Source of the DNA: a virus
Strand: one strand, 5' to 3'
DNA length: 64,000 nucleotides
Virus record (IMG/VR): IMGVR_UViG_3300035698_006183
Span: 24,797 to 88,796 of that record
Positions 1-64,000 of this stretch are shown piece by piece. Position 1 is the first letter of the stretch. Every line of letters begins with the position of its first letter. Both the position numbers and the translations under genes were made by a program. The notes under the pieces are model-generated. The model made no database searches. It saw nothing but the letters and a program-made list of their open reading frames with translations, and was not told the origin of the DNA.

Positions 1-1565
1 ACATTGGCCAATGGTCTAGGCCACAACGGGTGACTTTCCCTACGGCACACACGGCTACATATTTCCAGGCGGTTCAATCAGCTCTGGTTGTCTTGTTCCT
101 GTGTCGGCCAGATTTGGTAACAAAAGATGAATTGGTACAGCTCCTGACACCTCAGCAGATGACCAAAATAGATGGTGGCCAATTTATTGTTGAAGGGACG
201 GCAGATGAGAAGTGTGGATTAGAATCCCTGAAACAACTTCTTCGAGTGATGTACGACGGTGTGCATGGTCCAAGCCAGCAGTGGAAACGAAATGATTCCC
301 TCCCAGTAGATTTCAGAGTCTCCTTAGATAGACGAGTGCGGAAGTTTACCCAGGATTTATATGCTAAGACTGGGCCGATGTCTGAGATTGAGAAGTTCGT
401 GACCGAGAGTACCGAGAAACTCCGCAGTGTGAAATGGGGAGAGATTTTAGATGCTTCTGGTTTGTTCCCGAACAGTGACTTCACAGATGATTTCAAAGAG
501 GCCACTTTATTAGAAGCCCTCACTAATGATGCAGGTAAAGATACCACGTCTGGGCTGGCTGTTAATCCGTGGAGTATTGGTATCAAAGCTGATGATGCTC
601 TCATGAAAGATGGTTTGATTACAGGCCGTACCCCACAGATGTTTGAAGCCTCTACAGGTGATCCTGACGTAGTATTGAAACGGGAACTTCCAGCATCTGA
701 ACTGGCTGAGTACATAACAACACTCCCAGAGAATTACCGTGCCATATATGAAGCCAGCCCTATTGATGATGATAATGTTGTCAAAGTTTCTGATGAGAAC
801 TATAAGACGATGGAGGCTATGAAGAAAGGCCACAAAGAAGGCTCTGGTGACCGTTCTCCCGTCGTGTTCACAGATGTTGAGGGCATTAACCGAGTTATTG
901 CTGGCACGTCCAGTGGAGATGCTGCCAAGGCTTCTAAGATAGTCTTTGCTCGAAAACTCCTGGTAGAATATGAAGGTGGCCAGCTTATCCAAGAAGCCAA
1001 GATTGCTTTGGGCTTAGCAGGCAACCTTTGGAAACGAAATGATGATGGAGCATGGATTGCAATTCGATTCTTGGATGTAATGCCAGGCATTGATGATTTC
1101 CTTGAAACAATCCGTAACTGGGTTGAAGCTATCAAAGATGCCATCCAGTCCATCGTAGACACAATCGTTAAGTATATCGAATGGTTAGAAGCTCGTATCA
1201 TCGAGATTCAGCAACTGATTCGTCGTATCAATGCTCTCATCCAGTCCCTCCTGGGTCACTTATTCCAGGTGCCTGCATGTTCAGCTTTGATGTGTATCTC
1301 GAACGGAACAGACGGCTTAGTGTCTGACTTGACGGGTTCTCAGTACAAACCGAATGATGGACCCCTGGCTTATGGGGCTGGGGTTGCTTTGGTAGTTCCA
1401 TTCATGCCATCGTTTGTTTACGATTTATTATTGATGATATTCCAAAAACAAGATGGTGAGCCTGACGGTTCCTTGGGTGGGACTGACCCACCAGCAGGAA
1501 TCCCGTTAGAAGGTTTACCAGGGGCACCTGACGAATCTCAGGATGACCCACCTGACGTATTATAG
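1..1565 (+). CDS. Partial structural protein of the baseplate/tail region, unknown function
   Basis: The frame is open to the left edge. A GTG at 30 could start a 511-aa protein, but no good ribosome binding site precedes it, so the gene probably begins upstream. The visible part has a mixed N-terminal domain, then a long amphipathic helical stretch (about residues 350-410, rich in Ile, Glu, Arg and Leu) that looks like a coiled coil, then a hydrophobic segment near residue 455-470 and an Asp/Pro/Gly-rich acidic tail. It sits directly before baseplate genes, with the next gene 9 bases downstream, so a virion role is likely by context. I do not recognise the family. Confidence 0.6.
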   Translation, partial: IGQWSRPQRVTFPTAHTATYFQAVQSALVVLFLCRPDLVTKDELVQLLTPQQMTKIDGGQFIVEGTADEKCGLESLKQLLRVMYDGVHGPSQQWKRNDSLPVDFRVSLDRRVRKFTQDLYAKTGPMSEIEKFVTESTEKLRSVKWGEILDASGLFPNSDFTDDFKEATLLEALTNDAGKDTTSGLAVNPWSIGIKADDALMKDGLITGRTPQMFEASTGDPDVVLKRELPASELAEYITTLPENYRAIYEASPIDDDNVVKVSDENYKTMEAMKKGHKEGSGDRSPVVFTDVEGINRVIAGTSSGDAAKASKIVFARKLLVEYEGGQLIQEAKIALGLAGNLWKRNDDGAWIAIRFLDVMPGIDDFLETIRNWVEAIKDAIQSIVDTIVKYIEWLEARIIEIQQLIRRINALIQSLLGHLFQVPACSALMCISNGTDGLVSDLTGSQYKPNDGPLAYGAGVALVVPFMPSFVYDLLLMIFQKQDGEPDGSLGGTDPPAGIPLEGLPGAPDESQDDPPDVL

Positions 1566-1574
1566 GAGGTTTCC

Positions 1575-2441
1575 ATGAGTTCTTTTGATAAAATGGTATC
1601 GTGGCCAGTTGGTTATTTCAGAGCAACTACCAGTTGGCTTCTTCGAAACCGAAAAGAAATCGGGGCACGTATTGATACTATCAATGCTGAGATTGACCGT
1701 ATTGGTCATGTGTCTGTTGAGTATGCAGCTTCAACTTCGGAAGAAGGAGAGCTGACAGAAACCAGGACAGCCATCTCAGTTACGGCTGATTCAAATGTTG
1801 GGCGGTTGATGCAGGCTTATGTGGCCAACGGAGGTAATCCTTTCGACATCTCCCCGTTCATGCACCCCCAAGAAGGTTATCCTCACGGTGGTGTGGTTGC
1901 TCCACAGTCGGTAGATGATAACGAAGACAAACAGCCCGTCATGTTGAAGAATGAAGATGGGACAGATAGTGTTGACTCTGGTTATGGTCCCTCGATGGGT
2001 GGTTGGATGAAGACCGACAGGTATTATGCAGCCCGACAGGGAGGACGTACTTCCCAGGGAAGTTTTGATGCTGATACTGTCCTCACAGGAATGGACTTGG
2101 TTCGTAAATGGGCAAATAAAGAAATTAAAGAACGTCTCCAGGATATGGAGTGGAGGGTTATCAAACAGTGTGATTTACGTGAGCAGTTGATTAAGGAACG
2201 TGATGAAGTTCTCGTCACTGCTTTCGGTGGTGTAGTTGCTGGAGTTCCTGAGCCTGATGAAGGCCGATTTGACTCCAGCCTTCTGGTTCAAAATGTGGTT
2301 CAGGAAATGTATCAACTGATTTATCAGACGGATGAGACAGGTTTGGTGTCTTCTTTTGCTCCGAATCCTCTGGTTCCTCTATATGGGTTCACATTTAAGG
2401 ATGTGGCCTCAGAGATGAATCGGTTCGAAATGGGATGCTGA
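1575..2441 (+). CDS. Hypothetical structural protein, 288 aa
   Basis: The ATG follows an AGGAGG at 1565-1570 with good spacing, immediately after the preceding stop. The protein has no signal peptide or membrane segment. It contains a helical N-terminus, a Gly/Tyr-rich middle (about 135-165) and a charged helical region (about 175-215). No family is recognised. Its place between the left-edge gene and the gp25-like gene suggests a tail or baseplate component of the same late operon; that is inference from context only. Confidence 0.7.
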   Translation: MSSFDKMVSWPVGYFRATTSWLLRNRKEIGARIDTINAEIDRIGHVSVEYAASTSEEGELTETRTAISVTADSNVGRLMQAYVANGGNPFDISPFMHPQEGYPHGGVVAPQSVDDNEDKQPVMLKNEDGTDSVDSGYGPSMGGWMKTDRYYAARQGGRTSQGSFDADTVLTGMDLVRKWANKEIKERLQDMEWRVIKQCDLREQLIKERDEVLVTAFGGVVAGVPEPDEGRFDSSLLVQNVVQEMYQLIYQTDETGLVSSFAPNPLVPLYGFTFKDVASEMNRFEMGC

Positions 2442-2495
2442 CTCGGTGCAGTGCCTATAAAAACCTACCAGTAGACCATAGGAGGAGTCCGTTGA

Positions 2496-3674
2496 ATGTC
2501 AAGAGAATTTCAAATAGCATGGCCATGTGACCACCGAACAATCGAAGAAGGAGTTCTTCTTGGTGATGACCGGCGTTCATTGCTTACCAGACAACCTATA
2601 GCGGGGTCTAAGACCGTCCGAGTGATGGTTAATGATGAGCTGTTTGTTCCGCTCGGTGGTTTGTATTCTCCTGCCCAACTTTACGGTTCTACTTCTGGTC
2701 CCTTCGACCTGACTGAAGGGGATGACACTCTGATAGTTGAAACCTCAGCAGGAACTTCAACTGTTTCTTTTGGAGTTACGGGTATTACTCGGCTGACTAC
2801 AGACCAGGTTATCCAGGAACTCCAAAGACAGCAATTCAATAGTGCCGTGGCTGAGAATATTAACGGCCACCTGGTCTTTTCTGACGGTTTAGTCGTCGGC
2901 CCTGACTCCTATGTAAAAGTTAGAGGTAAAGCTGCGGAATCCCTTGGTTTCGGTTCGGCAGAATGCAACAAAGGGGCCTCGAATCAACGTGGTGCCAGAG
3001 GGTTGCAGTTGTATCCGAGCTGGAATCTTTCAACTCGTCCTGACGATTTAGTAAACCGTTTCCCAGTATTTGATTACCCTGTGAGGGGAAATCCTCTGTT
3101 CAAGGTATCCTACACGGTTATCCCAGAGAGATGCCTTCGATGTGGTGGTTCTTACGTGGAAAACGATTATAGATATGGGATTGATGGCCAGTCAATCATG
3201 ATTGAAAACGAGAACTTACTGTACCAGGCGTGTTTGAAGATGCTCCTGACTGATATAGGTAGTAATCCTTATCATACGTGGTATGGAACCAAGATTATGA
3301 GCCGAATTGGAACGAAGGCCGTGTCTGGGGTGTCTATGTTGATTAGTGAAGATGTTCGGAATGCTCTGGCTCGTTACCAGTCCCAGCAGGTAGAGCAGGG
3401 GAAATACCAACCCGTGTCTCTGAAAGAACAGCTTTATTCGATTTTGAATGTCCAGGTTGTCCCTCATAAGCAGGACCAGACGACGTTCCTGATTGATGTG
3501 ACAGTTCGGAGTGCCTCGGGCGACCCTGTAACTTTGAGCATTGTATTTACGGCTCCTTCGGCAGTGGCTTTGATGGGGTCCAATGGACTCATGCTGGGAA
3601 CCGAATCAGTAGGGTTGGGTGATGATAGAGTGTTTCCTAATCAACTGAACCTTAACGGTGTTCCTACGGAGTGA
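2496..3674 (+). CDS. Baseplate wedge protein, gp25-like C-terminal domain
   Basis: The 392-aa product starts at ATG 2496 behind AGGAGGAG. The C-terminal half (about 235-350) has the pattern of the gp25/GPW wedge family: a helix with a hydrophobic core, a turn with Gly/Thr and Arg (residues around 260-272), a helix 'VRNALARYQ', then strands ending in 'FLIDVTV'. T4 gp25-like proteins form part of the baseplate wedge that joins the tail tube and sheath. The N-terminal half is an extra domain not seen in short gp25 proteins and carries a CxxC pair (C213, C216) that might bind metal. The J-like gene directly downstream supports the call. The family match is by eye. Confidence 0.7.
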   Translation: MSREFQIAWPCDHRTIEEGVLLGDDRRSLLTRQPIAGSKTVRVMVNDELFVPLGGLYSPAQLYGSTSGPFDLTEGDDTLIVETSAGTSTVSFGVTGITRLTTDQVIQELQRQQFNSAVAENINGHLVFSDGLVVGPDSYVKVRGKAAESLGFGSAECNKGASNQRGARGLQLYPSWNLSTRPDDLVNRFPVFDYPVRGNPLFKVSYTVIPERCLRCGGSYVENDYRYGIDGQSIMIENENLLYQACLKMLLTDIGSNPYHTWYGTKIMSRIGTKAVSGVSMLISEDVRNALARYQSQQVEQGKYQPVSLKEQLYSILNVQVVPHKQDQTTFLIDVTVRSASGDPVTLSIVFTAPSAVALMGSNGLMLGTESVGLGDDRVFPNQLNLNGVPTE

Positions 3675-3678
3675 TAAT

Positions 3679-6600
3679 ATGACGACAGAAGATACAAGAA
3701 CACCTAAATTTTATGGACCTGACAACGTACTCCGCTCGGAATATATATTTTCGACGGACTTATCGTTTCGTGTATTCAATGGGACTGTTGATGCAGACAC
3801 TGTAGATGTGCAAGTTTCTCTGAGAAACGGAGCCTTCTCGTCTGACCCGGACTTGATTTCATTTGAGGGAACAACTTTCACAGTCCCGAACTCCGCAGCA
3901 TTTCCTGACGGCTTACAGCTTCTTCCGGGGGAAAACATTATTTCTGTTCGGGCAGTTATGTCCAATGGTGATACCTCTCCAATAGGAACCATCCAGGCAA
4001 ATCTTTCCTTGGAACGAGATGTCAAGGCTGGAGTCATTGCTCCCAGTGGTATCTATGTAGAACGTCTGGATAACAAAGTTCAAGTTTACGTGGATGGCCT
4101 TGAAGATGCCAACGTCACAGGTTACCAGTTCTATGCTTCAATAGAAGCTGGAGGTGGTGCCACAGGATACAAACGGATTTCAATAGGCCCTGTGATTTCT
4201 GGGGAAGTCTATGAGAAAATCACCCCTCTTGGGGAATTGGACATGGATGCTAACGTGGTCCGGACCGATGATGGCAGTCTGGCTTCCGAACCTCAATACA
4301 TTCATATGCTCAGCACTCAGGAAGACCGAACTGGAGTAGTTTTCCAGACTGATTTGAACCAACGTATCAGTATATCTGATACCACCACTCAATTCCGAGC
4401 CAACATCGTACTCGATGGAGTGCAGGAGTTGAATAGATTCTCGTTCATTCATAACCGTAAAGCTACGGCCAGCCTAACAGAAGCATACCCAGCAGTCCCA
4501 CACTCAGAATTCTCAGCCATGCTGGACACAGACCCTCTATATTATGTGGTGACCGCACTGTATATAATTGACGGGAAAGAGTACGAATCTTCTTACTCTC
4601 CTGAAGTCGGGGCAACCCCAATCATCGTGTCGCCTCTGGTATCGGCATTACCAACAGTATCCAGGCAGCAGATTGTCAAAGACGTGTCCTTGTCCATTTT
4701 CAGGTCACACCCTGAGCTGGATATTAAACCAGGCTCAATGATTCGTGATACTTTCGTGGACCCGTTCTCCAGTGAAGCTGAACGTATTCGTTTCATCTTG
4801 AACTTCGTCCAAACTTGCCAGGCATTCTCGACACTGTTAGACGTTGATGACCCGAACAACACAGGTCAATCTATCACGGTGAACAACTCACCGTTCAAAT
4901 TAGCTTTGAAGCAGGCTTTCTATCTGCAATCCAATACCGATGTGCAGAATATGATTGACAATGCTTTCGATAAACTGGCCTCTCAGAGAGGAGTCGTCCG
5001 AAACATTGGGCGTCGTTCTCGTGGTGAGGTTGTAGCTTACGTTACAACTAAGCCAGTGACTTCAATCTTCATCCCTCTGGGGACAATTGCCTATGCAGGC
5101 AGTCAGCAATTCAGAACAACTTCCAGTGGTTACATCACTTCGACTGGGATTGGGTCTTCATACGACCCAGTTACTGGCCGATACTTCACCAGATTATACG
5201 TCCAGGCTGTGAATCCTGGGGGTGCTGGCAATGTAGCTGGTGGGCAGATTCGTGCATTCCAGAGTGGCCCACAGGGTGTTCTCTGTTATAACGATGTTCC
5301 AACCTATGGTGGACGTGACCTTGAAACTAACCGTCAGTTGGCCACTCGGGCCGACGGAGCATTATCAGGTGTAGATACGGGAACTTACCGTGGATACGTG
5401 CAGACCACAAATAACATCAGTGGGGTGCAAGAGTCTACCGTGGTAGATGCTGGCCATTCTCTGATGCTTCGAGATATCAACCCTGAAACCAACCAACACA
5501 CAGGTGGTAAAGTGGATGTGTGGGTACGGGGTGAAAACCTGGCTTCCATCCAGGATAGCTTTGCATTCTCTTTCGAGATTGTGGACAGTGGCCAGTTTGA
5601 ACCGGTTGGTGCCATTCAAGACCTCAAGTTCAGAGCTGTTAATGCCAATCTTTCCATAGATAATCCTATTATGGAGATGTTGGATAACGAAGCCTGGGGC
5701 TTCATGTTCACGGATGACACAACGGGCAAAGTATTTGATTTGACCGACGTTGAAGTTCTGACGTTTGATACCATACAATTATCCTCTGCTCTCAATGACC
5801 CGACCAACATTGCCCTGACAGATGTGTTCCGTGGGTCTTACCGTTACCGAACCAGTAACAAGTATGTGTTCCAACGTCAGCCTGTACGGTCAGTGACCAG
5901 TTTGGTCGGGACAACCCAGAATGTGGACGAGGGCTATTTCAAATTGTTTGCAGGCAGCCAGCCTTTAGACCTGGGACGTTCTACTGAGTCCGGGGATTAT
6001 TTGCAGGTTGTGCAGCCTGTTGGGGATTACATTCAGATTCCTTCAGGTGAGCCTATTGAAGTGTCGGATGAACGGCATGTGCTTTTGGAAAGTACTGAAT
6101 ACCTGGATAACTTGGGAATCAATCCCATCACTGTTCGGGTGTACAATGTAGAGAGAACCATCGAATATTACGGCCCATATCATCCTGACGTGGAGCCTGA
6201 CTTCACATTTGTGGATGAAGTAGGGGATTACCCTCTGGGAATTCTGCCCACCTCCCTAAGCCGAATGGTTGAGGGTCAGGAAGTGGCCGTGGATTATAGC
6301 CACGATGAGAACTTTGTCGTGACCTACCAAGTCAACTCTTTGATTGGGACAACCCAAGAAGATTTAGATGATACTCGGAACATCATGGCCGATGTATTGG
6401 CCAAAGATTCCCTCCCGATTGGTGTAGATATCACAGCTACCATCGTGACCAAGAAGAACAACAGCGTTTATGTAGTGGATAGTGATGTTCGGACGGAATT
6501 AGCTCGGTTGTTTGGGACTTTCAACCTGGGAACTCCTGTACGGCAATCTGACGTACTTGGAGCCCTAGAGCTTGTCGAGGCTGTTTCCTATGTCGTTGTA

Positions 6601-7197
6601 CCTCTGACGAAGATGACGCGTACAGACGGCTCTCAGGCTCTCCTGGAACGTGTTCTGACAGACACCGAGATAGACTATGAGGAAATCACTGAATGGTCCA
6701 CAGACTTGGTGGGTATTTACATTTTGAAGAACCAATTGGAATCAGGAACTGCCAACGGCGGTGGTGAATTTAATGAGACAAAGGGAGTGTACCAGGGCTA
6801 CACTTTGCTGGAAACCTACGATACAACTCCCGACTCTCACGGAGTTCCTCTGAACCGAACAGAAAACGGGGCTTACATCATTGGAAATGAGGGGATGACC
6901 ATCCCAGGGTATAGTGATGATGCTACTCTGAAAACCATGTATCCGTTTGCTTCTGATGCTGAACTCGTTGAACACAGAGTAGAAATTACAGCCAACCGAG
7001 TTCTCGTGGCATTGCCGACAGCGGATACTCCTTTAGATCAGGTTTACCAGGTAACATACGTTGTGTCTGGTGACACAGGTGTGAAGAATATTAACCCGGA
7101 CCCGATTCAATATTTACAGTTGGGTGATTTGGACTTCACGTATGATGAAGACCCTGATTTCTCATCCTTAGTTAGTGGTGGAAGACGGAGTAGTTGA
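3679..7197 (+). CDS. Baseplate J-like (gp6/gp47-like) wedge protein
   Basis: About 1,172 aa. An upstream in-frame ATG at 3658 lies inside the previous gene; ATG 3679 is preferred because GGAG sits 7 bases before it, just past the preceding stop. Residues about 1-320 look like fibronectin/Ig-type beta domains. The J core begins near 325 ('RQQIVKDVSLSIFR', then 'GSMIRDTFVDPF') and continues through 'GEVVAYVTT', 'IPLGTIAYAG', 'NPGGAGNVAGGQI' and 'GGRDLETNRQLATRADGAL', the usual order in Baseplate_J proteins. Baseplate J proteins build the wedges around the tail hub. It is far longer than typical J proteins (300-500 aa), with large N- and C-terminal additions. The next gene overlaps its stop. Confidence 0.85.
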   Translation: MTTEDTRTPKFYGPDNVLRSEYIFSTDLSFRVFNGTVDADTVDVQVSLRNGAFSSDPDLISFEGTTFTVPNSAAFPDGLQLLPGENIISVRAVMSNGDTSPIGTIQANLSLERDVKAGVIAPSGIYVERLDNKVQVYVDGLEDANVTGYQFYASIEAGGGATGYKRISIGPVISGEVYEKITPLGELDMDANVVRTDDGSLASEPQYIHMLSTQEDRTGVVFQTDLNQRISISDTTTQFRANIVLDGVQELNRFSFIHNRKATASLTEAYPAVPHSEFSAMLDTDPLYYVVTALYIIDGKEYESSYSPEVGATPIIVSPLVSALPTVSRQQIVKDVSLSIFRSHPELDIKPGSMIRDTFVDPFSSEAERIRFILNFVQTCQAFSTLLDVDDPNNTGQSITVNNSPFKLALKQAFYLQSNTDVQNMIDNAFDKLASQRGVVRNIGRRSRGEVVAYVTTKPVTSIFIPLGTIAYAGSQQFRTTSSGYITSTGIGSSYDPVTGRYFTRLYVQAVNPGGAGNVAGGQIRAFQSGPQGVLCYNDVPTYGGRDLETNRQLATRADGALSGVDTGTYRGYVQTTNNISGVQESTVVDAGHSLMLRDINPETNQHTGGKVDVWVRGENLASIQDSFAFSFEIVDSGQFEPVGAIQDLKFRAVNANLSIDNPIMEMLDNEAWGFMFTDDTTGKVFDLTDVEVLTFDTIQLSSALNDPTNIALTDVFRGSYRYRTSNKYVFQRQPVRSVTSLVGTTQNVDEGYFKLFAGSQPLDLGRSTESGDYLQVVQPVGDYIQIPSGEPIEVSDERHVLLESTEYLDNLGINPITVRVYNVERTIEYYGPYHPDVEPDFTFVDEVGDYPLGILPTSLSRMVEGQEVAVDYSHDENFVVTYQVNSLIGTTQEDLDDTRNIMADVLAKDSLPIGVDITATIVTKKNNSVYVVDSDVRTELARLFGTFNLGTPVRQSDVLGALELVEAVSYVVVPLTKMTRTDGSQALLERVLTDTEIDYEEITEWSTDLVGIYILKNQLESGTANGGGEFNETKGVYQGYTLLETYDTTPDSHGVPLNRTENGAYIIGNEGMTIPGYSDDATLKTMYPFASDAELVEHRVEITANRVLVALPTADTPLDQVYQVTYVVSGDTGVKNINPDPIQYLQLGDLDFTYDEDPDFSSLVSGGRRSS

Positions 7198-8585
7198 TGG
7201 CAGACCAACCACAAGATAAAAATCTATTTCCATCATCTATCCCTCAGAATCCTTCACCTCTGGGAGATAGTCAGAATAGGAAGAATGCTGTCCGTAGCCA
7301 GGTAGACCGGATTATGTCGGCCTTCATGAAAGTGTTGCCGAGTAACTACGTGTCTCAGGTATCAGGACCATTCTATAATCTCCAGTTCCAGGCAGCTGCT
7401 GAGGAAATTGCCAACATTCAGATTACAGCCCAGGAAACAATGGCTGATGCTTTCACCGACTACACCCGACCAGAGTTCCTCTGGCAGATTGTGGGTTCAT
7501 TGGTGTTCCCCGATGCCAAGACAGATGGCTGGCCAGACCTTGAGGGTGATTTAACCTATCGTGACTTCCTTCAACGAATGGTTCTCCTGCTCCTTCAAGG
7601 AGCCAAACCCTCTGTGATTAAGGACGGAATAGAACTGCTGACCGATGCCACCGTTGAGGTTATCGAGCGGGGTGTAGAAGCTCGGAAACTGAAGGGTACG
7701 TCAGCTTGGGGTGTTGATGACCAGTTCACATTTGAAATCAACATCAGTGAAGAAGCAGGGACAGTGGAGATTGATGGGGAGGAAGTTGTCCTCAACCGAT
7801 TCCCTACAGAAGAACCTTTCAATCTGGCCAGAAACATCCAGATTGTTTTGCGGGCTTTGAAGCCTGGCCATACTCTCTATGATTACAGGCACTTATTCTT
7901 CGACAGCTTTAATCATCTGTTCACAGATACATGGTCTTCTGAGTTCACGACCTATTATTACCAGGACTTCCGAAGGTTCTGGCTAGGTGCCAAAAATGTG
8001 ACAGGGACAGAGGGTAAAACTCTCTTAGACCGTGCATTGTTTACGGATGCTACCCGAGATTTCACATCCATCCAGCCTGGAGCCATCTTGACAATCTTAG
8101 ATGGTCCAAACTCTGAGCACATTGGGGATGCAGAAGGTATTCCTGTCCAGGTAGAGGAGGATTACACGGGGAACTTCAGAGTAGAAGAAGTTTTATTCTT
8201 CCCAGTTGGAGATGATGCCGTACCACGAGCGTACACGACCTCACCGACAGGGTTGTCTGGAACGGCCACTGTGATGGGTGATATATTAGAAGACCCCTTT
8301 CAATCGTGGGAGAATGCAGCCGAGGGAGAAATTCTGACTTTTACCACGGGACCTAATTCTGGTTCTTATCGTTTAAAAACTTTAGTTGGGACTTTTGGCG
8401 GACCTGTAGGGTTTGCTGAAGGGCCAGCTACTAAAGTGAAAATAGCACCGAGTATCCTACGTTTACACCGTAGAATGTCTCAGTCAGGTGAGTCTCAGGC
8501 TTATAAAGTTGAGGTTGACAGACTGGGAATGCAGACACCCCGACGAGTTGAGGGTGAGGATGCCACTGTCTTTTTTATCAGGTGA
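7197..8585 (+). CDS. Baseplate/tail protein following J (gpI-like position)
   Basis: 463-464 aa from ATG 7197, which overlaps the J-gene stop as TTGATGG; GGAG at 7187-7190 is the likely ribosome site. The N-terminal third is helical ('RIMSAFMKVLPSNYV', 'EEIANIQITAQETMADAF', 'FLQRMVLLLLQGAKPSVIKDGI'), as expected for proteins encoded right after baseplate J that link the wedge to fibres. The C-terminal half is beta-rich with Gly turns. The position after J is the main reason for the assignment; sequence similarity to P2 gpI is not obvious. Translational coupling with J suggests a stoichiometric partner. Confidence 0.55.
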   Translation: MADQPQDKNLFPSSIPQNPSPLGDSQNRKNAVRSQVDRIMSAFMKVLPSNYVSQVSGPFYNLQFQAAAEEIANIQITAQETMADAFTDYTRPEFLWQIVGSLVFPDAKTDGWPDLEGDLTYRDFLQRMVLLLLQGAKPSVIKDGIELLTDATVEVIERGVEARKLKGTSAWGVDDQFTFEINISEEAGTVEIDGEEVVLNRFPTEEPFNLARNIQIVLRALKPGHTLYDYRHLFFDSFNHLFTDTWSSEFTTYYYQDFRRFWLGAKNVTGTEGKTLLDRALFTDATRDFTSIQPGAILTILDGPNSEHIGDAEGIPVQVEEDYTGNFRVEEVLFFPVGDDAVPRAYTTSPTGLSGTATVMGDILEDPFQSWENAAEGEILTFTTGPNSGSYRLKTLVGTFGGPVGFAEGPATKVKIAPSILRLHRRMSQSGESQAYKVEVDRLGMQTPRRVEGEDATVFFIR

Positions 8586-8642
8586 CGTGGTTTTCGGTTG
8601 ATACTCATCCTCTTACAGAGGTGTTTTGATTAAGGAGATACC

Positions 8643-11387
8643 ATGCCAGCAGATATCAGATATTCAGTCGTCCGAGGAGCCACAACATTAGGCCCCTTCA
8701 CCAATACCAGTGAGAATATTCTCCGTAAAGGAGATGTTATCAACCTGGAATGCCCGAACATTGACCAGACCAGTTACTACTGGGTTCTGTCCTACAAGCC
8801 AGTTTCCTCTGGTGGGACTGAATCTACAGCAGCTCTGACTTCGGCTAATACACGGACAACAAGTTTCACCGCGGACTTTGACGGAGCCTATTTGGTTCAG
8901 TTGACAGTTAACCAAGGTGTAGAAGGTGAAGACACCCAGTTTATACGTGTCAGAGGATTGACGAAGTTCGTTAATCTAAGCCTGATTGCTGCTGGGGAGC
9001 GTTACAACCAGGATGGTCCCGTTCCTGTGGATGCTACTTCCCAAGGTTGGTCAGATTTCCTGAACAATAACCTTCAGAAAGTTCTGGCCATCACTCGTAG
9101 AAATGCCACTACAGGCCGTCAGCTTTATGTTGATGCTAATAGGCCACGAGGTTGGGAAGGTGCAGGGACTGGGGACATCGATGATAACCCTGCTAATGAC
9201 CCGACCAAACATGTTCATTTCCCAGGGACTGACCAGACCACTACAACTACCGAAGCCCAGACGGGAATCAATATCCCGACGGAGGGTGTGGGTGATTTCA
9301 GCACTATCCAGGATGCTATAGATTACGCTGTAGCAATGGACCCAATACCTTCGTTGAATAACCCTGTGTGGGTTATCGTGAAGCCTGGTTTGTATGTAGA
9401 GGATATAACATTCCACTCCTACGTTCATGTCCTATCTGAAACATCTTTTACCGAACTTAGTGGTTCAGCATTGATAGTTGGGGATGCAGAGGTTTTTGCT
9501 GTGGTTCGGACGTATTCTGTTATAGTTCAGTCTGAAACTTCTGCGGGTCATTCTTGGGAAGCACCTCATATGCCCTCGTTCGACGAGTGGGCACAACTTC
9601 TGGCTTTTTGGGAAAATTTTCCAGTAATTCTATCTTCCGGTATTTCTTTTGAAAACTGGTTAGAGAGTCCCGCAGGTAGCCCTCAACCTATGTTGAGTTT
9701 GACAGGTACAGGTTTACTGCTCTCCAGTTCTGATTTCATTCAGATGGGGTCTACTGCAACACAGGAAGCAGGGTCCCCTATATCTGTTGTGAACCCACAA
9801 CATGGTGTTGGTGACATTACCCAGAGAGATTGGTTCTTACTTTATTTGAAGGACTGTTTCTTAGTTAAAGCTCCTGTACAAGCATATGATGATGAAGACC
9901 CTATCATTATGATGGATTCAGCAGGGGCCGTTCAACTCTTAGGGCTTGTTCAGCTTTTGAATGCTGAGGATTCTATCAGGATTCCTGATGAAGCCTCAAT
10001 AGATGATGGGACAGGATTAGGCCCTAAAGCCGGAGATTGCTCTATCTCGGTAATTGGCAATTATGTGACTGGTGGGGAACTGGATGGTTCAACTTTTCTT
10101 AGAGGTGTTCCTGAAAGTTTGTCCATCAGTGATTCAAAGCTGGATATGGACATTATCTTTGATTCTGACATAGCAACCCCAAACATCAACTATGAACCTA
10201 CGGTTTATATTGGTGGTAATTCCAGTTTTGGTGGAAATCTTATCATCAATGATAGTATCTTTGACCCCATCGAGAGTGATGGGGCTGACATAGAAATAGG
10301 AGTAGTGGAAACTTCGGGTACTTACGAAGATAGTGATTACCGGCACCCTGTAGTGTTGACAGCAGCACCAGGGTTGGTGAAAACTTCTATCCGACCTCGG
10401 CATGGGGCATCTTATGGGATGCAGTATGATACTAGATATATCTCTCCTGCCTCTGGTCCCGCAGGTGACCCTGTATTATTCCATGAACAACAGTGGTGGC
10501 AATACGACCGACCATCATTCCAGAACTTTGCCGATATGATGCTCCAGTTATCATTGCCAATAGCTCCACCTAATCCAGGTGACCCTGATTATATAGACGA
10601 ACGCTCGTTCACTCCCACATTGGGATCGATGTATAAGGGTATCTTGAATTTAGGGGATGCAAGTTCAGCCCCTAGTGCTGGTGAAGGTTTCGGGCGGGCT
10701 ATTGATGTTGAGCTTCGAACATTTGGAACTTTAGAAGGATATTACCTCCCAGTTCAGATTCGACCTCCTGATGACTCTCCAACCGAAGGTTTTATAACTG
10801 ACCGTCGGTTACTTCGATTTGGGACAGGTAATGAAGATGCTGGTGGGACTTATGTCGATGTTGGTTGTGAAGCAAACGGAACCCTGAAAGTTTACGGTGA
10901 CGTTGAAGCTGACAATATTGGTCCTGCTCCTGCTGCTACTAGAGCAACGGAATTTGCTGAATGTATAGCTGATGCAACTCTCTGGCCTGGTGATTTAGGA
11001 TTCCCCGGCTCTCAAACTGTTATTGGTGGTCAAGACTATGATGTGGCTGCTGACACTTTGGTTTACGGTGTTCTCTGGGAACCTGGGGATAATTCTCCCC
11101 ACATTTACCTCCCTCGTTCCAGAACTGCTGGTGGTATTCCTGACCAATGGCCGAAAGAAGGTCAGATTGTTACAGTGAAAGACATCTCGGGTACTGTTGC
11201 AACAGGTGGTGGTGGAGGTCAACCTATTACAATCACGACCTCTCACCAAGTTGGTGTTATAACTGATGCCTTATTTGAAAGTGGTCCTGGAGATTACGTT
11301 ATGACCACTGCTGATTTTGAATCGGCAACTTTTGTTTACCATTATCGATCATCAACAGATATCGGTTACTGGTATAAGATAGACTGA
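8643..11387 (+). CDS. Tail spike/fibre with N-terminal Ig-like and beta-helix domains
   Basis: 914 aa, ATG 8643 behind AAGGAG (8634-8639). Residues about 1-105 form an Ig/PKD-like domain ('VINLECPN', 'FDGAYLVQLTVNQG'). Around residue 220 the signature of a pectate-lyase-like right-handed beta-helix starts ('GVGDFSTIQDAIDYA' followed by 'VIVKPGLYVEDITF'), as in phage tail spikes that bind or cleave surface polysaccharide. Long beta repeats follow to about 560. The C-terminal 200 residues look like a trimerisation or capping domain ('FVYHYRSSTDIGYWYKID' at the end). No catalytic residues can be assigned by eye. It is the first fibre gene after the baseplate block. Confidence 0.7.
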   Translation: MPADIRYSVVRGATTLGPFTNTSENILRKGDVINLECPNIDQTSYYWVLSYKPVSSGGTESTAALTSANTRTTSFTADFDGAYLVQLTVNQGVEGEDTQFIRVRGLTKFVNLSLIAAGERYNQDGPVPVDATSQGWSDFLNNNLQKVLAITRRNATTGRQLYVDANRPRGWEGAGTGDIDDNPANDPTKHVHFPGTDQTTTTTEAQTGINIPTEGVGDFSTIQDAIDYAVAMDPIPSLNNPVWVIVKPGLYVEDITFHSYVHVLSETSFTELSGSALIVGDAEVFAVVRTYSVIVQSETSAGHSWEAPHMPSFDEWAQLLAFWENFPVILSSGISFENWLESPAGSPQPMLSLTGTGLLLSSSDFIQMGSTATQEAGSPISVVNPQHGVGDITQRDWFLLYLKDCFLVKAPVQAYDDEDPIIMMDSAGAVQLLGLVQLLNAEDSIRIPDEASIDDGTGLGPKAGDCSISVIGNYVTGGELDGSTFLRGVPESLSISDSKLDMDIIFDSDIATPNINYEPTVYIGGNSSFGGNLIINDSIFDPIESDGADIEIGVVETSGTYEDSDYRHPVVLTAAPGLVKTSIRPRHGASYGMQYDTRYISPASGPAGDPVLFHEQQWWQYDRPSFQNFADMMLQLSLPIAPPNPGDPDYIDERSFTPTLGSMYKGILNLGDASSAPSAGEGFGRAIDVELRTFGTLEGYYLPVQIRPPDDSPTEGFITDRRLLRFGTGNEDAGGTYVDVGCEANGTLKVYGDVEADNIGPAPAATRATEFAECIADATLWPGDLGFPGSQTVIGGQDYDVAADTLVYGVLWEPGDNSPHIYLPRSRTAGGIPDQWPKEGQIVTVKDISGTVATGGGGGQPITITTSHQVGVITDALFESGPGDYVMTTADFESATFVYHYRSSTDIGYWYKID

Positions 11388-11398
11388 GACGGTGATGA

Positions 11399-14300
11399 AT
11401 GACCGACCAGAACAACAGAACCGACCCGACGGAGAACTTTCGTACAAGTTCCTTCGGGTTTGGACCATTTCCACCACCAGGGTACGTTGGAGTATTAGCA
11501 GCATCCCCATATCCTGATTACGCCGGTTTCGGTGGCGTTGCTTGGGCTACACTTCCAATTTCAGACCCTGCACCAATTGGTGGAGCTTATGGTTTATCCC
11601 CTTACGGGGGAGTCGTACACCCTCCTGCTCCGACCCCTCTCCCTGCATTACCTAACCCAGGTGGTAGTGGGGCTTCTGGTGGAGTTGGCTTCGGTGGTGA
11701 CCCTTTCGGTTTATCTCCTTTCGGTGTTGGTGGAGGTGCAGGCGGAGGAAGTACAGCAGTATCAGGAGCTCTGAGCCTGAATGGTTATGAGATTGAAATC
11801 TTCTTCACTAATCCTATAAACACTAGTGACCCAGCACTTTATCAAGTGGCCTCTTACAATTTAACTGCTCTCTTAGGAGCAGCTCCAGCCACCGTGTTAA
11901 GTGTACGTTCCGAAACTCTGGGGTTGGAAGCAGCTTCCAGTGTCTCATCAGTTATTATTACCCACACAGGAACAACCTTGGGTGGCTCGTACCGAGTCCA
12001 TGTGAGTGGCCCTGGTGGTATCATAAATGATTCTGTAGATATCCTGACGAAGGGTGATGCACCAACTTATACTGTCAGTGTCCTGGGCGGTGAAGATTTA
12101 GTTCTTACATTCTCTGACCCCATGTTAGAGGACACTGGAGCTTCTGTAGGGAATTCTGGGATTACAGACCCAGCTTCTTACGAGTTCTCATCAGAACCCG
12201 ATTACCCAATTACATTGACCCCACTTGAAATCACTCATCCTTATGAGAGTGACCTTCACAAAGTTCAGATGACCGTCAAAGGTATGACATCGTTACAATA
12301 TACTTGTAACATCACACCATCTGAGGCATTTGATTACGAGGCATTAGTTCTACCAGATGTTGACCCAACACTAACCGGTGTAGAGATTAACCCTGACCAG
12401 GGAGAGTCCTACGTTGACGGTGGGTATCTCTGGATGTCCAAGCTACGTTTCCGTGTTTACGGTTGGAAGTTCCTCGATGACAGTGGTCGAGTAGTTCCAG
12501 ATGTGACGACGTTCCGAGGCAGCCTGACCTTTGATGCTGCTTCAGCCACGTACAACCCACCTCTGAATGCTTTCACGAGCCTGACGGTTGCTTCCCTCAT
12601 CTTTGAGGATGGTCCCGCAGGAACTGGTGTTCGAGTCAAAGTTGGACTGACTCGACAGACAGGTATAGATTATCTCAGAGTTCAGTGTGGAACCTTCGAC
12701 TCATCAGTTCAACAGACATGGACTTCTGGTGAGAATGCTATTGCTCTGGTACGAAACCTGAAAGCTGGGACATATTCTGTCCTGTTGAATGGCCTGCCTG
12801 TGCTCACAGCCTTGATTGCTGACTTTGATGGAGTATCTGAAGGAACAGGAGCTGGGATTTCATGTGTCTTGGTAGCCGACGGGTTTGATGTGTCTGGTTT
12901 CAAGGTACAGGAAACAACCTTCTCAGCTACCAGCACGGTGTACTCAGGTTCATGGAACTTCTTGCACGATACCGAGAGTACCCCATTTACAGGCTCAGAT
13001 GCTCTGACTCGTGACCACATCATGACTCAACGTGGCCCAGTCGTAAAAGGTTGGGGTGATGCAACTCCAGCTACCAAACAGGATGTTGAAGTCCTAATTG
13101 CTGGTACGGCTGTGGGAGTTAAGGATGTGAATCCCTACATCGGTGAGATTTGGCCGACGTATCCGATTCCATTGCTACCTTATGATGACCCCCAAGCTGA
13201 TGTGAAGCTCAACTATTACTGGATGGCTTCTCCTATTATGGAGATGGCTGGACTGAATACTCCTGGCTTGGTCTTGAACCAATGGGACAGGCAGGATGGA
13301 CATACAAGCCCTGCAGCTCATGGGCAACCACCAACTCACCCGTCACACATTGACACTCAGCCTGCTCAGGTTATCCCATTTGAGGATGATGAGGTTGCAA
13401 TCAGGTTCCCAATGGGAACAGTATTGGGACCGATGGACCGACCGAAGCCTTTACAGATTGGCCATCGATACATGGGTTTCGAGAAAGAAACCTCTGCTCT
13501 CCTGAATGACCCGACGAGCCTGCTGTTGAATCAGAATCCTTATGCCACTGCCGTAGATGATTTCGAGCGGGAGATGACAGGGGAGTCCATTGCTTACGAG
13601 GGTACGGAAACACCTCTCGTAGCATCCCCAGCCTGGCTGTTAGAAGGTCAAGATGCTGGATGGGTAGATGTTGGTGAGGGGACTTACACTCTGATTGATG
13701 CTCTGCCTGCTGAATTTGAACCAGACCTCCGAACTGTGACCATGTATCATCGGGAAGTGGATTTGACATTCCCCGCAGCTACTACCTTGGCCACTCGGTT
13801 CATCGTTGAGGATTACACTCTGGAAGGAGTGTTCACGGGCGTAGGCTTCGGAATCCATGACAATGACCATTTGTACCAAGTTGGCCTGTTAGTTATCAAT
13901 AATATCCGACACTTAGGGATGCTCATTGACCCGAAGAAACCAGAGTATAGAGAATCCTGGCACCTCGGACCGACAGCAGCTTCTTCCGTTCTGAACTCTA
14001 AGGCCATCAGCATTGTGTCTGATTTGGTTCCTATAGATTTTCAATCTGGGATGCAGTTCCAGATATTTGACCATGCTCAAGCTGGTGTTTATACTGCTAC
14101 CTCGGTCATCCATCAGTGTGATGGCTCCACGACAGTTACCATTGCAGAAGAATTTCCAGCAGACCCAACCATGTGGAAGCAGGATAATCCAGAGGTCGTG
14201 TTCGAAGTACGTTGGGACGAACATCCTCTAACCTATCGTTTCGTAGCAGACCTGGATAATGAGGCTGCTTCTTTAGAGATAGCTGGTGAGATTTCAGCTA

Positions 14301-17044
14301 CTGTCTTCCAACTGGACGGCAGTGTGAATCCGTGGCCTGTACCCTCAGAATCTGCATTAGTGCTAGATACGTCGGGCAAAGGGCAAGTTTTCTGGGGTTC
14401 CTTGAGTTATTTGGCAGCAAATCGTACCAAGTGGTCATTTTTCCGTTATGATGTGGTTCCTGATTTCACTGCTCTGAATGTTCCGACTATCGTTGTGCAG
14501 ACAGAGATGGACGTTCTTCCCCAGGATACCCTGGAGAAACCGTGGTTTACTACCCAGTCTTTCGGGACGGGGATGATTGACCAGACAGGAGATGCCCTTC
14601 TTCTGAAATCTGCGGTGGCCAGTGACACATTAGATTATACTTTCGGGTACTCCCGTATTGAACCGTTTGTGAATGAAGATGCTGGGGTTGACATCCGAGC
14701 AGAGTTCCGAGTAGATTCTGGAATCTTGGGAGCTGGTGATGCTGAAGTTGTCATCAACAATGGCACTAAGGAAGTTCGACTGGCAACCATTCTGTATGCC
14801 GAAGGCTATCCTGGATTGGAATACCGTCGGCTTTTTACTATCCCCTCTGTTTCAATGTCAGGGATTCAAGACCCCGACCAGCAGGGATGGTCAATTATAT
14901 CCGGCTCTAACGGCTCAGACCTTCGACATGAGTACGACCTGATTGTTACCCAAGGAGCTGGCCAAACACAGCGGTATCGAGCCTCTGTGGACACTTCCAG
15001 CTTTACCGTGGACTCAGGCTACCGTATTGCCGAAGCTCAGCTTGGAGTGGATGCTTACACGACAGATGCTAACGGAAACACTGGAATCGTGTTCCAGGCT
15101 GACATTGGCCCGAACAGATGGTTTGGTGCTAGACTGAACGATGATGGGACTCCCAAAATCCAGTTGGTTGACCAGGTAGATTCTGTTATTCATGAGTATG
15201 AGTTCGACTGGACGGATGGGGAAACTCACACGTACCGAATCGTCGGTGCTCTTGGTGTCCTCTCTGTGTTTGTGGATGATGTTCTCATGACCCCGACACT
15301 GAACATTGATTTGTTCTTGGGTGGGGCAGGCACAGATACTTTCCTGTTTGGTGCAACAAACCTCATCACAGGTGTGGCCAATACAACATTATCAAGTACT
15401 GTTCGATGGCGTACTGTTTCATATCACCCCACAGCAGCCCCTCAGTGCCTTCGTACCGTAGGTATTTGGAAGGGTGGGGACAAAGACCATATCAACTCCT
15501 GGGAACTCCCTAGAACGGATAGCTCAACAGCTCCGAACTCTAGTCATGTCGGCCCAGAGATTACCGTGATGGACTGGCGACAGAGCATGGAAGTCCGTCT
15601 TCTCCTGAAGGCTGACTTCGGTGTGACACTGTATCGTCCTGATTTGCCATTACCTCCTTATTACCAGGCAGAATCTGATGTTGTAGGGACAGGATTCATC
15701 AACCAGACGAACGAACCCTCAGCAGGCTGGGTGAATGTTGAATATTCTCAACTGCCTCATGTCTCCTCGATGTTCGGTTTCGTTGGGTTCGGGTCTTTTG
15801 ATTCCCGTTCCATAACCCAGCAACGATGGGATTGGGTCAGGTATCGTATTTTCAAAGCCCTGACTGAAGATTATATTGCTCCTCAGCACATGGTTCTCAA
15901 TCAGTACAACGTCATCACGAGCGGTGAGCGGACCAGGGACATTACTCTGGAGAATGTCGTCGTCCAAACCATTGATAATCGTCGAGTATCTCTGCTTCCT
16001 ACTCATCTGTATGCCGAGGATATCTACAAAATCGTGGATGGTGACACCATTTACACCAGGGAATCCTGGACATTTGACTCAGATTCCCAGCTCATTACCT
16101 TGGGGCAGGATGCCAACTACGACGATTTGCATTTCTCTGGTGACCATGTGCCGGTCAACATTATCTTCCAGCCAGGTAAACCAGTTACAAACACCTATCT
16201 CGAAAACCAGCCTCTGGCTGACAGCGTGACCAAGTTGAATGAGGGGACACCCCCGATTCCATTGAGCCAAGCTAACGGGATTGATAAAGTAATCACAACT
16301 AATGCAGCAGATACTGGTGATTATAGAACCCTCGACCACGAAGTTGATGCCGAGACCTTGTACGAATCTATGGAATTCATGGAAGTTTCAAATGGTGGCC
16401 GTCGTGGTTTGATAGCAATTGCTGGAGAAGGAACTCTCCCCGAAGGATTCTCGGGATACTCTGAAACAGAAGGAAAAGCAGTTGGTGCTCATGTTTTAGA
16501 TTTCCGTGGGACTAAATTCTGGGAAGGAGCACAATTCCCGAAACCTGAAGCCTTTGAACAAGGCGGTGGCCTCCCAGGAACAACCTTGTTCTGTAGTGGT
16601 GGTAATTATGTTGGCCCCGTTGCCGTGAGTGGAGGAACTCCTTCTATTGGAGCCCCTGAAACTTGGAAAGCTGGCTTGATGGCACCTTTGGGCGGTGTTC
16701 TTGGTCCGGACCCAGAAATGGCAATTCTCCATCCAACGTATTGCTCAGGTGATGTAGTTCGTGGAAATGATGGAGGGAAAATCAATCGGAGCACCGAATG
16801 GTATTTGCGTATTGGTTATCCTGTTGTCTATCCTGAAGGAGCAGCTTCATATATTTCCACAGACACCCCACTGACTGAGGATATGAACTGGGGGTTAGTA
16901 GATAACATCCCTCCGAGTGAACCTGCTGGGATAGAACCTAATCCAGATGGTACTCCTAACCCTGATAGTTTAGGAGCCTGTTATGTGAAAATGTGGTGGG
17001 CTTCAAGTGGGGTTGTGATACTTGAGGGTACTATCTATGGTTAA
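11399..17044 (+). CDS. Giant tail fibre/adhesin with Gly-Pro-rich head, Ig-like and lectin-like modules
   Basis: 1,881 aa from ATG 11399. Residues about 15-115 are extremely rich in Gly, Pro and Ala, a flexible linker or collagen-like head. Then come bacterial Ig/fibronectin-like domains (about 120-330; 'GYEIEIFFTNPIN', 'DLVLTFSDPM'). From about 500 to 1,400 several concanavalin/LamG-like beta-sandwich modules repeat the theme 'RFIVEDY...GVGFGIHDND' and 'GIVFQADIGPNRWFGARL...HTYRIV'. Such modules bind glycans, so a receptor-binding role is plausible. No signal peptide is present, as expected for a virion protein. The ribosome binding site is weak. The split into domains is by eye. Confidence 0.65.
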   Translation: MTDQNNRTDPTENFRTSSFGFGPFPPPGYVGVLAASPYPDYAGFGGVAWATLPISDPAPIGGAYGLSPYGGVVHPPAPTPLPALPNPGGSGASGGVGFGGDPFGLSPFGVGGGAGGGSTAVSGALSLNGYEIEIFFTNPINTSDPALYQVASYNLTALLGAAPATVLSVRSETLGLEAASSVSSVIITHTGTTLGGSYRVHVSGPGGIINDSVDILTKGDAPTYTVSVLGGEDLVLTFSDPMLEDTGASVGNSGITDPASYEFSSEPDYPITLTPLEITHPYESDLHKVQMTVKGMTSLQYTCNITPSEAFDYEALVLPDVDPTLTGVEINPDQGESYVDGGYLWMSKLRFRVYGWKFLDDSGRVVPDVTTFRGSLTFDAASATYNPPLNAFTSLTVASLIFEDGPAGTGVRVKVGLTRQTGIDYLRVQCGTFDSSVQQTWTSGENAIALVRNLKAGTYSVLLNGLPVLTALIADFDGVSEGTGAGISCVLVADGFDVSGFKVQETTFSATSTVYSGSWNFLHDTESTPFTGSDALTRDHIMTQRGPVVKGWGDATPATKQDVEVLIAGTAVGVKDVNPYIGEIWPTYPIPLLPYDDPQADVKLNYYWMASPIMEMAGLNTPGLVLNQWDRQDGHTSPAAHGQPPTHPSHIDTQPAQVIPFEDDEVAIRFPMGTVLGPMDRPKPLQIGHRYMGFEKETSALLNDPTSLLLNQNPYATAVDDFEREMTGESIAYEGTETPLVASPAWLLEGQDAGWVDVGEGTYTLIDALPAEFEPDLRTVTMYHREVDLTFPAATTLATRFIVEDYTLEGVFTGVGFGIHDNDHLYQVGLLVINNIRHLGMLIDPKKPEYRESWHLGPTAASSVLNSKAISIVSDLVPIDFQSGMQFQIFDHAQAGVYTATSVIHQCDGSTTVTIAEEFPADPTMWKQDNPEVVFEVRWDEHPLTYRFVADLDNEAASLEIAGEISATVFQLDGSVNPWPVPSESALVLDTSGKGQVFWGSLSYLAANRTKWSFFRYDVVPDFTALNVPTIVVQTEMDVLPQDTLEKPWFTTQSFGTGMIDQTGDALLLKSAVASDTLDYTFGYSRIEPFVNEDAGVDIRAEFRVDSGILGAGDAEVVINNGTKEVRLATILYAEGYPGLEYRRLFTIPSVSMSGIQDPDQQGWSIISGSNGSDLRHEYDLIVTQGAGQTQRYRASVDTSSFTVDSGYRIAEAQLGVDAYTTDANGNTGIVFQADIGPNRWFGARLNDDGTPKIQLVDQVDSVIHEYEFDWTDGETHTYRIVGALGVLSVFVDDVLMTPTLNIDLFLGGAGTDTFLFGATNLITGVANTTLSSTVRWRTVSYHPTAAPQCLRTVGIWKGGDKDHINSWELPRTDSSTAPNSSHVGPEITVMDWRQSMEVRLLLKADFGVTLYRPDLPLPPYYQAESDVVGTGFINQTNEPSAGWVNVEYSQLPHVSSMFGFVGFGSFDSRSITQQRWDWVRYRIFKALTEDYIAPQHMVLNQYNVITSGERTRDITLENVVVQTIDNRRVSLLPTHLYAEDIYKIVDGDTIYTRESWTFDSDSQLITLGQDANYDDLHFSGDHVPVNIIFQPGKPVTNTYLENQPLADSVTKLNEGTPPIPLSQANGIDKVITTNAADTGDYRTLDHEVDAETLYESMEFMEVSNGGRRGLIAIAGEGTLPEGFSGYSETEGKAVGAHVLDFRGTKFWEGAQFPKPEAFEQGGGLPGTTLFCSGGNYVGPVAVSGGTPSIGAPETWKAGLMAPLGGVLGPDPEMAILHPTYCSGDVVRGNDGGKINRSTEWYLRIGYPVVYPEGAASYISTDTPLTEDMNWGLVDNIPPSEPAGIEPNPDGTPNPDSLGACYVKMWWASSGVVILEGTIYG

Positions 17045-17101
17045 GAACGAGAACAAACACACGATAATATGGTTATTAAAAGCCTTGTTAGGAGAACACT
17101 T

Positions 17102-17761
17102 ATGTTGCATAAAGAACAGATGAATAAAAACACTCAGGCAATGAAATCCATGATGCAATCTCACTACGAGGAAGCAACTCGGCTTATGAGTATGGCCAAA
17201 GGGTCTTTCCACTTGAAAATGTGGGATGCCAAGACAGGTGAAATTCTAGCTGAATGGGAAAAACCTAATGTTTTGACATTAGATTCAGGTATCCTTGCAG
17301 CTCGGTTATTCAAAAACAGTCAAGACCCTTTTGCAGGGGTGAATAATGGAATCAACATGTTGGCCATTGGGACTGGAGCTACGGGTAATATTCTGAACCC
17401 TGATGCTCCACAGCAAGAACAACGTAGGCTTAATAACGAAATCCAACGGAAAGCATTCTCGTCATCTCAATTCAGGACGACTGAGGGTGTGGCTGTAGCT
17501 TACCCGACAAACATTGTTGATTTCACCACGGTTTACGGTGAGGCTGAGGCAGTTGGGCCATTGAACGAGATGGCTTTAATGCACACTTACTCTCAGAACC
17601 CTGCCACAAAGAATTTAATTCCGGCTGAGTATGAGGGTGTAAACTATGACCCTTCATTCGATGTCACCAATTATGACATGATGGGTAACTACTTGACATT
17701 CAGTGTGATTTCGAAGCCATCAACGGCCATCTTGTCGATAACGTGGCGGTTGACATTTTGA
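17102..17761 (+). CDS. Tail structural protein with GTGxTG motif
   Basis: About 219 aa. The frame allows an ATG at 17069, but ATG 17102 is preferred because AGGAG lies 7 bases before it (17090-17094). The motif 'LAIGTGATG' followed by 'EIQRKAF' and the opening 'LTLDSGILAARLF' match the common pattern of small phage tail proteins that begin with a 'no-name fibre' domain (IALGTG then charged residues and Arg). It lies between two giant fibre genes and may be a fibre adaptor or short collar-type fibre. No membrane or signal segments are seen. The function is inferred from context. Confidence 0.5.
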   Translation: MLHKEQMNKNTQAMKSMMQSHYEEATRLMSMAKGSFHLKMWDAKTGEILAEWEKPNVLTLDSGILAARLFKNSQDPFAGVNNGINMLAIGTGATGNILNPDAPQQEQRRLNNEIQRKAFSSSQFRTTEGVAVAYPTNIVDFTTVYGEAEAVGPLNEMALMHTYSQNPATKNLIPAEYEGVNYDPSFDVTNYDMMGNYLTFSVISKPSTAILSITWRLTF

Positions 17762-17797
17762 TTTGCCATGTAAATAACAACCGACAGAAGGTGAGAT

Positions 17798-20700
17798 ATG
17801 GCGACCAAAGACTATAAAAAGAATTATTCTGGGATTCAAGAGGCTGGGAGTTCTGTTCCTGTTCCTAATGAGGTTTCTCGGGATTTAAGTGCTGGTGACA
17901 AAGCCTTTGAATCAATCATCTGGGAAACGGGTAAACCCGTTCTGGATTCTGAACTTGCAGTCCATCAGGACGCAATCAAATGGGAAAACCGATTGTATCG
18001 GGGACAACATTTGAATTCAGGTTGGTTCAGGGGGATTTCACGAGTTGATGGGTACGACGATTACGGAACTGAAACAGATTCCGTAGTTGTGGATAACTCA
18101 GATGCCGACTTGATTGACGGTGACATCCTGGTGAACTCTTTCGTGATGAATAAGATGACGGCTCTGGTAGCCGGACGTACTGTAGTGATCGAATATACGA
18201 ACACCGAAACTCCAAACCGAAACTTGATTCAATTACCAGAACCTCCTATTTTTGCTCCAGACACACCTCAGAAGACCGACTTTGTTTGGCTTGAAGTCTG
18301 GTTGGCCTTGGTAGCCCCGAGTCCTCGTGCAGCAGGAGCTGTTCAAGTGGCCAGTATTCCTTCAGTAGGAGATACTATCACCATCAATAGTGTCGCTCTG
18401 GCTGGTGTTGCTGCTGCTCCCGTAGCAGGAGAGTTCCTCATCGGTGCAGATGAAGAAACCACAGCCGTCAATATTGTGGCAGCTATCAACGACCCTTTAA
18501 ATGCAACGTCAAGTTACGTTGTAGCCCGAGTAAATGTAAACTTTGTCGTCATCGAGTCCATAGTGGCTGGTGAAGGCCAAGGTGCTGTAGTTCCTTATAC
18601 TGGTAATTTCATTACCTTAGCTTCTACTGCTCCTGCTTTAGTAGCTTCAGGGATGACATTGCAAGACGGCCAAGATAGGCCAAACAAACCAGAAGAAGAC
18701 CAAAGCAAGTTGTTCAGACATGGGAACGTACAATCTCCTGAGAACACCTGGCTTGATGATGAAATTATAGACCCCGTAGTGAATTCGGAATCCTCTCAAC
18801 GTGTTCAATTACAATATCGTTTCCGATACACGGACTCTGAGGCAATCAATTACAAGACTCACCCTGATGGGTTCTCAAATTCAACGGCAGGAGCTGGTGC
18901 TCCCTTAGTTATTGCCCAAGGTGCTCGACAAACTCCAGCTTTGAATGTAGACGGCACTCGAACATATCCGTTCGTCCCAGCCGACACTGAATCTACCTGG
19001 CTGGAGTCTAGTGCTATTGCCTATGCTCTTAAAGATAATGGCTTGTGGGTTGCAGGCTCTGGTGATGACCAGTCTGTAAAAGACCTCGGAACCATTGATG
19101 GCTATGTATATGCAATTCCTCTATGTTTTGTATTCCGTCACAGTAACGTATCGTTCACTGGGATGCCTTTCGGGTTTGACCCATTAAACAATGCCAATGG
19201 TGCTCCGATGCACGACCACAGTGGCTATGACGGCCCTCTGGGAGCAATCCCTGCTGACCATTCTGACCGTCCTGACGGTGAGTTTGCCGATGTAGTGACT
19301 CTGGATAACATGCTGGACTTGAGAAGGTCCATTGTTTCTCCAGGGATTAGCCTGACGAGTGAGCTTCAATACCAAATGCAATCCCTTCTTGATGCCAATA
19401 ATCAGACATGGGCTGTAAGTTCTCATGACAAACATGGTTATGGTGGCAGTGTGAACGGAGATGTTTCGACTCGGTTCCTTATCTGTAATGCCATTGGGAG
19501 AGACACAGTGGCAGATGGAATGCACATTCGTGATTTTGATCATGTAGCCCGACGATTCGGAAGTAACCCTGTTGTCGAGCGTGTTGTGTATGCTTTCTGG
19601 CCAGGTGATAGAGAAACGGCTGGAGAAGTAGCCCCAGGTCTTGTGAATTCTGGTAAATATATTGATAAATCAATAGGTTCCACAGGTGGTGTTTGGACAG
19701 AGACAGATGTTCTTCATCTTGATTTGGCTGAGCTGGACACTCATGGATTAGGTTCTCTATTCCAAGGGGGCACTAACGGATTATCTTTACCTGGAACACC
19801 TCAACCTTTTATTGATAAAGCACCTCCAGGTACAACCATAACAGATGTACTGTCCATCTATCATGATGATGGCCATTATGACAACGACACAGACCATCAG
19901 GAAGTCGAGGCTTCCTTAATCAAGGGATTGGGGACAGGTCATCTTGAAATCACTCTGGATGCCAATGGGACACTCGTAACGGGTGGTCTTGATACAGCTC
20001 CTGGTGGTGAGTACCCGATGGTAGATAGTGCAACACCTCCGGCTGACGGTTCGATGCGGAGAATATTCGTTGAGGTTGAAATCAGCTACCCGATAGGTGA
20101 CGATGCTTATCATGGCCTGACAGACACTCCTTTGTTGGATTTGGCTGAACCTGATGCAATAGTGTATGACGGAACTTTGATAAATCCTGTGGTAGGTGAA
20201 GATTACTTAGCTGGCCCAGGAAGTGCTGTAGCCGTAGATGAAGACCAATCACCTGGGGACATGGCTTCAAAAAACCCTCCAGCTTTCAGAGAAGGTTTCC
20301 GAGAGGTTCGTTTGGACTATGTGACGGACTCAACACAATCAGAATTACTCCCTAACCCAGACCCTGTGACCGATGGTACAAGTATTGGCCCATTATGGGG
20401 ACTTGTTAGCCGAGGACCCGAAGAAATCCGAACACCTCGCCGTCTGTACGGCATACCATTTAGTGCTGGTGGTGGATTCCCAGTGATTGAAGATGTCCCT
20501 GCTGCTGTTGCAGTAGACCCAGACTTTGACCTGACAGAATATGGTAGTAGCTCTCGTAAAATCGTCATGGATGATGTTCTCTCAGGAGCTGGTAAAACAC
20601 TTTGCAATGTCACGTATGAACCTCAAGACCCCATTCCTAACTACGGGGATAGTGGTTATACTGTGATGGTTTATTATAGAGCAGCAGCTCCACAGACTGC

Positions 20701-21403
20701 CGGTGTTATCGAGGGAGATTTCAAAACTTCCGTAAGTAGTGGTGGAACAGTTCCAACAGAGCTGAGAATTGAACCTCTGGCCATCAGTCCTCATACTTGG
20801 ACTGGTCAAGTAGGCATGGGTTCGACGGATGCAGCTTTCCCATATGCTTCTCCTTTAGACCAGCTTCCTCTTTTGGAAGGTATCCCAGGCACAGAGCATA
20901 ATCAGGATTGGTTCTTCTGTGCCTCAGCTACTGTCACGATTGACGATTTCAATGCTGACACTGGAATGCTGACGTTACAATCAATGGTACAAGCCGACCA
21001 GCAGCCTGAGTGGGTGTTGGGAGGATTAGATAACTATGCTTCCCCCAGACCAGATGCTGAGTTCAGGGCAATGTATCCATATGTTGAAGGCTTGAATGGG
21101 TACCGTCCTACGGTAATAGCTCAGCCTTTATTTGGGTCAACCCGACACAAAGTATTCGTCCCAGTCCTGGCTCGTATAAAAGAAACCGTACCTGGAGCTA
21201 CAGGAGGTATATTATACAGACAGGATGAGTTAGTTCTTGTAGTGTTGACACGATTTGCGGAACTGGATGAAGATAACAACCTCCAATTTATTGGTGGCTT
21301 ATCCAGTGAAGGTAATGAAGGTTTAGAGAATGCTGAGAATAACAGAACCTGTGCTGCTGTATATAGAACTCGCAACTTACTTTTAGCTGTGGGTGGAAGA
21401 TAA
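17798..21403 (+). CDS. Giant tail structural protein, paralogue of the gene at 32516
   Basis: 1,201 aa from ATG 17798 with AAGGTGAG upstream. The N-terminal motif 'IIWETGKPVLDSEL' (residues about 39-52) and later motifs 'FVWLEVW', 'RVQLQYRFR', 'IDGYVYAIPLCFVFR' and 'MLDLRR' recur in order in the 2,140-aa protein at 32516-38938, so both descend from one ancestor. A small domain of the type 'GDTITINSVALAGV...GADEETTAVNIVAAIN' (about residues 185-280) is inserted here. The C-terminus ('ELVLVVLTRF', 'AAVYRTRNLLL') also has a counterpart. The role is inferred to be a fibre or baseplate-attached structural protein; no enzyme motif was seen. Confidence 0.65.
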   Translation: MATKDYKKNYSGIQEAGSSVPVPNEVSRDLSAGDKAFESIIWETGKPVLDSELAVHQDAIKWENRLYRGQHLNSGWFRGISRVDGYDDYGTETDSVVVDNSDADLIDGDILVNSFVMNKMTALVAGRTVVIEYTNTETPNRNLIQLPEPPIFAPDTPQKTDFVWLEVWLALVAPSPRAAGAVQVASIPSVGDTITINSVALAGVAAAPVAGEFLIGADEETTAVNIVAAINDPLNATSSYVVARVNVNFVVIESIVAGEGQGAVVPYTGNFITLASTAPALVASGMTLQDGQDRPNKPEEDQSKLFRHGNVQSPENTWLDDEIIDPVVNSESSQRVQLQYRFRYTDSEAINYKTHPDGFSNSTAGAGAPLVIAQGARQTPALNVDGTRTYPFVPADTESTWLESSAIAYALKDNGLWVAGSGDDQSVKDLGTIDGYVYAIPLCFVFRHSNVSFTGMPFGFDPLNNANGAPMHDHSGYDGPLGAIPADHSDRPDGEFADVVTLDNMLDLRRSIVSPGISLTSELQYQMQSLLDANNQTWAVSSHDKHGYGGSVNGDVSTRFLICNAIGRDTVADGMHIRDFDHVARRFGSNPVVERVVYAFWPGDRETAGEVAPGLVNSGKYIDKSIGSTGGVWTETDVLHLDLAELDTHGLGSLFQGGTNGLSLPGTPQPFIDKAPPGTTITDVLSIYHDDGHYDNDTDHQEVEASLIKGLGTGHLEITLDANGTLVTGGLDTAPGGEYPMVDSATPPADGSMRRIFVEVEISYPIGDDAYHGLTDTPLLDLAEPDAIVYDGTLINPVVGEDYLAGPGSAVAVDEDQSPGDMASKNPPAFREGFREVRLDYVTDSTQSELLPNPDPVTDGTSIGPLWGLVSRGPEEIRTPRRLYGIPFSAGGGFPVIEDVPAAVAVDPDFDLTEYGSSSRKIVMDDVLSGAGKTLCNVTYEPQDPIPNYGDSGYTVMVYYRAAAPQTAGVIEGDFKTSVSSGGTVPTELRIEPLAISPHTWTGQVGMGSTDAAFPYASPLDQLPLLEGIPGTEHNQDWFFCASATVTIDDFNADTGMLTLQSMVQADQQPEWVLGGLDNYASPRPDAEFRAMYPYVEGLNGYRPTVIAQPLFGSTRHKVFVPVLARIKETVPGATGGILYRQDELVLVVLTRFAELDEDNNLQFIGGLSSEGNEGLENAENNRTCAAVYRTRNLLLAVGGR

Positions 21404-21413
21404 GGAGATTGGG

Positions 21414-24400
21414 ATGCCGAGGAATCTGAACCCAAAAAATATTAAGATTGGCCCGGGTCAAACAGTTCCTGACCGAGGAGCTGATGCTGGTCTTGTAAAT
21501 GGTGCTGTGACAGGTGGTGGTGGAGCTGGTGGGGATGCTAATTTAGTTCTGGCAGCCTTGAAAGCTCATATCCTTGACCCTAAGAATGCTCATGATTCAT
21601 CAGCTATATCAGTAAATCCAATACCTCCGTTAGTCTCTGACGATGTTGAAGATGTTTTAGAGGATGTTGTAGGCGGTATGCCTTATGAGCCCCCGATGCT
21701 CGGTAAATCTACTCGGTATGTTGATTTCCATAGTGTTCCTGATTGGGGTTCTATCAAGTTGAATGATACTCCTATCTTCCTTAGAGATAGTGATTTTGAT
21801 GGGTTGGTAAATACAAATGATTTCGGGGATGTCTATCCTTATTTCCATAGACCTCCTTTCTTGAATATTGACACCTCGTTAATGAATTACAATGAAGATT
21901 TCGATAGTAACCAGCAGTATTCTCCTGGCTTTATACCTTCGAATCCTCATGTCACACCTGAATTTGATGGGCAGGTACAGAATAAAAAATATGACCTGAG
22001 AGAACACGGGACGATGTTTCCTAATGGTGGGGATGTTTTTGCAGACCGTGTTTTCAATTACCCTGATGTGTTGGGTGTTGATAACACCTGGGACATGAAA
22101 TCTGGTGGTACAGGCCGTTGTTATGCTGGTGGATTTACTCGGGCTGATGACAAGGTACAGAAAACTTTAAGGCTTATGGCCAATGAGATTGCTGGCCCGT
22201 GGCCCATGTTGGTGACAATATCAGGTTCCATCTACCCTGCTGATAGAGGTGTAATAGCATTATTACATTTTCCTCATATTCCTGAACCTACCTCTACAGA
22301 ACCCTGGTCAGATGAACGACGAGATGCTTTCCTTGGTCAAGATATAACAGACCGTTGTATTGCAGCTTTGTTATTGGGGCAGGGTGTGTTAGGTGATGCT
22401 TGCATTGAATCCTTCGGGCAGGCTTCGATAGGTGCTCCTTATCCTCCTGCTTGTGATGGTGGCCCCGGAGGTATTTTTGGGGTTGGTGTTGACAGTGAGG
22501 GTGATTATGACCCCTTCACATATCCAGGCCGAGCAGGGGGCCAATACGACCTTGAAGAACTGCATACAGGAACCTCTGTTATCTCAGGTATAGGTACTCT
22601 TCCTCACCCGTGGGGCAATTTGACTGACCAGGGAGCAGGAGCTGGTTCTAAACGAGCACATTATCAAATCCCTGGAGATGATTTCTATCCTGCAGCAGGT
22701 CAGGTCCGACTCGGTTCAGACCCTGATGCTGGTGATGTTCTAGCTTGGGGTATTCCAATACTCGGTGGAACTGTCGAGGCTTATATGGATGCCGTGTCTA
22801 TTCCCAATTACACGGATTACCCAAATATCCCTTACATAGGGCAATCAGCTATCCACGACACAAATTTCTTTAAGTATCGTTTGCCAGTACTTGATGACTA
22901 TTCAAACACTTCGGGGTTGAAACACACACCTCAAAGTAGCACTACTCCAACAGTTGGGGAAAGTCACAGGTATTTCAGAGCTCCTGATACAAGTAGTCCT
23001 TCAGAGAATCCTTATGACTGGGGTGCAACATCCGTTACTTTTGAAGTAGCTGGTAACTACCCTCCGTTCCAACAGGACTGCACAACCTGGCAGATTGCTC
23101 GATACCGACATACCTTTGCTATGGAAGGCAGTCAGAACTTAGGTTCTTATGCCATATTCCATTTTAAATCGGAACGAGATTTCGAGGCATTGATGATAGA
23201 TGGTGTTATACCTGATGATTTGTATGGGATTCATTTCCTAACAGACCAGTCCAACGTGGTTAATGAAAATATCACTGTAACGGATGACCCTGAATACAAT
23301 GGGCCTATTCCAGGATTTGGATATGAAGCCACATTTTATAATGGTTTAAGGGATGAGGTTTTCGTCAGTGGTTCTGTAGACGACCATGTGGTAGACCGTG
23401 GTGACATTGTTACTAATACTTTTGACTGGGAGGTTCCAGTTTTAGCTTCCGACCCTGGGATTATGTGGGTGTCGGGTGTAGCTTATTACACAGCTAAGAA
23501 GTTCTTAGGCGGTGGTGATTCATTCAAACTTACTGAGGTTGCTACTGAGGTATCCAATGCATGGGACAAATGCTATAGAACGGATGATATTCCAGGTGAT
23601 GGTTTATCGGGGATAACTCCGCCTGCTCTGGAAAACAGTCCCAACCCAGCATTTATGAATTTGAAGTGTTTCGGTAATAATGTTGAAAGTGATTTACCTG
23701 GTTCTTATCCAGGTGCTTGGTATCGTCAAAATCAATATGCTGTTGAATTCCCATTCAACACATTAGGTTCTAATGGATTTGGGGATTTTAGCTGGGATAA
23801 TGGTCCCGCAAACAGTGATTCTTTATCTATTGCTATTGTAGACGATGTTATTCTATCCGGTGATGAAGATGAACCTTCTTTCTCATCAAATGCCCAACCC
23901 TGGTTTGGTATCCGTCGGCCATTAACTCATGGTGGTGACTGGGAAGGTGTTATACAACCAGCTTGGGACCTTACAAATGGTCATGGCTTTGCATTAGAGA
24001 ATTCAGAGATAGTCTTACTCCATACTACAAGTGTGTGGGTAGATGACCCTGATGGTAGTGGTTTCGATGGTTCCTATGGTAATTTCGTGAAAGCCTCAGC
24101 TATAAGTACTGTATATCTTAGTCATTACACTGCATTTAGTAATTTATTAACCGCAGAAAAAGATGTCAGTGAAAGATTCCTGGATGAGATTTACCGTTAT
24201 CGTAATCGGTATAGTAACAACAACCATCCAATTGATTCAGAAGCTCTAAATTCTTTGGTTGGCCCCGGAATAGGCACCTGGCATGGTGGCCCCGTTCCAA
24301 TACCTACCAGAGCAGGACAATATTATTCTGCAGCAGAATTCCCTGAACCTTGGACGACTTATGAAGATATTGATGGCTATCCCACTGTTGTGTGGATCAG

Positions 24401-25226
24401 TAATATGTCTTGGACACAGTTGAAAAAACACGAAAAAGGTTTATTTGATTTCAGTTTGACTACTCCGACTCCAGACGAACTTCAAGTTGTAGGGCTTCCT
24501 CCCAGAAACCCGAAACTGTTGGACTGGGCTACAGTTCCGTTCCCGAGTGCTGGATTACTTCGTTACCCTGTGGAGAATTACACGTTAACCTCGTATCGGC
24601 CAGATACAACAGATAATGCTGATGCGACACTTCGTGATTATAGTACAGGTTATGGGGATGACATTAAAAACTATGTTCGTGTCTTCGATACTTCGTTTAG
24701 CCGTTCTAATCCAGCAAGTTCTACGCCCCCGTGGGATGCCGCAGGACAACCGTTTGTGACTTTACGGGTGGATGGACTCAAACTAGAGGATTTCAAATAT
24801 ACAGTACCTGGTTTAGGGACGTTATCTGAAGCAGGTTATCCAAAAATATCAGTTCAGGTGAAAGCACCTGGGTTGACGACGTGGATGGATGCTGGTCGTC
24901 CTGACGGGTCCGGACCAAGTAAACAAAACCCAACTCTTGATGGTGCTGGCTGTCAAGTAATTAGCCCCCATACTTTTGATGGCCTCGACCCTGAGACGGG
25001 TATGGTGTACTGTCAGATACGTGTGAATGTCGGTCCCTTTGTTAATTTATCAACTGGGATTGATGGTGAAGTACCTGTAATGGTTAGGATTCAGATGAAT
25101 GAGATGAATGCAGGCGAGTATGATTTACGTGGTGGTGGCTCGGGGACAGCAGCTTCGGATGTTCGTGGGGTCACAGGACTCCATGTTATACACCCTGATG
25201 AAGTAGAAACAGCTCCTACAATCTAA
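21414..25226 (+). CDS. Giant tail structural protein, 1,270 aa
   Basis: The frame is open from GTG 21393, but that lies inside the previous gene; ATG 21414 has AAGGAG 6 bases before it and is chosen. The N-terminus is Gly-rich and includes 'LKAHILDPKNAHDSSAISV', a motif common in phage fibre attachment regions. The rest is rich in Asp, Gly, Pro, Tyr and Trp with no recognisable enzyme domain, signal peptide or membrane segment. It lies in the fibre gene array, 10 bases after the preceding stop. A structural role is inferred from context, size and composition. Confidence 0.6.
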   Translation: MPRNLNPKNIKIGPGQTVPDRGADAGLVNGAVTGGGGAGGDANLVLAALKAHILDPKNAHDSSAISVNPIPPLVSDDVEDVLEDVVGGMPYEPPMLGKSTRYVDFHSVPDWGSIKLNDTPIFLRDSDFDGLVNTNDFGDVYPYFHRPPFLNIDTSLMNYNEDFDSNQQYSPGFIPSNPHVTPEFDGQVQNKKYDLREHGTMFPNGGDVFADRVFNYPDVLGVDNTWDMKSGGTGRCYAGGFTRADDKVQKTLRLMANEIAGPWPMLVTISGSIYPADRGVIALLHFPHIPEPTSTEPWSDERRDAFLGQDITDRCIAALLLGQGVLGDACIESFGQASIGAPYPPACDGGPGGIFGVGVDSEGDYDPFTYPGRAGGQYDLEELHTGTSVISGIGTLPHPWGNLTDQGAGAGSKRAHYQIPGDDFYPAAGQVRLGSDPDAGDVLAWGIPILGGTVEAYMDAVSIPNYTDYPNIPYIGQSAIHDTNFFKYRLPVLDDYSNTSGLKHTPQSSTTPTVGESHRYFRAPDTSSPSENPYDWGATSVTFEVAGNYPPFQQDCTTWQIARYRHTFAMEGSQNLGSYAIFHFKSERDFEALMIDGVIPDDLYGIHFLTDQSNVVNENITVTDDPEYNGPIPGFGYEATFYNGLRDEVFVSGSVDDHVVDRGDIVTNTFDWEVPVLASDPGIMWVSGVAYYTAKKFLGGGDSFKLTEVATEVSNAWDKCYRTDDIPGDGLSGITPPALENSPNPAFMNLKCFGNNVESDLPGSYPGAWYRQNQYAVEFPFNTLGSNGFGDFSWDNGPANSDSLSIAIVDDVILSGDEDEPSFSSNAQPWFGIRRPLTHGGDWEGVIQPAWDLTNGHGFALENSEIVLLHTTSVWVDDPDGSGFDGSYGNFVKASAISTVYLSHYTAFSNLLTAEKDVSERFLDEIYRYRNRYSNNNHPIDSEALNSLVGPGIGTWHGGPVPIPTRAGQYYSAAEFPEPWTTYEDIDGYPTVVWISNMSWTQLKKHEKGLFDFSLTTPTPDELQVVGLPPRNPKLLDWATVPFPSAGLLRYPVENYTLTSYRPDTTDNADATLRDYSTGYGDDIKNYVRVFDTSFSRSNPASSTPPWDAAGQPFVTLRVDGLKLEDFKYTVPGLGTLSEAGYPKISVQVKAPGLTTWMDAGRPDGSGPSKQNPTLDGAGCQVISPHTFDGLDPETGMVYCQIRVNVGPFVNLSTGIDGEVPVMVRIQMNEMNAGEYDLRGGGSGTAASDVRGVTGLHVIHPDEVETAPTI

Positions 25227-25291
25227 TAGAGTCGGTGGAATGGTTATAGTTCACCTCTGTTAGAAGTATGGCTTGAACATAAGAGGTAGAT

Positions 25292-28200
25292 ATGGCGTAC
25301 GACCCAAATAAAGTGAATCTCGGGGCTGACCCTTTAACGAACCCAACAGCTTCGGATAGAGACCCTTGGCAAGAGGCGTTTAAACGCTTCTCATCTGTCC
25401 CTGAATCGAAAACCTTACGTGCTTCAGAAGCTCTGGCAGGGATGACTGGTTCATGGGCATCTCAATATAAAATGGGTCCTACTGTAAATGATAATTCAGG
25501 AAGTCCTGAAACGACAACCCCCTCTGATTTCCAGATGAAGAATAACAAACTTGGGCGTCCTGGTATGCCTGAGATTGATTTCGTACCTTATAGTCATAAC
25601 ACTAACCGATTTGGTAACAAAGGTGGGGCACTTCTTGGTGAACCTATTTCATTCGCCTGTGTTGGACCAACTGCCAAAATTGGTGGTGAGAAGATGGTTT
25701 GGCAATGGGTAGTGGATTACGATAACTTGGTTGCTGACCATTATGTCATTCTCTTGGATGATATCATCGTGGATACTTCTGCTCCAACCTGGACAACTGC
25801 TGCTCGAACTGCTGATGTGAGTGATTACTACAATATCCAATCAGGAGATGTCGGGACACGTTTCGATGGTGGTTTATATCTGATGGTTCAGGAAACTGGC
25901 CACACTAGTGAAATTGACCCTTCCTCTCCTGTTACAGGTGGTGTTGGTGATGGTGCTCTCATTCAAGATGGGATAACAACTCGGGTTCCAATTGAACCTT
26001 TGACTTCCAACAGTAAAACGGAATTGTTCCGTATCGTTGAGTTGTACGAAGATGGTGGAGTTCTTGGGTTTGTACTGGATTCCAATAAATCCCTGGAAGA
26101 TTATTTCGATGTGGCTGGGGACCCCGCAGAACCAGACATCATTCGTCATATTACATTAGTTGAGCCTGCTGCTACTCGATTGGTAGCTATCCCTGACTCT
26201 GGTGAAGGCCGTAGCCGAGAACAAGTGTTTGCATTTACACCACCTCGACGGGCAATGACCTCTGAACATCAACCAATAGCCTCAGATTGGGAAGTTCTTG
26301 GGTATTCAGAATATCCGTGGTTTGTGGAAACCACGTTTACTGATTTAAACATGTTTTATTATGATTATGCCCCCCAACTCCCTATTCAAAAACCATATAT
26401 TGAATGGGCTGATGTGATCATCCCAGATACTTCTGGATTCGGGGGTGGTGGTTCTTTAGGTATTACGGAAGTTCACTGGGATTCTGGTGCCGATGAGGTT
26501 TTGCCAGAAATCGGGGACATCCTGAAAATACACTCCATTCAAACAGATGACAGTTCCACTTGGGTTCCTGCCAATGGACGGTCTGTTAAATGGGGTAGTA
26601 TCCTCGGATTTTTTGAAGTCTATGATGTGTATTTCCGGGGTGCGACTATTTGGGGAGTTAAGCTGAGGCGTTATGCTGAAGTTAACCCTGAAACTGGAAA
26701 CTCTATGTGGGGTGTTCAGAGACAATTCAGTGCTGACCTGGTGAATGATGAACCGACATTGAAATGTTCGGTCCACAAACCGGTTAAAGAACTCTGGAAT
26801 AACCCCTGGTTCGATGCTGATGCATTAGACTCAACCAGACTGACCAGTATCATTGACCCTCGATGGGTTGAACGAGCTGGAATCGAAAGCACGGATTTAA
26901 CCGAACATGCTTTAGGTAAGAGTCCTTACCGACCAGATAGAGCTATCTTCGACACAGCTTCTTCTAATGCTGGTGCTGATGGTTCGAATGCTGACCCTGG
27001 AAACCTTCAGAACTTGGGCTTCCGAGTTGTTTTGTTCCCAGGTAAAATAAAAACCGTTCCGACTTCCACTGGTGGTACCGAAGATATCATTGCTCCTGAT
27101 TGGAGCCGTCCAATCACGTCCAATGAGCTGACAATTGACCCGACTGTTAATGAGAAACAATATATTGAGGTGGACTATGCTAACGGTTTCGTCCGTTTGT
27201 CACATCCTCCCCAAGCAGTGGATGCTTCTGACCCAGATGCTGGGGATTTAGCTCCTGCTGATGACATTTTTGCAATTGATACAGATGATAACCCTCGTGG
27301 TGAACAGGTGTTGTTTGCAGCATGTGTTCCTTACACTCAGGACATTGGCCAGATTGGGTCCGGACCTCGTGTAACAGCCCAAGCCTCCAGTAAAGATGTT
27401 TGTGACGGGGTTGGTAATACGGCAGGTTCTGGTAGTTTCTACGATGTCTACAGCCACAGGGTAGCTTTTGATGTGGATACCACCTCAGCTCAGATTATTA
27501 CATGCCGTAACCAGGTAGGTTCAATAGACCAACAACTAAGTTTGACAGGATTATTAGCTGACCAGTTACCCCCAACAGGTTTCTTTGAACTGTTCCAGAG
27601 TGGTGACCCTGTTCTTACAACTACGAACGTCCGTGGCTCCTTGTTTGGTTATTATGGAGTTGAAGAATCTGGTGGTAATACCATTCTTCATGGTGTTCAT
27701 GGTGGGCTAGAAGCAGATGTTGACACCGTAAATATTAGTATTTCAGCTCCTGCACAGATTATCTTGCGGAGAGAGATGACTACTCCGAATGATCTTTACG
27801 GAACAGCAACAGTTACATACCAGGATGATGTGACTTATGGTGATGCTAAACGAGCAGGAACACTTCGTTTTACTGGGGTTGATACCGTCGTAAACTTGGA
27901 TGGTTCGGTTACTATTCGGATTCAGGATACTGCTGAAGATGCTTATGATAACCTGGGAGATTTGTTTTCCTCTTGGGTATTTGCTGGTGGAGAACTTACA
28001 GGGTATTATGATGGGGGTGGCCCCGATTATGGTGTGAACATTGCCGAAACCACAATCATGTACCAAGGTTCCAGATTAGTTGTCCCAGCAGGGTTCTTAG
28101 TGACTGGGGAAACAGACTTCGGTTATGTCTATGTAGATGGTTCTGATTGTTCCTACGGACTTTCGGCCACCATACCTTTGGCAGACCCAGAGCTTGTTCT

Positions 28201-31200
28201 TTTAGGTTCCTATGAAGGAACGGCAGCACTGGCTCCTGAAACAGCAGACCTCCGATATCCTTTATTGGATATTGACCGTCGGTTGGACATCTTCGTAGGT
28301 CTTCGACAGGATGGTAGTGGGACACCGTTGACCGGACACCACTTCTCTACTTTGGTTGAAGCAGTAACTTATGCCAATGAAATTCAGAATCCTACGTCAG
28401 GTAATCCTGACTTAAAGGTCCGTATTCGAGTTGTAGGGTACACAGAAGAACCAGAAGCTGCATTACCTATCATGATAGGCACAGACGGGCTGATGATTGA
28501 ATCTGACCCCTCAATGGGCCAATCACAGTCTGTTACCTGGGATGCTGATGATAAATGCCTGATTGATTTGAATGGTCATGATGGTTTGACCTTTGAAGGG
28601 ATATCTTTTCTCAGCACAAGTGCCGTAACAGAGAACACTGAACCTCTCCGAGCTTTGTTTACGAATACTGGAGGTACTGCCCGACGGCTACATGTCAATA
28701 ATTGCCGTTTGATTGGAAGTCAGGGCTTCATGGCCATTAGTGAAGAACGTCTGGAAGATTGTTCCATTACCAACAATTATGGTGAAGATTTACTGGATTT
28801 CGGTATTTACTTAACCAAAGAAACTTATAGTTCCTTAACCTTAATAGGTACGGTTGGTACGGTAGTGGTTACTTCGGGCTTCATTCGATTCATTGACCCT
28901 ATTACAACACAATTTTTAGATATGACAGTTACTACTGGAGGGACTATTACTGCGGGGCTTGGTAATGTTACTATATCTAATGGTGTTGACCCTGATTTAG
29001 TAGTATCCACGAGAGCTGATATAGAATCTTATGGTGAAGGTACTATTACTCAGGGTGCTTCTGTCATAACATTTGAATATGGTGATAGAGGTATAATAGA
29101 TATAGGTAAGATATCTACTTCTTCCATTTATATAGGTGTGGATATTTTAAACAACAGTGTTATCAAGAAGAACACTTTTATTCAAAGTTCTACTATCGGT
29201 AATATGTCTGATAACCTACAGGAATTAGCTCTAACTGAGACATCTACCATTGATACAGATGCTGGATTCACTTTGACATTTACAGATAGTGTTACTTCCT
29301 TAGTTATCCCTCCAAGTTCTTCTTATACCCTTCAGAATGTAGCAGGGACTGCTGTAATTACTGGAGGTGCTGGTTTAATCATAGGGTTGAACGACACATT
29401 TGCATTTAATGGTAGTGGCACGGGCTCTGCAACAATCACCCCGCCTGTAGGTGACCCGATTGTAGTCACAGCAGACACCTATGGGTATTTGATAACTCAG
29501 GGTGCCACTGATGTTGTCACTTTAAAACACAGCCCTATAGAGGGTCCCGTGACAGGTGGGGTTACTTCTTATATTGGTTATGATTTTGATTTACTGAATC
29601 CCCATAACCAAATTAAAGATAATACCCTTATAGGTTTCCATACTGGTATTCACAGTAATTCTTTAAACAATTCTGAGGTGGCCTTTAACAATATTAGAGA
29701 TACTAAAAACTCTGGTATTTATATAGGTGGTTTTTCACGATTTAATGATGTAAATGATAATATCCTAGATCATGTCTTCACTGAAGAACGTCTTGGATGG
29801 GAACCTTTCCAATGGCCAACTCAGGAGTCAACAACAGGTCCCTTTGATTCAAGTACCGAAGCCTATAAAATTGGTTTGTTCGGAGAAGGTGACCATAATA
29901 CTGTTGATTCAAATGTAGTGTCTACTGCCCAATATTCAGCACCTCTACATCTACCACTTACTTTTGGAGCCGTACCTGATCCAGGTTGGAATTATCCAGT
30001 ATATGATATTTGGACTGACGGGGACTATGTAAATATAAGTAACAACACAGTAACTTGGTTTATTGGCGGTAAAGGGGATAATTCCCAAGTAAGAGATAAT
30101 GTTGTATTATGGTATGGTTTCCGAGATCAAATCATAAACACAAGTCTTTGGTTTTCAGGTTCAAGGGGTGGTTATATAAAATCTAACAACAAAATTAGTG
30201 GTAATATATGCACAGGATATCTTTCCTTGTCCGATTCCCGTGAGACACGAGTTGAAGGGAATACAGCAGAGCGTTTCTATACCTCCAACCTTTATCAAAG
30301 TGGCCTTTCATCTACTCATAAGGGTTCCCCATTTTGTGAAATTATTGGTAACAATATAATTTATGGTATGTATATTAACGGCCCAGAAGATTATCGTTCT
30401 GAGGGGTGTCGTGTTGAAGGGAATACTGCTCCTTATCTACACATAGATGATTATAGTAGAGATGTTGTCGTTACTGGAAATACAATAAGTATCGTAGATG
30501 ATTCGAGGTCAACTGCTTTGTTCTGTCAAGGCAAAAACTGTACGATTACAGGTAATCTATTCCAAAGGATTTGGGAAGGTGTGGAGGCAAGCATAGTAAT
30601 AGTAATAGTTGAGGGTGATACGGATTTAGTCTTAATTACTGGGGATAATTGTGTGTTCAGTGGAAATGAAGCTCTTCTTGAGTATGTTGCTGAATATATA
30701 ATATCACCAATAGCTCCGAGTGGTTATGGTCCGGTAACTTTTGATGCTTATTTAATTCCCGTGTCTGTGAAGAATGACGGAACTAGTGATGGTTCTTACG
30801 GTCGTAATGCTGTTATTACCGGAAATAATATTAAGATTGAAGTTAACTTGGAACTTATTGAGGGTACTCACGACCATAGTATAACGGTTGAAGGTAACCA
30901 TATAGGTCTTTGGGTAAATGGGGTGACTAATGATTCGTATGGTAAAACTACTGGTCATACTATTACAGGGAACCGTATAGAAATTATTCAAAGACTTGTG
31001 ACCGCAGGAACAGTGACTCCTGATGTAGTAAACCATGATGATGTTATTGGGATTAAATTTGACCCTGTTGGGGCATTAGCTAATAGTACAATATCTGGTA
31101 ATAATGTGTCGTCTACTTTCTTTGTTGATGCTGAAGGAGATATTACAGCAACGGCCATTTTCAATGGTATCCAGGGATTAAATAACGATGGTAATGTTAC

Positions 31201-31654
31201 ATATAATGGAAACTTCATCAGTACCTCAGTAGACCTGACCTCGGGTGGGGATATGACGAGTGTGAGTAGTGGGATAGCAGCTTTAGTTGCTTATGGGGAT
31301 GGGTCTACTGTAGTTGGAAACTCTGTTTCTAACCATATAGCTCGATCTATCGGAGGAGTTAATAATGTGACTCCCGGTATAGAAGCTGCCATGTATGTAC
31401 AGAATGGTTTAGTATCTGGTAACTATCTTGCAGAAGGCACTGATATTGATGGTAAGTTATTATTAGCAAACACCAGTAGTATAGTCATAACAGGTAATGT
31501 TATGGAAATGATTGATGCTATAACTCCTGGGACAGTTCCTCCAAATGCTTTGATTTCTAATAACCGTATTACAGATGGTGGTGGTACAGGTTGGTTTGGT
31601 ATAGCTATTCCAGCATGGGCGGCCCCAGCAACAATCGGTGATAATAGAACATAA
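25292..31654 (+). CDS. Giant tail spike with right-handed beta-helix (NosD/pectate-lyase type)
   Basis: 2,120 aa from ATG 25292 behind AAGAGG. Residues 1-1,000 are mixed beta domains. Near 1,010 a beta-helix opener appears ('HHFSTLVEAVTYANEI' then 'VRIRVVGYTEEPEA'). From about 1,130 to 2,100 there are many parallel beta-helix rungs with Asn/Gly turns, such as 'ITGNLFQRI', 'VTGNTISIV', 'ISGNNVSS' and 'VVGNSVSN', interrupted at about 1,180-1,430 by a Thr/Gly-rich beta region. This architecture is typical of phage tail spikes and carbohydrate-active surface proteins. The active site cannot be placed by eye. Base composition is more AT-rich through the helix (about 29-31.6 kb) than in neighbouring genes, compatible with separate acquisition. 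Confidence 0.7.
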   Translation: MAYDPNKVNLGADPLTNPTASDRDPWQEAFKRFSSVPESKTLRASEALAGMTGSWASQYKMGPTVNDNSGSPETTTPSDFQMKNNKLGRPGMPEIDFVPYSHNTNRFGNKGGALLGEPISFACVGPTAKIGGEKMVWQWVVDYDNLVADHYVILLDDIIVDTSAPTWTTAARTADVSDYYNIQSGDVGTRFDGGLYLMVQETGHTSEIDPSSPVTGGVGDGALIQDGITTRVPIEPLTSNSKTELFRIVELYEDGGVLGFVLDSNKSLEDYFDVAGDPAEPDIIRHITLVEPAATRLVAIPDSGEGRSREQVFAFTPPRRAMTSEHQPIASDWEVLGYSEYPWFVETTFTDLNMFYYDYAPQLPIQKPYIEWADVIIPDTSGFGGGGSLGITEVHWDSGADEVLPEIGDILKIHSIQTDDSSTWVPANGRSVKWGSILGFFEVYDVYFRGATIWGVKLRRYAEVNPETGNSMWGVQRQFSADLVNDEPTLKCSVHKPVKELWNNPWFDADALDSTRLTSIIDPRWVERAGIESTDLTEHALGKSPYRPDRAIFDTASSNAGADGSNADPGNLQNLGFRVVLFPGKIKTVPTSTGGTEDIIAPDWSRPITSNELTIDPTVNEKQYIEVDYANGFVRLSHPPQAVDASDPDAGDLAPADDIFAIDTDDNPRGEQVLFAACVPYTQDIGQIGSGPRVTAQASSKDVCDGVGNTAGSGSFYDVYSHRVAFDVDTTSAQIITCRNQVGSIDQQLSLTGLLADQLPPTGFFELFQSGDPVLTTTNVRGSLFGYYGVEESGGNTILHGVHGGLEADVDTVNISISAPAQIILRREMTTPNDLYGTATVTYQDDVTYGDAKRAGTLRFTGVDTVVNLDGSVTIRIQDTAEDAYDNLGDLFSSWVFAGGELTGYYDGGGPDYGVNIAETTIMYQGSRLVVPAGFLVTGETDFGYVYVDGSDCSYGLSATIPLADPELVLLGSYEGTAALAPETADLRYPLLDIDRRLDIFVGLRQDGSGTPLTGHHFSTLVEAVTYANEIQNPTSGNPDLKVRIRVVGYTEEPEAALPIMIGTDGLMIESDPSMGQSQSVTWDADDKCLIDLNGHDGLTFEGISFLSTSAVTENTEPLRALFTNTGGTARRLHVNNCRLIGSQGFMAISEERLEDCSITNNYGEDLLDFGIYLTKETYSSLTLIGTVGTVVVTSGFIRFIDPITTQFLDMTVTTGGTITAGLGNVTISNGVDPDLVVSTRADIESYGEGTITQGASVITFEYGDRGIIDIGKISTSSIYIGVDILNNSVIKKNTFIQSSTIGNMSDNLQELALTETSTIDTDAGFTLTFTDSVTSLVIPPSSSYTLQNVAGTAVITGGAGLIIGLNDTFAFNGSGTGSATITPPVGDPIVVTADTYGYLITQGATDVVTLKHSPIEGPVTGGVTSYIGYDFDLLNPHNQIKDNTLIGFHTGIHSNSLNNSEVAFNNIRDTKNSGIYIGGFSRFNDVNDNILDHVFTEERLGWEPFQWPTQESTTGPFDSSTEAYKIGLFGEGDHNTVDSNVVSTAQYSAPLHLPLTFGAVPDPGWNYPVYDIWTDGDYVNISNNTVTWFIGGKGDNSQVRDNVVLWYGFRDQIINTSLWFSGSRGGYIKSNNKISGNICTGYLSLSDSRETRVEGNTAERFYTSNLYQSGLSSTHKGSPFCEIIGNNIIYGMYINGPEDYRSEGCRVEGNTAPYLHIDDYSRDVVVTGNTISIVDDSRSTALFCQGKNCTITGNLFQRIWEGVEASIVIVIVEGDTDLVLITGDNCVFSGNEALLEYVAEYIISPIAPSGYGPVTFDAYLIPVSVKNDGTSDGSYGRNAVITGNNIKIEVNLELIEGTHDHSITVEGNHIGLWVNGVTNDSYGKTTGHTITGNRIEIIQRLVTAGTVTPDVVNHDDVIGIKFDPVGALANSTISGNNVSSTFFVDAEGDITATAIFNGIQGLNNDGNVTYNGNFISTSVDLTSGGDMTSVSSGIAALVAYGDGSTVVGNSVSNHIARSIGGVNNVTPGIEAAMYVQNGLVSGNYLAEGTDIDGKLLLANTSSIVITGNVMEMIDAITPGTVPPNALISNNRITDGGGTGWFGIAIPAWAAPATIGDNRT

Positions 31655-31664
31655 TGAGGTTTAG

Positions 31665-32501
31665 ATGAGAGTCCTTATAGATCAAAAAGAACTGATAATA
31701 GATGGGCCTTCGGCTGACCTGAAGATTACCCAGGTGGACAAAACCCCTCCCAACTATGAAGACGGGACAGCTATCAATGGCCGTTTCATTCTTCCCGTTG
31801 TAGATGGTGTGGAGTTTCAAGTAGACTCTGATTCTTATGTCCTTCCAATTGATGGTGATGACATAAGTAGCCAGGCTTTTGCCCATCTGCTGGCCACGTT
31901 CCCAATGTATGGCCATATCTTCTTCAATCCACTCATCACTGCTCTGAATCTTGCTGATTCTGAGGGTGGTATTGATTTTTCTAAGACTTTTAAAGATGAC
32001 AGCAACACACCACCAGACCCACCGATTTATTATAATCCTCGACTACAAACAGGTCGGGAATCTGGTTCGGATGCTGGAAATTATCCGACTCACACGGCTT
32101 TACTGCCTCTCAATGATAAAGTAATAGCTCCTGCTCCAGACCGTCCAGGCCTTATGGTTACTAAGGAAATCGACCTTACTCCTTATACTGGCTCTGATGG
32201 AACAGATGAATTCTGTCTGTATTGGAAGCTGTTCAATTTTGAAACCTGTGAAGACCTTGCCGGGGACCATGAGAACGATGTTGTGGGTGAAAACACTCCA
32301 GCAATTCGTCAAATTTTCGAGACAGACCCAGAACCAGATGACTTGTCTGTCTATATTTCCCCTGATAATGGAATCCATTGGTGTGAAGCAGGGTTCCTAG
32401 AACCGGTTGCTTTCACGTTCAAGACGACGAGCATTCGGCTGGCATTTTTGAACCGTGGTGATAGCAAAATTTACATTGCCAATTATTCAGCAATGTTTTA
32501 G
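31665..32501 (+). CDS. Tail fibre-associated protein, 278 aa
   Basis: ATG 31665 follows GAGG in the short gap after the spike gene. The C-terminal region ('LSVYISPDNGIHWCEAGFLE' then 'FTFKTTSIRLAFLN' and 'SKIYIANYSAMF') has the layout of a small beta-sandwich domain often found in phage tail proteins. There are no membrane segments. It sits between two very large fibre genes and could be a chaperone, adaptor or joint protein for one of them. The function is inferred from position only. Confidence 0.55.
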   Translation: MRVLIDQKELIIDGPSADLKITQVDKTPPNYEDGTAINGRFILPVVDGVEFQVDSDSYVLPIDGDDISSQAFAHLLATFPMYGHIFFNPLITALNLADSEGGIDFSKTFKDDSNTPPDPPIYYNPRLQTGRESGSDAGNYPTHTALLPLNDKVIAPAPDRPGLMVTKEIDLTPYTGSDGTDEFCLYWKLFNFETCEDLAGDHENDVVGENTPAIRQIFETDPEPDDLSVYISPDNGIHWCEAGFLEPVAFTFKTTSIRLAFLNRGDSKIYIANYSAMF

Positions 32502-32515
32502 TAAGGGATTGACAC

Positions 32516-35500
32516 ATGGCAAATTTCGGACCCGATGTAAGCAGAACACTAGAGGCCGTCAATCGGCAGTTCAATACAGTCCTGTGGAGGAAGAATAAGC
32601 CCCCACTCGATGCTGAACTGAACCTGATGAGCCAGATAGAGTGGGATAACCTTCGGGATGTTCTGCGTTCGATGATGCCTTCAGGTTTCATCACTGACCC
32701 AACACGTCCTCTGGAAGATTTCCAGTTTGACCCATCATGGTCAAATATGTTCGTCCTGGGTAACCCTACGAAGCAGACTCTTGGTGAAACAACTACAATC
32801 GAATCAAACCCAGTCGTTTGGGCTAATGTCAACGGTTGGTTAATCCCAGTCGTCGGAACAAATATTGACTCCGCCTGGTTAGCCTCTCAGGGTGAACCAA
32901 CAAACATCGTTCGTCTGAATCCTCCCCCTGAATCTGATGCACGAGTTGATTTCGTGTTTCTTGAAGCCTGGCAAACCAGACTCGATGCAAACCCTGCTTC
33001 GGCTCATAAGCCAGCTTCTGATAAAATCTGGAAGTACGGAAATGTTGAGTTTGGTGGAACTAATCTACCAGACGACCTTGAAGACCCAACTATTGGCCAC
33101 CAGACTTCGGCTCGTGTGCAAGTTCAGTATCGAATCCGAGTGTTCGGTTCAGGTGCTGGCCAAGGCCAGAGTGCAGACCTCATGAACTACCCTGACGGAT
33201 TGGGATACCCCAGCATCCTCGGGCAAGGTGCATCCTCTGCTGTAGTAGCAGGATACCCTTTCCAAAATATGCGTGAAGAACTTGGTGACCCCTCCTTATG
33301 GAGAGCTGGTGATGGCAACACAGCCAACGGGATGGAAACTGTAGACGGTTTCTCTTATGCTATTCCCATCTGTGCCGTGTTCCGTCGTAACTCCCGAGTG
33401 TATGTGGCCATGACTGCTGCTGGTAACCCTAACCACAATGGTGGTTTCAACAGGACCCCAGCAACTAGCCTGCTACCTAATCCTCTGACAGGAGCCAAAG
33501 CTCTGACTACGGCTACTATCGTAGGAGTCGGTGCTCACACAGGGATTGCAGCTTCTGATGGTTTCAGTGATTCAGGATTCGGTGTACCCGCAACTTCTGC
33601 TGATATTCCAATGCCTTACGGTAATTCTATAGAATTTGAAATCAATGTCTCTGGACTAGATGGCTCTGGTTTAGACGATACTGCTCAGAACTGGCCATAC
33701 ACGTACATCAAGATTGAAGATGAGATTTTCAGTGTAGCCTCCGTGGATAAAGTTGCTGGCACTATCAGGATTCCTGAGAATGGCCGAAGCCGGTTCGGAA
33801 CAACTGTCACTGGTCATCTGACTGGTACAATCATTGAGTTCTACAACACTCGACCAGATGGCCTTTATTCCGACCAGGTTGACTGCTGTGACATCTTAGA
33901 CCTCCGACGCGGTCTCAATGCCAATGACTGGGACTTTGGCCGTCTGCTGGAACGTGGAGTGGCTGACCTCCTAACAGGTAAACTGAGAACAGCTTGGAAA
34001 CGAGAAGGTGCTTCCTACGGTGGAACTCAAGGTCCCGTCGTTCATGAAGTTGACCATCTCTATGCTTATGATTCAACTCACCCGAACGGCACTGACCCAA
34101 TTGATGGGCCAGATGGTGTTCGTACAGTTTGGTCTGATGCAGCTGCTATACAGCCTAACGTGACGACCCTTCTGGATAATGCTGCTGTGACTTCAGGTTC
34201 GACCCCACAGACCGTGGAATCTTTCAATGCTTCGGTCGAATGGGATGTAGCTCCTGGCTTCCGTCCTTCAGGTTTCTTGAATACTGGTGGTGGGCTAACA
34301 GAAGAAGAATCATTCTCGAATGGTTCTGTCCTCTTATTCCACATCGGTGGTGATGATGGTACTGAAGGTGCCCGAGGAACTTTCCGTGATGGAAGTACCC
34401 GAGCAGTTCGGTTCCTGATGCCTAAAGAGATGTGGCGTTCAGGCTACCCCGTGGTAGACCCTGGAAATGGCCAACAACATCCAATCCAACTTCGATTCTG
34501 GGGGGAGAGAGCTTTCGAGCCTGCTCCTGAGAACCTCGATGCAGTGAAAGCTGCCCGACATGTTGGCCCGATGTATCCTTGGAAAGACCTGTCATTCGAA
34601 TATCCCTTCATTGCTCTTGGAGGAATCCTGAATGATGGTGGTTTGATGCAGATTGATGTGCCAAACTCATCTTTCCAGGCAGTCACCGAATATGATACTG
34701 AGGTCTTCTCTAACTACGACATCATCGAGATTGACCTCAATAGCTATGATTTCAATGCTAATGGCACTTATGGCCATTGGACCGAAGATTCTATCGGTGC
34801 TAAACAGTTCACTAACGACCCGTCATTGGTCAGCAAACCTCTCCTGAGAGGTGAACGTACTCTATACGGCCTCCTGACAGACAATGGCCGTGACTTGACA
34901 GGTTTGTCTTCGGAAGTTTACCTGGTCATCTACGGTGATGATACATGGCGTGATAACAACGGTGCTTTCCAGGTTATCGGTGTTGGTACCGAAGGGTACA
35001 CCACTAATAATGCTGTCAACGGCACGAGTTTGGTTCTCCGTCCTCTGTCTGCTGACTTCGTAGATTTCGATTTTACTACGGCCAAAACATTGAGAGTAGA
35101 GTTTAGAACTCCTTACCATAATGCTGATGATGCTTCTGATGCTGAGAGCAGAGTAGCTGATTTGGCCGTCGTCTTAACAGACCTTGGTGGCATCCTGGAT
35201 AAAGAAATCCGGGTCAGTGACATGACTATCTCAACTGGTGACCATCCTTGGAAACGGGAGCATCTGGGTGATGTAGCAGGGACAACTTACGACCTGGCTA
35301 TTCCTTATGATACTGGTGCTCCCGCAGTCAACATTGCAGCTTGTAAAGCTCTGGTGGATTTGACTCTGATTTATCATCCTGGCCGAGGTTCAATGAACCG
35401 TGTGCCAGATGAACTGAATAGATTTGCTTTGAAAGGGAATAACACTCTGCCTGCCTCTGGTGGATACCTGAGAGGAAACCCTGCTAACATTGATACAACC

Positions 35501-38500
35501 TTTGCATCTACGTCTGGTGCTCCTTCAGATGAAATCTGGTGGGACCCAGCTCATGTTCAGTTATGGAATCGTCTTCCTTCTTTAGGATGGCCAGCTCCTT
35601 CTGCTGAAAACTATGGTGGTGAGGTTGTCGGTTACACAGAACAGGACAGAGAAAACGAACTGTTCTATGATAGAGGAAGCAAAACAGCTATCTTCCGACC
35701 GTTCCGTGACCGCCAGATGACCCTTCAGGCCGTCAGCATCCGAAACGACGACGGAACCACAGGCTTCCCGAATGCAACTACAGGTTTGGAAGGTGGTTTT
35801 GAGTACCTGACCAAAGCTATCAATAAAGATGCTGGACAGCTCTTTACACCGAACAAGTTTGCTGGTTTCCCAGTACCATTCGAGTTCATGCCACGGTTTG
35901 GCCGACAGGACATTCCTTACTATGTGGATATCAACTCTGGTAATGGACCATTCCTGAGTGGTATCAACCACTTGTTCGAGGACACCATCAACGTGGTATC
36001 CAACATCTTCAACATTATCGGTGGTGAGCCGAAGACTTCGGAAGTGGCCACTTTGATTTTCCGGACAGATACTCCAGCTCGTTATGCTGAATACGACACC
36101 TACACAGGTATCGAGAACGAACGTCCTGTGATGTTTGCCCGTAAAACCACGGACATCAATATTCCTGCAGCTGCATTCGGCCCGGAGATTCTGGCTCAGT
36201 TGGCAGCAGTGAACTCATCCGACTTCGGTAAAGGACTCAAAGGAATTCAGCTTCCGCCGTACATTGGCCCAGCTCGTGTCCTTGGTGTATATGAGAAGAC
36301 AGACTTCGAAGCCAAAGGTGGTCATACCTTTAAAGGGAACCGCTGGCAGATGGAAGAAGCTGCTCCCCCGAACTTGCTGAGAACCGATGCTGACCGTCAG
36401 ACTTTGTTCATCCTCCAGGATGGTGCAAAAGACTTGACAACGGAAGATGGAGACCACACGTACATCATCCCGTCGAATGCAATCGACTTCACCAGGTCTT
36501 TGACTTATATCACGGCAGGGGATGCTACCAAGACCTTTGAAGATTACGAATACGTGGTGGAATGCACAGTCTTCGGATTTGCCAAAGGCTTCATCAACGA
36601 AAACAACTATGTTCTGATGCGTGAACTCAATGGCCACAATACTGGGGCAAACGTGGATAACTTCCCCGACCCCATCGAGTACGACGACATCCGTATGGTT
36701 ATCCCATGCCCAGCCGGTGACAGTGACCAACTGTACTCGGCTTACAACCGAACTGTTTACCAGGGTGACCCCTACTTCTCCGTGAATGGGAGTGCCGCTG
36801 ATTATACTAACAGATATGGCCAAATCAGCATCGGTGACCAGTATGACATGAGGATTCCAGTCCAACAGTACGACAGCAATGGTAACTTCATACCTGAAAT
36901 CACCAACCCCAAATCATTTGAAGTTCTGGCCTCAATGGACTTCTACACGACTATGGGAACTGGTAAAATGGCTGGGGACTTTTACCCAGGAACTCCGCTG
37001 GACATTGGCCACACAGAATGGAATCGGGATGCTTCTTTCAGAAGCCCTGAAACTAATACCAGCCCAGCCTGGAGAATTATGCCTCGGACATATTCTGAGG
37101 GACAGAAATCGAACCCGAACCGAGCAGGATTAACCCTCATCTGCCAGGATAATGCTGGTTGGTGTGTAGATGCCGACCCGGACTACAGCTTCATCCGATT
37201 CCGTTTCGGTTTATTGGATGGAACTCTGGTAGACCTCTATGGTGCTACCTCTGATACAGCCAGCATTCTGACTACGGGACTGGGGCTTGACAGTGCTGAT
37301 GTATTCGAAGTGGATGCAAATCAGGCTCAAGAGATTCTCGAAGGTTCCGAAGATAAAGATATAAACATCCCTGCTGGTGGTTCTACAGAGTACACTGTTG
37401 CAGTGGTAGGTTGTGTATCAGGAGATTCTGTGATTGTGAACTCTCCAGATTTACCGACCCGTCTTGTTACAATGAGTAAGGTTACAACTCCAGGTGAAGT
37501 TACAGTTACAATAATTGACCCTGGTGAAAAAGTTGACACCTACGTGACAGGGGATGAGTCAATCGTTTTTGCCAATCCTCTCCCTGCTAATACTTCAGCA
37601 TCTTCAACGGTATCAATCCCTCTGGCAGATTTGCCTGATGATGATTATACTTTGTATGTGGAAGACACAGAACAGAACCCGTTATCTATTGACAGAATGA
37701 TTTTCACATGTCAGTCGGCTATTAACGGTGCAAACTTGGATGTTAAGGTGTTTATCCATAATATTTCAAGTTCCTCCATACTTCTGGGTACACGGATTGT
37801 TAGAATCGGAGTAGCTGGTTCTCGAGATGCTACTACTCAAAGTGATGTGACTCTCCATGCTAAAGTATTCCAGACAGTTGGAAAAATGTCAGCTACTCTG
37901 GTAAACCTGATGGAGACCATCAATACTCACCCATCACTCTATCAAAATGTGAAGACTCTCGGTGAAGGTGACAACACTCTCAAAATCATCTCTGTCCCAA
38001 CAGGAGCAGAGGGTAATGACATCACAGTTACAGCTCAAATGGTGGGTGTGGATGCTTCGGGTTCTCCAGTAGTTATTGCTGGTGAGTACACAGCACAGGA
38101 TAAAGTTTATCCTCTGGAAGCTATTCCTTCTAATCAGAATCCACAACCGTTCGTGGCTTCGGCTTCGACTCCACTCATCGGTGGGATTAACTTCCCATTG
38201 AATGCTGGGAACGGCACAAGTCAAATAGGTCTGACTGGTATGACAGAGAGACTGCCTATGGGAGCATTGCTCCAGGACAGTGATTTCCTCTGTGAGAATC
38301 CTTTGAATGACCAGGCTTCGGCAGTGAAAACTGCTCCAGTTGGACCACATCCGATTCAAACTCTGATGCCGATGACGCAACAGGGTGAAGAATTTGAAAG
38401 ATTCAACGGAGCACCTGGCCAGCTTCTAGCTCTGTCCGATGGATTTGAGTGTATCTCTGGTAACTTCAGCTCTTGGACTTCCACTCACACCACAGGCACG

Positions 38501-38938
38501 AAGAAATATCGTATCTACCGTGGAGCTGGTGCTCCCTACGTGTTATCGGGTAATAATCCTGGTGGCCCGATAGACTGGGTTTCGGATACATTCCCACCTT
38601 CCAGCCAGCCTGTCCTTAAAGGTGGAGTGTTGGCTTGCAGGGCTATGTTGGTCCGTAACTTCCCAGAATATCTGGTAACTTCTGACAAACATCCTTCTGA
38701 GGGTGATGAAATTCAGATGATTGTATTGACCTACGGACATCTTGGTGATGGCCGTTCCCAGTTCACTGGGGTTACTTTAGATGGCATTATTTCACCATCT
38801 GGGTATGGTGAAGGATATGCTGCTGCTGACCGTTACCGAATCGGTGGACGCCCGATGTTCCGAGGCTTCTCCCGTCAAGTACCGAACCCAGCTACAGTTC
38901 AATTGGCGGTTTACCCTGATGCTATAAGGGAACCTTAA
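32516..38938 (+). CDS. Giant tail structural protein, 2,140 aa, paralogue of the gene at 17798
   Basis: ATG 32516 with AGGG upstream. The N-terminal module ('VLWRKNKPPLDAEL', 'DFVFLEAWQTR', 'RVQVQYRIRVF', 'VDGFSYAIPICAVFR', 'ILDLRRGL') parallels the 1,201-aa protein at 17798 in order and spacing, with extra insertions here. The C-terminus ('GDEIQMIVLTYG', 'AADRYRIGG') also matches that protein's end. The central thousand residues have no recognised domain; a Thr/Ser-rich beta region lies at about 1,620-1,880. It is the last and largest gene of the tail array and may be a long fibre or baseplate-attached protein. No signal peptide or catalytic motif is seen. Confidence 0.65.
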   Translation: MANFGPDVSRTLEAVNRQFNTVLWRKNKPPLDAELNLMSQIEWDNLRDVLRSMMPSGFITDPTRPLEDFQFDPSWSNMFVLGNPTKQTLGETTTIESNPVVWANVNGWLIPVVGTNIDSAWLASQGEPTNIVRLNPPPESDARVDFVFLEAWQTRLDANPASAHKPASDKIWKYGNVEFGGTNLPDDLEDPTIGHQTSARVQVQYRIRVFGSGAGQGQSADLMNYPDGLGYPSILGQGASSAVVAGYPFQNMREELGDPSLWRAGDGNTANGMETVDGFSYAIPICAVFRRNSRVYVAMTAAGNPNHNGGFNRTPATSLLPNPLTGAKALTTATIVGVGAHTGIAASDGFSDSGFGVPATSADIPMPYGNSIEFEINVSGLDGSGLDDTAQNWPYTYIKIEDEIFSVASVDKVAGTIRIPENGRSRFGTTVTGHLTGTIIEFYNTRPDGLYSDQVDCCDILDLRRGLNANDWDFGRLLERGVADLLTGKLRTAWKREGASYGGTQGPVVHEVDHLYAYDSTHPNGTDPIDGPDGVRTVWSDAAAIQPNVTTLLDNAAVTSGSTPQTVESFNASVEWDVAPGFRPSGFLNTGGGLTEEESFSNGSVLLFHIGGDDGTEGARGTFRDGSTRAVRFLMPKEMWRSGYPVVDPGNGQQHPIQLRFWGERAFEPAPENLDAVKAARHVGPMYPWKDLSFEYPFIALGGILNDGGLMQIDVPNSSFQAVTEYDTEVFSNYDIIEIDLNSYDFNANGTYGHWTEDSIGAKQFTNDPSLVSKPLLRGERTLYGLLTDNGRDLTGLSSEVYLVIYGDDTWRDNNGAFQVIGVGTEGYTTNNAVNGTSLVLRPLSADFVDFDFTTAKTLRVEFRTPYHNADDASDAESRVADLAVVLTDLGGILDKEIRVSDMTISTGDHPWKREHLGDVAGTTYDLAIPYDTGAPAVNIAACKALVDLTLIYHPGRGSMNRVPDELNRFALKGNNTLPASGGYLRGNPANIDTTFASTSGAPSDEIWWDPAHVQLWNRLPSLGWPAPSAENYGGEVVGYTEQDRENELFYDRGSKTAIFRPFRDRQMTLQAVSIRNDDGTTGFPNATTGLEGGFEYLTKAINKDAGQLFTPNKFAGFPVPFEFMPRFGRQDIPYYVDINSGNGPFLSGINHLFEDTINVVSNIFNIIGGEPKTSEVATLIFRTDTPARYAEYDTYTGIENERPVMFARKTTDINIPAAAFGPEILAQLAAVNSSDFGKGLKGIQLPPYIGPARVLGVYEKTDFEAKGGHTFKGNRWQMEEAAPPNLLRTDADRQTLFILQDGAKDLTTEDGDHTYIIPSNAIDFTRSLTYITAGDATKTFEDYEYVVECTVFGFAKGFINENNYVLMRELNGHNTGANVDNFPDPIEYDDIRMVIPCPAGDSDQLYSAYNRTVYQGDPYFSVNGSAADYTNRYGQISIGDQYDMRIPVQQYDSNGNFIPEITNPKSFEVLASMDFYTTMGTGKMAGDFYPGTPLDIGHTEWNRDASFRSPETNTSPAWRIMPRTYSEGQKSNPNRAGLTLICQDNAGWCVDADPDYSFIRFRFGLLDGTLVDLYGATSDTASILTTGLGLDSADVFEVDANQAQEILEGSEDKDINIPAGGSTEYTVAVVGCVSGDSVIVNSPDLPTRLVTMSKVTTPGEVTVTIIDPGEKVDTYVTGDESIVFANPLPANTSASSTVSIPLADLPDDDYTLYVEDTEQNPLSIDRMIFTCQSAINGANLDVKVFIHNISSSSILLGTRIVRIGVAGSRDATTQSDVTLHAKVFQTVGKMSATLVNLMETINTHPSLYQNVKTLGEGDNTLKIISVPTGAEGNDITVTAQMVGVDASGSPVVIAGEYTAQDKVYPLEAIPSNQNPQPFVASASTPLIGGINFPLNAGNGTSQIGLTGMTERLPMGALLQDSDFLCENPLNDQASAVKTAPVGPHPIQTLMPMTQQGEEFERFNGAPGQLLALSDGFECISGNFSSWTSTHTTGTKKYRIYRGAGAPYVLSGNNPGGPIDWVSDTFPPSSQPVLKGGVLACRAMLVRNFPEYLVTSDKHPSEGDEIQMIVLTYGHLGDGRSQFTGVTLDGIISPSGYGEGYAAADRYRIGGRPMFRGFSRQVPNPATVQLAVYPDAIREP

Positions 38939-38954
38939 TCAAGGAGGAATGAAG

Positions 38955-39413
38955 ATGAAGAATTTAGTATGGTTATTGGTATTAGCAGCATTCACGATGA
39001 GTGGATGTGCGGCTCTCGATTATTTCAAGAAAGCCGACAATCAGGAAAACCTGGTAAAATTGGGAATCACTTGCTTTGAAAGTAAAGATTACACGATTGG
39101 TATCGAATACGGTCTTACCAGAGATGGTGAAGAAATCACGAATGCTACTCAGGTCGGTGGGATTATCGGATGTGATAACAAGAAGTTCTCAGTTATATGT
39201 GATGTTACCAAAGGACCAGATGAGAACCCTTGCTCGGATGTGAAGTCTTATACAGAAGACCCACCATCTAACTCAGCCCCTGCTGCAGAACCTGTTATAG
39301 AAGAACCCGTAGTTGAGCCTGCTGTTGAAGAACCCGTAGAAGTTAAGCCAGAACCTGTTACCCTAGCAATTAGCCTGGGTCTGAAGATGAAACCTGCGGA
39401 GATGTGGTGCTAA
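38955..39413 (+). CDS. Lipoprotein with Pro/Glu-rich tail
   Basis: About 152 aa. Two in-frame ATGs exist (38949 and 38955); AAGGAGG at 38941-38947 touches the first and is 7 bases from the second, so 38955 is chosen. The N-terminus has a short charged start, a hydrophobic run and a lipobox 'TMSGC' near residue 16-20, followed by Ala-Ala, which in Gram-negative sorting favours the outer membrane. A small domain with three further cysteines follows, then a Pro/Glu/Val repeat tail (about 105-140). It could be an outer-membrane spanin-like or superinfection-exclusion lipoprotein; neither is proven. It starts the module between the tail genes and the terminator. Confidence 0.65.
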   Translation: MKNLVWLLVLAAFTMSGCAALDYFKKADNQENLVKLGITCFESKDYTIGIEYGLTRDGEEITNATQVGGIIGCDNKKFSVICDVTKGPDENPCSDVKSYTEDPPSNSAPAAEPVIEEPVVEPAVEEPVEVKPEPVTLAISLGLKMKPAEMWC

Positions 39414-39760
39414 TGGATGAAGAGAAAAGCCCTTATTCAACTCATAACTCTATAGACGTTGAGGATGTAATTGCATTCCTCAACGATCTATTACGAGTTG
39501 ACCGTTCAGCGGTCAGTCGGCTAATAGAGACAAGAGTTCCCTGTAACGAGTGTGTGGCCAACCACCCCTCGGTACAGGTGCAAGCAGACCCGGGTGGTAA
39601 GAACCCGTCTGTGGGCTTCTTGGGTGTCTTAAATGGCATGTTTGGAGTAGATGAAGAAGGGTGGGGACAGATTGGAATGGAAGTTACCGACGATGGTAGA
39701 ATCCTCCACTTTTTCAAGAGCTCCCCTCTGCAAAGGAAATATGGACCATGCCTGTCATAA
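39413..39760 (+). CDS. Hypothetical protein, 115 aa
   Basis: Starts at ATG 39413, which overlaps the stop of the lipoprotein gene (TAATG), indicating translational coupling. The protein is soluble, with an acidic N-terminus, a CxxC motif around residue 43-46 ('VPCNECVANHPS'), and a small beta region ('GQIGMEVTDDGRILHFF'). No family is recognised. The overlap with a lipoprotein gene upstream and a small basic protein gene downstream suggests one co-translated unit. Confidence 0.6.
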   Translation: MDEEKSPYSTHNSIDVEDVIAFLNDLLRVDRSAVSRLIETRVPCNECVANHPSVQVQADPGGKNPSVGFLGVLNGMFGVDEEGWGQIGMEVTDDGRILHFFKSSPLQRKYGPCLS

Positions 39761-39957
39761 AACGAGAAGACATTGACCGGTCTATTCGGGCACCACATGA
39801 AAAAACGTACAAAGCCCAGCTCAAGAAGGCTTTACATGACCCCATGCTGACCCCCGAAGATAAAGATCACATCAAGGAGCAACTGGCAACCATTGGCCAA
39901 GCCAAGGTTTACAGGAAGGATTCACCCGTGAAACCCGGAGCTCTCGACCTCGTTTAG
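39748..39957 (+). CDS. Small charged protein, 69 aa
   Basis: ATG 39748 lies inside the end of the previous gene and is preceded by AAGGAAAT. The product is highly charged and helical ('YKAQLKKALHDPMLTPEDKDHIKEQL'-type composition, given here only in outline), with no cysteines or membrane segments. The family is not recognised. Its overlap with the preceding gene supports it as a real member of the same transcription unit. Confidence 0.5.
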   Translation: MPVIKREDIDRSIRAPHEKTYKAQLKKALHDPMLTPEDKDHIKEQLATIGQAKVYRKDSPVKPGALDLV

Positions 39958-39959
39958 GG

Positions 39960-39965
39960 TATAAT
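39960..39965 (+). promoter_or_regulatory. Possible -10 box (TATAAT)
   Basis: An exact TATAAT lies 3 bases after the preceding stop codon and about 47 bases before the next gene's start. No convincing -35 sequence lies 16-18 bases upstream and there is no TGn extension, so it may be chance. If real, it would give the membrane protein gene at 40013 its own host-sigma transcript. Confidence 0.25.
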
Positions 39966-39973
39966 GGTTTTAG

Positions 39974-39992
39974 GCCGTCCTTTCCGGGCGGT
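39974..39992 (+). other. Hairpin in the leader of the membrane protein gene
   Basis: A 7-bp stem (GCCGTCC / GGGCGGT with two G-U pairs) closes a 5-base loop TTTCC. No run of T follows, so it is not a typical terminator. It lies between the possible TATAAT and the ribosome binding site of the next gene and could stabilise or pace that mRNA. Confidence 0.3.
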
Positions 39993-40012
39993 AAATTTAC
40001 AAGGAGATGAAA

Positions 40013-40408
40013 ATGAAAAAAGTATTGCTTGTTCTGGTTCTGATGTTTCTTCTGATGTTCACCATGACGGTGAATGCTTCGATGATGGAGAATGGCCTGG
40101 AGCCGTTGGAAGTAGATGGAGACATTGAAGCTGAAGTAACAGAGGTTGCTGAAGTAGCTGCCCCAATGGACACCGAGAAGGCTACGGAGGTTCCGGCTGC
40201 TGCCACACTCTCTCCAGACGAGGAAAAACCAGTCATTCCGGCCATTATAAAGGAAATGCCAAACGTGCCGGATGTCGAGAAAGTTACAGACCTTGCTGAA
40301 GATGAAGCTGATGATGCTGGATGGGGCACTTATGGAGGCATCTTCGTGTTGCTTATTGCTGCCGTCATAGGAATTGTTCGTGTGAGACGTAAGAAAAAAC
40401 TGGTCTAA
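40013..40408 (+). CDS. Secreted/membrane protein with signal peptide and C-terminal TM anchor
   Basis: About 131 aa. ATG 40007 abuts AAGGAG; ATG 40013 in the same frame has 6-base spacing and is preferred. The N-terminus 'MKKVLLVLVLMFLLMF' plus a cleavage-like 'VNA-S' is a signal peptide. The middle is an acidic Ala/Glu/Pro linker (about 30-95). The C-terminus has one TM helix ('IFVLLIAAVIGIV') and a basic end 'RVRRKKK', giving N-out/C-in topology. It resembles a cell-surface anchored stalk. A unimolecular spanin would need a lipobox cysteine, which is absent. With the lipoprotein at 38955 it could form a two-component envelope system. The role is unproven. Confidence 0.65.
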   Translation: MKKVLLVLVLMFLLMFTMTVNASMMENGLEPLEVDGDIEAEVTEVAEVAAPMDTEKATEVPAAATLSPDEEKPVIPAIIKEMPNVPDVEKVTDLAEDEADDAGWGTYGGIFVLLIAAVIGIVRVRRKKKLV

Positions 40409-40443
40409 TCCAGTTATCTGTTGCGAGCCTGAGCAAAATTAAA

Positions 40444-40480
40444 GCCCCGATAGGTTAATCCTGTCGGGGCCTTTTTATTT
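40444..40480. terminator. Strong bidirectional rho-independent terminator
   Basis: An 11-bp GC-rich stem (GCCCCGATAGG / CCTGTCGGGGC, one G-U pair) with a 5-base loop is followed on the + strand by CTTTTTATTT. On the - strand the stem is followed by a weaker T-rich run (TTTAATTTT). It lies exactly between the convergent genes at 40013-40408 (+) and 40479-41417 (-), and its T run overlaps the stop codon of the latter. It separates the tail/envelope transcript from the accessory genes. Confidence 0.9.
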
Positions 40481-41417
40481 AGATTACTATTCCGTAGTAA
40501 TGGGCAAGAAGAAGTTTTCTCACGAGCCTTTTGTAAGCAATGGCCACTTCCCATCTCTTTTCAAGAGGGTTCCATTTTCGTTCCTGTCGGGGAATAGAAG
40601 TTTTCAGTGCATCTTTGAATTTTCTGTTAAAAGGAGTTTTGACATATACCAGAGTAGCATCTGAAGTTAGGGCTTTCGGGTTCAACACAGGCTTCTGGGC
40701 TGGAGTAATAGGTTGAGGCTTTGGTGCAGGCTGGGTTAATGATCTCTGGTAGTCACGGAGGTCAGTCCAGCGTTTTCTGGCAATTGTCCATACTCCAGTA
40801 GTATCATCTGCTTTAGTTCCACAGGCCAGTTTACCACCAAGGTAGATACCCAGAATGATGTCGAGGAGACGTTTCTGGTTCATTGGTACATTCCAGATAA
40901 GTTTCCGTCCCTGTTTGGTTCCAGTATCTTCAGCATTTGGAATTTCATTCATGCTTTTAATGATTTTCCATTGGTTGGGGATGGCTACGAAGTATCTGTC
41001 ATTGTCAGCATCCTTCAGGATAGTGACCTGAGTTCTGTCAACTTCCAGACGATCAGCCATTTCCGTGTATCCGAGTTCACGGATGATACGGGAACATTTG
41101 AAGACTTCATTACGGTCGTGGTATTTACAGGCAGCCCAATACACCAGCAAGTTGGAACCGAGCCGTGCATTGGCTTTTTTGTTGTTCACCAGTTTACGGA
41201 AGCCGTGGATGATGTCCTCTGGGAGTCCTGAAATCAATAGGAGTCCCAGAGATGACATAACCATCTCTTCAGTTGGTTCATGGAGGGGGTTGTAGTAGCG
41301 TTTGGAACATACAGGGCCAATACCATGTTCAACAGATTCAGCATCTGTTAAAGGTTTGCCACATATACAGCATCGGGATGCTGTGAGTTTCGTGATGTCA
41401 GTGTTAGGGTTTGTCAT
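40479..41417 (-). CDS. Zinc-finger protein with C-terminal HARP-like domain
   Basis: About 312 aa. ATG at 41417 (reading leftward) has AGGAGGT 9 bases upstream; a TTG at 41423 is also in frame but too close. N-terminal 'CCICGKPLTDAESVEHGIGPVC' pattern (C16-C37, key residues Cys, Gly, Ser, His) is the short zinc module common in phage and actinobacterial proteins. The C-terminal 60 residues ('VYVKTPFNRKFKDALKTSIP', then 'RKWNPLEKRWEV') match the HARP domain pattern known from SMARCAL1-type annealing helicases. A Pro-rich linker (about 235-250) joins them. It probably binds DNA. A promoter-like element lies 21 bases upstream of the start and the terminator at the end. Confidence 0.7.
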   Translation of the reverse strand: MTNPNTDITKLTASRCCICGKPLTDAESVEHGIGPVCSKRYYNPLHEPTEEMVMSSLGLLLISGLPEDIIHGFRKLVNNKKANARLGSNLLVYWAACKYHDRNEVFKCSRIIRELGYTEMADRLEVDRTQVTILKDADNDRYFVAIPNQWKIIKSMNEIPNAEDTGTKQGRKLIWNVPMNQKRLLDIILGIYLGGKLACGTKADDTTGVWTIARKRWTDLRDYQRSLTQPAPKPQPITPAQKPVLNPKALTSDATLVYVKTPFNRKFKDALKTSIPRQERKWNPLEKRWEVAIAYKRLVRKLLLAHYYGIVI

Positions 41418-41438
41418 AATCAAAGTACCTCCTTACAT

Positions 41439-41468
41439 CAACAACTCGAAACTCAGACCAACTAAGCC
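41439..41468 (-). promoter_or_regulatory. Phage promoter candidate GGCTTAG-N14-GAGTTGTTG (copy 1)
   Basis: Read on the - strand, GGCTTAG and GAGTTGTTG are separated by exactly 14 bases and end 21 bases before the ATG of the HARP-like gene. One of five identical-architecture copies in the window. Upstream is AT-rich. Confidence 0.75.
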
Positions 41469-41475
41469 AATTCTT

Positions 41476-41601
41476 TTAAAAGGTGCTAAGAAATGCTGAG
41501 ACTTGGTCACTGCAGCCAGAACATTGGCTGAAACCAGCGGCCACGAGGCCGATAACGACAACTACAACCATGAGTTCCACGAGTGTGTAACCTTTTTTCA
41601 T
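41476..41601 (-). CDS. 41-aa peptide with class III (prepilin) signal sequence
   Basis: ATG at 41601 (leftward), TAA at 41478-41476; AAGGA lies 7-9 bases upstream. The first 23 residues read MKKG-YTLVE-LMVVVVVIG-LVAAGF, an almost textbook prepilin-peptidase site: two basic residues, cleavage Gly, aromatic +1, Glu at +5, then an unbroken hydrophobic helix. After the helix only 18 residues remain, with a CxxC pair ('QCSGC'), so there is no pilin globular domain. If processed by the host PilD-type peptidase it would be a 37-residue mini-pseudopilin able to enter a type IV pilus or type II secretion assembly. It is co-directional with its neighbours, between the 63-aa gene and the HARP-like gene. 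Confidence 0.75.
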   Translation of the reverse strand: MKKGYTLVELMVVVVVIGLVAAGFSQCSGCSDQVSAFLSTF

Positions 41602-41641
41602 TGTTCGATCCTTTCAAGTTAGGGTTTAGTATCTAAAGCAA

Positions 41642-41833
41642 TCAACAGTTGGGTACAACTACGTAACAGAAACCATCTTGGAGTTTAGGGTCAAATCTGA
41701 TATAAACCCTGTCAGCCTTGAAAGGGACCATTTCACAATCCCCACCGATCTCTATTAGATTTTTCAGATGATCCTCAAGAAGAAAAGGTTTTTGATCAGT
41801 GTATGTGGATTCTATTGAGTTCTGTTCGGCCAT
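41642..41833 (-). CDS. Small hypothetical protein, 63 aa
   Basis: ATG at 41833 with AAAGGT about 8 bases upstream. The product is a small acidic protein with beta character ('RVYIRFDPKLQDGFCYVVV') and no membrane segment. It lies 12 bases after the stop of the 105-aa gene and 40 bases before the prepilin-like gene on the same strand, so probably in one transcript. No family is recognised. Confidence 0.55.
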   Translation of the reverse strand: MAEQNSIESTYTDQKPFLLEDHLKNLIEIGGDCEMVPFKADRVYIRFDPKLQDGFCYVVVPNC

Positions 41834-41845
41834 GATAGTTTACCT

Positions 41846-42163
41846 TTAGGATACGAAAGCCGTAGCAATACGGTTCAGGTCTTTAATAATATCTTTGAAC
41901 GCTTCTGGGTGGATGTTAAGAGCTAGTTCAATCTGGTAATCCCGTTGGGGGTTTTTACTGATAATATTTGAGAAACCATTGTTCTCCGTCCATTTTTCCA
42001 GACGAGCATAACTCTGGAAACGGTAGGTGCTGTCATAATGGATGTTAATCTTGAATCTCTGAGTGCCAATACCAAACAAAATCGTTTGGTTGTAGTTACA
42101 TTCATTCTGTAGGTCTGCAAGAAAACCAGTGTCTTCAATAATAGTGATTTCAGCTTTAGCCAT
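41846..42163 (-). CDS. Hypothetical protein, 105 aa
   Basis: ATG at 42163 with GGAG 7 bases upstream. The protein is soluble, with mixed alpha/beta content and no recognised motif. It is the first gene of a leftward operon starting from the promoter candidate at 42203-42232, 39 bases upstream, and followed by the 63-aa, prepilin-like and HARP-like genes. The function is unknown. Confidence 0.6.
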   Translation of the reverse strand: MAKAEITIIEDTGFLADLQNECNYNQTILFGIGTQRFKINIHYDSTYRFQSYARLEKWTENNGFSNIISKNPQRDYQIELALNIHPEAFKDIIKDLNRIATAFVS

Positions 42164-42202
42164 TATATGCTCCGTTTCAGTAAATTTTAATATTCTCTAC
42201 CA

Positions 42203-42232
42203 CAACAACTCGAAACTCTGATAAACTAAGCC
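42203..42232 (-). promoter_or_regulatory. Phage promoter candidate GGCTTAG-N14-GAGTTGTTG (copy 2)
   Basis: On the - strand GGCTTAG, 14 bases, GAGTTGTTG, ending 39 bases before the 105-aa gene. Its inner spacer ends in GAGTTTC, shared with copies 1 and 5. It forms a divergent pair with the + strand copy starting at 42247, 14 bases away. Confidence 0.75.
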
Positions 42233-42246
42233 GAGAAAATTATTTT

Positions 42247-42276
42247 GGCTTAGTTGCTCCTACTTCCGAGTTGTTG
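42247..42276 (+). promoter_or_regulatory. Phage promoter candidate GGCTTAG-N14-GAGTTGTTG (copy 3)
   Basis: Exact GGCTTAG and GAGTTGTTG with a 14-base spacer, 43 bases upstream of the WGR gene start. A T-rich stretch (TATTTT) precedes it. Divergent partner of the copy at 42203-42232. Confidence 0.75.
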
Positions 42277-42319
42277 TAGTGTAAGACGGAAACGTCATTT
42301 AAACCAGGAGATGAAAAGA

Positions 42320-42922
42320 ATGGCACTGTTAATGTTACAAGACGCTGAAAATACTGCTAAAAGGATGCGTCCGTGGTCTCTCAGACTGGAATTTACAGGG
42401 GTCAATGCAAACAATAAAAATGGAGTTAGTGATAAATATTGGTATGCCACCGGACGAGGGCTGAATGAAGCCGTCGAAATCGGATGGGGTGCCGTAGGAA
42501 AAAAATCTCAAACATTACTCACCACATGGGCGGAACTTAGGAACAGGCTTCCAGACAAGCTCGCCAAGGGCTATATGTATGTTAGTCATCCCTATGTCCG
42601 AATGTCTGCTGGTAATATTGCCAAGATGCTCGGTCAAGTTCCAACACCTCCGCCTCCCTCACCCAAGACGACAGCACCTGCCAAGAAACCGAAGCAGGTA
42701 GCTGTGTCGTCCCAACCTTCAAGTAATTGGGTGATGGGTGCTGCTCAGAAAGCTCTGGGTCGACCGTGGGATTTGATTTGGAGCCTCCAGATTATGCGGA
42801 AGAATACACGAGTTTTTGGCTTCACAGCTTTAGACAGGGGTGGTAAAGAACTTCTGAAATTTGATGTAGATGGTGGCCGAGAATTTGCTCGAGATCACAA
42901 TCTGGACATTATTTTTATATAA
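42320..42922 (+). CDS. WGR-domain protein
   Basis: About 200 aa. In-frame ATGs lie at 42254, 42311 and 42320. AGGAG at 42306-42310 touches 42311 and is 9 bases from 42320, so 42320 is chosen; a start at 42254 would lie inside the promoter element. Residues about 35-95 follow the WGR pattern ('KYWYATGRGLNEAVEIGWGAVG', key W, G-W-G and G). WGR domains occur in PARPs and bacterial DNA-associated proteins and bind nucleic acid. A Pro/Lys-rich linker (about 110-140) leads to a small C-terminal alpha/beta domain. It is driven by the promoter candidate just upstream. The exact role is unknown. Confidence 0.65.
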   Translation: MALLMLQDAENTAKRMRPWSLRLEFTGVNANNKNGVSDKYWYATGRGLNEAVEIGWGAVGKKSQTLLTTWAELRNRLPDKLAKGYMYVSHPYVRMSAGNIAKMLGQVPTPPPPSPKTTAPAKKPKQVAVSSQPSSNWVMGAAQKALGRPWDLIWSLQIMRKNTRVFGFTALDRGGKELLKFDVDGGREFARDHNLDIIFI

Positions 42923-42935
42923 AATGTCGTTTTTT

Positions 42936-42965
42936 GGCTTAGTTACTCTAAGTAGCGAGTTGTTG
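42936..42965 (+). promoter_or_regulatory. Phage promoter candidate GGCTTAG-N14-GAGTTGTTG (copy 4)
   Basis: Exact core halves with a 14-base spacer, beginning 14 bases after the WGR gene stop and ending 39 bases before the Lcl lipoprotein ATG. A run of six T precedes it. Confidence 0.75.
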
Positions 42966-43004
42966 TAGTAAGAGGCAACAAAGCCTGAATAAAGGAGCAA
43001 GACA

Positions 43005-43790
43005 ATGAAACATTTAATAAAAACAGCAATCCTGACAGCCATTTTGATTATTTCCCTTACAGGTTGTGGAACCATCATAAGTGTTGGTGACGGCAATCCC
43101 TTTGAAGACGGTGACGTAGATTCCGAAGGAACTGAACTCGATGGTGATGTAGAAGATTCTGAAAACGAAGCACCTTTACCTGATGGTGACACGGAAATTA
43201 CCGAAGATTCCGAAGATACCGAAGATACCGAAGATACCGAAGGTGAAGACACTGAGGATACCGAAGGTGAAGACACTGAGGATTCCGAAGATGTTGAGCT
43301 TGTTTGTGATGAGCCCGATGATTTTAGTGATTTAATTTGGCTTTTTGCTGAAGATATGGATAATAATCTAATAACGGAATTACATATAAATATAACTTGG
43401 AATCAAGCTAACAACTACTGTGAAGGTCTGGAACTTGATGGTTTTGATGACTGGAGACTACCTACAATCCACGAACTTCGTTCATTGATAATTGAAGATT
43501 CCTGTCCCGAAGCTGAAGAATGTGGCCTCATAGACCGTTGCTTACAAGGACTTGAAGAAGACAGTTCTTGTAATAAGATATGTGATTGGGACCAGAATAT
43601 AAATCCTGAAGGTTATGGTGACCTTGATTATGTTATAAGTAGTGTGAGTTATTGGTCATCTACAGAATCTACAGTTGAAGATGAACATTGGATTTTGAAT
43701 TTTGCACATGCTTCATTGAATAGTGGTAATGAAAACCATATACTTGCTGGAACATGTGTCCGTTCAGATGAGGACGAGGACATTCTATAA
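43005..43790 (+). CDS. Lipoprotein with acidic repeats and Lcl/DUF1566-like domain
   Basis: 261 aa, ATG 43005 behind AAGGAG. A signal peptide with lipobox 'SLTGC' (C21) is followed by a very acidic Asp/Glu/Thr linker (about 28-98) containing tandem DTEGEDTE repeats. Residues about 125-255 show the Lcl C-terminal/DUF1566 pattern: 'TWNQANNYCEGL', 'DDWRLPTIHEL', 'YWSST', 'HWILNF' and a final 'CVR'. These C-type-lectin-like domains are found in surface proteins of many bacteria, often myxobacteria and relatives. The mature protein is probably tethered to the outer membrane and extends outward. Expression in infected cells could alter the surface, for example block receptors. Its own promoter candidate lies upstream; the stop overlaps the next start (TAATG). 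Confidence 0.75.
   Translation: MKHLIKTAILTAILIISLTGCGTIISVGDGNPFEDGDVDSEGTELDGDVEDSENEAPLPDGDTEITEDSEDTEDTEDTEGEDTEDTEGEDTEDSEDVELVCDEPDDFSDLIWLFAEDMDNNLITELHINITWNQANNYCEGLELDGFDDWRLPTIHELRSLIIEDSCPEAEECGLIDRCLQGLEEDSSCNKICDWDQNINPEGYGDLDYVISSVSYWSSTESTVEDEHWILNFAHASLNSGNENHILAGTCVRSDEDEDIL
43233..43280 (+). repeat. Two perfect 24-bp tandem repeats in the lipoprotein linker
   Basis: The 24-bp unit beginning GATACCGAAGG and ending GACACTGAG is repeated twice head to tail (43233-43256, 43257-43280) and flanked by shorter GAAGATACC 9-mers from about 43203. It encodes the acidic DTEGEDTE linker. Identical units at DNA level point to recent slippage. Confidence 0.85.
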
Positions 43791-44002
43791 TGGACATGAT
43801 TTATCGGGTAGCCATAACGGTTAGCCCCGACCCTACAGACGATACTCCACAATACAGAGAGGTCACTGCCAATAGTGACCTCTCTGCTATTGGTAAAGCT
43901 CTCGAACTGGCTCACAAGATGACCCCTCCCAAAGCCCCTAAAGAAGTTTGGGTTCATGCTTGGGGTAAAGATTTTCATGTGATAGAGACACCTACTGGGT
44001 AG
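43790..44002 (+). CDS. Small hypothetical protein, 70 aa
   Basis: ATG 43790 overlaps the lipoprotein stop (TAATG), so translation is coupled. The protein is soluble with a beta-alpha layout ('YRVAITVSP', 'SAIGKALELAHKM', 'EVWVHAWG') and no known motif. Its coding sequence contains a perfect 13-bp inverted repeat at 43855-43886. The family is not recognised. Confidence 0.6.
   Translation: MDMIYRVAITVSPDPTDDTPQYREVTANSDLSAIGKALELAHKMTPPKAPKEVWVHAWGKDFHVIETPTG
43855..43886 (+). other. Perfect 13-bp inverted repeat (hairpin) inside a gene
   Basis: CAGAGAGGTCACT and its exact reverse complement flank a 6-base loop GCCAAT. No T run follows, so it is not a normal terminator. It would form a very stable mRNA hairpin within the 70-aa gene, or act as a protein binding site. 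Confidence 0.75.
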
Positions 44003-44045
44003 AATTATCATACTATAACCCCACGCCTGTTGAGAGGTAACACTT

Positions 44046-44381
44046 GTGAATGACGAGGAAATCAGAACAGAAGGCAAATATATTGTCATCTATGAAAAAA
44101 AATCTGGAAGGATGCCAGAGTATGGTTCAGTATCCCAAGTTAAAGTTGGGGATGTTGTAAATATATATGGAGACGAAGGCCATCAGGCTTTTAAAGTTGA
44201 TAAGATAACTGGTTCTAAGTGGACCAAGAAGATACGTTCAGCCCCAACTTCTTATCATGGATTCGTCCTTACTGGAGCACAGACCATAGACCCCCGAACT
44301 ATCCGTCGAATACTACGACTGAAAGAAGGGGAGAAACATGCCCCTACGATGGAAGAACGTGAAAAAGCCGACAAGGACTAA
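44046..44381 (+). CDS. Hypothetical protein, 111 aa
   Basis: Starts at GTG 44046 with GAGAGG 9 bases upstream. The middle ('VGDVVNIYGDEGHQAFKVDKI') suggests a small SH3-like or KOW-like beta barrel; the C-terminus is a charged helix. The stop overlaps by 4 bases with the stop of the convergent gene on the - strand. The function is unknown. Confidence 0.55.
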   Translation: MNDEEIRTEGKYIVIYEKKSGRMPEYGSVSQVKVGDVVNIYGDEGHQAFKVDKITGSKWTKKIRSAPTSYHGFVLTGAQTIDPRTIRRILRLKEGEKHAPTMEEREKADKD

Positions 44382-44662
44382 GTTCTGAGTATCTTCTGTA
44401 GTCGGGCAATCTGTCCCTTCAGATGCTTTTGAGCAATTACCTTTGCTCCTTCGGGTGTTTCTGCATGTCCAAGTGTTTCTGTATGTTCCCACCAATACTG
44501 GTCATCCACACCATTAAACTCAGACTCTGTAACCTTTTCAACTTGTGTTTGGCAGGTATACTCAATTCTACCCCCTGAGAACTCCTCGGGTCCAACATGG
44601 TAACGATAACCAAAATCCTGTATTTCACAAACTTCTGCTTCTCCTGATTCTTCCCACTTCAT
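44378..44662 (-). CDS. Hypothetical protein, 94 aa
   Basis: ATG at 44662 with AAGGAG 8 bases upstream. The protein has two cysteines and a C-terminal charged helix, and no membrane segment. It lies 16 bases after the stop of the helicase gene on the same strand, so it is likely co-transcribed with it. No family is recognised. Tail-to-tail overlap with the + strand gene ending at 44381. Confidence 0.55.
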   Translation of the reverse strand: MKWEESGEAEVCEIQDFGYRYHVGPEEFSGGRIEYTCQTQVEKVTESEFNGVDDQYWWEHTETLGHAETPEGAKVIAQKHLKGQIARLQKILRT

Positions 44663-44678
44663 AATTCTTCTCCTTTTT

Positions 44679-47264
44679 TCAAAGACTGATTTTATCTATC
44701 AGTTTTTCTTTCGTCACTGCATGTTCAATGTAAGATTCATTGATGAACTGACTGGAAATTCCAGAGTGTTGGTTCGGGATGTCAATCATTACACAGCGTT
44801 CCATTGCCCTTGTAATGGCCACATAAGCCAACCGACGCTCTGACCATAGCTCTGAACATTCAGGCATGGTATCCTTCTTCTTCCGTGTCCGTGGGAACTT
44901 CCCACCAATCATAGGAACGTACATGTTCCGAACTTCCAAACCTTTCCAACTATGAACTGTGCCGATGGTGACAGCATCTCGGCCTATATGGGCGACAGTA
45001 TCTGCTGTAGAAATCTTCTCGTTCACTTCTTGAAGTGTTCGAATGAATTCCATTGTGGGTCCTAGCTCGTCTTTGTCCTTCATCAAATCTAACAGAGGCT
45101 CGATGGGAGCCATTGCCTGTTCCAGAACCATCGTTTCGGAAGGAACTCCCGTTTCAGACTGACTGGCCAAGTCACCCATGATTCTATCGTTGTCCAGGAT
45201 GCCCTGAATCATCGTCTGCTGCAATGTTTTGTCGTCTATGCCTGTCAGGGTCATGATGTTGGAGACCAGCCCCAGAGGGCTTCCTGTGAACTCTGTGACT
45301 TTTTTTACATTCTCTGCAAAATGCTCAGCATATTCAGACCATTCTCCGAAGCTGTAGATTTCTTTCCAGCCCCCAGACGTGAGCCATTCACTCCAACCAC
45401 CGACGGCCAAGGACTTCATCTTGGCAAAGAACTTCTGGCCAATCAGGGAACGAGGACTCTTAGCTGCCAGAGACAGAGCTTTCTCTACTTCTTCATCGGT
45501 GCTATTCAGTCCTTTCTCAGCAATCGTCAGCCAGGCAATCAGAGCTTTGGTGTTGGTGTCCTTGAAGAACCTGACATTGGATTTGAAAGGGATGCCTTGT
45601 TTAATCATCTCAGCACTGTACAAGTAGGCTTCTGCATTGGAACGAACCCCGATGCCGAAATCTGAATACTTGACGGAATCTCCACCGGTGTTCTTGAAGA
45701 ATTTGATATCATCAGCAATAGAAGCTGCAGCGGAGGCCGTCGTCGGCTCAGTTCTCTGGATAACATAACCAGAGCCATTCCGTTTGACATCAGCTTTACA
45801 GACCATTGGCACTTGATGTTTGTTGTTTGAGATGAGTTTGTCAGCACACCTGATGATATCCTCACCTGACCTGTAGTTCAAATCCAGGATTCGAGTGTCG
45901 AATACACCCTGGTCTTCGGTGAGGTCAGACTTCTTGATGAACTCGTCAGGCTCAGCCCCACGGAATTCGTAGATAGCCTGCCGGTCGTCACCAATCAGAG
46001 CATAGGTGTCAGCAGTCATGTCGCCTGACTCCTTCGGCTCCATCGAGTCAGGGTCAAGTTCACCTGAAATCAGGCCGAATAGGAGGTATTGAACTTGGTT
46101 GAGGTCTTGTGCTTCATCTACCAGGATAATTCTATACATTTTTTGAATCTCTTGAAGTATCTGGGGGTCTCCAGATAGAGCTGTGACAGCATCAATCAGA
46201 AGATCATCGAGGTCACCACAGCCAACGAAGCTGGGTTCTCCATCAGCACTCATGAGCCACTCATAGGCTCCGTAAACGGCAGCTTCTGTAGAGTGTGGGT
46301 CGAAGGGTCCGTGGCCTGCCCATGCTTCTGAGGGGCTAATTCCTTTCCCTTTGAAGACACTGATGGCATTCTTGAATCCACCGATGGGGAGCAGTTTAGT
46401 TTCTCCTCCCTCAAGCTCTCGGGTCATTTTCCGACCTCGGTTGAACCATTGGTTAGCTGGACGTTTGTAGAACACGTAATTCTCCAGGCCGAACCTGGAA
46501 GCAGCTACTTTCGGGATGGGGGTGGCCGTATCCATCTGGGTGATGGGAGGTTTTATCTTGGCCAGCATGTTGACTAGCATCTTTCGTTGTTTCCAAGTGA
46601 AACCGCCTGGGTCTCTGTCCTTGATACCATGAAGGAAAGGTAGCACGGTTCCTCGAACCCAACTGGCTGGTCCAGGTGACCATTTGTGGGCAGCATCATC
46701 GTAGAACAGCAAAGCTCTGTCCATAATCAGGGTGTGTTCGTCAGATGAAACAGGGTACTGAGGGTCTAAGGCCATTGGCATACCTACCGTGTCCTGTACT
46801 TCTCTGGGGCCATCTTCCCAGAAACACTCTGGGTCTGGAGCTGTTGTTTCCTGAACAGAGTTGAAAGATACTTGCTGCATGGCCAGCCTGACTAATGTAG
46901 TCTGATTCCACCATTCGTTTTTTCCGAAGTATCGTGCTCGACGATACGAGGGAGCCACAGAGTTCAGGATTCTCCCTGCAATGGAATGGGTGGTTCCGAA
47001 GGTGTAGCTTTTATCTAACTCCACACCAAATTCTTTTACTCGTCGAATCAACTCTGAGGCTGCTTTGGTAGTGAAGGAAGTGGCCAGAATTTGTTGGGGG
47101 TCTACTCCCAATTCATTGGCATGATAGGCAACCTTGGCAGCCAGGGTTCGTGTTTTCCCTGACCCTGCTCCAGCAGCTATTAGAACTTTCCCTCGACTCA
47201 TCATAGCTTTCTCTTGGTCGGGGGATAATTCAGCTTTTTTTCCTGTCTCTGTCGAATACTTCAT
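44679..47264 (-). CDS. UvrD/PcrA-like superfamily 1 DNA helicase
   Basis: 861 aa, ATG at 47264 with AAGGA 7 bases upstream. The SF1A motifs are in order: Q-motif region 'LSPDQEKAM', Walker A 'AGAGSGKT' (about 31-38), Ia 'ATSFTTKAASEL', Walker B 'IILVDEAQDLNQ' (near 380), III 'ALIGDDRQAIYEFRGA', V 'VTIGTVHSWKGLE' and VI 'RLAYVAITRAME'. These enzymes unwind DNA 3'-5' in repair, recombination and replication restart. It is longer than UvrD (about 720 aa), with extra sequence between Ia and II (about 130-330). It is transcribed away from the metallophosphoesterase gene, with a 52-base divergent region between. Confidence 0.92.
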   Translation of the reverse strand: MKYSTETGKKAELSPDQEKAMMSRGKVLIAAGAGSGKTRTLAAKVAYHANELGVDPQQILATSFTTKAASELIRRVKEFGVELDKSYTFGTTHSIAGRILNSVAPSYRRARYFGKNEWWNQTTLVRLAMQQVSFNSVQETTAPDPECFWEDGPREVQDTVGMPMALDPQYPVSSDEHTLIMDRALLFYDDAAHKWSPGPASWVRGTVLPFLHGIKDRDPGGFTWKQRKMLVNMLAKIKPPITQMDTATPIPKVAASRFGLENYVFYKRPANQWFNRGRKMTRELEGGETKLLPIGGFKNAISVFKGKGISPSEAWAGHGPFDPHSTEAAVYGAYEWLMSADGEPSFVGCGDLDDLLIDAVTALSGDPQILQEIQKMYRIILVDEAQDLNQVQYLLFGLISGELDPDSMEPKESGDMTADTYALIGDDRQAIYEFRGAEPDEFIKKSDLTEDQGVFDTRILDLNYRSGEDIIRCADKLISNNKHQVPMVCKADVKRNGSGYVIQRTEPTTASAAASIADDIKFFKNTGGDSVKYSDFGIGVRSNAEAYLYSAEMIKQGIPFKSNVRFFKDTNTKALIAWLTIAEKGLNSTDEEVEKALSLAAKSPRSLIGQKFFAKMKSLAVGGWSEWLTSGGWKEIYSFGEWSEYAEHFAENVKKVTEFTGSPLGLVSNIMTLTGIDDKTLQQTMIQGILDNDRIMGDLASQSETGVPSETMVLEQAMAPIEPLLDLMKDKDELGPTMEFIRTLQEVNEKISTADTVAHIGRDAVTIGTVHSWKGLEVRNMYVPMIGGKFPRTRKKKDTMPECSELWSERRLAYVAITRAMERCVMIDIPNQHSGISSQFINESYIEHAVTKEKLIDKISL

Positions 47265-47316
47265 CAGGGTCCTTTATTTTCATTGTGGGTAGGGTATTAG
47301 ATAATAGGAGGTTCTA

Positions 47317-48045
47317 ATGAACATACAAATTATCAGTGATATCCATGCCGAATTCTATCAAGATGGTGGCCATTCCTTCGTAAAAACTCTTGTTCCTAAA
47401 GATAATACCCAAATTTTGGTGATTGCAGGGGATTTCTGTAAGGTAGATCAACACAGAGAGCTTGTCCCAATCCTGCTCAAGGCTTACCCTCATGTCATTA
47501 TGGTAGCTGGGAATCATACCTATTACCAGAGTAGTTATGAAGAAGTCTGGGAAGAGCTGAATAAGCTCACTGAGAAGTATGAAAACTTCCATGTTCTGGA
47601 GAACAGCTCCGTAACCATAGAAGGCCAGCGGTTCATTGGGGCTACTATGTGGTTCCCGGACACAGAAGAAGCAAGACCCCACCAGGGAATGCTTAATGAT
47701 TTCCATGTCATTCAGGGTTTCAGAACGTGGGTATTTGAGGAAAATGCTAAATCTGTGAAGTATCTCACGGAAAATGTTAAGAATACTGATGTGGTTGTAA
47801 CTCACCACCTCCCAAGTTTTCAGGTATCTTCTTCAAAATGGGCTACATCTCCACTCCAGCCTTTCTATATCTGTGATATGGAGAAACTCATTGTTGACAA
47901 ACAACCTAAACTCTGGGTGTTTGGCCATACTCATGATAGTCACGACTCTACCATCAAAAAAACTCGGCTGATTTGTAATCCTTTCGGATATGCCGATTAT
48001 GATGAAAACCCTGACTACCAGAAGAACCTGATAATTTCCGTTTGA
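47317..48045 (+). CDS. Calcineurin-like metallophosphoesterase
   Basis: 242 aa, ATG 47317 behind AGGAGG. All metal-binding motifs are visible: 'DIH' (8-10), 'AGDF' (37-40), 'GNHTYY' (65-70), 'VVTHHLPS' (near 163) and 'FGHTHDS' (near 206). The family hydrolyses phosphodiesters or phosphomonoesters using two metal ions; substrates range from nucleotides to nucleic acid. Length fits a stand-alone phage phosphoesterase. It begins the rightward replication block. Confidence 0.85.
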   Translation: MNIQIISDIHAEFYQDGGHSFVKTLVPKDNTQILVIAGDFCKVDQHRELVPILLKAYPHVIMVAGNHTYYQSSYEEVWEELNKLTEKYENFHVLENSSVTIEGQRFIGATMWFPDTEEARPHQGMLNDFHVIQGFRTWVFEENAKSVKYLTENVKNTDVVVTHHLPSFQVSSSKWATSPLQPFYICDMEKLIVDKQPKLWVFGHTHDSHDSTIKKTRLICNPFGYADYDENPDYQKNLIISV

Positions 48046-48085
48046 TGGTTAAATCCCTATAAACACCATAAGGTGGAGGTACTGA

Positions 48086-48862
48086 ATGCACCGAATGAAC
48101 TTGGTCAGCTATAAAGGGCTGTTAGTTTGCCGTGAAATGGCAACGGCTCTTCAGATAGCAGATAAAAAAGCTGCTGAGATTGGTAAATGGCAGATGATCC
48201 TGGAAGGTCCCGAAGCAGGGCTTGAAATGGATAATCCTTTGTCATTGAAACCAGCAGGCCGTGAGATTCATGTTCATCTGGATAGAGAGGACATCACCGA
48301 CCCCCAGACGAAGCTGAATGCTTTGTGGGGATTCTTGGTGCCTCTGGGGTTTGTTCCTCATCAACGGTATCCTCTGGCCGACCAACCCAAGGCCAATGTA
48401 TTCTATTTTCTGGGTCCTTGGAAGATTATTCTCGACCAGTTGATGTCTGAAGGTCGAGGACATCTGGCTTGGCCGTCAGTTTGTGCAGCTACCCAGACAG
48501 ATGTGGGTACATGGGCAAGTGATAACCCTGATCAGAGATTCGTTCAAGGACAGCTTCACAGGATTGGGAAGAATGTTGGTGCAGTAGATGGCATCATCGG
48601 TCCCCGGACAGTTGAAGCTATGGAGAGTCTGGGGTTGAATCGGGCTGTGTTTGCAAAAGTACAAGAGTTTTTAAGGACCGCAGAACCTCCCCAGAGAGAA
48701 CCGATGGCTCGAACTACTGGGCATGTAGCTATCCCAGGCTGGGATTTGAATGTGGTGGCTTTTGGAGGTGTGAAGTCAGTACAAACACGTCAGGGTGCAA
48801 CCCTCACCATTGATGGTCCTGGACGGGTCATTATTGATGTTGACGGAGGAGTTCCAAAATGA
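48086..48862 (+). CDS. Protein with peptidoglycan-binding-like motif, 258 aa
   Basis: ATG 48086 with AGGTGGAGG upstream. Residues about 152-185 ('VQGQLHRIG...GAVDGIIGPRTVEAM') match the core of the PG_binding_1 helix bundle ('vDGiiGprTv.A'). The N-terminal 140 residues and the C-terminal beta region (about 205-258, Asp/Gly-rich) are not recognised. No catalytic lytic domain or signal peptide is seen. It lies in a replication operon and its stop overlaps the next gene's start, so the motif may have another use here. The function is uncertain. Confidence 0.5.
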   Translation: MHRMNLVSYKGLLVCREMATALQIADKKAAEIGKWQMILEGPEAGLEMDNPLSLKPAGREIHVHLDREDITDPQTKLNALWGFLVPLGFVPHQRYPLADQPKANVFYFLGPWKIILDQLMSEGRGHLAWPSVCAATQTDVGTWASDNPDQRFVQGQLHRIGKNVGAVDGIIGPRTVEAMESLGLNRAVFAKVQEFLRTAEPPQREPMARTTGHVAIPGWDLNVVAFGGVKSVQTRQGATLTIDGPGRVIIDVDGGVPK

Positions 48863-49392
48863 ATTCAATGGATATAATCATTCGGAGTGCTAAGGAAATC
48901 ACTAAAGAGTTTTCTAATGAAGTTGGTAAAATTGCCAAACTTTACATGAGGCAACTGACAGCTCAGTTAGTAGGAGCTGGTGTCCCTGTGGCATATCTTC
49001 CATATGCTTATAAAATTGTTTTTGAAGGTCAGCGTCGTTGGCGTGTTCTCCCGAAAGATAAATATCTTATCTCTGCTCTGAACGGTGTGGTTGTTGATGA
49101 AATGGTAGTTCCCAACTACAATCGGTCACAGAAAGCAGACCAAGACTACAGTGCTAATATCAATGAAGCTCTCAAAGAAACAGCTAAATGGGCACGAAGC
49201 CATCTTGCCCGTCCTATGCAGCACACCTACACGAAGATTGCTACCAAGTACGCAATCAAAGCTAATAAAGAGATGCCTGAGTATTCAGTTGGTGAGTGGC
49301 TGGAGGATTTCCAGCAGACTATTTCAGAATCTCCTAGTCTTTATCCAGGTGGAAACAGAACAGCAGAGATTTTACACACCATTCTCAAATAA
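48859..49392 (+). CDS. Hypothetical protein, 177 aa
   Basis: ATG 48859 overlaps the previous stop (ATGA) and has GGAGGAG 8 bases upstream. The protein is soluble and basic, mostly helical, without cysteines. No family is recognised. It is co-translated with the preceding gene and followed by the SNF2 helicase, so a DNA-metabolism role is possible by association only. Confidence 0.55.
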   Translation: MNSMDIIIRSAKEITKEFSNEVGKIAKLYMRQLTAQLVGAGVPVAYLPYAYKIVFEGQRRWRVLPKDKYLISALNGVVVDEMVVPNYNRSQKADQDYSANINEALKETAKWARSHLARPMQHTYTKIATKYAIKANKEMPEYSVGEWLEDFQQTISESPSLYPGGNRTAEILHTILK

Positions 49393-49458
49393 AAAATTCG
49401 TTTTGGGGTAATATAGAAGATCGAAGTTTGACCCTGTTCATGAGGGAGATGTATATCT

Positions 49459-51069
49459 ATGTCAAATATGGCTCAAGTTCAAGCCCAATTAAAGAAGATT
49501 AGGGAACGGAAAGACCTTGCCCTAAAACCAACTAAATACCTTAAAGAAACCTTCACTGATTTCGATGGGACTGAGAAGCCTCTGAAAATCAGATACTATC
49601 AGGTTCAGGGTATTTTCCACCTCTTACTGATGAAACGGTTTATATTGGGTGACGATACAGGGTTAGGGAAAACCCTTGAATCTATTGGAGCCCTTTGCTA
49701 TCTCTGGGCTAAGAACCCGAACCAAAAAGTCATCATCCTGACAACGAAGTCGGCCACTAACCAGTGGGCTGGTGAGTTTCAGAAGTTTACCCGAGGTGTA
49801 ACAACCATCTTAGGTAAAGGACCCCCCAAAGTCAGAGCAAAAGCCCGAGAAGCCTTTGCCCAAGCTACTGGTCCAACAGTCATGATTATGGGCTACCGTT
49901 CCGCAGTGCAGGATTTCACCCACCTTCAACATTTCAAAGATTTCGTTCTGATTGCTGATGAAGCAACTGCTTTCAAAAACCCCAAGACTCAGGTTCACCA
50001 GGTTTGCCGTCATTTGGCTGCCAACGCCGACCGAGCATGGGGATTGACTGCTACACTTATAAAGAACAATCTGATGGAAGGTTATGGGATTTACCAGGTG
50101 ATTGTACCAGGACTGTTCGAGATGTCTGCCAATCAGTTCATGCTTTATTACTGTTTGGTTCGGATGCAGCCACTTCCAAGAAGCAACCGAAAAGTTCCTG
50201 TCATCATGGGCTATGCCAAGTCCAAAGTCCTGGAGTTCAAGGACACGATTGCCCCGTACTTCTTGGGACGGCCTAAATATGACGTGGCTTCCGAGTTGCC
50301 ATCCTTGACAATCCAGAACATTCCAGTAGAGCTGACAAGTGAGCAGGATTCCAGATACAAGGACGCTTTGGAAGGTCTGCTGGAGATTGGCACTGAAGAA
50401 GGACTGGTCGAGAAGGAAACCACAAAACTGACGGCTATCACATACTGTCAGGAGATTGTGAATGACCTGGAGTTGATTGGCGTACCTGATTGTAAATCCC
50501 CGAAGCTGGAGACCCTGATAGACCTGTTATCTGACGGGGATTTTGCTGAGGAAAACGTCATTGTCTTCACCCGATTCAGGAAGATGGTGGACATTATCAT
50601 GCCTCGGTTGAAGAAAGCCAAGATTTCTGCCTGTCGTATCACAGGGACTGAAGACGAGAACCAACGTGAGAAGGCCAAGGCTGATTTTCAGAACCCCAAA
50701 TCTGATGTCCGTGTGGCTTGTATTACAATGGCCGGTTCTGATGCTATTAACCTTCAGGCTGCTAAAGTTCTGATTTGCTATGATACTCCGTGGTCGGCTG
50801 GTGATTTCATCCAGTTGGTTGGTCGAATGATTCGTATCGGAAGCGTCCACGATGCCTGCTATGCCCTTCATCTGGTGGCCAAGAGCTACATGCATGGAGC
50901 CACGATTGACAAACGAGTCATGGATGTTTTGGGTAAGAAGATGGACTTGATTGAAACTGTCCTTGGTAAACGATTCAAGGGCCAAGAGGATACATCGGTT
51001 ATTGAAGTGTCTAATGATATATCGGACATTTTCAGTGGTTTGGTGAACGATGCTAAAGGATTATTATGA
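49459..51069 (+). CDS. SNF2-family DNA helicase/translocase
   Basis: 536 aa. Walker A 'GDDTGLGKT' (64-72), Ia 'IILTTKSATNQW', II 'LIADEATAFKN' (DEAT at 167-170 instead of DEAH), III 'WGLTATLI', IV 'VIVFTRFRKMV', V 'SDAINLQAAKVLI' and VI 'QLVGRMIRIGS' are in order. It is a compact Snf2/Rad54-type double-stranded DNA translocase, common in large phages and possibly used in replication-fork remodelling or recombination. A HARP-like domain, which in SMARCAL1 precedes this kind of motor, is encoded separately at 40479-41417. The next gene starts inside its stop codon. Confidence 0.88.
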   Translation: MSNMAQVQAQLKKIRERKDLALKPTKYLKETFTDFDGTEKPLKIRYYQVQGIFHLLLMKRFILGDDTGLGKTLESIGALCYLWAKNPNQKVIILTTKSATNQWAGEFQKFTRGVTTILGKGPPKVRAKAREAFAQATGPTVMIMGYRSAVQDFTHLQHFKDFVLIADEATAFKNPKTQVHQVCRHLAANADRAWGLTATLIKNNLMEGYGIYQVIVPGLFEMSANQFMLYYCLVRMQPLPRSNRKVPVIMGYAKSKVLEFKDTIAPYFLGRPKYDVASELPSLTIQNIPVELTSEQDSRYKDALEGLLEIGTEEGLVEKETTKLTAITYCQEIVNDLELIGVPDCKSPKLETLIDLLSDGDFAEENVIVFTRFRKMVDIIMPRLKKAKISACRITGTEDENQREKAKADFQNPKSDVRVACITMAGSDAINLQAAKVLICYDTPWSAGDFIQLVGRMIRIGSVHDACYALHLVAKSYMHGATIDKRVMDVLGKKMDLIETVLGKRFKGQEDTSVIEVSNDISDIFSGLVNDAKGLL

Positions 51070-51995
51070 CAAAGACTGATTACCCATCTGGGGATGGATT
51101 GCCAGACTGCCCTGAATGCCGAGGTAGAGGTGTCGTACCCCTGACGAGAGAAGAACGCCCCCCAATGGCTATTGGGGAAATAACTCGAATTTGCAGTTGT
51201 GTGATGGTTCGAGATGTGATGCAAAACCTGGAACGAGGCTGGAAGGGCTTATCGAAAGCCAACCCTATCAAATCGTCACCATTGACCGGTAAACACACGG
51301 ACAACGTGATGATTACTGCTACATCTTTTAAATTGAAACAACACCTTCGACACATTGCAGCCCGAAAAGGACCACGGTGGAATTTCCTCGTGGTGTCAGA
51401 TGCAACTCTGATGGATGCTTGGCTGTCTAAAGGCTTGAATGTTTACGACCCCGACATTGCTGGGATTCGTGAAGAAGACCGTCGGAAAATGGAGAAATCT
51501 CCCATCGAGGCTCTGTCCGAGTTGGTGGAACATGCTGCTTTGCTGGTTGTCTGTCTGGGTGTGAAGGCAGCTCGAAATTCTGCCATGCCCGAAGTCATGT
51601 TGGAGACCCTGACTCTCAGGGACTTCCGAGACAAACCGACATGGATTGTTGACCAACCTGCCTACCCGCTGATGGAAGGACACATATCATATAGTGTTCA
51701 TGTAGGTTCTCAGATTGAAGACTGGGAGCACATTGCATTAGACCCCTATGCAGGAGTGTCTTCGATGGATATCGGGACGGCTGTGCCAGGTGAAACTGCA
51801 CAAGCTAACCTCCCAACACCTTCCAGAAGACTTCCGGGTAGTTGCATACCTCGACAGAAACTAACACCTCCTGACCCTGTTTCACAGACAGCAGCTCCTT
51901 CTCATGTAGTCGGGGAACTTGATGTGGATGAGGAAATTAGACGTATGGAAGAAAAAGAACGTAAAAACAAATGGAAGAAAGGAGGAAGACATTGA
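51066..51995 (+). CDS. Helicase-loader-like protein, degenerate AAA+ with N-terminal zinc motif
   Basis: 309 aa, ATG 51066 overlapping the previous stop (ATGA). The N-terminus has 'CPECRGRGVV' and 'RICSC', the four-Cys arrangement seen in DnaC/DnaI-like loaders of phages. The following region ('NVMITATSFKLKQHLRHIA', 'NFLVVSDATLMDAWL', 'AALLVVCLG', 'RDFRDKPTWIV') follows the layout of a DnaC-type AAA+ core, but the Walker A lysine loop and the Walker B acidic residues are missing. It directly precedes a DnaB-like helicase gene, where loaders are usual. The C-terminal 80 residues are a disordered Pro-rich and then charged tail. I infer a non-ATPase helicase adaptor. Confidence 0.55.
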   Translation: MTKTDYPSGDGLPDCPECRGRGVVPLTREERPPMAIGEITRICSCVMVRDVMQNLERGWKGLSKANPIKSSPLTGKHTDNVMITATSFKLKQHLRHIAARKGPRWNFLVVSDATLMDAWLSKGLNVYDPDIAGIREEDRRKMEKSPIEALSELVEHAALLVVCLGVKAARNSAMPEVMLETLTLRDFRDKPTWIVDQPAYPLMEGHISYSVHVGSQIEDWEHIALDPYAGVSSMDIGTAVPGETAQANLPTPSRRLPGSCIPRQKLTPPDPVSQTAAPSHVVGELDVDEEIRRMEEKERKNKWKKGGRH

Positions 51996-53638
51996 AAACA
52001 CTACTTCGTTCAACATTCATTGCAGCACCCAGTGACAATCCTGACCTGTATATACGAAATTACATCAAGCTCGATGATTCCTCTTTACAGTTTGACCTTC
52101 CTGAAGATGTGACCATCTGGGAATTTGTCAAACAGTTTGTCAGAGCTCATAACCATGTCCCTGACATCAGTACCTTACAAACTCACTTCTCCAGAATTGG
52201 AGAGGATACTGTTCTTGAACGGCTTCGAGTGTTAGAGAACCTTCCAGGCTTCTCTCAGGGTGATTTTGATACCCGACTGGGAGTTAAAGCTGAGGAACGT
52301 CGTGTCCGTGAAGTTACGGAACTGATGAAAGATGCCAGTACAATCTTGACAACAGGATTAGAGATCAAAAAAGGCAGAGAGAAAAAGATACTGAAGGGTC
52401 CTATGGACTCGGTTCATTACTTCTTGGAGAAAAGCCACAGTGTGGTAGCTCCAGTCACAGGCTCTCGTCTGTCTGGAGAAGTAACCCAAGATGGAGAAGA
52501 CTTCACCCGCCGGTATGAACGTGTTGAGGCCGACCCTCTGGCTGGAATCGGCCAACATACTGGATTAACTCAAATTGATGTTGCTACTAATGGTGCCAGA
52601 AAGTTCGAACTGTGGATTCACGCAGCGTTCACTGGCGGGATGAAGTCTACTTGGGTTTTGAACTGGTGTTACAATCAGGCAATCTACCACCTCCACTCCA
52701 GTCTGTTGTTCAGTCTGGAAATGCCCTATGAGCAATGCAGGAACCTTCTGTATGCCATTCACTCAAGCCATCCTAAGTTCAGGCTTATCAGATATTTCCT
52801 GGGCCTTCAATCGTCCCCCGTAGATACTGTAGGCTTGGAGTATGAGAATCTTCGTGATGGTACTTTGGACAGGTTCCATGACAATGCTAAACGATTCTTG
52901 TTCGATTACGTCGTACCTGATTTCAACGGCAAAGTTGTGGACGTGGATACTTGCCCCCTGACTGGGAACAAGTACCATGACCCAGTAACCAAAGAAGTCC
53001 TGAGCTGTACTGTGGACGAGATGGGCAAACCCTATCCGAAATCCAGTGAGTACGGGAAAATCCACATTGAAGTGGCTGACCCGAACAGGATGGACTTCAC
53101 GATGGATAATCTCAGGCAGAAGGCCGAGCTTATCTACTCCAAGAGTCCCTTCAGAATGATTGTCATTGATCATGTAAGTTTGCTTTCACCTCGTAAATGG
53201 GTGGCCAGCCGTACTGACAGAGATAATGAAATCATTCGTGATACGAAGAAACTGGCCATGTCGTTCAACAGAGGTGAGGGGATTGCTGTTGTGGCACTAT
53301 TCCAAATCTCTCGTGAGGGCCATAAGTCGGCTATGAAGATAAAAGAGAAGACAGGTTCAGCTCGGTATGAGTTGACAGCTCTCTCTTATGCCAATGAAGC
53401 TGAGAGGTCGGCAGATATCGTTACATCCTCCTGGATTGATGAGGACCTCATTGCTGCCAACAGGGTTCAGTTCCAGTGTTTAAAATCTCGTGATCAGAAA
53501 CCATTCGAGATGTTTTTGTCTCGTGTGGAATGGCCATGCCGTCGGATTCTGACATGTTTCGACATGCCGATGACCAGCACTCAGAATCAAGATGTTGGAG
53601 ACGAGGTAGACAAGCAGGCTGAATTGCTAGATATATGA
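51992..53638 (+). CDS. DnaB-like replicative DNA helicase
   Basis: About 548 aa from TTG 51992, which has GGAGG 6 bases upstream and overlaps the previous stop (TTGA). An upstream ATG at 51971 is in frame but has no ribosome site. The N-terminal helical domain is followed by the RecA-like core with the Walker A region 'AAFTGGMKST' (about 211-220), Walker B 'RMIVIDHVSLLS' (about 390), 'VVALFQISREG' (H3-like) and a C-terminal Arg-finger region. It would form a hexamer unwinding the phage fork. The P-loop has Met where the conserved Gly before Lys is expected. Length exceeds E. coli DnaB (471 aa), mainly by a linker insert around 290-370. Confidence 0.85.
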   Translation: MKTLLRSTFIAAPSDNPDLYIRNYIKLDDSSLQFDLPEDVTIWEFVKQFVRAHNHVPDISTLQTHFSRIGEDTVLERLRVLENLPGFSQGDFDTRLGVKAEERRVREVTELMKDASTILTTGLEIKKGREKKILKGPMDSVHYFLEKSHSVVAPVTGSRLSGEVTQDGEDFTRRYERVEADPLAGIGQHTGLTQIDVATNGARKFELWIHAAFTGGMKSTWVLNWCYNQAIYHLHSSLLFSLEMPYEQCRNLLYAIHSSHPKFRLIRYFLGLQSSPVDTVGLEYENLRDGTLDRFHDNAKRFLFDYVVPDFNGKVVDVDTCPLTGNKYHDPVTKEVLSCTVDEMGKPYPKSSEYGKIHIEVADPNRMDFTMDNLRQKAELIYSKSPFRMIVIDHVSLLSPRKWVASRTDRDNEIIRDTKKLAMSFNRGEGIAVVALFQISREGHKSAMKIKEKTGSARYELTALSYANEAERSADIVTSSWIDEDLIAANRVQFQCLKSRDQKPFEMFLSRVEWPCRRILTCFDMPMTSTQNQDVGDEVDKQAELLDI

Positions 53639-54852
53639 GAGCAATCTCTGTAGTCCGAAAACCAATGGAGTCAACAACTCCGATGAACTGTGTCCGATTC
53701 GGTACGGGAGCACTTAATATAGACCCGTGCCGAATCGGAACTCAGGAGAAAATCAAAGCGGGTGGGGCAGGTATGCTCCTATCCCACATCCGTGATGGAA
53801 AACCTGGGGAAGGTTCCGATTACAAACAGAATCCTGGAGGGCGGTGGCCGTCCAATGTCATCTTAAACCACCCAGAATCCTGTACCCCTGGGTATTGTGT
53901 ATCAGGATGCCCGATTCCTCAGATGGATGCTGATAGCCTTCAAGGTGGAATCCATGCTGCGGGTAATAAAAAGAAGGCTAAGACAACGGAGAAAGGTCAT
54001 ACTTTTAACTTTGCAGCCTTCGACCACAACCCTGATTACTATGGGGACTCTGGTGGGGCATCTCGGTTTTTCAAGTGTGTGAAAGAAGATAAACTCATGA
54101 ACATACCACAGGAACTATTAGATTACCTTATAACACTCATATCTACACCGACTATGGCAGCTCTGTACAAGGATGACATCAGTACGTGGGTAGTCGGTCT
54201 GCATCCCGACAACTCCTGGCCGGGTCTTGTAGCCTATGGGCAGCCTTCAGAAGAACAGGCTGCCGACCTGAAGAGAGTTCTGATGCCTGGGGCACACTTA
54301 CTACTGATTGCTCCTGATTCGGAGCCTACAGGCCACACAGGGACGTGTCGAGTTGAGGATGCAGGCTTTGAGATTCGTGATGCAATCCTGTGGGTTCAAG
54401 AAGCTGGCCATTTCCATTATGTCCCCAAGGCTTCACGTTCAGAACGAGAGGCTGGGTGTTATGCTATTGGCCCTCAGAAACGTGATGAGTCTCGTCAAGA
54501 AGGCGACCCTGGAGGTGACAATCCTCGGAATAGAGGGGTGAACCCTGTCAAGAACTTCCACCCTACAGTAAAGCCTATCAAGTTGATGGAACGGTTGTTA
54601 TCAGGTGTGCCTGTTAAAGACGGACCCATCCTTGACCCGTTTATGGGAAGTGGTTCTACTGGGATTGCCTGCCTACAAACTGGCCATGATTTCATTGGTG
54701 TGGATAGAGAAAAAGATTACGTCGGGATTTCAACATCTCGAATCAGACACTGGGATAGTGAACAAGGTTACATCCACCGACAGGTGGAATCAGATTATAA
54801 ACCAGAAGTTATCGAACAAGAGCCTGTAGATTTATGGGACATGGAGGACTAA
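53635..54852 (+). CDS. Variant amino-DNA-methyltransferase lacking the DPPY motif
   Basis: 405 aa, ATG 53635 overlapping the helicase stop. Residues 1-147 ('VVRKP', 'FGTGALNID', 'GGRWPSNVI', 'GDSGGASRFF') correspond to the middle region of common phage N4/N6 methyltransferases. Residues about 184-255 ('ISTWVVGLHPDNSW', 'LKRVLMPGAHLLLIAP', 'VEDAGFEIRDAILWV') look like the motif IV-V region, but DPPY is replaced by HPDN. The end is normal: 'HPTVKPIKLM' (309-318) and the SAM-binding 'DPFMGSGSTG' (334-343). Thus SAM binding is kept while the catalytic tetrapeptide is not. The separate gene at 57554 has the reverse set. The two may act together. Confidence 0.75.
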   Translation: MRAISVVRKPMESTTPMNCVRFGTGALNIDPCRIGTQEKIKAGGAGMLLSHIRDGKPGEGSDYKQNPGGRWPSNVILNHPESCTPGYCVSGCPIPQMDADSLQGGIHAAGNKKKAKTTEKGHTFNFAAFDHNPDYYGDSGGASRFFKCVKEDKLMNIPQELLDYLITLISTPTMAALYKDDISTWVVGLHPDNSWPGLVAYGQPSEEQAADLKRVLMPGAHLLLIAPDSEPTGHTGTCRVEDAGFEIRDAILWVQEAGHFHYVPKASRSEREAGCYAIGPQKRDESRQEGDPGGDNPRNRGVNPVKNFHPTVKPIKLMERLLSGVPVKDGPILDPFMGSGSTGIACLQTGHDFIGVDREKDYVGISTSRIRHWDSEQGYIHRQVESDYKPEVIEQEPVDLWDMED

Positions 54853-55662
54853 ATGCCAAACAAAGCCATTGGAATCGTTGGGGTTGATTACTGTGGTTCC
54901 ACTCTGCTGAATTATATTTGGGATGGTATCCCTGGTGTATTTGGTGCCGGTGAAACTCATTGGGTTTTAGATAAACCTGAAATCAATTGCCGACAATGCA
55001 ATCGTCCTCGATGCTTGGTATGGAAACCAGAGATTCGAGAGTATTTACCTCAAGCAGCAGACAATGGGAAATGGTGGGATGCACTTCGAGAAATGGCCAA
55101 GGCTGAAATCGTTGTGTCTTCTGACAAGAAAGCTGTCCATTACGAACAGTTTGGAGTTCCTTCCCGACTTGTTTTCAGTTTCAAGGAGCCACTGGCTCAT
55201 ATTTTCAGCCGAGCTGCTGTCAAGTTGGGGAAAAGTGATGCTGCTGTTAACATTGAAATTAACAATGACACATTGGATGAGGCTATCACTTGGTGGGTAG
55301 ATGAAACCAATACCACTCTTGATTGGCTTATGGAACAGGATTCAGAGTTCAAGGTTGTCAAGATGGAGTTGTTAGTGGATAAACCTGCTGCTCACCTGAA
55401 AGCCTTCTGTAAATGGGCTGGTGTGAAATATGATGCTACGGCACTAACATTCTGGCGGAAACGTCACCATTATATCGGTGGTAATCATGCCCTAACTCGT
55501 CTGAAACGCTCATACTATTTCTTCAGGAAGCTCAAGAAAGACGAACGCTGGAAAGATTGTTTCACACAGGAACAAGTGGATAGAATCCAGAGTGCTGATG
55601 ATGTGAAAGCTGTCACAAAACGTCTGGAAGCTCTCTTAACCCCTGAAAAGTTACTGGCTTAG
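54853..55662 (+). CDS. Sulfotransferase-like protein
   Basis: 269 aa, ATG 54853 right after the methyltransferase stop. The N-terminal 'VDYCGSTLLNYI' (11-22) with 'GAGETHWV' (31-38) fits the PAPS 5'-phosphosulfate loop of sulfotransferases ('SGST.L', then 'GE'). 'RLVFSFKEPLAHIFSRAA' (105-122) sits where the 3'-phosphate motif ('R.P...S') belongs, with Lys-Glu-Pro instead of Arg-x-Pro. 'VVKMELLVDKPAAHLKAFCKW' and 'HHYIGGN' also match the family layout. A CxxC/C cluster (C46, C49, C54) is unusual. The substrate is unknown; candidates are surface glycans or a small molecule. The stop codon is inside the next promoter element. Confidence 0.65.
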   Translation: MPNKAIGIVGVDYCGSTLLNYIWDGIPGVFGAGETHWVLDKPEINCRQCNRPRCLVWKPEIREYLPQAADNGKWWDALREMAKAEIVVSSDKKAVHYEQFGVPSRLVFSFKEPLAHIFSRAAVKLGKSDAAVNIEINNDTLDEAITWWVDETNTTLDWLMEQDSEFKVVKMELLVDKPAAHLKAFCKWAGVKYDATALTFWRKRHHYIGGNHALTRLKRSYYFFRKLKKDERWKDCFTQEQVDRIQSADDVKAVTKRLEALLTPEKLLA

Positions 55663-55685
55663 AAGGTCAGAGTTTCGAGTTGTTG
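55656..55685 (+). promoter_or_regulatory. Phage promoter candidate GGCTTAG-N14-GAGTTGTTG (copy 5)
   Basis: Exact core halves with a 14-base spacer whose last seven bases (GAGTTTC) match copies 1 and 2. It overlaps the sulfotransferase stop codon and ends only 16 bases before the ATG at 55702, so transcription must begin close to its 3' end. Confidence 0.75.
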
Positions 55686-55701
55686 GAATAGGAGAGGTTA
55701 G

Positions 55702-56343
55702 ATGATCAGTAAAAAATATACAGATTCTGTAATGCAAACTACTGTTAAAAGAAAGGCTCAGAAAGCTATTGCACTGGCCACACTCGCCACACTCCAAATG
55801 AAGGACAGACTCAGTAAAAGTCAGTTAGAAGACTATGCTATGGACTTGATTGAAAAGCCCGAGGATGAGTTAGATACCCTTTTAGAAGAATTCAAAGTCA
55901 GTCCTAAAGACAAGACTAACCAACATATATTGAAAAAATGCCCGAATGATGGGTGTTGTAGTGATGGGCTTCAATTGGAAGTTCATGGTGGCCCGGATTT
56001 CGATTATGTGCAGTGTAACTCCTGTGGAACTCGGGGTCCTGTGTTTGATGGACACCCCGAAGATGCCATCAGAGCTTGGAACAACCTCCCACGACCATCA
56101 AAAGTTCAGAGGTTGCAGCAGTGGGTTGAAGACCTGCAATCAGGTATGTACGTCAATTGTGTCTACTGTGGCCATCGTTATGGTCCGAAAGAAGATACTC
56201 CTGTTGCAATGGCTGAAGTGTTGAAAGAACATATTCAACATTGTCCTGACCATCCGTTGAGCCATGCCAACCAGGAAATTACAGAACTGAAGACTACGAT
56301 AACAGAGATGCAGTCTTCAATAGACCGTTTGAAAAGGAAATAA
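55702..56343 (+). CDS. Lar-like restriction-alleviation zinc protein
   Basis: 213 aa, ATG 55702 behind AGGAGAGG. Residues about 78-128 ('LKKCPNDGCCSDGLQLEV', 'VQCNSCGTRGPV', 'DAIRAWNNLP') match the Lar family: two Cys pairs, a 'GP' turn and a C-terminal 'A..AWN'. Lar proteins relieve type I restriction by altering modification activity. A second zinc module, 'NCVYCGHRYG' then 'LKEHIQHCPDHPL' (about 152-186), and a coiled-coil end (190-213) follow. It is the first gene of the unit driven by promoter copy 5 and lies among methyltransferase genes, consistent with a restriction-evasion role. Confidence 0.65.
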   Translation: MISKKYTDSVMQTTVKRKAQKAIALATLATLQMKDRLSKSQLEDYAMDLIEKPEDELDTLLEEFKVSPKDKTNQHILKKCPNDGCCSDGLQLEVHGGPDFDYVQCNSCGTRGPVFDGHPEDAIRAWNNLPRPSKVQRLQQWVEDLQSGMYVNCVYCGHRYGPKEDTPVAMAEVLKEHIQHCPDHPLSHANQEITELKTTITEMQSSIDRLKRK

Positions 56344-56344
56344 A

Positions 56345-56737
56345 ATGGCAGAGAACACAGAAGCAGAGAAAAAATACAAAGGTGAAGTAATGATTCACCA
56401 GACCGATGTTTTCAACCAGATGCAGATTGTTCTGGATGAGATAGAACACCGACAGGCTACTCATGACAGGTCCAAGCTCAGTGAGGATGAATTCCCGACA
56501 TATGCTCGGGTCATTCCGAAGATGAAGGGTCTGCCTTTCGGCTCTCCTGAAGCCAAGGCTATTGTGAAAGAACTCGGCCCTGCTCTCCAGCACCATTACG
56601 AGAACAACCGACATCACCCTGAACATTTCGAGAATGGTATCGCTGGTATGAATCTTCTTGATATGATTGAGATGGTGTGTGACTGGAAAGCTGTTTCCGA
56701 AGCTAAAGGGAACGACTTGAAAAACAGGTATGGTTGA
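56345..56737 (+). CDS. DUF5662-like small protein
   Basis: 130 aa, ATG 56345 one base after the previous stop. The pattern 'THDRSKLSEDEFPTYARV' ... 'HHYENNRHHPEHF' ... 'LLDMIEMVCDWKAV' with conserved His-Asp and His-His pairs resembles the DUF5662 family of phage proteins, which has an HD-like helical layout. A metal-dependent hydrolase is conceivable, but the activity is not known. The family name is from memory and unverified. Confidence 0.6.
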   Translation: MAENTEAEKKYKGEVMIHQTDVFNQMQIVLDEIEHRQATHDRSKLSEDEFPTYARVIPKMKGLPFGSPEAKAIVKELGPALQHHYENNRHHPEHFENGIAGMNLLDMIEMVCDWKAVSEAKGNDLKNRYG

Positions 56738-56828
56738 AGTTCTGTTCCCGAAACACAAAATAACAGAGCCCTTGGCAACTATCCTGTTGAATACAGCGGA
56801 CATGCTGGAAAAAGGTGATGAAGAATGA
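56730..56828 (+). CDS. Small overlapping gene, 32 aa
   Basis: ATG 56730 overlaps the end of the 130-aa gene, and the TGA at 56826-56828 overlaps the next ATG (ATGA). The peptide is 32 aa ('MVEVLFPKHKITEPLATILL'...). It fills an otherwise 87-base gap in a unit where all genes abut. The ribosome site is weak. It is probably real by context, with no known function. Confidence 0.4.
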   Translation: MVEVLFPKHKITEPLATILLNTADMLEKGDEE

Positions 56829-57064
56829 AAGGCATTAACGTACAAGTAAAAGAAGGTCTCATTGACATCAATATTGACACCAAAGTTGCCATTGATGTCA
56901 AAGCTATGATGAAAATGCAACGTCAAGGAGGCTGGGACCAAGGTTTGAATCAAGTAGTGTCCAGACTTTTAGACCCGATGCTTTTGGAAATCCAACAGGA
57001 ACTTGAACGTACTCTCCATCAGGCAATCATCCGTGGAGAGATTGACTATAAGGCAGCTATCTGA
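56825..57064 (+). CDS. Small hypothetical protein, 79 aa
   Basis: ATG 56825, overlapping the upstream stop as ATGA, with AAAGGTG about 9 bases before it. An amphipathic beta start ('INVQVKEGLIDINIDTKVAID') leads into a long helix to the C-terminus. The stop overlaps the next start (TGATG). No family is recognised. Confidence 0.55.
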   Translation: MKGINVQVKEGLIDINIDTKVAIDVKAMMKMQRQGGWDQGLNQVVSRLLDPMLLEIQQELERTLHQAIIRGEIDYKAAI

Positions 57065-57345
57065 TGACGGAACCACACTCAGAAATTATGGTAGATGGGG
57101 AGTTTGTAAAACGAGAAGTTATCACGGAAATCCCTGCTGAGTTTGACACAAGTAGTTTGTTGTTCGATAAGCTCTTGAAGATGCTCAATAAAGCATGGCC
57201 TCTTGATGATGGTGTTGTGGAATTCAAAATAGAAGACCGTGAGATTGTAGCCTACCATAAGACTCTGTTAAATGAAGCTGCTTTGAGTTCCTTTGAGAAT
57301 TATGCCCGAGGGTGGATTGGTTGTTACCAACACCTGAGTAAGTAG
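57064..57345 (+). CDS. Small hypothetical protein, 93 aa
   Basis: ATG 57064 shares bases with the preceding TGA. The protein is soluble and acidic with no cysteine cluster. It is part of the compact unit of small genes starting at 55702. The function is unknown. Confidence 0.55.
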   Translation: MTEPHSEIMVDGEFVKREVITEIPAEFDTSSLLFDKLLKMLNKAWPLDDGVVEFKIEDREIVAYHKTLLNEAALSSFENYARGWIGCYQHLSK

Positions 57346-57356
57346 AGAGAAGTGAA

Positions 57357-57557
57357 ATGAAGCATCTTTACATATGTGCTTTCTGTGGAGAAAAATACAC
57401 GGAATACGAAGCAGCATTACTGCCTCAGAGTAACAGTACAGCACCGGCACCTATGTGTTGTGGTTTCTCAATAAATCATCAAACCTGGGAAGACGAGGGA
57501 TTGTCTGCCCTTATAAACGATGCTGCAACAGAGGCTTTAGGGGAGAATGACAAGTGA
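57357..57557 (+). CDS. Small zinc-ribbon-like protein, 66 aa
   Basis: ATG 57357 with GAGAGAAG upstream. A CxxC ('CAFCG', residues 7-11) and a 'CC' pair (near 34) suggest a zinc site. A short helical C-terminus follows. The stop TGA overlaps the GTG start of the methyltransferase gene downstream. Likely a small regulatory or adaptor protein; no function can be assigned. Confidence 0.55.
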   Translation: MKHLYICAFCGEKYTEYEAALLPQSNSTAPAPMCCGFSINHQTWEDEGLSALINDAATEALGENDK

Positions 57558-58264
57558 CTCAGAAACTGAACATACATCAGTCCGACTGTAAGATTTTCAT
57601 GCAAGCCCTTGCAGAGAACTCCCTCGGTGGGATTGTCTGTGACCCTCCATATGGCCTCTCATTCATGAATAAAGAATGGGATGACCTCGATCAATGGAAA
57701 ACAGGTGCTGCCATGAGCAGTCCTGGCATTGGCCAACGTGAGATAGAATGGCCAGCCTACGGAGGAACTCAACCTTTCGGTGGAGCCAACCCAACATGTA
57801 AAACCTGTGGTGGACGGCTTCGGGGTGTTAAGAAATGCACCTGTGACGAACCAGAATGGCTCGTAGACGGTGAACCCGTCGGAGATGGAGCCAATGTATC
57901 AGTTAACATCTCCTTGGACAACGTACACGCTCAGCAGGCTTGGCATCTGAATTGGCTGAAAGAAGCCTTTCGGGTATTAAAACCAGGAGCAGTGATTAAA
58001 GCCTTCGGCGGAACCAGAACTTTCCATAGGTTGGCAGCTGCAATGGAGCAGGCAGGATTCGTAGATATTCAGATGGATGCCTGGATATACGGCAGCGGTT
58101 TCCCGAAGTCCTTGAACATCTCCAAAGCACTCCGTCGGAAGATGGATTCTGTGAACCATACGTTAGTCCCTACGGATGAGGCTTTACTTGAAAGATTCGA
58201 AGGTTACGGCACAGCTTTGAAGCCAGCTTGGGAACCGTTCATTATTGGGAGGAAACCTGAATGA
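57554..58264 (+). CDS. Partial amino-DNA-methyltransferase with DPPY but no SAM motif I
   Basis: 236 aa from GTG 57554 (GGGGAG 8 bases upstream). It has motif IV 'VCDPPYGLSFMNKEWD' (28-43), then a 4-Cys insert (C82, C85, C95, C97), then 'RVLKPGAVIKAFGGTRTFHR', 'YGSGFPKSLNISKAL' and the terminal 'GYGTALKPAWEPFIIGRKPE', exactly as in the N-terminal half of phage N4/N6 methyltransferases. The usual second half (TGALNID region, HPTxKP, DPFxGSG) is absent. The frame ends in a clean stop that overlaps the next gene. The missing half is present at 53635. It may be a subunit of a two-gene enzyme or a truncated remnant. Confidence 0.75.
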   Translation: MTQKLNIHQSDCKIFMQALAENSLGGIVCDPPYGLSFMNKEWDDLDQWKTGAAMSSPGIGQREIEWPAYGGTQPFGGANPTCKTCGGRLRGVKKCTCDEPEWLVDGEPVGDGANVSVNISLDNVHAQQAWHLNWLKEAFRVLKPGAVIKAFGGTRTFHRLAAAMEQAGFVDIQMDAWIYGSGFPKSLNISKALRRKMDSVNHTLVPTDEALLERFEGYGTALKPAWEPFIIGRKPE

Positions 58265-58836
58265 GTGACACATTAAAACGTATTCAAAAATACCGAGGAT
58301 ATCCTAATCCCCCTCTGGCAGGACCCTTGACAATATCTCTAATGGTTGATGCTTTTGCATTTATTGAAAGGTTTGATATACGAGTGGAGAAGATTGTTGG
58401 ATCAGGGCTCTTACATGAATTGATTCGGCAAACAAAAGAAGCAGGAGTTTATTCAGAAAGTAAACCCACTGGTAATTTATGGGGTGCTGACTTTGAGTTT
58501 GCAGATGTGTCTGATAAAAAAATATATCTTCTTGGGGAGTTAGCTTCGGAAGAGAAAACTTTTATAAATGAACATTGTACAATAAGTTGTATTGATACAG
58601 AGAGGACTTCAAAAGTTATTCAACAGAATACAATAGCTTTCTTGAAGACTTCAGAAGGCCAGGCTTTAGAATTAGCTTGGGAAAAATCTTGTCACCCTAT
58701 GGAACTCATCTGTCAAGACTGTGTGCCTAAAAACGAGTCTTGCTGGGAACCTCTTCTTGGGAAAGGTCATTGTCAGCGTTGTGGGAAAATTGCCCCTTGG
58801 TTTGGAGATATGGGGGGTAAGTCAAATGACAGTTAA
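58261..58836 (+). CDS. Hypothetical protein with C-terminal zinc-like motif, 191 aa
   Basis: ATG 58261 overlaps the previous stop (ATGA). The main domain (about 20-150) is mixed alpha/beta with no recognised motif. Near the C-terminus 'CQDCVPKNESC' and 'GHCQRCGK' form two CxxC-type pairs, probably a zinc ribbon. The family is not recognised. It is co-translated with neighbours in the anti-restriction/modification region. Confidence 0.55.
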   Translation: MSDTLKRIQKYRGYPNPPLAGPLTISLMVDAFAFIERFDIRVEKIVGSGLLHELIRQTKEAGVYSESKPTGNLWGADFEFADVSDKKIYLLGELASEEKTFINEHCTISCIDTERTSKVIQQNTIAFLKTSEGQALELAWEKSCHPMELICQDCVPKNESCWEPLLGKGHCQRCGKIAPWFGDMGGKSNDS

Positions 58837-59392
58837 GGTTATAAGTTATCAGGATTTCCGTCCAGTAGATGCCATAGACACGACATCTCGTAGCCGAACG
58901 TGGTCTCGTGGTTTGAGTCCCTTCTTCGTTGGACCTATTCCTTTGTGGGATGGTTCTTCGTCGGTGAACATGGAAAATGCTTGGCAATTCTCTAAAGTAT
59001 ATCCTGAACACGTTGGACCAGATGGGCTACCCTCAGATGTCTGGAAAGAATGGTCCCAGACAGGATGGGCAGATGAGCGGGCACACCGTTACCCAATGGG
59101 AAAAGGTGTAGCTCCTTTGTATTCCTGGTGGGGTGGTGAGAAGCTGTCCTATGTGGATGCCCGTAAAAAGATATATTTCCCGTTATATGCAAAAGCTGTG
59201 GTATTAACGGAGGCTTTTCAGACATTACAGAGAATATACGAGGCAGTAGGGTCAGTGACGTTGGTTGATTTCGACGGATATGACCACCGAGCATTAGGAT
59301 TGGATTGGAAAGGTGTGTTGAACAACACAAACAAACCGATGGGACATGCCTTTGTTATCGGGTATTTGCTGGAACAGTTGGGGACAACATGA
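58826..59392 (+). CDS. Conserved phage protein, 188 aa (DUF6939-like)
   Basis: An upstream in-frame start at 58721 lies within the previous gene; ATG 58826, after a GGGG stretch, is preferred. Conserved-looking blocks 'ENAWQFSKVYPEHVG', 'RYPMGKGVAPLYSWWGGEKL', 'ARKKIYFPLYAKAVV', 'LVDFDGYDH' and 'MGHAFVIGYLLEQL' recall a phage/bacterial family I associate with DUF6939; this name is from memory and unverified. No function is assigned to it. The stop overlaps the next start (ATGA). Confidence 0.6.
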   Translation: MTVKVISYQDFRPVDAIDTTSRSRTWSRGLSPFFVGPIPLWDGSSSVNMENAWQFSKVYPEHVGPDGLPSDVWKEWSQTGWADERAHRYPMGKGVAPLYSWWGGEKLSYVDARKKIYFPLYAKAVVLTEAFQTLQRIYEAVGSVTLVDFDGYDHRALGLDWKGVLNNTNKPMGHAFVIGYLLEQLGTT

Positions 59393-59874
59393 TTTTAGCT
59401 ATCACTGGCCACAGACCCAATAAGTTGGGAGGTTACGACCCGAACCCGACCAGCAAACAAGTTCAGAAAGCAATAGAACGAGCTCTTTTACTTCTAAAAC
59501 CTGATAAACTTATCACAGGAATGGCACTGGGAGTTGACCAATGGGCAGCTGCTTTGTGCATTCGACATAGCATTCCTTTTATTGCAGCCGTTCCTTGTAT
59601 GGAACATGAGATTAAGTGGAACGATAAATCCCAGGAGCTTTACTTCAGGTTGTTGAATAAAGCTGAGGAAGTGGTGGTTGTGACACAGACCCCATATAAT
59701 TCGAAGGTGATGCAGAAACGGAATGTCTGGATGGTAGACCATGCGGACACCCTTTTAGCTGTGTGGGATGGAAGCAAGAGTGGCACGGCCAATTGTATAG
59801 CCTCTGCTCGGAAACAAGGAAAGAAACTCTATCGAATCACCCCAGGTGATGATCTTTTGAAAGGAATGCCATGA
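59389..59874 (+). CDS. SLOG-family (YpsA/DUF1273-like) protein
   Basis: 161 aa from ATG 59389, overlapping the previous stop. The motifs 'AITGHRPNKLGGYDP', 'ITGMALGVDQWAA', 'IPFIAAVPC', 'RNVWMVDHADTLLAVWDGS' and 'SGTANCIASA' are the signature of the DUF1273/YpsA branch of the SLOG superfamily, a Rossmann-like fold related to DprA. SLOG proteins bind nucleotides or nucleic acid and some sense nucleotide signals in defence. In phages the role is unknown; scavenging of defence nucleotides is possible but speculative. Confidence 0.8.
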   Translation: MILAITGHRPNKLGGYDPNPTSKQVQKAIERALLLLKPDKLITGMALGVDQWAAALCIRHSIPFIAAVPCMEHEIKWNDKSQELYFRLLNKAEEVVVVTQTPYNSKVMQKRNVWMVDHADTLLAVWDGSKSGTANCIASARKQGKKLYRITPGDDLLKGMP

Positions 59875-60353
59875 GTGACGACAAAAAACCCCGAGACCCT
59901 GTAATCAAAAAAGATAATGGTTGGTATTTTTCCGACGAAATATGGTCAGACACCATTGGACCTTTCGAGACTGAAGCTATGGCCAGACACCACTTAGAAG
60001 AATATGCCAAGTATCTGGATAAGGGTCCACCTGAAACTCAGTGTGCTACGATGGCAGAGTGGATTAACATCCTGGCTGATGCCCATGAAGAAAGTAAAAA
60101 GGTTACTCTAGCAGATGACCCTCCTAATCGTAGGTTAGGGTTCAGAGTTAAAGGTGCTATTTTTTCAGTTACTTTGCCTATGGTTCAAAGTCGAGGATGG
60201 AATACCCCAGAAGGTCTTGAAGCTCTGAAACGTATTGATTTCGATGACCATTCTTTTGGACACTCTATTCAGAGTCCTGGTGGTAGAGAAGCTCTTTTCA
60301 CAAAACTAGCCCACGTAAAAAGGAAATATTGCAGAGGAGGGGACAGGAAATGA
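59871..60353 (+). CDS. Hypothetical protein, 160 aa
   Basis: ATG 59871 overlaps the previous stop (ATGA). An N-terminal block 'DNGWYFSDEIWSDTIGPFET' followed by a helix 'ARHHLEEYAKYL' is a pattern seen in small phage proteins. The remainder is basic and mixed. No enzyme motif or membrane segment is seen. Function unknown. Confidence 0.55.
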   Translation: MSDDKKPRDPVIKKDNGWYFSDEIWSDTIGPFETEAMARHHLEEYAKYLDKGPPETQCATMAEWINILADAHEESKKVTLADDPPNRRLGFRVKGAIFSVTLPMVQSRGWNTPEGLEALKRIDFDDHSFGHSIQSPGGREALFTKLAHVKRKYCRGGDRK

Positions 60354-61150
60354 CAAGACTTGTAATGATGGGACACTGGACGACGTTCAACCGTATGTTG
60401 ACCATCAAAGATGAAATCGTTGGCCTCCCAAAATACCCTGGGGAATCAGATGAGAAACTTTTGGCTTTGATGCCGTGGGCAAAAGACCGAGCAGATGACC
60501 CCATCTCAATCTCTACGGCTATGAGGCCACTCCTGTCTTTGGGTGTTGATAAAGTTTTCCTACTTCTAAAAGTGAATGGACAACCTTACCAATACCAAGA
60601 AGGGCTGGAATATGGCCTTCGGGTGATGAAGCATGGTGCTCCTGATTATACTTCATCACATGAGCTCCTTCAAAATGCCTTAGATGACTTTAAAGATACA
60701 GGCGAAGAAAACCTTAAACTCACCCCTTTCAATGTTGCATCCAGTTGTCACACCACAATACAAGCCCGAATGAAACAGCAACGGAGAGAAGAACAGTGGG
60801 TTGATGAGGAGGACTGGCAGCTTCGAGAGTTCCTAAACGTGTTTGGGATGTTTCCTGCCGATGATGCAACTATGGCCCGTACCAAAGACTGGGAGGGCAC
60901 TCCTGAACAGGGTAAGCTAACAAGAGAACTGGTGTTTGAGGCTTTCTTCAAAGTACAGAAACCTACAACTATCATAACCTCAGAAGCTACAAGAGGGTCT
61001 CTTATTCATATGCTGGTGGGTCCTGATAACCATGAAGACTTGGGTGCAAATAATCTTTGTGGCGCTCACATGGAAGTTGGTGATGTCCCTGATGATCAGA
61101 TTTTTTTCATTGGTGAACATGACGTACAAAGGTTGGATATCACAGAATGA
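60350..61150 (+). CDS. Hypothetical protein, 266 aa
   Basis: ATG 60350, behind GGAGGGGACAGG, overlaps the previous stop; the earlier in-frame ATG at 60329 is less likely. The protein is mixed alpha/beta without cysteine clusters or recognised motifs ('GAHMEVGDVPDDQIFFIG' near the end). The stop overlaps the next start (ATGA). I do not recognise it. Confidence 0.55.
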   Translation: MTRLVMMGHWTTFNRMLTIKDEIVGLPKYPGESDEKLLALMPWAKDRADDPISISTAMRPLLSLGVDKVFLLLKVNGQPYQYQEGLEYGLRVMKHGAPDYTSSHELLQNALDDFKDTGEENLKLTPFNVASSCHTTIQARMKQQRREEQWVDEEDWQLREFLNVFGMFPADDATMARTKDWEGTPEQGKLTRELVFEAFFKVQKPTTIITSEATRGSLIHMLVGPDNHEDLGANNLCGAHMEVGDVPDDQIFFIGEHDVQRLDITE

Positions 61151-62742
61151 TAGTTATTACTGTAGCTCGGAAACCATTTCCGAAGACACTGGTGGATAAC
61201 ATCCACCAGAATGGGACGGGTGCATTAAACATTGATGCCAGCCGTATAGCTCCCACTGGGGAATGGCTGGGCGGTGGTGATGAACATGCAGCTACCATAG
61301 ATAAAAAACGAAGTGACTGGAGCCAGCCGTGGATGCACCGACCTGAAGATGCCCAACGTCATGCCGACATGATGAAAGAGGACATCCGACGACATTCATT
61401 GATGGGTAGGTTCCCTTCAAACGTCATCTTCGAGCATAAGCCTGAGTGTCTCTCCTTGGGAACGGCCAAAGTCAAAGGTTCCCCGCAAGTTAACTTCGAC
61501 AAACTCCCTGTAGAAGAACGAAAAGCATCAGGAGAACAGCATGGCCAAATTTGGGGTCGTGGTCGTGGGATTGGTGTGAAGGGTGTCAGTTACACAGTAG
61601 GCTTTGGTGATGACTCTGGGATGGAATCTTTCCAGTCCTGGGAGTGTGTGGGTGATTGTCCTGTACGGCAGCTTGACGTACAGAGTGGTAGTTCCAAATC
61701 TACGGGTGGCCGGACGGCCAACATCTCCACTACTTCTGTTATCTTTGGTAATGGCCAAGGTCTGGGTCAAGATATTGATGCTGATGATGTACGAGGAGAC
61801 CCTGGTTTCGGTGACTTAGGTGGAGCTTCTCGGTATTTCAAACAAATAAAACCGTCTGGTTTAATAGTCCTGTCGTTATTCGACGGACTATCCTGTGGCC
61901 AGATTGCTTTGGAACGTGCCGGTGTGAAAGTATCTCGGTATTATGCTTCCGAAATTGATAAATATGCCATGCAGGTAACTCAGAAAAACTACCCTGAGAC
62001 AATACAGCTTGGTGATGCCACAAAAATCCAATCAGAAGAACTTCCGAAGATTGACCTGTTGATTGGTGGTTCCCCCTGCCAAGGGTTCAGTTTTGCTGGT
62101 AATGGCTTGAACTTTGAAGACCCTCGGAGTAAGTTGTTCTTTGAATTTGTTCGTCTTTTGAGAGAGTTGAAGCCTAAATACTTTCTCTTGGAAAACGTGA
62201 AGATGAAGAAAGAGTATGAGTATGCTATCACTGAATTACTCGGAGTAAGTTGTGTTCGAATAAACTCGTCGTTAGTTTCAGCTCAGAATAGGCAACGATT
62301 GTACTGGACAAACATCCCTGGAGATAGTGACTATGTAATTGGAAACTATATTGGTCAGCCCGAAGATAAAGGCATCCTCTTGAAGGACCTTCTTGAATCT
62401 GGGGTAGTAGATAGAGACAAATCTTATTGTTTGGATGCTAGTTACTACAAAGGTGGTAACTGGGAACAGTATATGAGAAAGAAACGACGGCAGGTTGTAT
62501 TCCCTGACCTTGATGCTTTGAAGCTGGCTCAGGAGTTATATAAACCTGAGAAGGGTGCTACCACAAAAGAAGATGTGAACCGTGTGAAGACTCGGCTCTT
62601 AACACCTCTGGAGTGTGAGAGAATACAAACTGTTCCTGATGGGTACACAGAAGGTGCCAGTAACACTCAGCGGTACAAGATGCTTGGAAATGGATGGACT
62701 GTGGACGTTATCGTTTACATTCTGAAAAATATATTGAGGTAG
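61147..62742 (+). CDS. Chimeric methyltransferase: amino-MTase segment fused to C5 cytosine methyltransferase
   Basis: 531 aa, ATG 61147. Residues 1-235 ('ARKPFPKTLVDN', 'NGTGALNIDASRI', 'GRFPSNVIFEHKPEC', 'FGDLGGASRYFK') correspond to the 'TGALNID...ASRFF' region of amino-methyltransferases, ending before the expected HPTxKP/DPFMGSG part. At about 238 a C5 cytosine methyltransferase begins: motif I 'VLSLFDGLSCGQIALERAG', motif IV 'GGSPCQGFSFAG' with catalytic C311, motif VI 'LLENVKM', VIII 'QNRQRLYW' and X 'RYKMLGNGWTVDVI'. All catalytic C5 motifs are intact. The N-terminal piece cannot methylate alone and may supply target recognition or protein contacts. It is followed 3 bases later by another C5 methyltransferase gene. 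Confidence 0.8.
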   Translation: MIVITVARKPFPKTLVDNIHQNGTGALNIDASRIAPTGEWLGGGDEHAATIDKKRSDWSQPWMHRPEDAQRHADMMKEDIRRHSLMGRFPSNVIFEHKPECLSLGTAKVKGSPQVNFDKLPVEERKASGEQHGQIWGRGRGIGVKGVSYTVGFGDDSGMESFQSWECVGDCPVRQLDVQSGSSKSTGGRTANISTTSVIFGNGQGLGQDIDADDVRGDPGFGDLGGASRYFKQIKPSGLIVLSLFDGLSCGQIALERAGVKVSRYYASEIDKYAMQVTQKNYPETIQLGDATKIQSEELPKIDLLIGGSPCQGFSFAGNGLNFEDPRSKLFFEFVRLLRELKPKYFLLENVKMKKEYEYAITELLGVSCVRINSSLVSAQNRQRLYWTNIPGDSDYVIGNYIGQPEDKGILLKDLLESGVVDRDKSYCLDASYYKGGNWEQYMRKKRRQVVFPDLDALKLAQELYKPEKGATTKEDVNRVKTRLLTPLECERIQTVPDGYTEGASNTQRYKMLGNGWTVDVIVYILKNILR

Positions 62743-62745
62743 AGA

Positions 62746-63672
62746 ATGAACGTATTGTCGTTATTTGATGGGATGTCTTGTGGGCAGGTTGCCCTTAATA
62801 GACTGGGCATCAAGTACGGCAAGTATTATGCTTCGGAGATAGATAAATTTGCCATCCAGATAGCCCGGAAGAATTATCCTAAAACTATTCATCTTGGAGA
62901 TGTTACTCAGGTAAAGAATCTCCCACAAATAGATTTATTACTCGGTGGTTCTCCCTGTCAAGGCTTCAGTTTTGCTGGGAAGCAGTTGAATTTCAAAGAC
63001 CCTCGTAGCAAACTGTTCTTCGAGTTCGTCAGACTTCTGAAAGAATGTAAACCGAAATACTTCCTCCTGGAAAACGTGAGGATGAAGAAAGAACATCAAG
63101 CCATCATTACTGAGATGCTTGGTGTGAACTGTGTTTGTATTAACTCATCCTTAGTTTCAGCTCAGAACCGAAACAGGTTGTACTGGACGAATATCCCTGG
63201 AGATGGGGATTATGTTATTGGGAACTACATAGAGCAACCGGACAATAAGAAAATATATCTGAAGGACATAGTTGAACCTGGCAGGTTGAAAGAAAAAACC
63301 TACACCAGCAACCAGAACTTTCAGAAAAGTTTCACGGCAGACGGCACCCCTATTGTTTTCGACAGGTGTTTTAAAATAGGTGATGCTGACATGAATACTG
63401 ACTATGAGGCTATCAAACGTGTGTACTCAGTACATGGCAAATCACCCAGTCTGTTGACTATGCAGGGTGGGAACAGACAACCTAAGATAGCGGTAGATGA
63501 GAAGTATTACAGAATGCTGACTCCGTTAGAGTGTGAACGATTACAGACTCTGCCTGATGGTTATACCGAAGGTGTGAGTAACAGCCAACGATACAAAATG
63601 ATAGGGAATGGCTGGACTGTGGATGTCATAACCCACATTCTGAAGAATATACCCGAGGCAGATATCACATGA
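62746..63672 (+). CDS. C5 cytosine DNA methyltransferase
   Basis: 308 aa, ATG 62746. Motif I 'LSLFDGMSCGQVALNRLG' at the N-terminus, motif IV 'GGSPCQGFSFAGK' (catalytic C71), motif VI 'LLENVRM' (107-113), VIII 'AQNRNRLYWTNIP', a recognition region at about 180-245, IX 'LTPLECERLQTLPDGYTEG' and X 'RYKMIGNGWTVDVIT'. The enzyme transfers methyl from SAM to cytosine C5. The 'FDG.SCG.ALNR.GI.Y..YYASEID' opening resembles the Dnmt3-like small phage class. Strong similarity to genes on both sides indicates tandem duplication. The stop overlaps the next start (ATGA). Confidence 0.92.
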   Translation: MNVLSLFDGMSCGQVALNRLGIKYGKYYASEIDKFAIQIARKNYPKTIHLGDVTQVKNLPQIDLLLGGSPCQGFSFAGKQLNFKDPRSKLFFEFVRLLKECKPKYFLLENVRMKKEHQAIITEMLGVNCVCINSSLVSAQNRNRLYWTNIPGDGDYVIGNYIEQPDNKKIYLKDIVEPGRLKEKTYTSNQNFQKSFTADGTPIVFDRCFKIGDADMNTDYEAIKRVYSVHGKSPSLLTMQGGNRQPKIAVDEKYYRMLTPLECERLQTLPDGYTEGVSNSQRYKMIGNGWTVDVITHILKNIPEADIT

Positions 63673-64000
63673 ACGTATTGTCCTTGTTCGACGGGATGTC
63701 CTGTGGACAGATTGCCCTCAACAGGCTTGGCATTAAGTATGAGAACTACTTTGCCAGTGAGGTGGATAAATATGCCATCCAAATCACCCAGAAAAACTAC
63801 CCTGACACCATTCAATTAGGTGATGTCACCCAAGTATTTGCCAAGGATTTACCAAAGATTGATCTTCTTATTGGAGGTTCACCCTGCCAAGGATTCAGCT
63901 TTGCGGGTAAAGGGTTGAATTTTAAAGACTCTCGAAGTAAACTGTTCTTCGAATTCGTTAGACTCCTGAAAGAATGTAAGCCGAAGTATTTCCTCCTTGA
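63669..64000 (+). CDS. C5 cytosine DNA methyltransferase, cut by the window edge
   Basis: Starts at ATG 63669 overlapping the previous stop; 110 codons are visible and the frame is open to the right edge. It shows 'VLSLFDGMSCGQIALNRLGI', 'GGSPCQGFSFAGKGLNF' and 'FFEFVRLLKECKPKYFLL', nearly the same as the gene before it. It is the third C5 methyltransferase domain in a row. The target recognition region lies outside the window. Confidence 0.88.
   Translation, partial: MNVLSLFDGMSCGQIALNRLGIKYENYFASEVDKYAIQITQKNYPDTIQLGDVTQVFAKDLPKIDLLIGGSPCQGFSFAGKGLNFKDSRSKLFFEFVRLLKECKPKYFLL

Follow-up and report, generated by a model that had tools for sequence, protein, structure and literature searches.

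In phages phiEco32 and 7-11, a phage-encoded sigma factor redirects the host RNA polymerase to repeated, phage-specific promoters, and the motifs of related phages are related but shifted, a one-base gap being needed for their alignment; the motif is a single 9-bp block, tAATGTAtA, serving middle and late genes (PMC4331800). Group 2 jumbo phages possess their own sigma factors and no polymerase, and no promoter motif is described in the parts of that source considered here (PMC7824862). The jumbo-phage-specific promoter classes of phiKZ and AR9 serve phage multisubunit polymerases (PMC5312081; PMC13282480), and the T7-like promoter is a single compact block of ~23 bp read by a single-subunit polymerase. 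In T4 middle promoters the MotA box replaces the -35 element and is centred near -30, upstream of a -10 of host consensus (PMC6755090). The pattern TAAA-N15-GCCGATAA occurs at Escherichia coli FliA (sigma-28) sites such as tar (PMC4183435).

We analysed an element, GGCTTAG-N14-GAGTTGTTG, in a window of 64,000 nt from the 88,796-bp virus record IMGVR_UViG_3300035698_006183 (G0, or G000). Like the promoters of phiEco32 and 7-11, it is repeated and phage-specific, with related but shifted motifs between phages, but it consists of two blocks with a near-fixed gap, reaches 59 copies, belongs to far larger phages and lies outside the tail/structural block. As in group 2 jumbo phages, sigma-like proteins are encoded, no polymerase was found in the records tested and the host enzyme is presumably used. 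The element would form a jumbo-phage-specific promoter class as in phiKZ and AR9, although no beta subunit was detected in G000-G004, and it is bipartite over 30 bp, unlike the T7-like promoter. An upstream phage-type box near -30 likens it to T4 middle promoters, but its downstream half is also phage-specific, and no host -10 was seen in the aligned copies by eye. GGCTTA also resembles the letters of the MotA box, which we take to be TGCTT(T)A. The geometry of the window element, CTTA-N15-G, is that of FliA sites, whereas its letters (CTTA and GAGTTGTT) differ and no flagellar genes are involved.

Five copies in the record

The earlier note had described five exact copies with a 14-bp spacer, each pointing into a gene 16-43 bases downstream. 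A pattern scan allowing up to 3 mismatches returned five matches in the window, each with 0 mismatches and at the same coordinates and strands, and every copy pointed towards a start codon located some 16-43 bases downstream. Dinucleotide shuffles of the window (n = 100) gave a mean of 0.43 matches and a maximum of 3, and never five or more. The whole-record scan proposed in the earlier note, with the gap left free at 12-16, again yielded only those five copies across 88,796 bp, and a reversed-pattern control gave 0 matches over the same length. Scored across the whole record with a weight matrix, the five copies reached 42-48 bits, values inflated because the matrix was built from those five, and the best other site reached 13.6 bits. 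All copies are intergenic, save that the one at 55656 overlaps the final 7 bases of an ORF ending at 55662, whose stop codon lies within GGCTTAG; the frequent occurrence inside genes that had been named as an argument against a promoter was not seen in this record. The two halves are conserved as described, but the conserved portion is larger, with positions 12, 13, 16, 18 and 21 of the 30-mer also invariant in 5/5 copies and a GT two bases past it in 4/5.

Element 1 (41439-41468, minus strand) lies upstream of a gene (40479-41423, minus strand; start at ATG 41417 or TTG 41423) for a 314-aa protein that had been called HARP-like and was found to contain DUF6011 (PF19474, E 1e-11); its homologues in G003 and G007 bear their own phage's version of the element at the equivalent place. 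Element 2 (42203-42232, minus strand) precedes a 105-aa gene (41846-42163, minus strand) with a weak TBP-TOTE resemblance (PF22721, E 9.5e-4, 19.2 bits, below the cut-off of 27), and a scan with this protein gave 16 stretches and 0 relatives. Back to back with it, 14 bp away, stands element 3 (42247-42276, plus strand), upstream of a 200-aa gene (42320-42922, plus strand). Its product, which the earlier note had called WGR, had no Pfam match at 0.1. Homologues 45-71% identical to this protein are encoded in G002, G003, G004 and G007, where their genes also carry the element, and in G002 and G004 a divergent element pair recurs beside the homologue. Element 4 (42936-42965, plus strand) lies between the 200-aa gene and a gene (43005-43790, plus strand) for a 261-aa lipoprotein-like protein, whose Lcl C-terminal domain (PF07603, E 1.9e-15) agrees with the earlier label; the same location is occupied in G002. 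Element 5 (55656-55685, plus strand) precedes a 213-aa gene (55702-56343, plus strand) for which the label Lar-like persists in weak form (PF14354, E 2.7e-5, below cut-off; phrog_599, E 1.2e-5). Nothing was found in a scan with a 914-aa protein, and tblastn of a 2120-aa protein against phage records gave no match.

Re-spelled elements in related jumbo phages

The 88.8-kb record is a jumbo-phage fragment, colinear with a 435.8-kb contig (G3, or G003). Related giant phages each carry a re-spelled element with much the same spacing, often before the same genes. Refined counts were 6 copies in G2 (G002, a 54.6-kb fragment), 59 in G3, 27 in G4 (G004), 18 in G7 (G007) and 56 in GX (LR745208.1, 485 kb), with some slack at the edges since the site cut-off of 15 or 20 bits and the iteration of the matrices were our own choice; a wide score gap separated counted sites from the next site in these relatives. 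The gap is nearly invariant within each phage (G3, 55 at 15 and 4 at 16; G4, 27 at 15; G7, 16 at 14; GX, 49 at 16). Upstream of genes in G3, G4 and LR745208.1, a de novo dyad search ranked the two-part, near-fixed-gap motif first; the search also recovered it in G7 and, with 4 copies, in G0. Sites of LR745208.1 read TAAA-N15-GCCGATA, and 54/56 are within 2 mismatches of TAAA-N15-GCCGATAA; mismatches to that pattern number 5 to 8 of 12 positions in the five other phages, and 6 or 7 at the window's five sites.

In G3 and GX, and in part also in G4, a cluster of start codons lies 16-24 bp past the core, and a Shine-Dalgarno sequence immediately follows the element. The distances from element to start codon vary, forming two clusters in G4. 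A start preceded by a Shine-Dalgarno sequence lay within 50 bp downstream of 4/5 elements in G0, 3/6 in G2, 42/59 in G3, 22/27 in G4 and 35/56 in GX, as against 4.5-9.8% of random positions, and on the opposite side of 0/5, 0/6, 7/59, 3/27 and 1/56, respectively. Divergent element pairs are present among the phages. By our own ORF picking, in which some ORFs are surely spurious, 9/59 sites in G3, 19/56 in GX and 5/27 in G4 fell within an ORF of at least 100 aa. From this placement we infer promoter activity: the element is very probably a promoter, as the earlier note had proposed, and GGCTTA would be its upstream (-35-like) half and GAGTTGTTG its downstream (-10-like) half. Transcription would begin a few bases past the downstream half, just before the Shine-Dalgarno sequence and near the 3' end of the element as had been suggested, a putative start site bounded only by the start codons 16-24 bp downstream.

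Where genes are homologous between phages, they tend to bear the element in each phage's own spelling. Among homologous genes of G7 and G3, 5 had it in both phages, 3 and 2 in one only and 62 in neither (p 7.8e-5); sharing was also seen for G7-G4 (p 1.1e-3), G2-G4 (p 3.3e-3) and G4-G3 (p 0.017), and 0/113 homologues of GX and G3 bore it in both. A permutation using greedily picked ORFs gave weak overlap (G3-G7, 1 shared, reached in 666/5000; G4-G7, 0; G3-G4, 3, reached in 52/5000), but we do not consider it reliable, since in GC-rich records real genes are masked by long spurious ORFs. Promoters before structural genes, a trait of phiEco32-type phages, were not seen: the element is missing from the long tail/structural block, both across that of G000 and within 340-380 kb of G003. 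It is also rare before core genes (3/85 and 1/85). Together these observations speak against late timing and do not separate early, the timing that the earlier note had thought probable, from middle, and the element may be the promoter of a dedicated, non-structural regulon in this jumbo-phage clade.

Candidate readers of the element

Neither half resembles the hexamers of the sigma-70 housekeeping pattern TTGACA-N17-TATAAT in copies aligned by eye, in accordance with the earlier note, and yet the geometry of the element is sigma-like. The note had left the reader as either a phage RNA polymerase or a sigma-like factor; geometry, divergent sigma-like proteins in two long relatives and the failure to find a beta subunit in five records favour the latter over the former. 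We infer that a sigma-type factor likely reads the element, the reader most likely being host core RNA polymerase with an alternative sigma-like factor. This factor is probably encoded by the phage itself in the lineage of the window, with the ECF-like proteins of two relatives as candidates. A 94-residue region is common to these proteins (G3, 345 aa, 158752-159789; GX, 244 aa, 74150-74884) at 47%, and they match sigma-factor families best, at weak E values (PDB 3mzy, E 0.91); the sigma matches in G003 and LR745208.1 score below curated cut-offs. A single-sequence structure model of the 390-aa G3 candidate (63738-64910) was unusable (mean pLDDT 41), its C-terminal helix-turn-helix stretch reaching 67-84. 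Sigma candidates run against phage records found LR745208.1 alone, or nothing; no sigma candidate was seen in the fragments G0, G2, G4 and G7, and the window's own record had no sigma region-4 match. A clear sigma region-4 protein is encoded in G3 (31416-32021) and GX (419691-420284), but it is a poor candidate because its recognition-helix residues are identical in both although the promoters differ. An ECF-like sigma is not expected to read a sigma-28-type promoter, and GX may therefore use host FliA. As a whole, our best explanation, to which we give an even chance, is that an alternative sigma factor, probably encoded by the phage, directs host RNA polymerase to the element.

Rather unlikely, in our estimate, is that a host alternative sigma factor reads the promoter, its spelling varying with the host and sigma-28 acting in LR745208.1. 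The near-sigma-28 sites of LR745208.1 favour this reading, as does the lack of any sigma region 2 match there with the Pfam model, even at E 10. However, the other five phages are far from that pattern, and to our knowledge their spellings match no host sigma pattern. Host promoters form a continuous spectrum of scores, whereas intermediate scores are nearly absent here, and LR745208.1 itself encodes a divergent sigma-like protein. Direct binding by a phage-encoded RNA polymerase, be it single-chain, crAss- or P23-45-like, or virion-carried, appears improbable. High-information, cleanly separated promoters such as these are typical of phage polymerases, and the clade encodes giant unannotated proteins (up to 3877-3931 aa) as well as a 1380-aa protein family with one conserved DVDGD; a precedent is P23-45, which hides its polymerase in the tape-measure protein (PMC10770324). 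Nevertheless, the largest proteins contain no DxDGD, the DVDGD protein falls among the structural genes in gene order, its sole match being to a PHROG without assigned function (E 0.084), and the spacing fits a -35/-10 pair better than a compact polymerase promoter. The polymerase beta subunit (PF00562) was detected in 0/5 records, G000-G004, most of them fragments (controls 14/14). The T7-type model (PF00940) matched 0/7 records, a count that does not establish absence since its positive control matched nowhere.

We regard as quite improbable that the element combines an activator box with a core promoter, in the manner of T4 MotA, or is the operator of a phage repressor. The GAGTAG half by itself is enriched before genes in G4 (8 occurrences; 59 permuted words averaged 1.8), and the MotA box offers a precedent for a box in the -35 place; against this, the aligned copies have no TATAAT-like -10, and the halves are conserved jointly and each differs from one phage to another. 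Repeats can spread through phage genomes, but that the element is one with no transcriptional function (an insertion footprint, or an RNA or translation element) is very improbable, given the direction towards starts, the near-fixed internal gap, the variable start-codon distances, the divergent pairs and the lack of any Rfam family in the window.

Possible rewriting of a regulon

Retargeting a regulon is considered difficult, since a change in the factor demands a matching change in each of its promoters. In these related giant phages it looks as if the whole set of switches was rewritten together. Under the sigma reading preferred above, a shift in factor specificity would carry all promoters of the regulon along, and the two-part architecture, the near-fixed gap and many target genes would persist through respelling. 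Since the same genes, such as the 200-aa gene, carry the element in five phages and in several spellings, stages of the switch may be readable from sequence. Tentatively, and with some doubt, we propose that in this huge-phage clade the letters are replaced wholesale, in both halves and by a gap base, in step with changes in the specificity of a phage sigma or in the host sigma employed, whereas the promoter architecture stays the same and the regulon is conserved in part, and that at least one member, LR745208.1, drives dozens of mostly small genes from an apparent sigma-28 promoter. If so, takeover by LR745208.1 might require either hosts in which the motility sigma is expressed or a phage mimic of that factor. 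The promoters would also offer orthogonal expression parts and permit prediction of gene timing in uncultured jumbo phages, whose genes are mostly unannotated.

A literature search found no report of the motif, and a scan of genome contigs yielded a single weak match, which lay in a metagenome bin, and pointed to no host. An exact scan of IMG/VR with the window's motif returned 23 stretches; G001 alone resembled a real copy in flanks and spacer, and inspection by eye led us to discard the other 22, which form recurring coding-like families whose spacers are unrelated. Two stretches from the G3-type scan (L072 and L076) had no upstream GG block and were likewise dropped by eye. The dyad search gave no such dyad in G005 and G006, G005 having one copy of the motif, and a scan with the G2-type pattern matched in G002 and G005.

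The element and the genomes compared

The five copies of the 30-bp two-part element, GGCTTAG and a second half separated by 14 bp, reported in the earlier note at 41439-41468 (-), 42203-42232 (-), 42247-42276 (+), 42936-42965 (+) and 55656-55685 (+), proved to be real and exact. A scan of the whole record of the window (G000, here G0; 88,796 bp, with the window at 24797-88796) revealed no further copies, and a count of five was never reached in 100 shuffles. All copies are intergenic and point towards a start codon at about 16-43 bases, the distance to the gene given in the note. Four of the five cluster within 1.6 kb (41439-42965), and two of these are arranged back to back. No element was detected by the scan in the first 64.7 kb of G0, a long block of large co-directional genes. 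The name putative structural block, used here, is based on two of its proteins, one similar to a baseplate wedge subunit and the other to baseplate proteins; the remaining ones are unannotated. Between the convergent genes at about 40442-40477 of the window, an inverted repeat rich in GC and then a run of T form a likely terminator that separates this block from the element-1 gene. The 105-aa protein behind element 2 (41846-42163, -) showed a weak match, below cut-off, to PF22721 (E 9.5e-4), the TATA-binding-like domain of TOTE conflict systems (Pfam), and could be a DNA-binding regulator.

We compared G0 with the IMGVR records 3300035698_007794 (G1), 3300035698_029165 (G2, 54,593 bp), 3300028840_001395 (G3, 435,804 bp), 3300025669_002088 (G4, 125,741 bp), 3300035698_004448 (G5), 3300037470_001039 (G6) and 3300009320_000004 (G7, 122,781 bp), and with LR745208.1 (GX, 485,034 bp), an unannotated uncultured phage. 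G3 is colinear with G0 across the structural block and the replication genes, DnaB of G2, G3 and G4 is 91%, 58% and 53% identical to that of G0, and LR745208.1 contains homologues of the baseplate-wedge-like protein (38%), DnaB (51%) and another core protein (54%). Taken together, these similarities indicate that the window is a piece of a jumbo phage, 88.8 kb of which is known. LR745208.1 and G3 share 85 reciprocal best matches.

Three successive ORFs in a C5-methyltransferase region (61147-64000 of the window) all match one G2 ORF (34816-37455), and would represent a split gene or two genes. Homologues of the SNF2-helicase and DnaB in the relatives (G2 45629-49216; G4 112298-116479; G3 303844-306765) are several hundred residues longer than those of the window, as if they contained inteins or other insertions. 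A 3877-aa protein of G0 (11568-23201; L031) is conserved in G3 and LR745208.1, and has no Pfam or PHROG match.

Diverged forms of the element in related phages

A dyad search upstream of genes, performed without supplying the motif, returned CTTAT-N14-GAGTA in G3, GATCA-N15-GAGTA in G4 and TAAAA-N16-CGATA in GX among the top dyads. A variant of this search added GCTTA-N14-GAGTA in G7, placed the top dyads of G2 in the downstream half of the element, and gave no such dyad in G5 or G6. Iterated matrices identified 59 sites in G3, 27 in G4, 56 in GX, 6 in G2 and 18 in G7, with the score falling from the last site to the next from 18.4 to 11.0 bits, 24.4 to 1.9, 28.0 to 12.2, 55.2 to 0.4 and 32.1 to 7.1, respectively. 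G1 and G5 contain a single copy each; that of G1 (24520-24549; L033 10521-10550) is some 130 bp away from the gene that it precedes, which has a weak VWA match, and the long intergenic region around it also contains a tRNA-Ser gene.

The consensus was GGCTTAGTT..TC..AGTTTCGAGTTGTTGTAGTAAGAG in G0, GGCTTAGTTTCC..GACTTCTCGGTTGTTGTAGTAAGAG in G2, GGCTTATTTC-N8-ACAGAGTAGTCTAGGTGAGG in G3, GGGATCATCT-N11-CAGAGTAG-N5-GTGAGG in G4, GGGGGCTTAG-N12-CGAGTAG in G7 and ATTTC.CTAAAAAGT..CCTTC.CGT.CCGATAGGGTATTGAGG in GX. The gap between the four-base block and the second block was 15 in G0, G3 and G4, 14 in G7, and 15 before GCCGATA in GX, and neighbouring gap lengths were almost empty. As far as the literature was searched, the novelty lies in the motif and its copy number, in the near-fixed two-part form and in the concerted change across the clade.

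A start codon preceded by a Shine-Dalgarno (SD) sequence was present within 50 bp downstream of 4/5 sites in G0, 3/6 in G2, 42/59 in G3, 22/27 in G4 and 35/56 in GX, compared with 4.5-9.8% when 2000 positions were drawn at random from each genome, and on the opposite side of 0, 0, 7, 3 and 1 sites. Starts tended to fall 16-24 bp from the element in G3 and GX, G4 showed a second cluster at 35-43 bp, and divergent pairs within 200 bp numbered 8 in G3, 2 each in GX and G4, and 1 each in G2 and G0. However, 9/59 sites in G3, 19/56 in GX and 5/27 in G4 were internal to ORFs of 100 aa or longer, counts based on simple ORF picking, which often takes spurious ORFs in GC-rich DNA.

With two-part sites masked in G4 (L043-L049), GAGTAG alone still had the highest count of 60 permuted words in the stretch directly preceding genes (8 versus a mean of 1.8). 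Such lone sites, for example 116492(-), 103073(-), 58159(-) and 43991(+), perhaps form a second, one-part promoter class.

Genes that carry the element

Homologues of the element-3 gene carry the element in G0, G2, G3, G4 and G7, a 265-aa gene does so in G2, G3, G4 and G7, and the DUF6011 gene in G0, G3 and G7. The GX relative of the 265-aa gene is weaker (28-33% identity) and lies behind a low-scoring site. Genes with tblastn homologues were counted as carrying the element in both phages, the first only, the second only or neither, the pairs not being independent: 5, 3, 2 and 62 for G7-G3 (p 7.8e-5), 3, 3, 4 and 51 for G4-G3 (p 0.017), 1, 1, 0 and 32 for G0-G3 (p 0.059), 1, 1, 0 and 31 for G2-G3 (p 0.061), 4, 3, 1 and 37 for G7-G4 (p 1.1e-3), 2, 0, 0 and 23 for G2-G4 (p 3.3e-3), and 0, 2, 1 and 110 for GX-G3 (p 1). 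These tables indicate a regulon common to the G0-G7 group; GX, for which no gene was counted as carrying the element in both phages, stands outside that statement. Overlap was weaker in an earlier permutation, which used poorer gene calls. The element seldom preceded core genes, 3/85 in G3 and 1/85 in GX, although a gene was assignable for only 29/59 and 28/56 sites, respectively. The first 40 kb of GX holds 26/56 sites and resembles a takeover region, presumably one expressed early or in the middle of infection.

Candidate readers of the element

The earlier note had proposed a phage RNA polymerase or a sigma-like factor as the reader, and we favour an alternative, probably phage-encoded, sigma factor on the host RNA polymerase. 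Searches of G0-G4 detected no polymerase beta subunit, with 14/14 controls positive. The search for a T7-type polymerase gave no matches in 7 records, and is uninformative since it had no positive control. DxDGD scans of the largest proteins yielded no candidate, and a DxDxD scan found one conserved DVDGD in G3-GX core proteins, in a 1380-1783 aa family near the giant protein; the only PHROG that this family matches has no known function (E 0.084). Both phiEco32 and 7-11 are known to have a phage sigma factor with promoters of its own (PMC4331800), and polymerase-less jumbo phages are reported often to encode sigma factors, likely active at phage-specific promoters (PMC13282480, PMC7824862).

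A 345-aa protein of G3 and a 244-aa protein of GX have a 94-residue region in common (47%), and their best matches are sigma factors, all below cut-offs (PF07638, E 0.025; TIGR02937, E 0.006 and 0.0017; PRK12536, E 0.001); a second sigma-like pair (G3 390-aa, GX 378-aa) is weaker still. Two sigma region-4-like helix-turn-helix units are unmistakable in a 201-aa protein (PF08281, 1.7e-12) conserved in both phages (G3 31416-32021(-); LR745208.1 419691-420284(-) and 153886-154695(+)). Its recognition-helix residues are identical in G3 and the first LR745208.1 copy (419691-420284), and we doubt that it reads the element because these helices are the same while the promoters differ; it may serve another promoter class.

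In GX the reader may be the host's FliA or a phage factor with similar specificity, and this is the main reason why a phage-encoded sigma factor is not rated higher. The sigma-28 pattern TAAA-N15-GCCGATAA is displayed by the E. coli FliA sites described in PMC4183435, and 54/56 GX sites deviate from it at no more than 2 of 12 positions, the remaining phages being 5 to 8 positions off. Exact TAAA-N15-GCCGATA occurs 31 times in GX, every time at a listed site.

Follow-up and report, generated by a model that had tools for sequence, protein, structure and literature searches.

A mini-pseudopilin gene without a pilin head in a probable huge phage, and its recurring short counterparts as possible disturbers of host type 4 filament machines

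The window analysed here, a 64,000-nucleotide stretch of a virus record, carries on the minus strand at 41476..41601 (stop codon included) a small open reading frame (ORF) of 41 amino acids, which is preceded by a Shine-Dalgarno sequence AAAGGA (41609..41614, minus strand) located 7 nt before the ATG. The translation of 41601-41476 is MKKGYTLVELMVVVVVIGLVAAGFSQCSGCSDQVSAFLSTF or, with the predicted cut marked, MKKG^YTLVELMVVVVVIGLVAAGFSQCSGCSDQVSAFLSTF. All features of the class III (N_methyl) signal are present in this peptide: the basic leader MKKG (41590..41601) ending in Gly4, after which the prepilin peptidase is predicted to cut, is followed by mature residues 1-20 (41530..41589) with Tyr at +1, Glu at +5 and a hydrophobic helix. 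The Pfam N_methyl profile (PF07963) matches residues 2-23 with E 4.4e-8 and 32.8 bits at a gathering cutoff of 21.2 bits, and a chance match is unlikely even when several hundred ORFs are counted. Six PHROG families are hit as well with E < 0.002; one of them bears the name pilin and the other five have no assigned function, and the profiles of three cover just 59-72 positions. In the AlphaFold2 model, which is of moderate confidence (mean pLDDT 76, pTM 0.41), a helix preceded by Lys-Lys spans residues 7-24, with pLDDT of about 92 for residues 11-20; the topology is likewise a prediction. The tail SQCSGCSDQVSAFLSTF (41479..41529), predicted to be periplasmic, contains a CxxC motif, C27-S-G-C30 (41512..41523), and a second helix modelled in it is of low confidence. 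These data agree with the sequence-only reading of this DNA, which had described a 41-residue minus-strand gene with its own ribosome site, a class III signal and a CxxC-containing tail; the tail length, given there as about 18 residues, is about 17.

The globular head of a pilin is absent, as the ORF stops 17 residues past the helix, and the space from the stop of the upstream gene (41642) to the ATG that follows (41417) is too small to accommodate one. A frameshifted full pilin was considered and rejected, since the overlapping frame 41561-41433 would still yield fewer than 60 residues; the lack of a pilin body, which had been proposed from the letters of the stretch, thus holds independently of sequence errors there. 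According to the profile scan this is the sole N_methyl ORF in the 88,796-base record.

The gene lies among DUF6011, UvrD-like helicase and small genes with no known function, and no lysis module is found around it; by this context a structural or lysis gene was ruled out as the identity of the ORF. The downstream gene (40479..41417, minus strand) encodes 312 residues with DUF6011 near the N-terminus. The upstream gene (41642..41833, minus strand) encodes 63 residues with no family and no apparent signal peptide, so that a pilin divided between the ORF and a head gene next to it is not favoured. Beyond it lies a 105-residue gene (41846..42163, minus strand) whose product weakly resembles, with E 1e-3 and below the cutoff, the TBP-like domain found in TOTE conflict systems. 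Two further genes were observed in the window: at 40013-40408 (plus strand) one for a 131-residue protein that starts with a signal peptide and closes with GWGTYGGIF-hydrophobic-RVRRKKK, a C-terminal end resembling a cell-surface sorting signal, and at 43005-43790 (plus strand) one for a lipoprotein that contains Glu/Asp/Thr repeats as well as an Lcl_C (PF07603) domain.

When used as bait in viral contigs, the 312- and 105-residue proteins and the UvrD-like helicase found no relatives, and the DnaB-like helicase of this phage found some. It shares 51% identity with that of the 485-kb uncultured phage LR745208.1, and its counterparts on three further virus contigs show 92%, 58% and 53% identity to it; the 58% match belongs to a relative of 435.8 kb, whose DUF6011 protein is 49% identical to that of the window. 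Because of this helicase kinship to the 485-kb phage and the 435.8-kb contig, the window probably stems from a huge phage.

The 435.8-kb relative encodes exactly one N_methyl ORF, the 46-residue MKGYTLIELLITVAIVGIVATAVVNWVGPCVSGVDSSGQGMESPVR, at a different genome position, with Tyr at +1 and a short Cys-containing tail. No mini-pseudopilin adjoins the DUF6011 homologues (49% and 46%) of related huge phages; the DUF6011 loci inspected, of the 435.8-kb phage and of a 126-kb relative, showed none. The profile scan found no N_methyl ORF in the 126-kb record or in LR745208.1, and a 54.6-kb relative appears to stop short of the region in question. The gene is therefore accessory, being present in this record and one relative and missing from the two others searched. 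No close homologue of the 41-residue peptide was found in the collections searched; tblastn of both the 41- and the 46-residue peptide against phages gave no match, probably due to their shortness and low complexity. Peptidase_A24, the prepilin peptidase, is missing from the four related records searched, which argues against a phage that brings its own processing enzyme.

Genes of this kind recur widely among phages. A DNA scan with the motif K-G-[FY]-T-L-[IVM]-E-L-M-[VIM]-V found at least 80 viral and at least 118 cellular stretches. Among the matches listed, a mature length of 50 residues or less was predicted for 11 of 65 viral versus 0 of 112 distinct closed cellular ORFs (Fisher 9e-6), and 100 residues or less for 26 of 65 versus 2 of 112 (2e-11), a contrast that refers to one motif and non-random samples, with longer pilins also included among the viral matches. 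Two further patterns added members with Tyr at +1 and of MKG type, including helix-only genes of 27-29 residues, and fifty distinct short forms were compiled. The signal is their best conserved part and sole common denominator, while the tails vary between phages from none to about 90 residues, so the functions of the short forms may differ. Cys residues in the tail recur in several other phage versions, and many relatives possess small tails with two of them. A variant of the motif that covered every +5 codon not starting with G, hence all residues but Glu, Asp, Gly, Ala and Val, had no viral matches versus at least 80 loci with Glu5. The sequence-only reading had named beforehand a lack of conservation in related phages as the finding that would speak against it; what was found is the 46-residue counterpart and similar genes in many other phages.

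Two tail types were observed within this set. One phage subfamily shares the tail C-x-G-Y-x-F...QI...G-x-G-[IV]-x-C, modelled by AlphaFold2 as the helix plus three short strands at moderate confidence (mean pLDDT 73, pTM 0.35), which looks like a disulphide-closed mini-head. In two virus contigs a common form of 37-40 residues has a second hydrophobic stretch and then an HF(I/M)xKxW end.

Isolated phages with single-copy versions include Aeromonas Aeh1/phiAS5 (27-31 residues, helix only), 44RR, KVP40-like and PAK_P3-like phages and phiW-14, and exactly one N_methyl ORF was present in each of the 8/8 positive isolate genomes scanned whole. In isolates the genes adjoin nrd, td and tk genes. In the Aeromonas jumbo Straboviridae (Aeh1, avDM12, phiWae14, phiAS5, PX29) the gene stands between nrdB and nrdD, and in VH7D and KVP40 it precedes thymidylate synthase; in the KVP40 group the match extends over most of the query in 28 records and is confined to the tail in another 18. 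The PAK_P3-like gene, found in 39 records, shares in PAK_P3 four-base overlaps with its neighbours; the main text of the PAK_P3 RNA-seq paper gave no timing for gp139. Pairwise dN/dS among PAK_P3-like phages is 0.21-0.51, and the first 20 codons of Aeh1 and phiAS5 differ by 12.5 changes per 15.8 synonymous sites and 5.5 per 44.2 nonsynonymous sites, values that come from short genes with small counts in pairwise comparison and, being below 1, indicate constraint at the protein level in these two lineages (Aeromonas and Pseudomonas). Two further features of individual isolates were recorded, in coordinates of the stretches analysed: Pseudomonas phage Ab17 (662-859) has a six-residue in-frame insertion (AILAIL repeat) in the pilin helix relative to PAK_P3, and in the unrelated Aeromonas phages 44RR2.8t (1524-2447) and AhP_Mru1 (1172-2032) a Band_7/SPFH lipoprotein gene adjoins the mini-pseudopilin or lies a few genes off. 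N_methyl was missing in 5/5 enteric Straboviridae scanned (T4, RB49, RB43, KP15, CC31) and also in Acinetobacter phages Acj9 and Ac42 and Aeromonas phage 65; since these three T4-like phages lack the signal as well and the positives were preselected, the link between the gene and the host group is only suggestive.

The resemblance to pilins had been noticed previously in individual genes. GenBank annotation of Aeh1p044 and PX29 gp038 notes similarity to pilin N-termini, KVP40.0030 is annotated as matching Pfam Pilin, the PAK_P3 gp139 note mentions pilin-like similarity, and pilin or PulG resemblance is annotated for several isolate genes. Thus the novelty suggested for a pilin stub does not extend to the resemblance itself; these annotations assign no function, no paper treating the short phage class III genes as a group was found in the open-licence literature, and a polymerisation-poison strategy is not described for phages in the part of it searched. 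Together with phiW-14 gp119 these four genes are, like the one in the window, short single-copy class III signal genes, but they belong to other phage lineages and have other tails.

Several small phage proteins that act on type IV pili are available for comparison. PfsE (PA0721) of the Pseudomonas filamentous phage Pf4 is a 30-residue inner-membrane protein with a cytoplasmic N-terminus, which binds the platform protein PilC and blocks piliation (PMC8764522). The 41-residue peptide is likewise a phage micro-protein, and its predicted helix may span the inner membrane once with the N-terminus inside; it differs in lacking the aromatic YxWGW motif of PfsE and in possessing a class III signal, while the word prepilin is absent from the PfsE paper (PMC8764522). 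Tip, Aqs1 and Zip of P. aeruginosa temperate phages, also small, disable the extension of type IV pili (PMC11656802); unlike the present peptide they are not pilin-like and act on cytoplasmic PilB or PilZ. The best sequence match among solved structures is a Geopilin domain 1 protein (E 0.0013): the Geobacter geopilin PilA-N is likewise mostly helix, but it is a cellular pilin whose mature chain of 61 residues builds bacterial filaments, whereas the phage form has 37 mature residues and no machinery of its own.

The best explanation of these data, to which we give a probability slightly short of even, is that the gene encodes a phage mini-pseudopilin, a class III signal plus N-terminal assembly helix with no head, which disturbs a type 4 filament machine of the host. 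It is known that the peptidase acts on prepilins from the cytoplasmic side and that, once in the filament, a subunit forms a pair between its Glu5 and the N-terminus of the subunit next to it (PMC10191384). As the peptide keeps the parts for cleavage and Glu5 pairing and lacks the head, and as PfsE provides a precedent at PilC, we infer its expression, cleavage, target, effect and benefit as follows. The mini-pseudopilin would be produced apart from the structural and lysis modules and enter the inner membrane with Lys-Lys-Gly on the inside, where host prepilin peptidase would cut after Gly4. The mature helix with Glu5 would then vie with the genuine pilins or pseudopilins for access to the platform protein or the base of the filament, and the headless subunit could stall, cap or destabilise the filament, so that the host's type IV pilus, or its type II secretion, would be weakened. 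The target may be the pilus, a competence pilus or type II secretion. Of the pilin-stub decoy proposed earlier, the genuine signal without a head and the conservation in phages are supported, and interference with a pilus or secretion machine stays as the best reading. The broader proposal, that headless pilins in many phage lineages are matured by the host, loaded into its type 4 filament machines and jam these from within, be it the pilus or type II secretion, is tentative, and we consider it closer to doubtful than to probable. The phage may benefit by shutting out competing phages that depend on pili, by preventing DNA uptake, or by suppressing motility and secretion while it infects the cell. 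Its own receptor need not be what is protected, as KVP40, which carries such a gene, uses the non-pilus receptor OmpK; superinfection exclusion, suggested previously, is thus not indicated at that level and is retained as one possible benefit.

Other explanations accommodate part of the same evidence. The pilin-like N-terminus could serve purely as a membrane anchor that inserts a small peptide for lysis timing, membrane protection or another exclusion system. Single-pass micro-proteins are common in phages, and the diversity of tails and the proximity to an SPFH lipoprotein gene in two unrelated Aeromonas phages fit this idea; nevertheless it is unlikely, as a plain anchor does not need the persistent Gly-1, Phe/Tyr+1 and buried Glu+5, and the genes occupy nucleotide-metabolism or accessory regions, not lysis modules. 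The small two-Cys tails of many relatives, the predicted three-strand mini-head of one family and the longer "pilin" genes of cyanophages would rather suit a working minor pilin, which is built into the host filament without harm to it and alters pilus binding or retraction. This seems improbable, given that the 41-residue peptide and the 27-31-residue Aeromonas forms have almost nothing to display.

The conservation of the signal above all other parts and the existence of helix-only forms would also be expected of a prepilin peptidase decoy, an abundant phage pre-peptide that stays out of the filament but ties up PilD, so that host pilins and pseudopilins mature more slowly. Such competition would require high abundance, and Glu5, tied chiefly to assembly and less to cleavage, is kept with no other residue matched in the one scan of non-G-initial codons, making the decoy distinctly improbable. 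A role of Glu5 in docking is described (PMC10191384). Finally, the ORF could be spurious, or be what decay has left of a host pilin captured by the phage. This would be consistent with the failure to find a close homologue in the collections searched; it is very improbable in view of the similar-sized counterpart in a related phage, the dN/dS below 1 and conserved position in other lineages, the good ribosome site and the compact gene spacing.

If interference by a mini-pseudopilin is the true function, it would represent a new phage route to the control of pili and secretion that works via the host's own maturation enzyme, and it would offer a possible function for several PHROG families that have none assigned (phrog_11263, 10597, 13280). 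The 27-31-residue Aeromonas genes would then be minimal natural inhibitors of a widely important assembly machine. Even with a different mechanism, a constrained pilin helix common to unrelated phages needs explaining.
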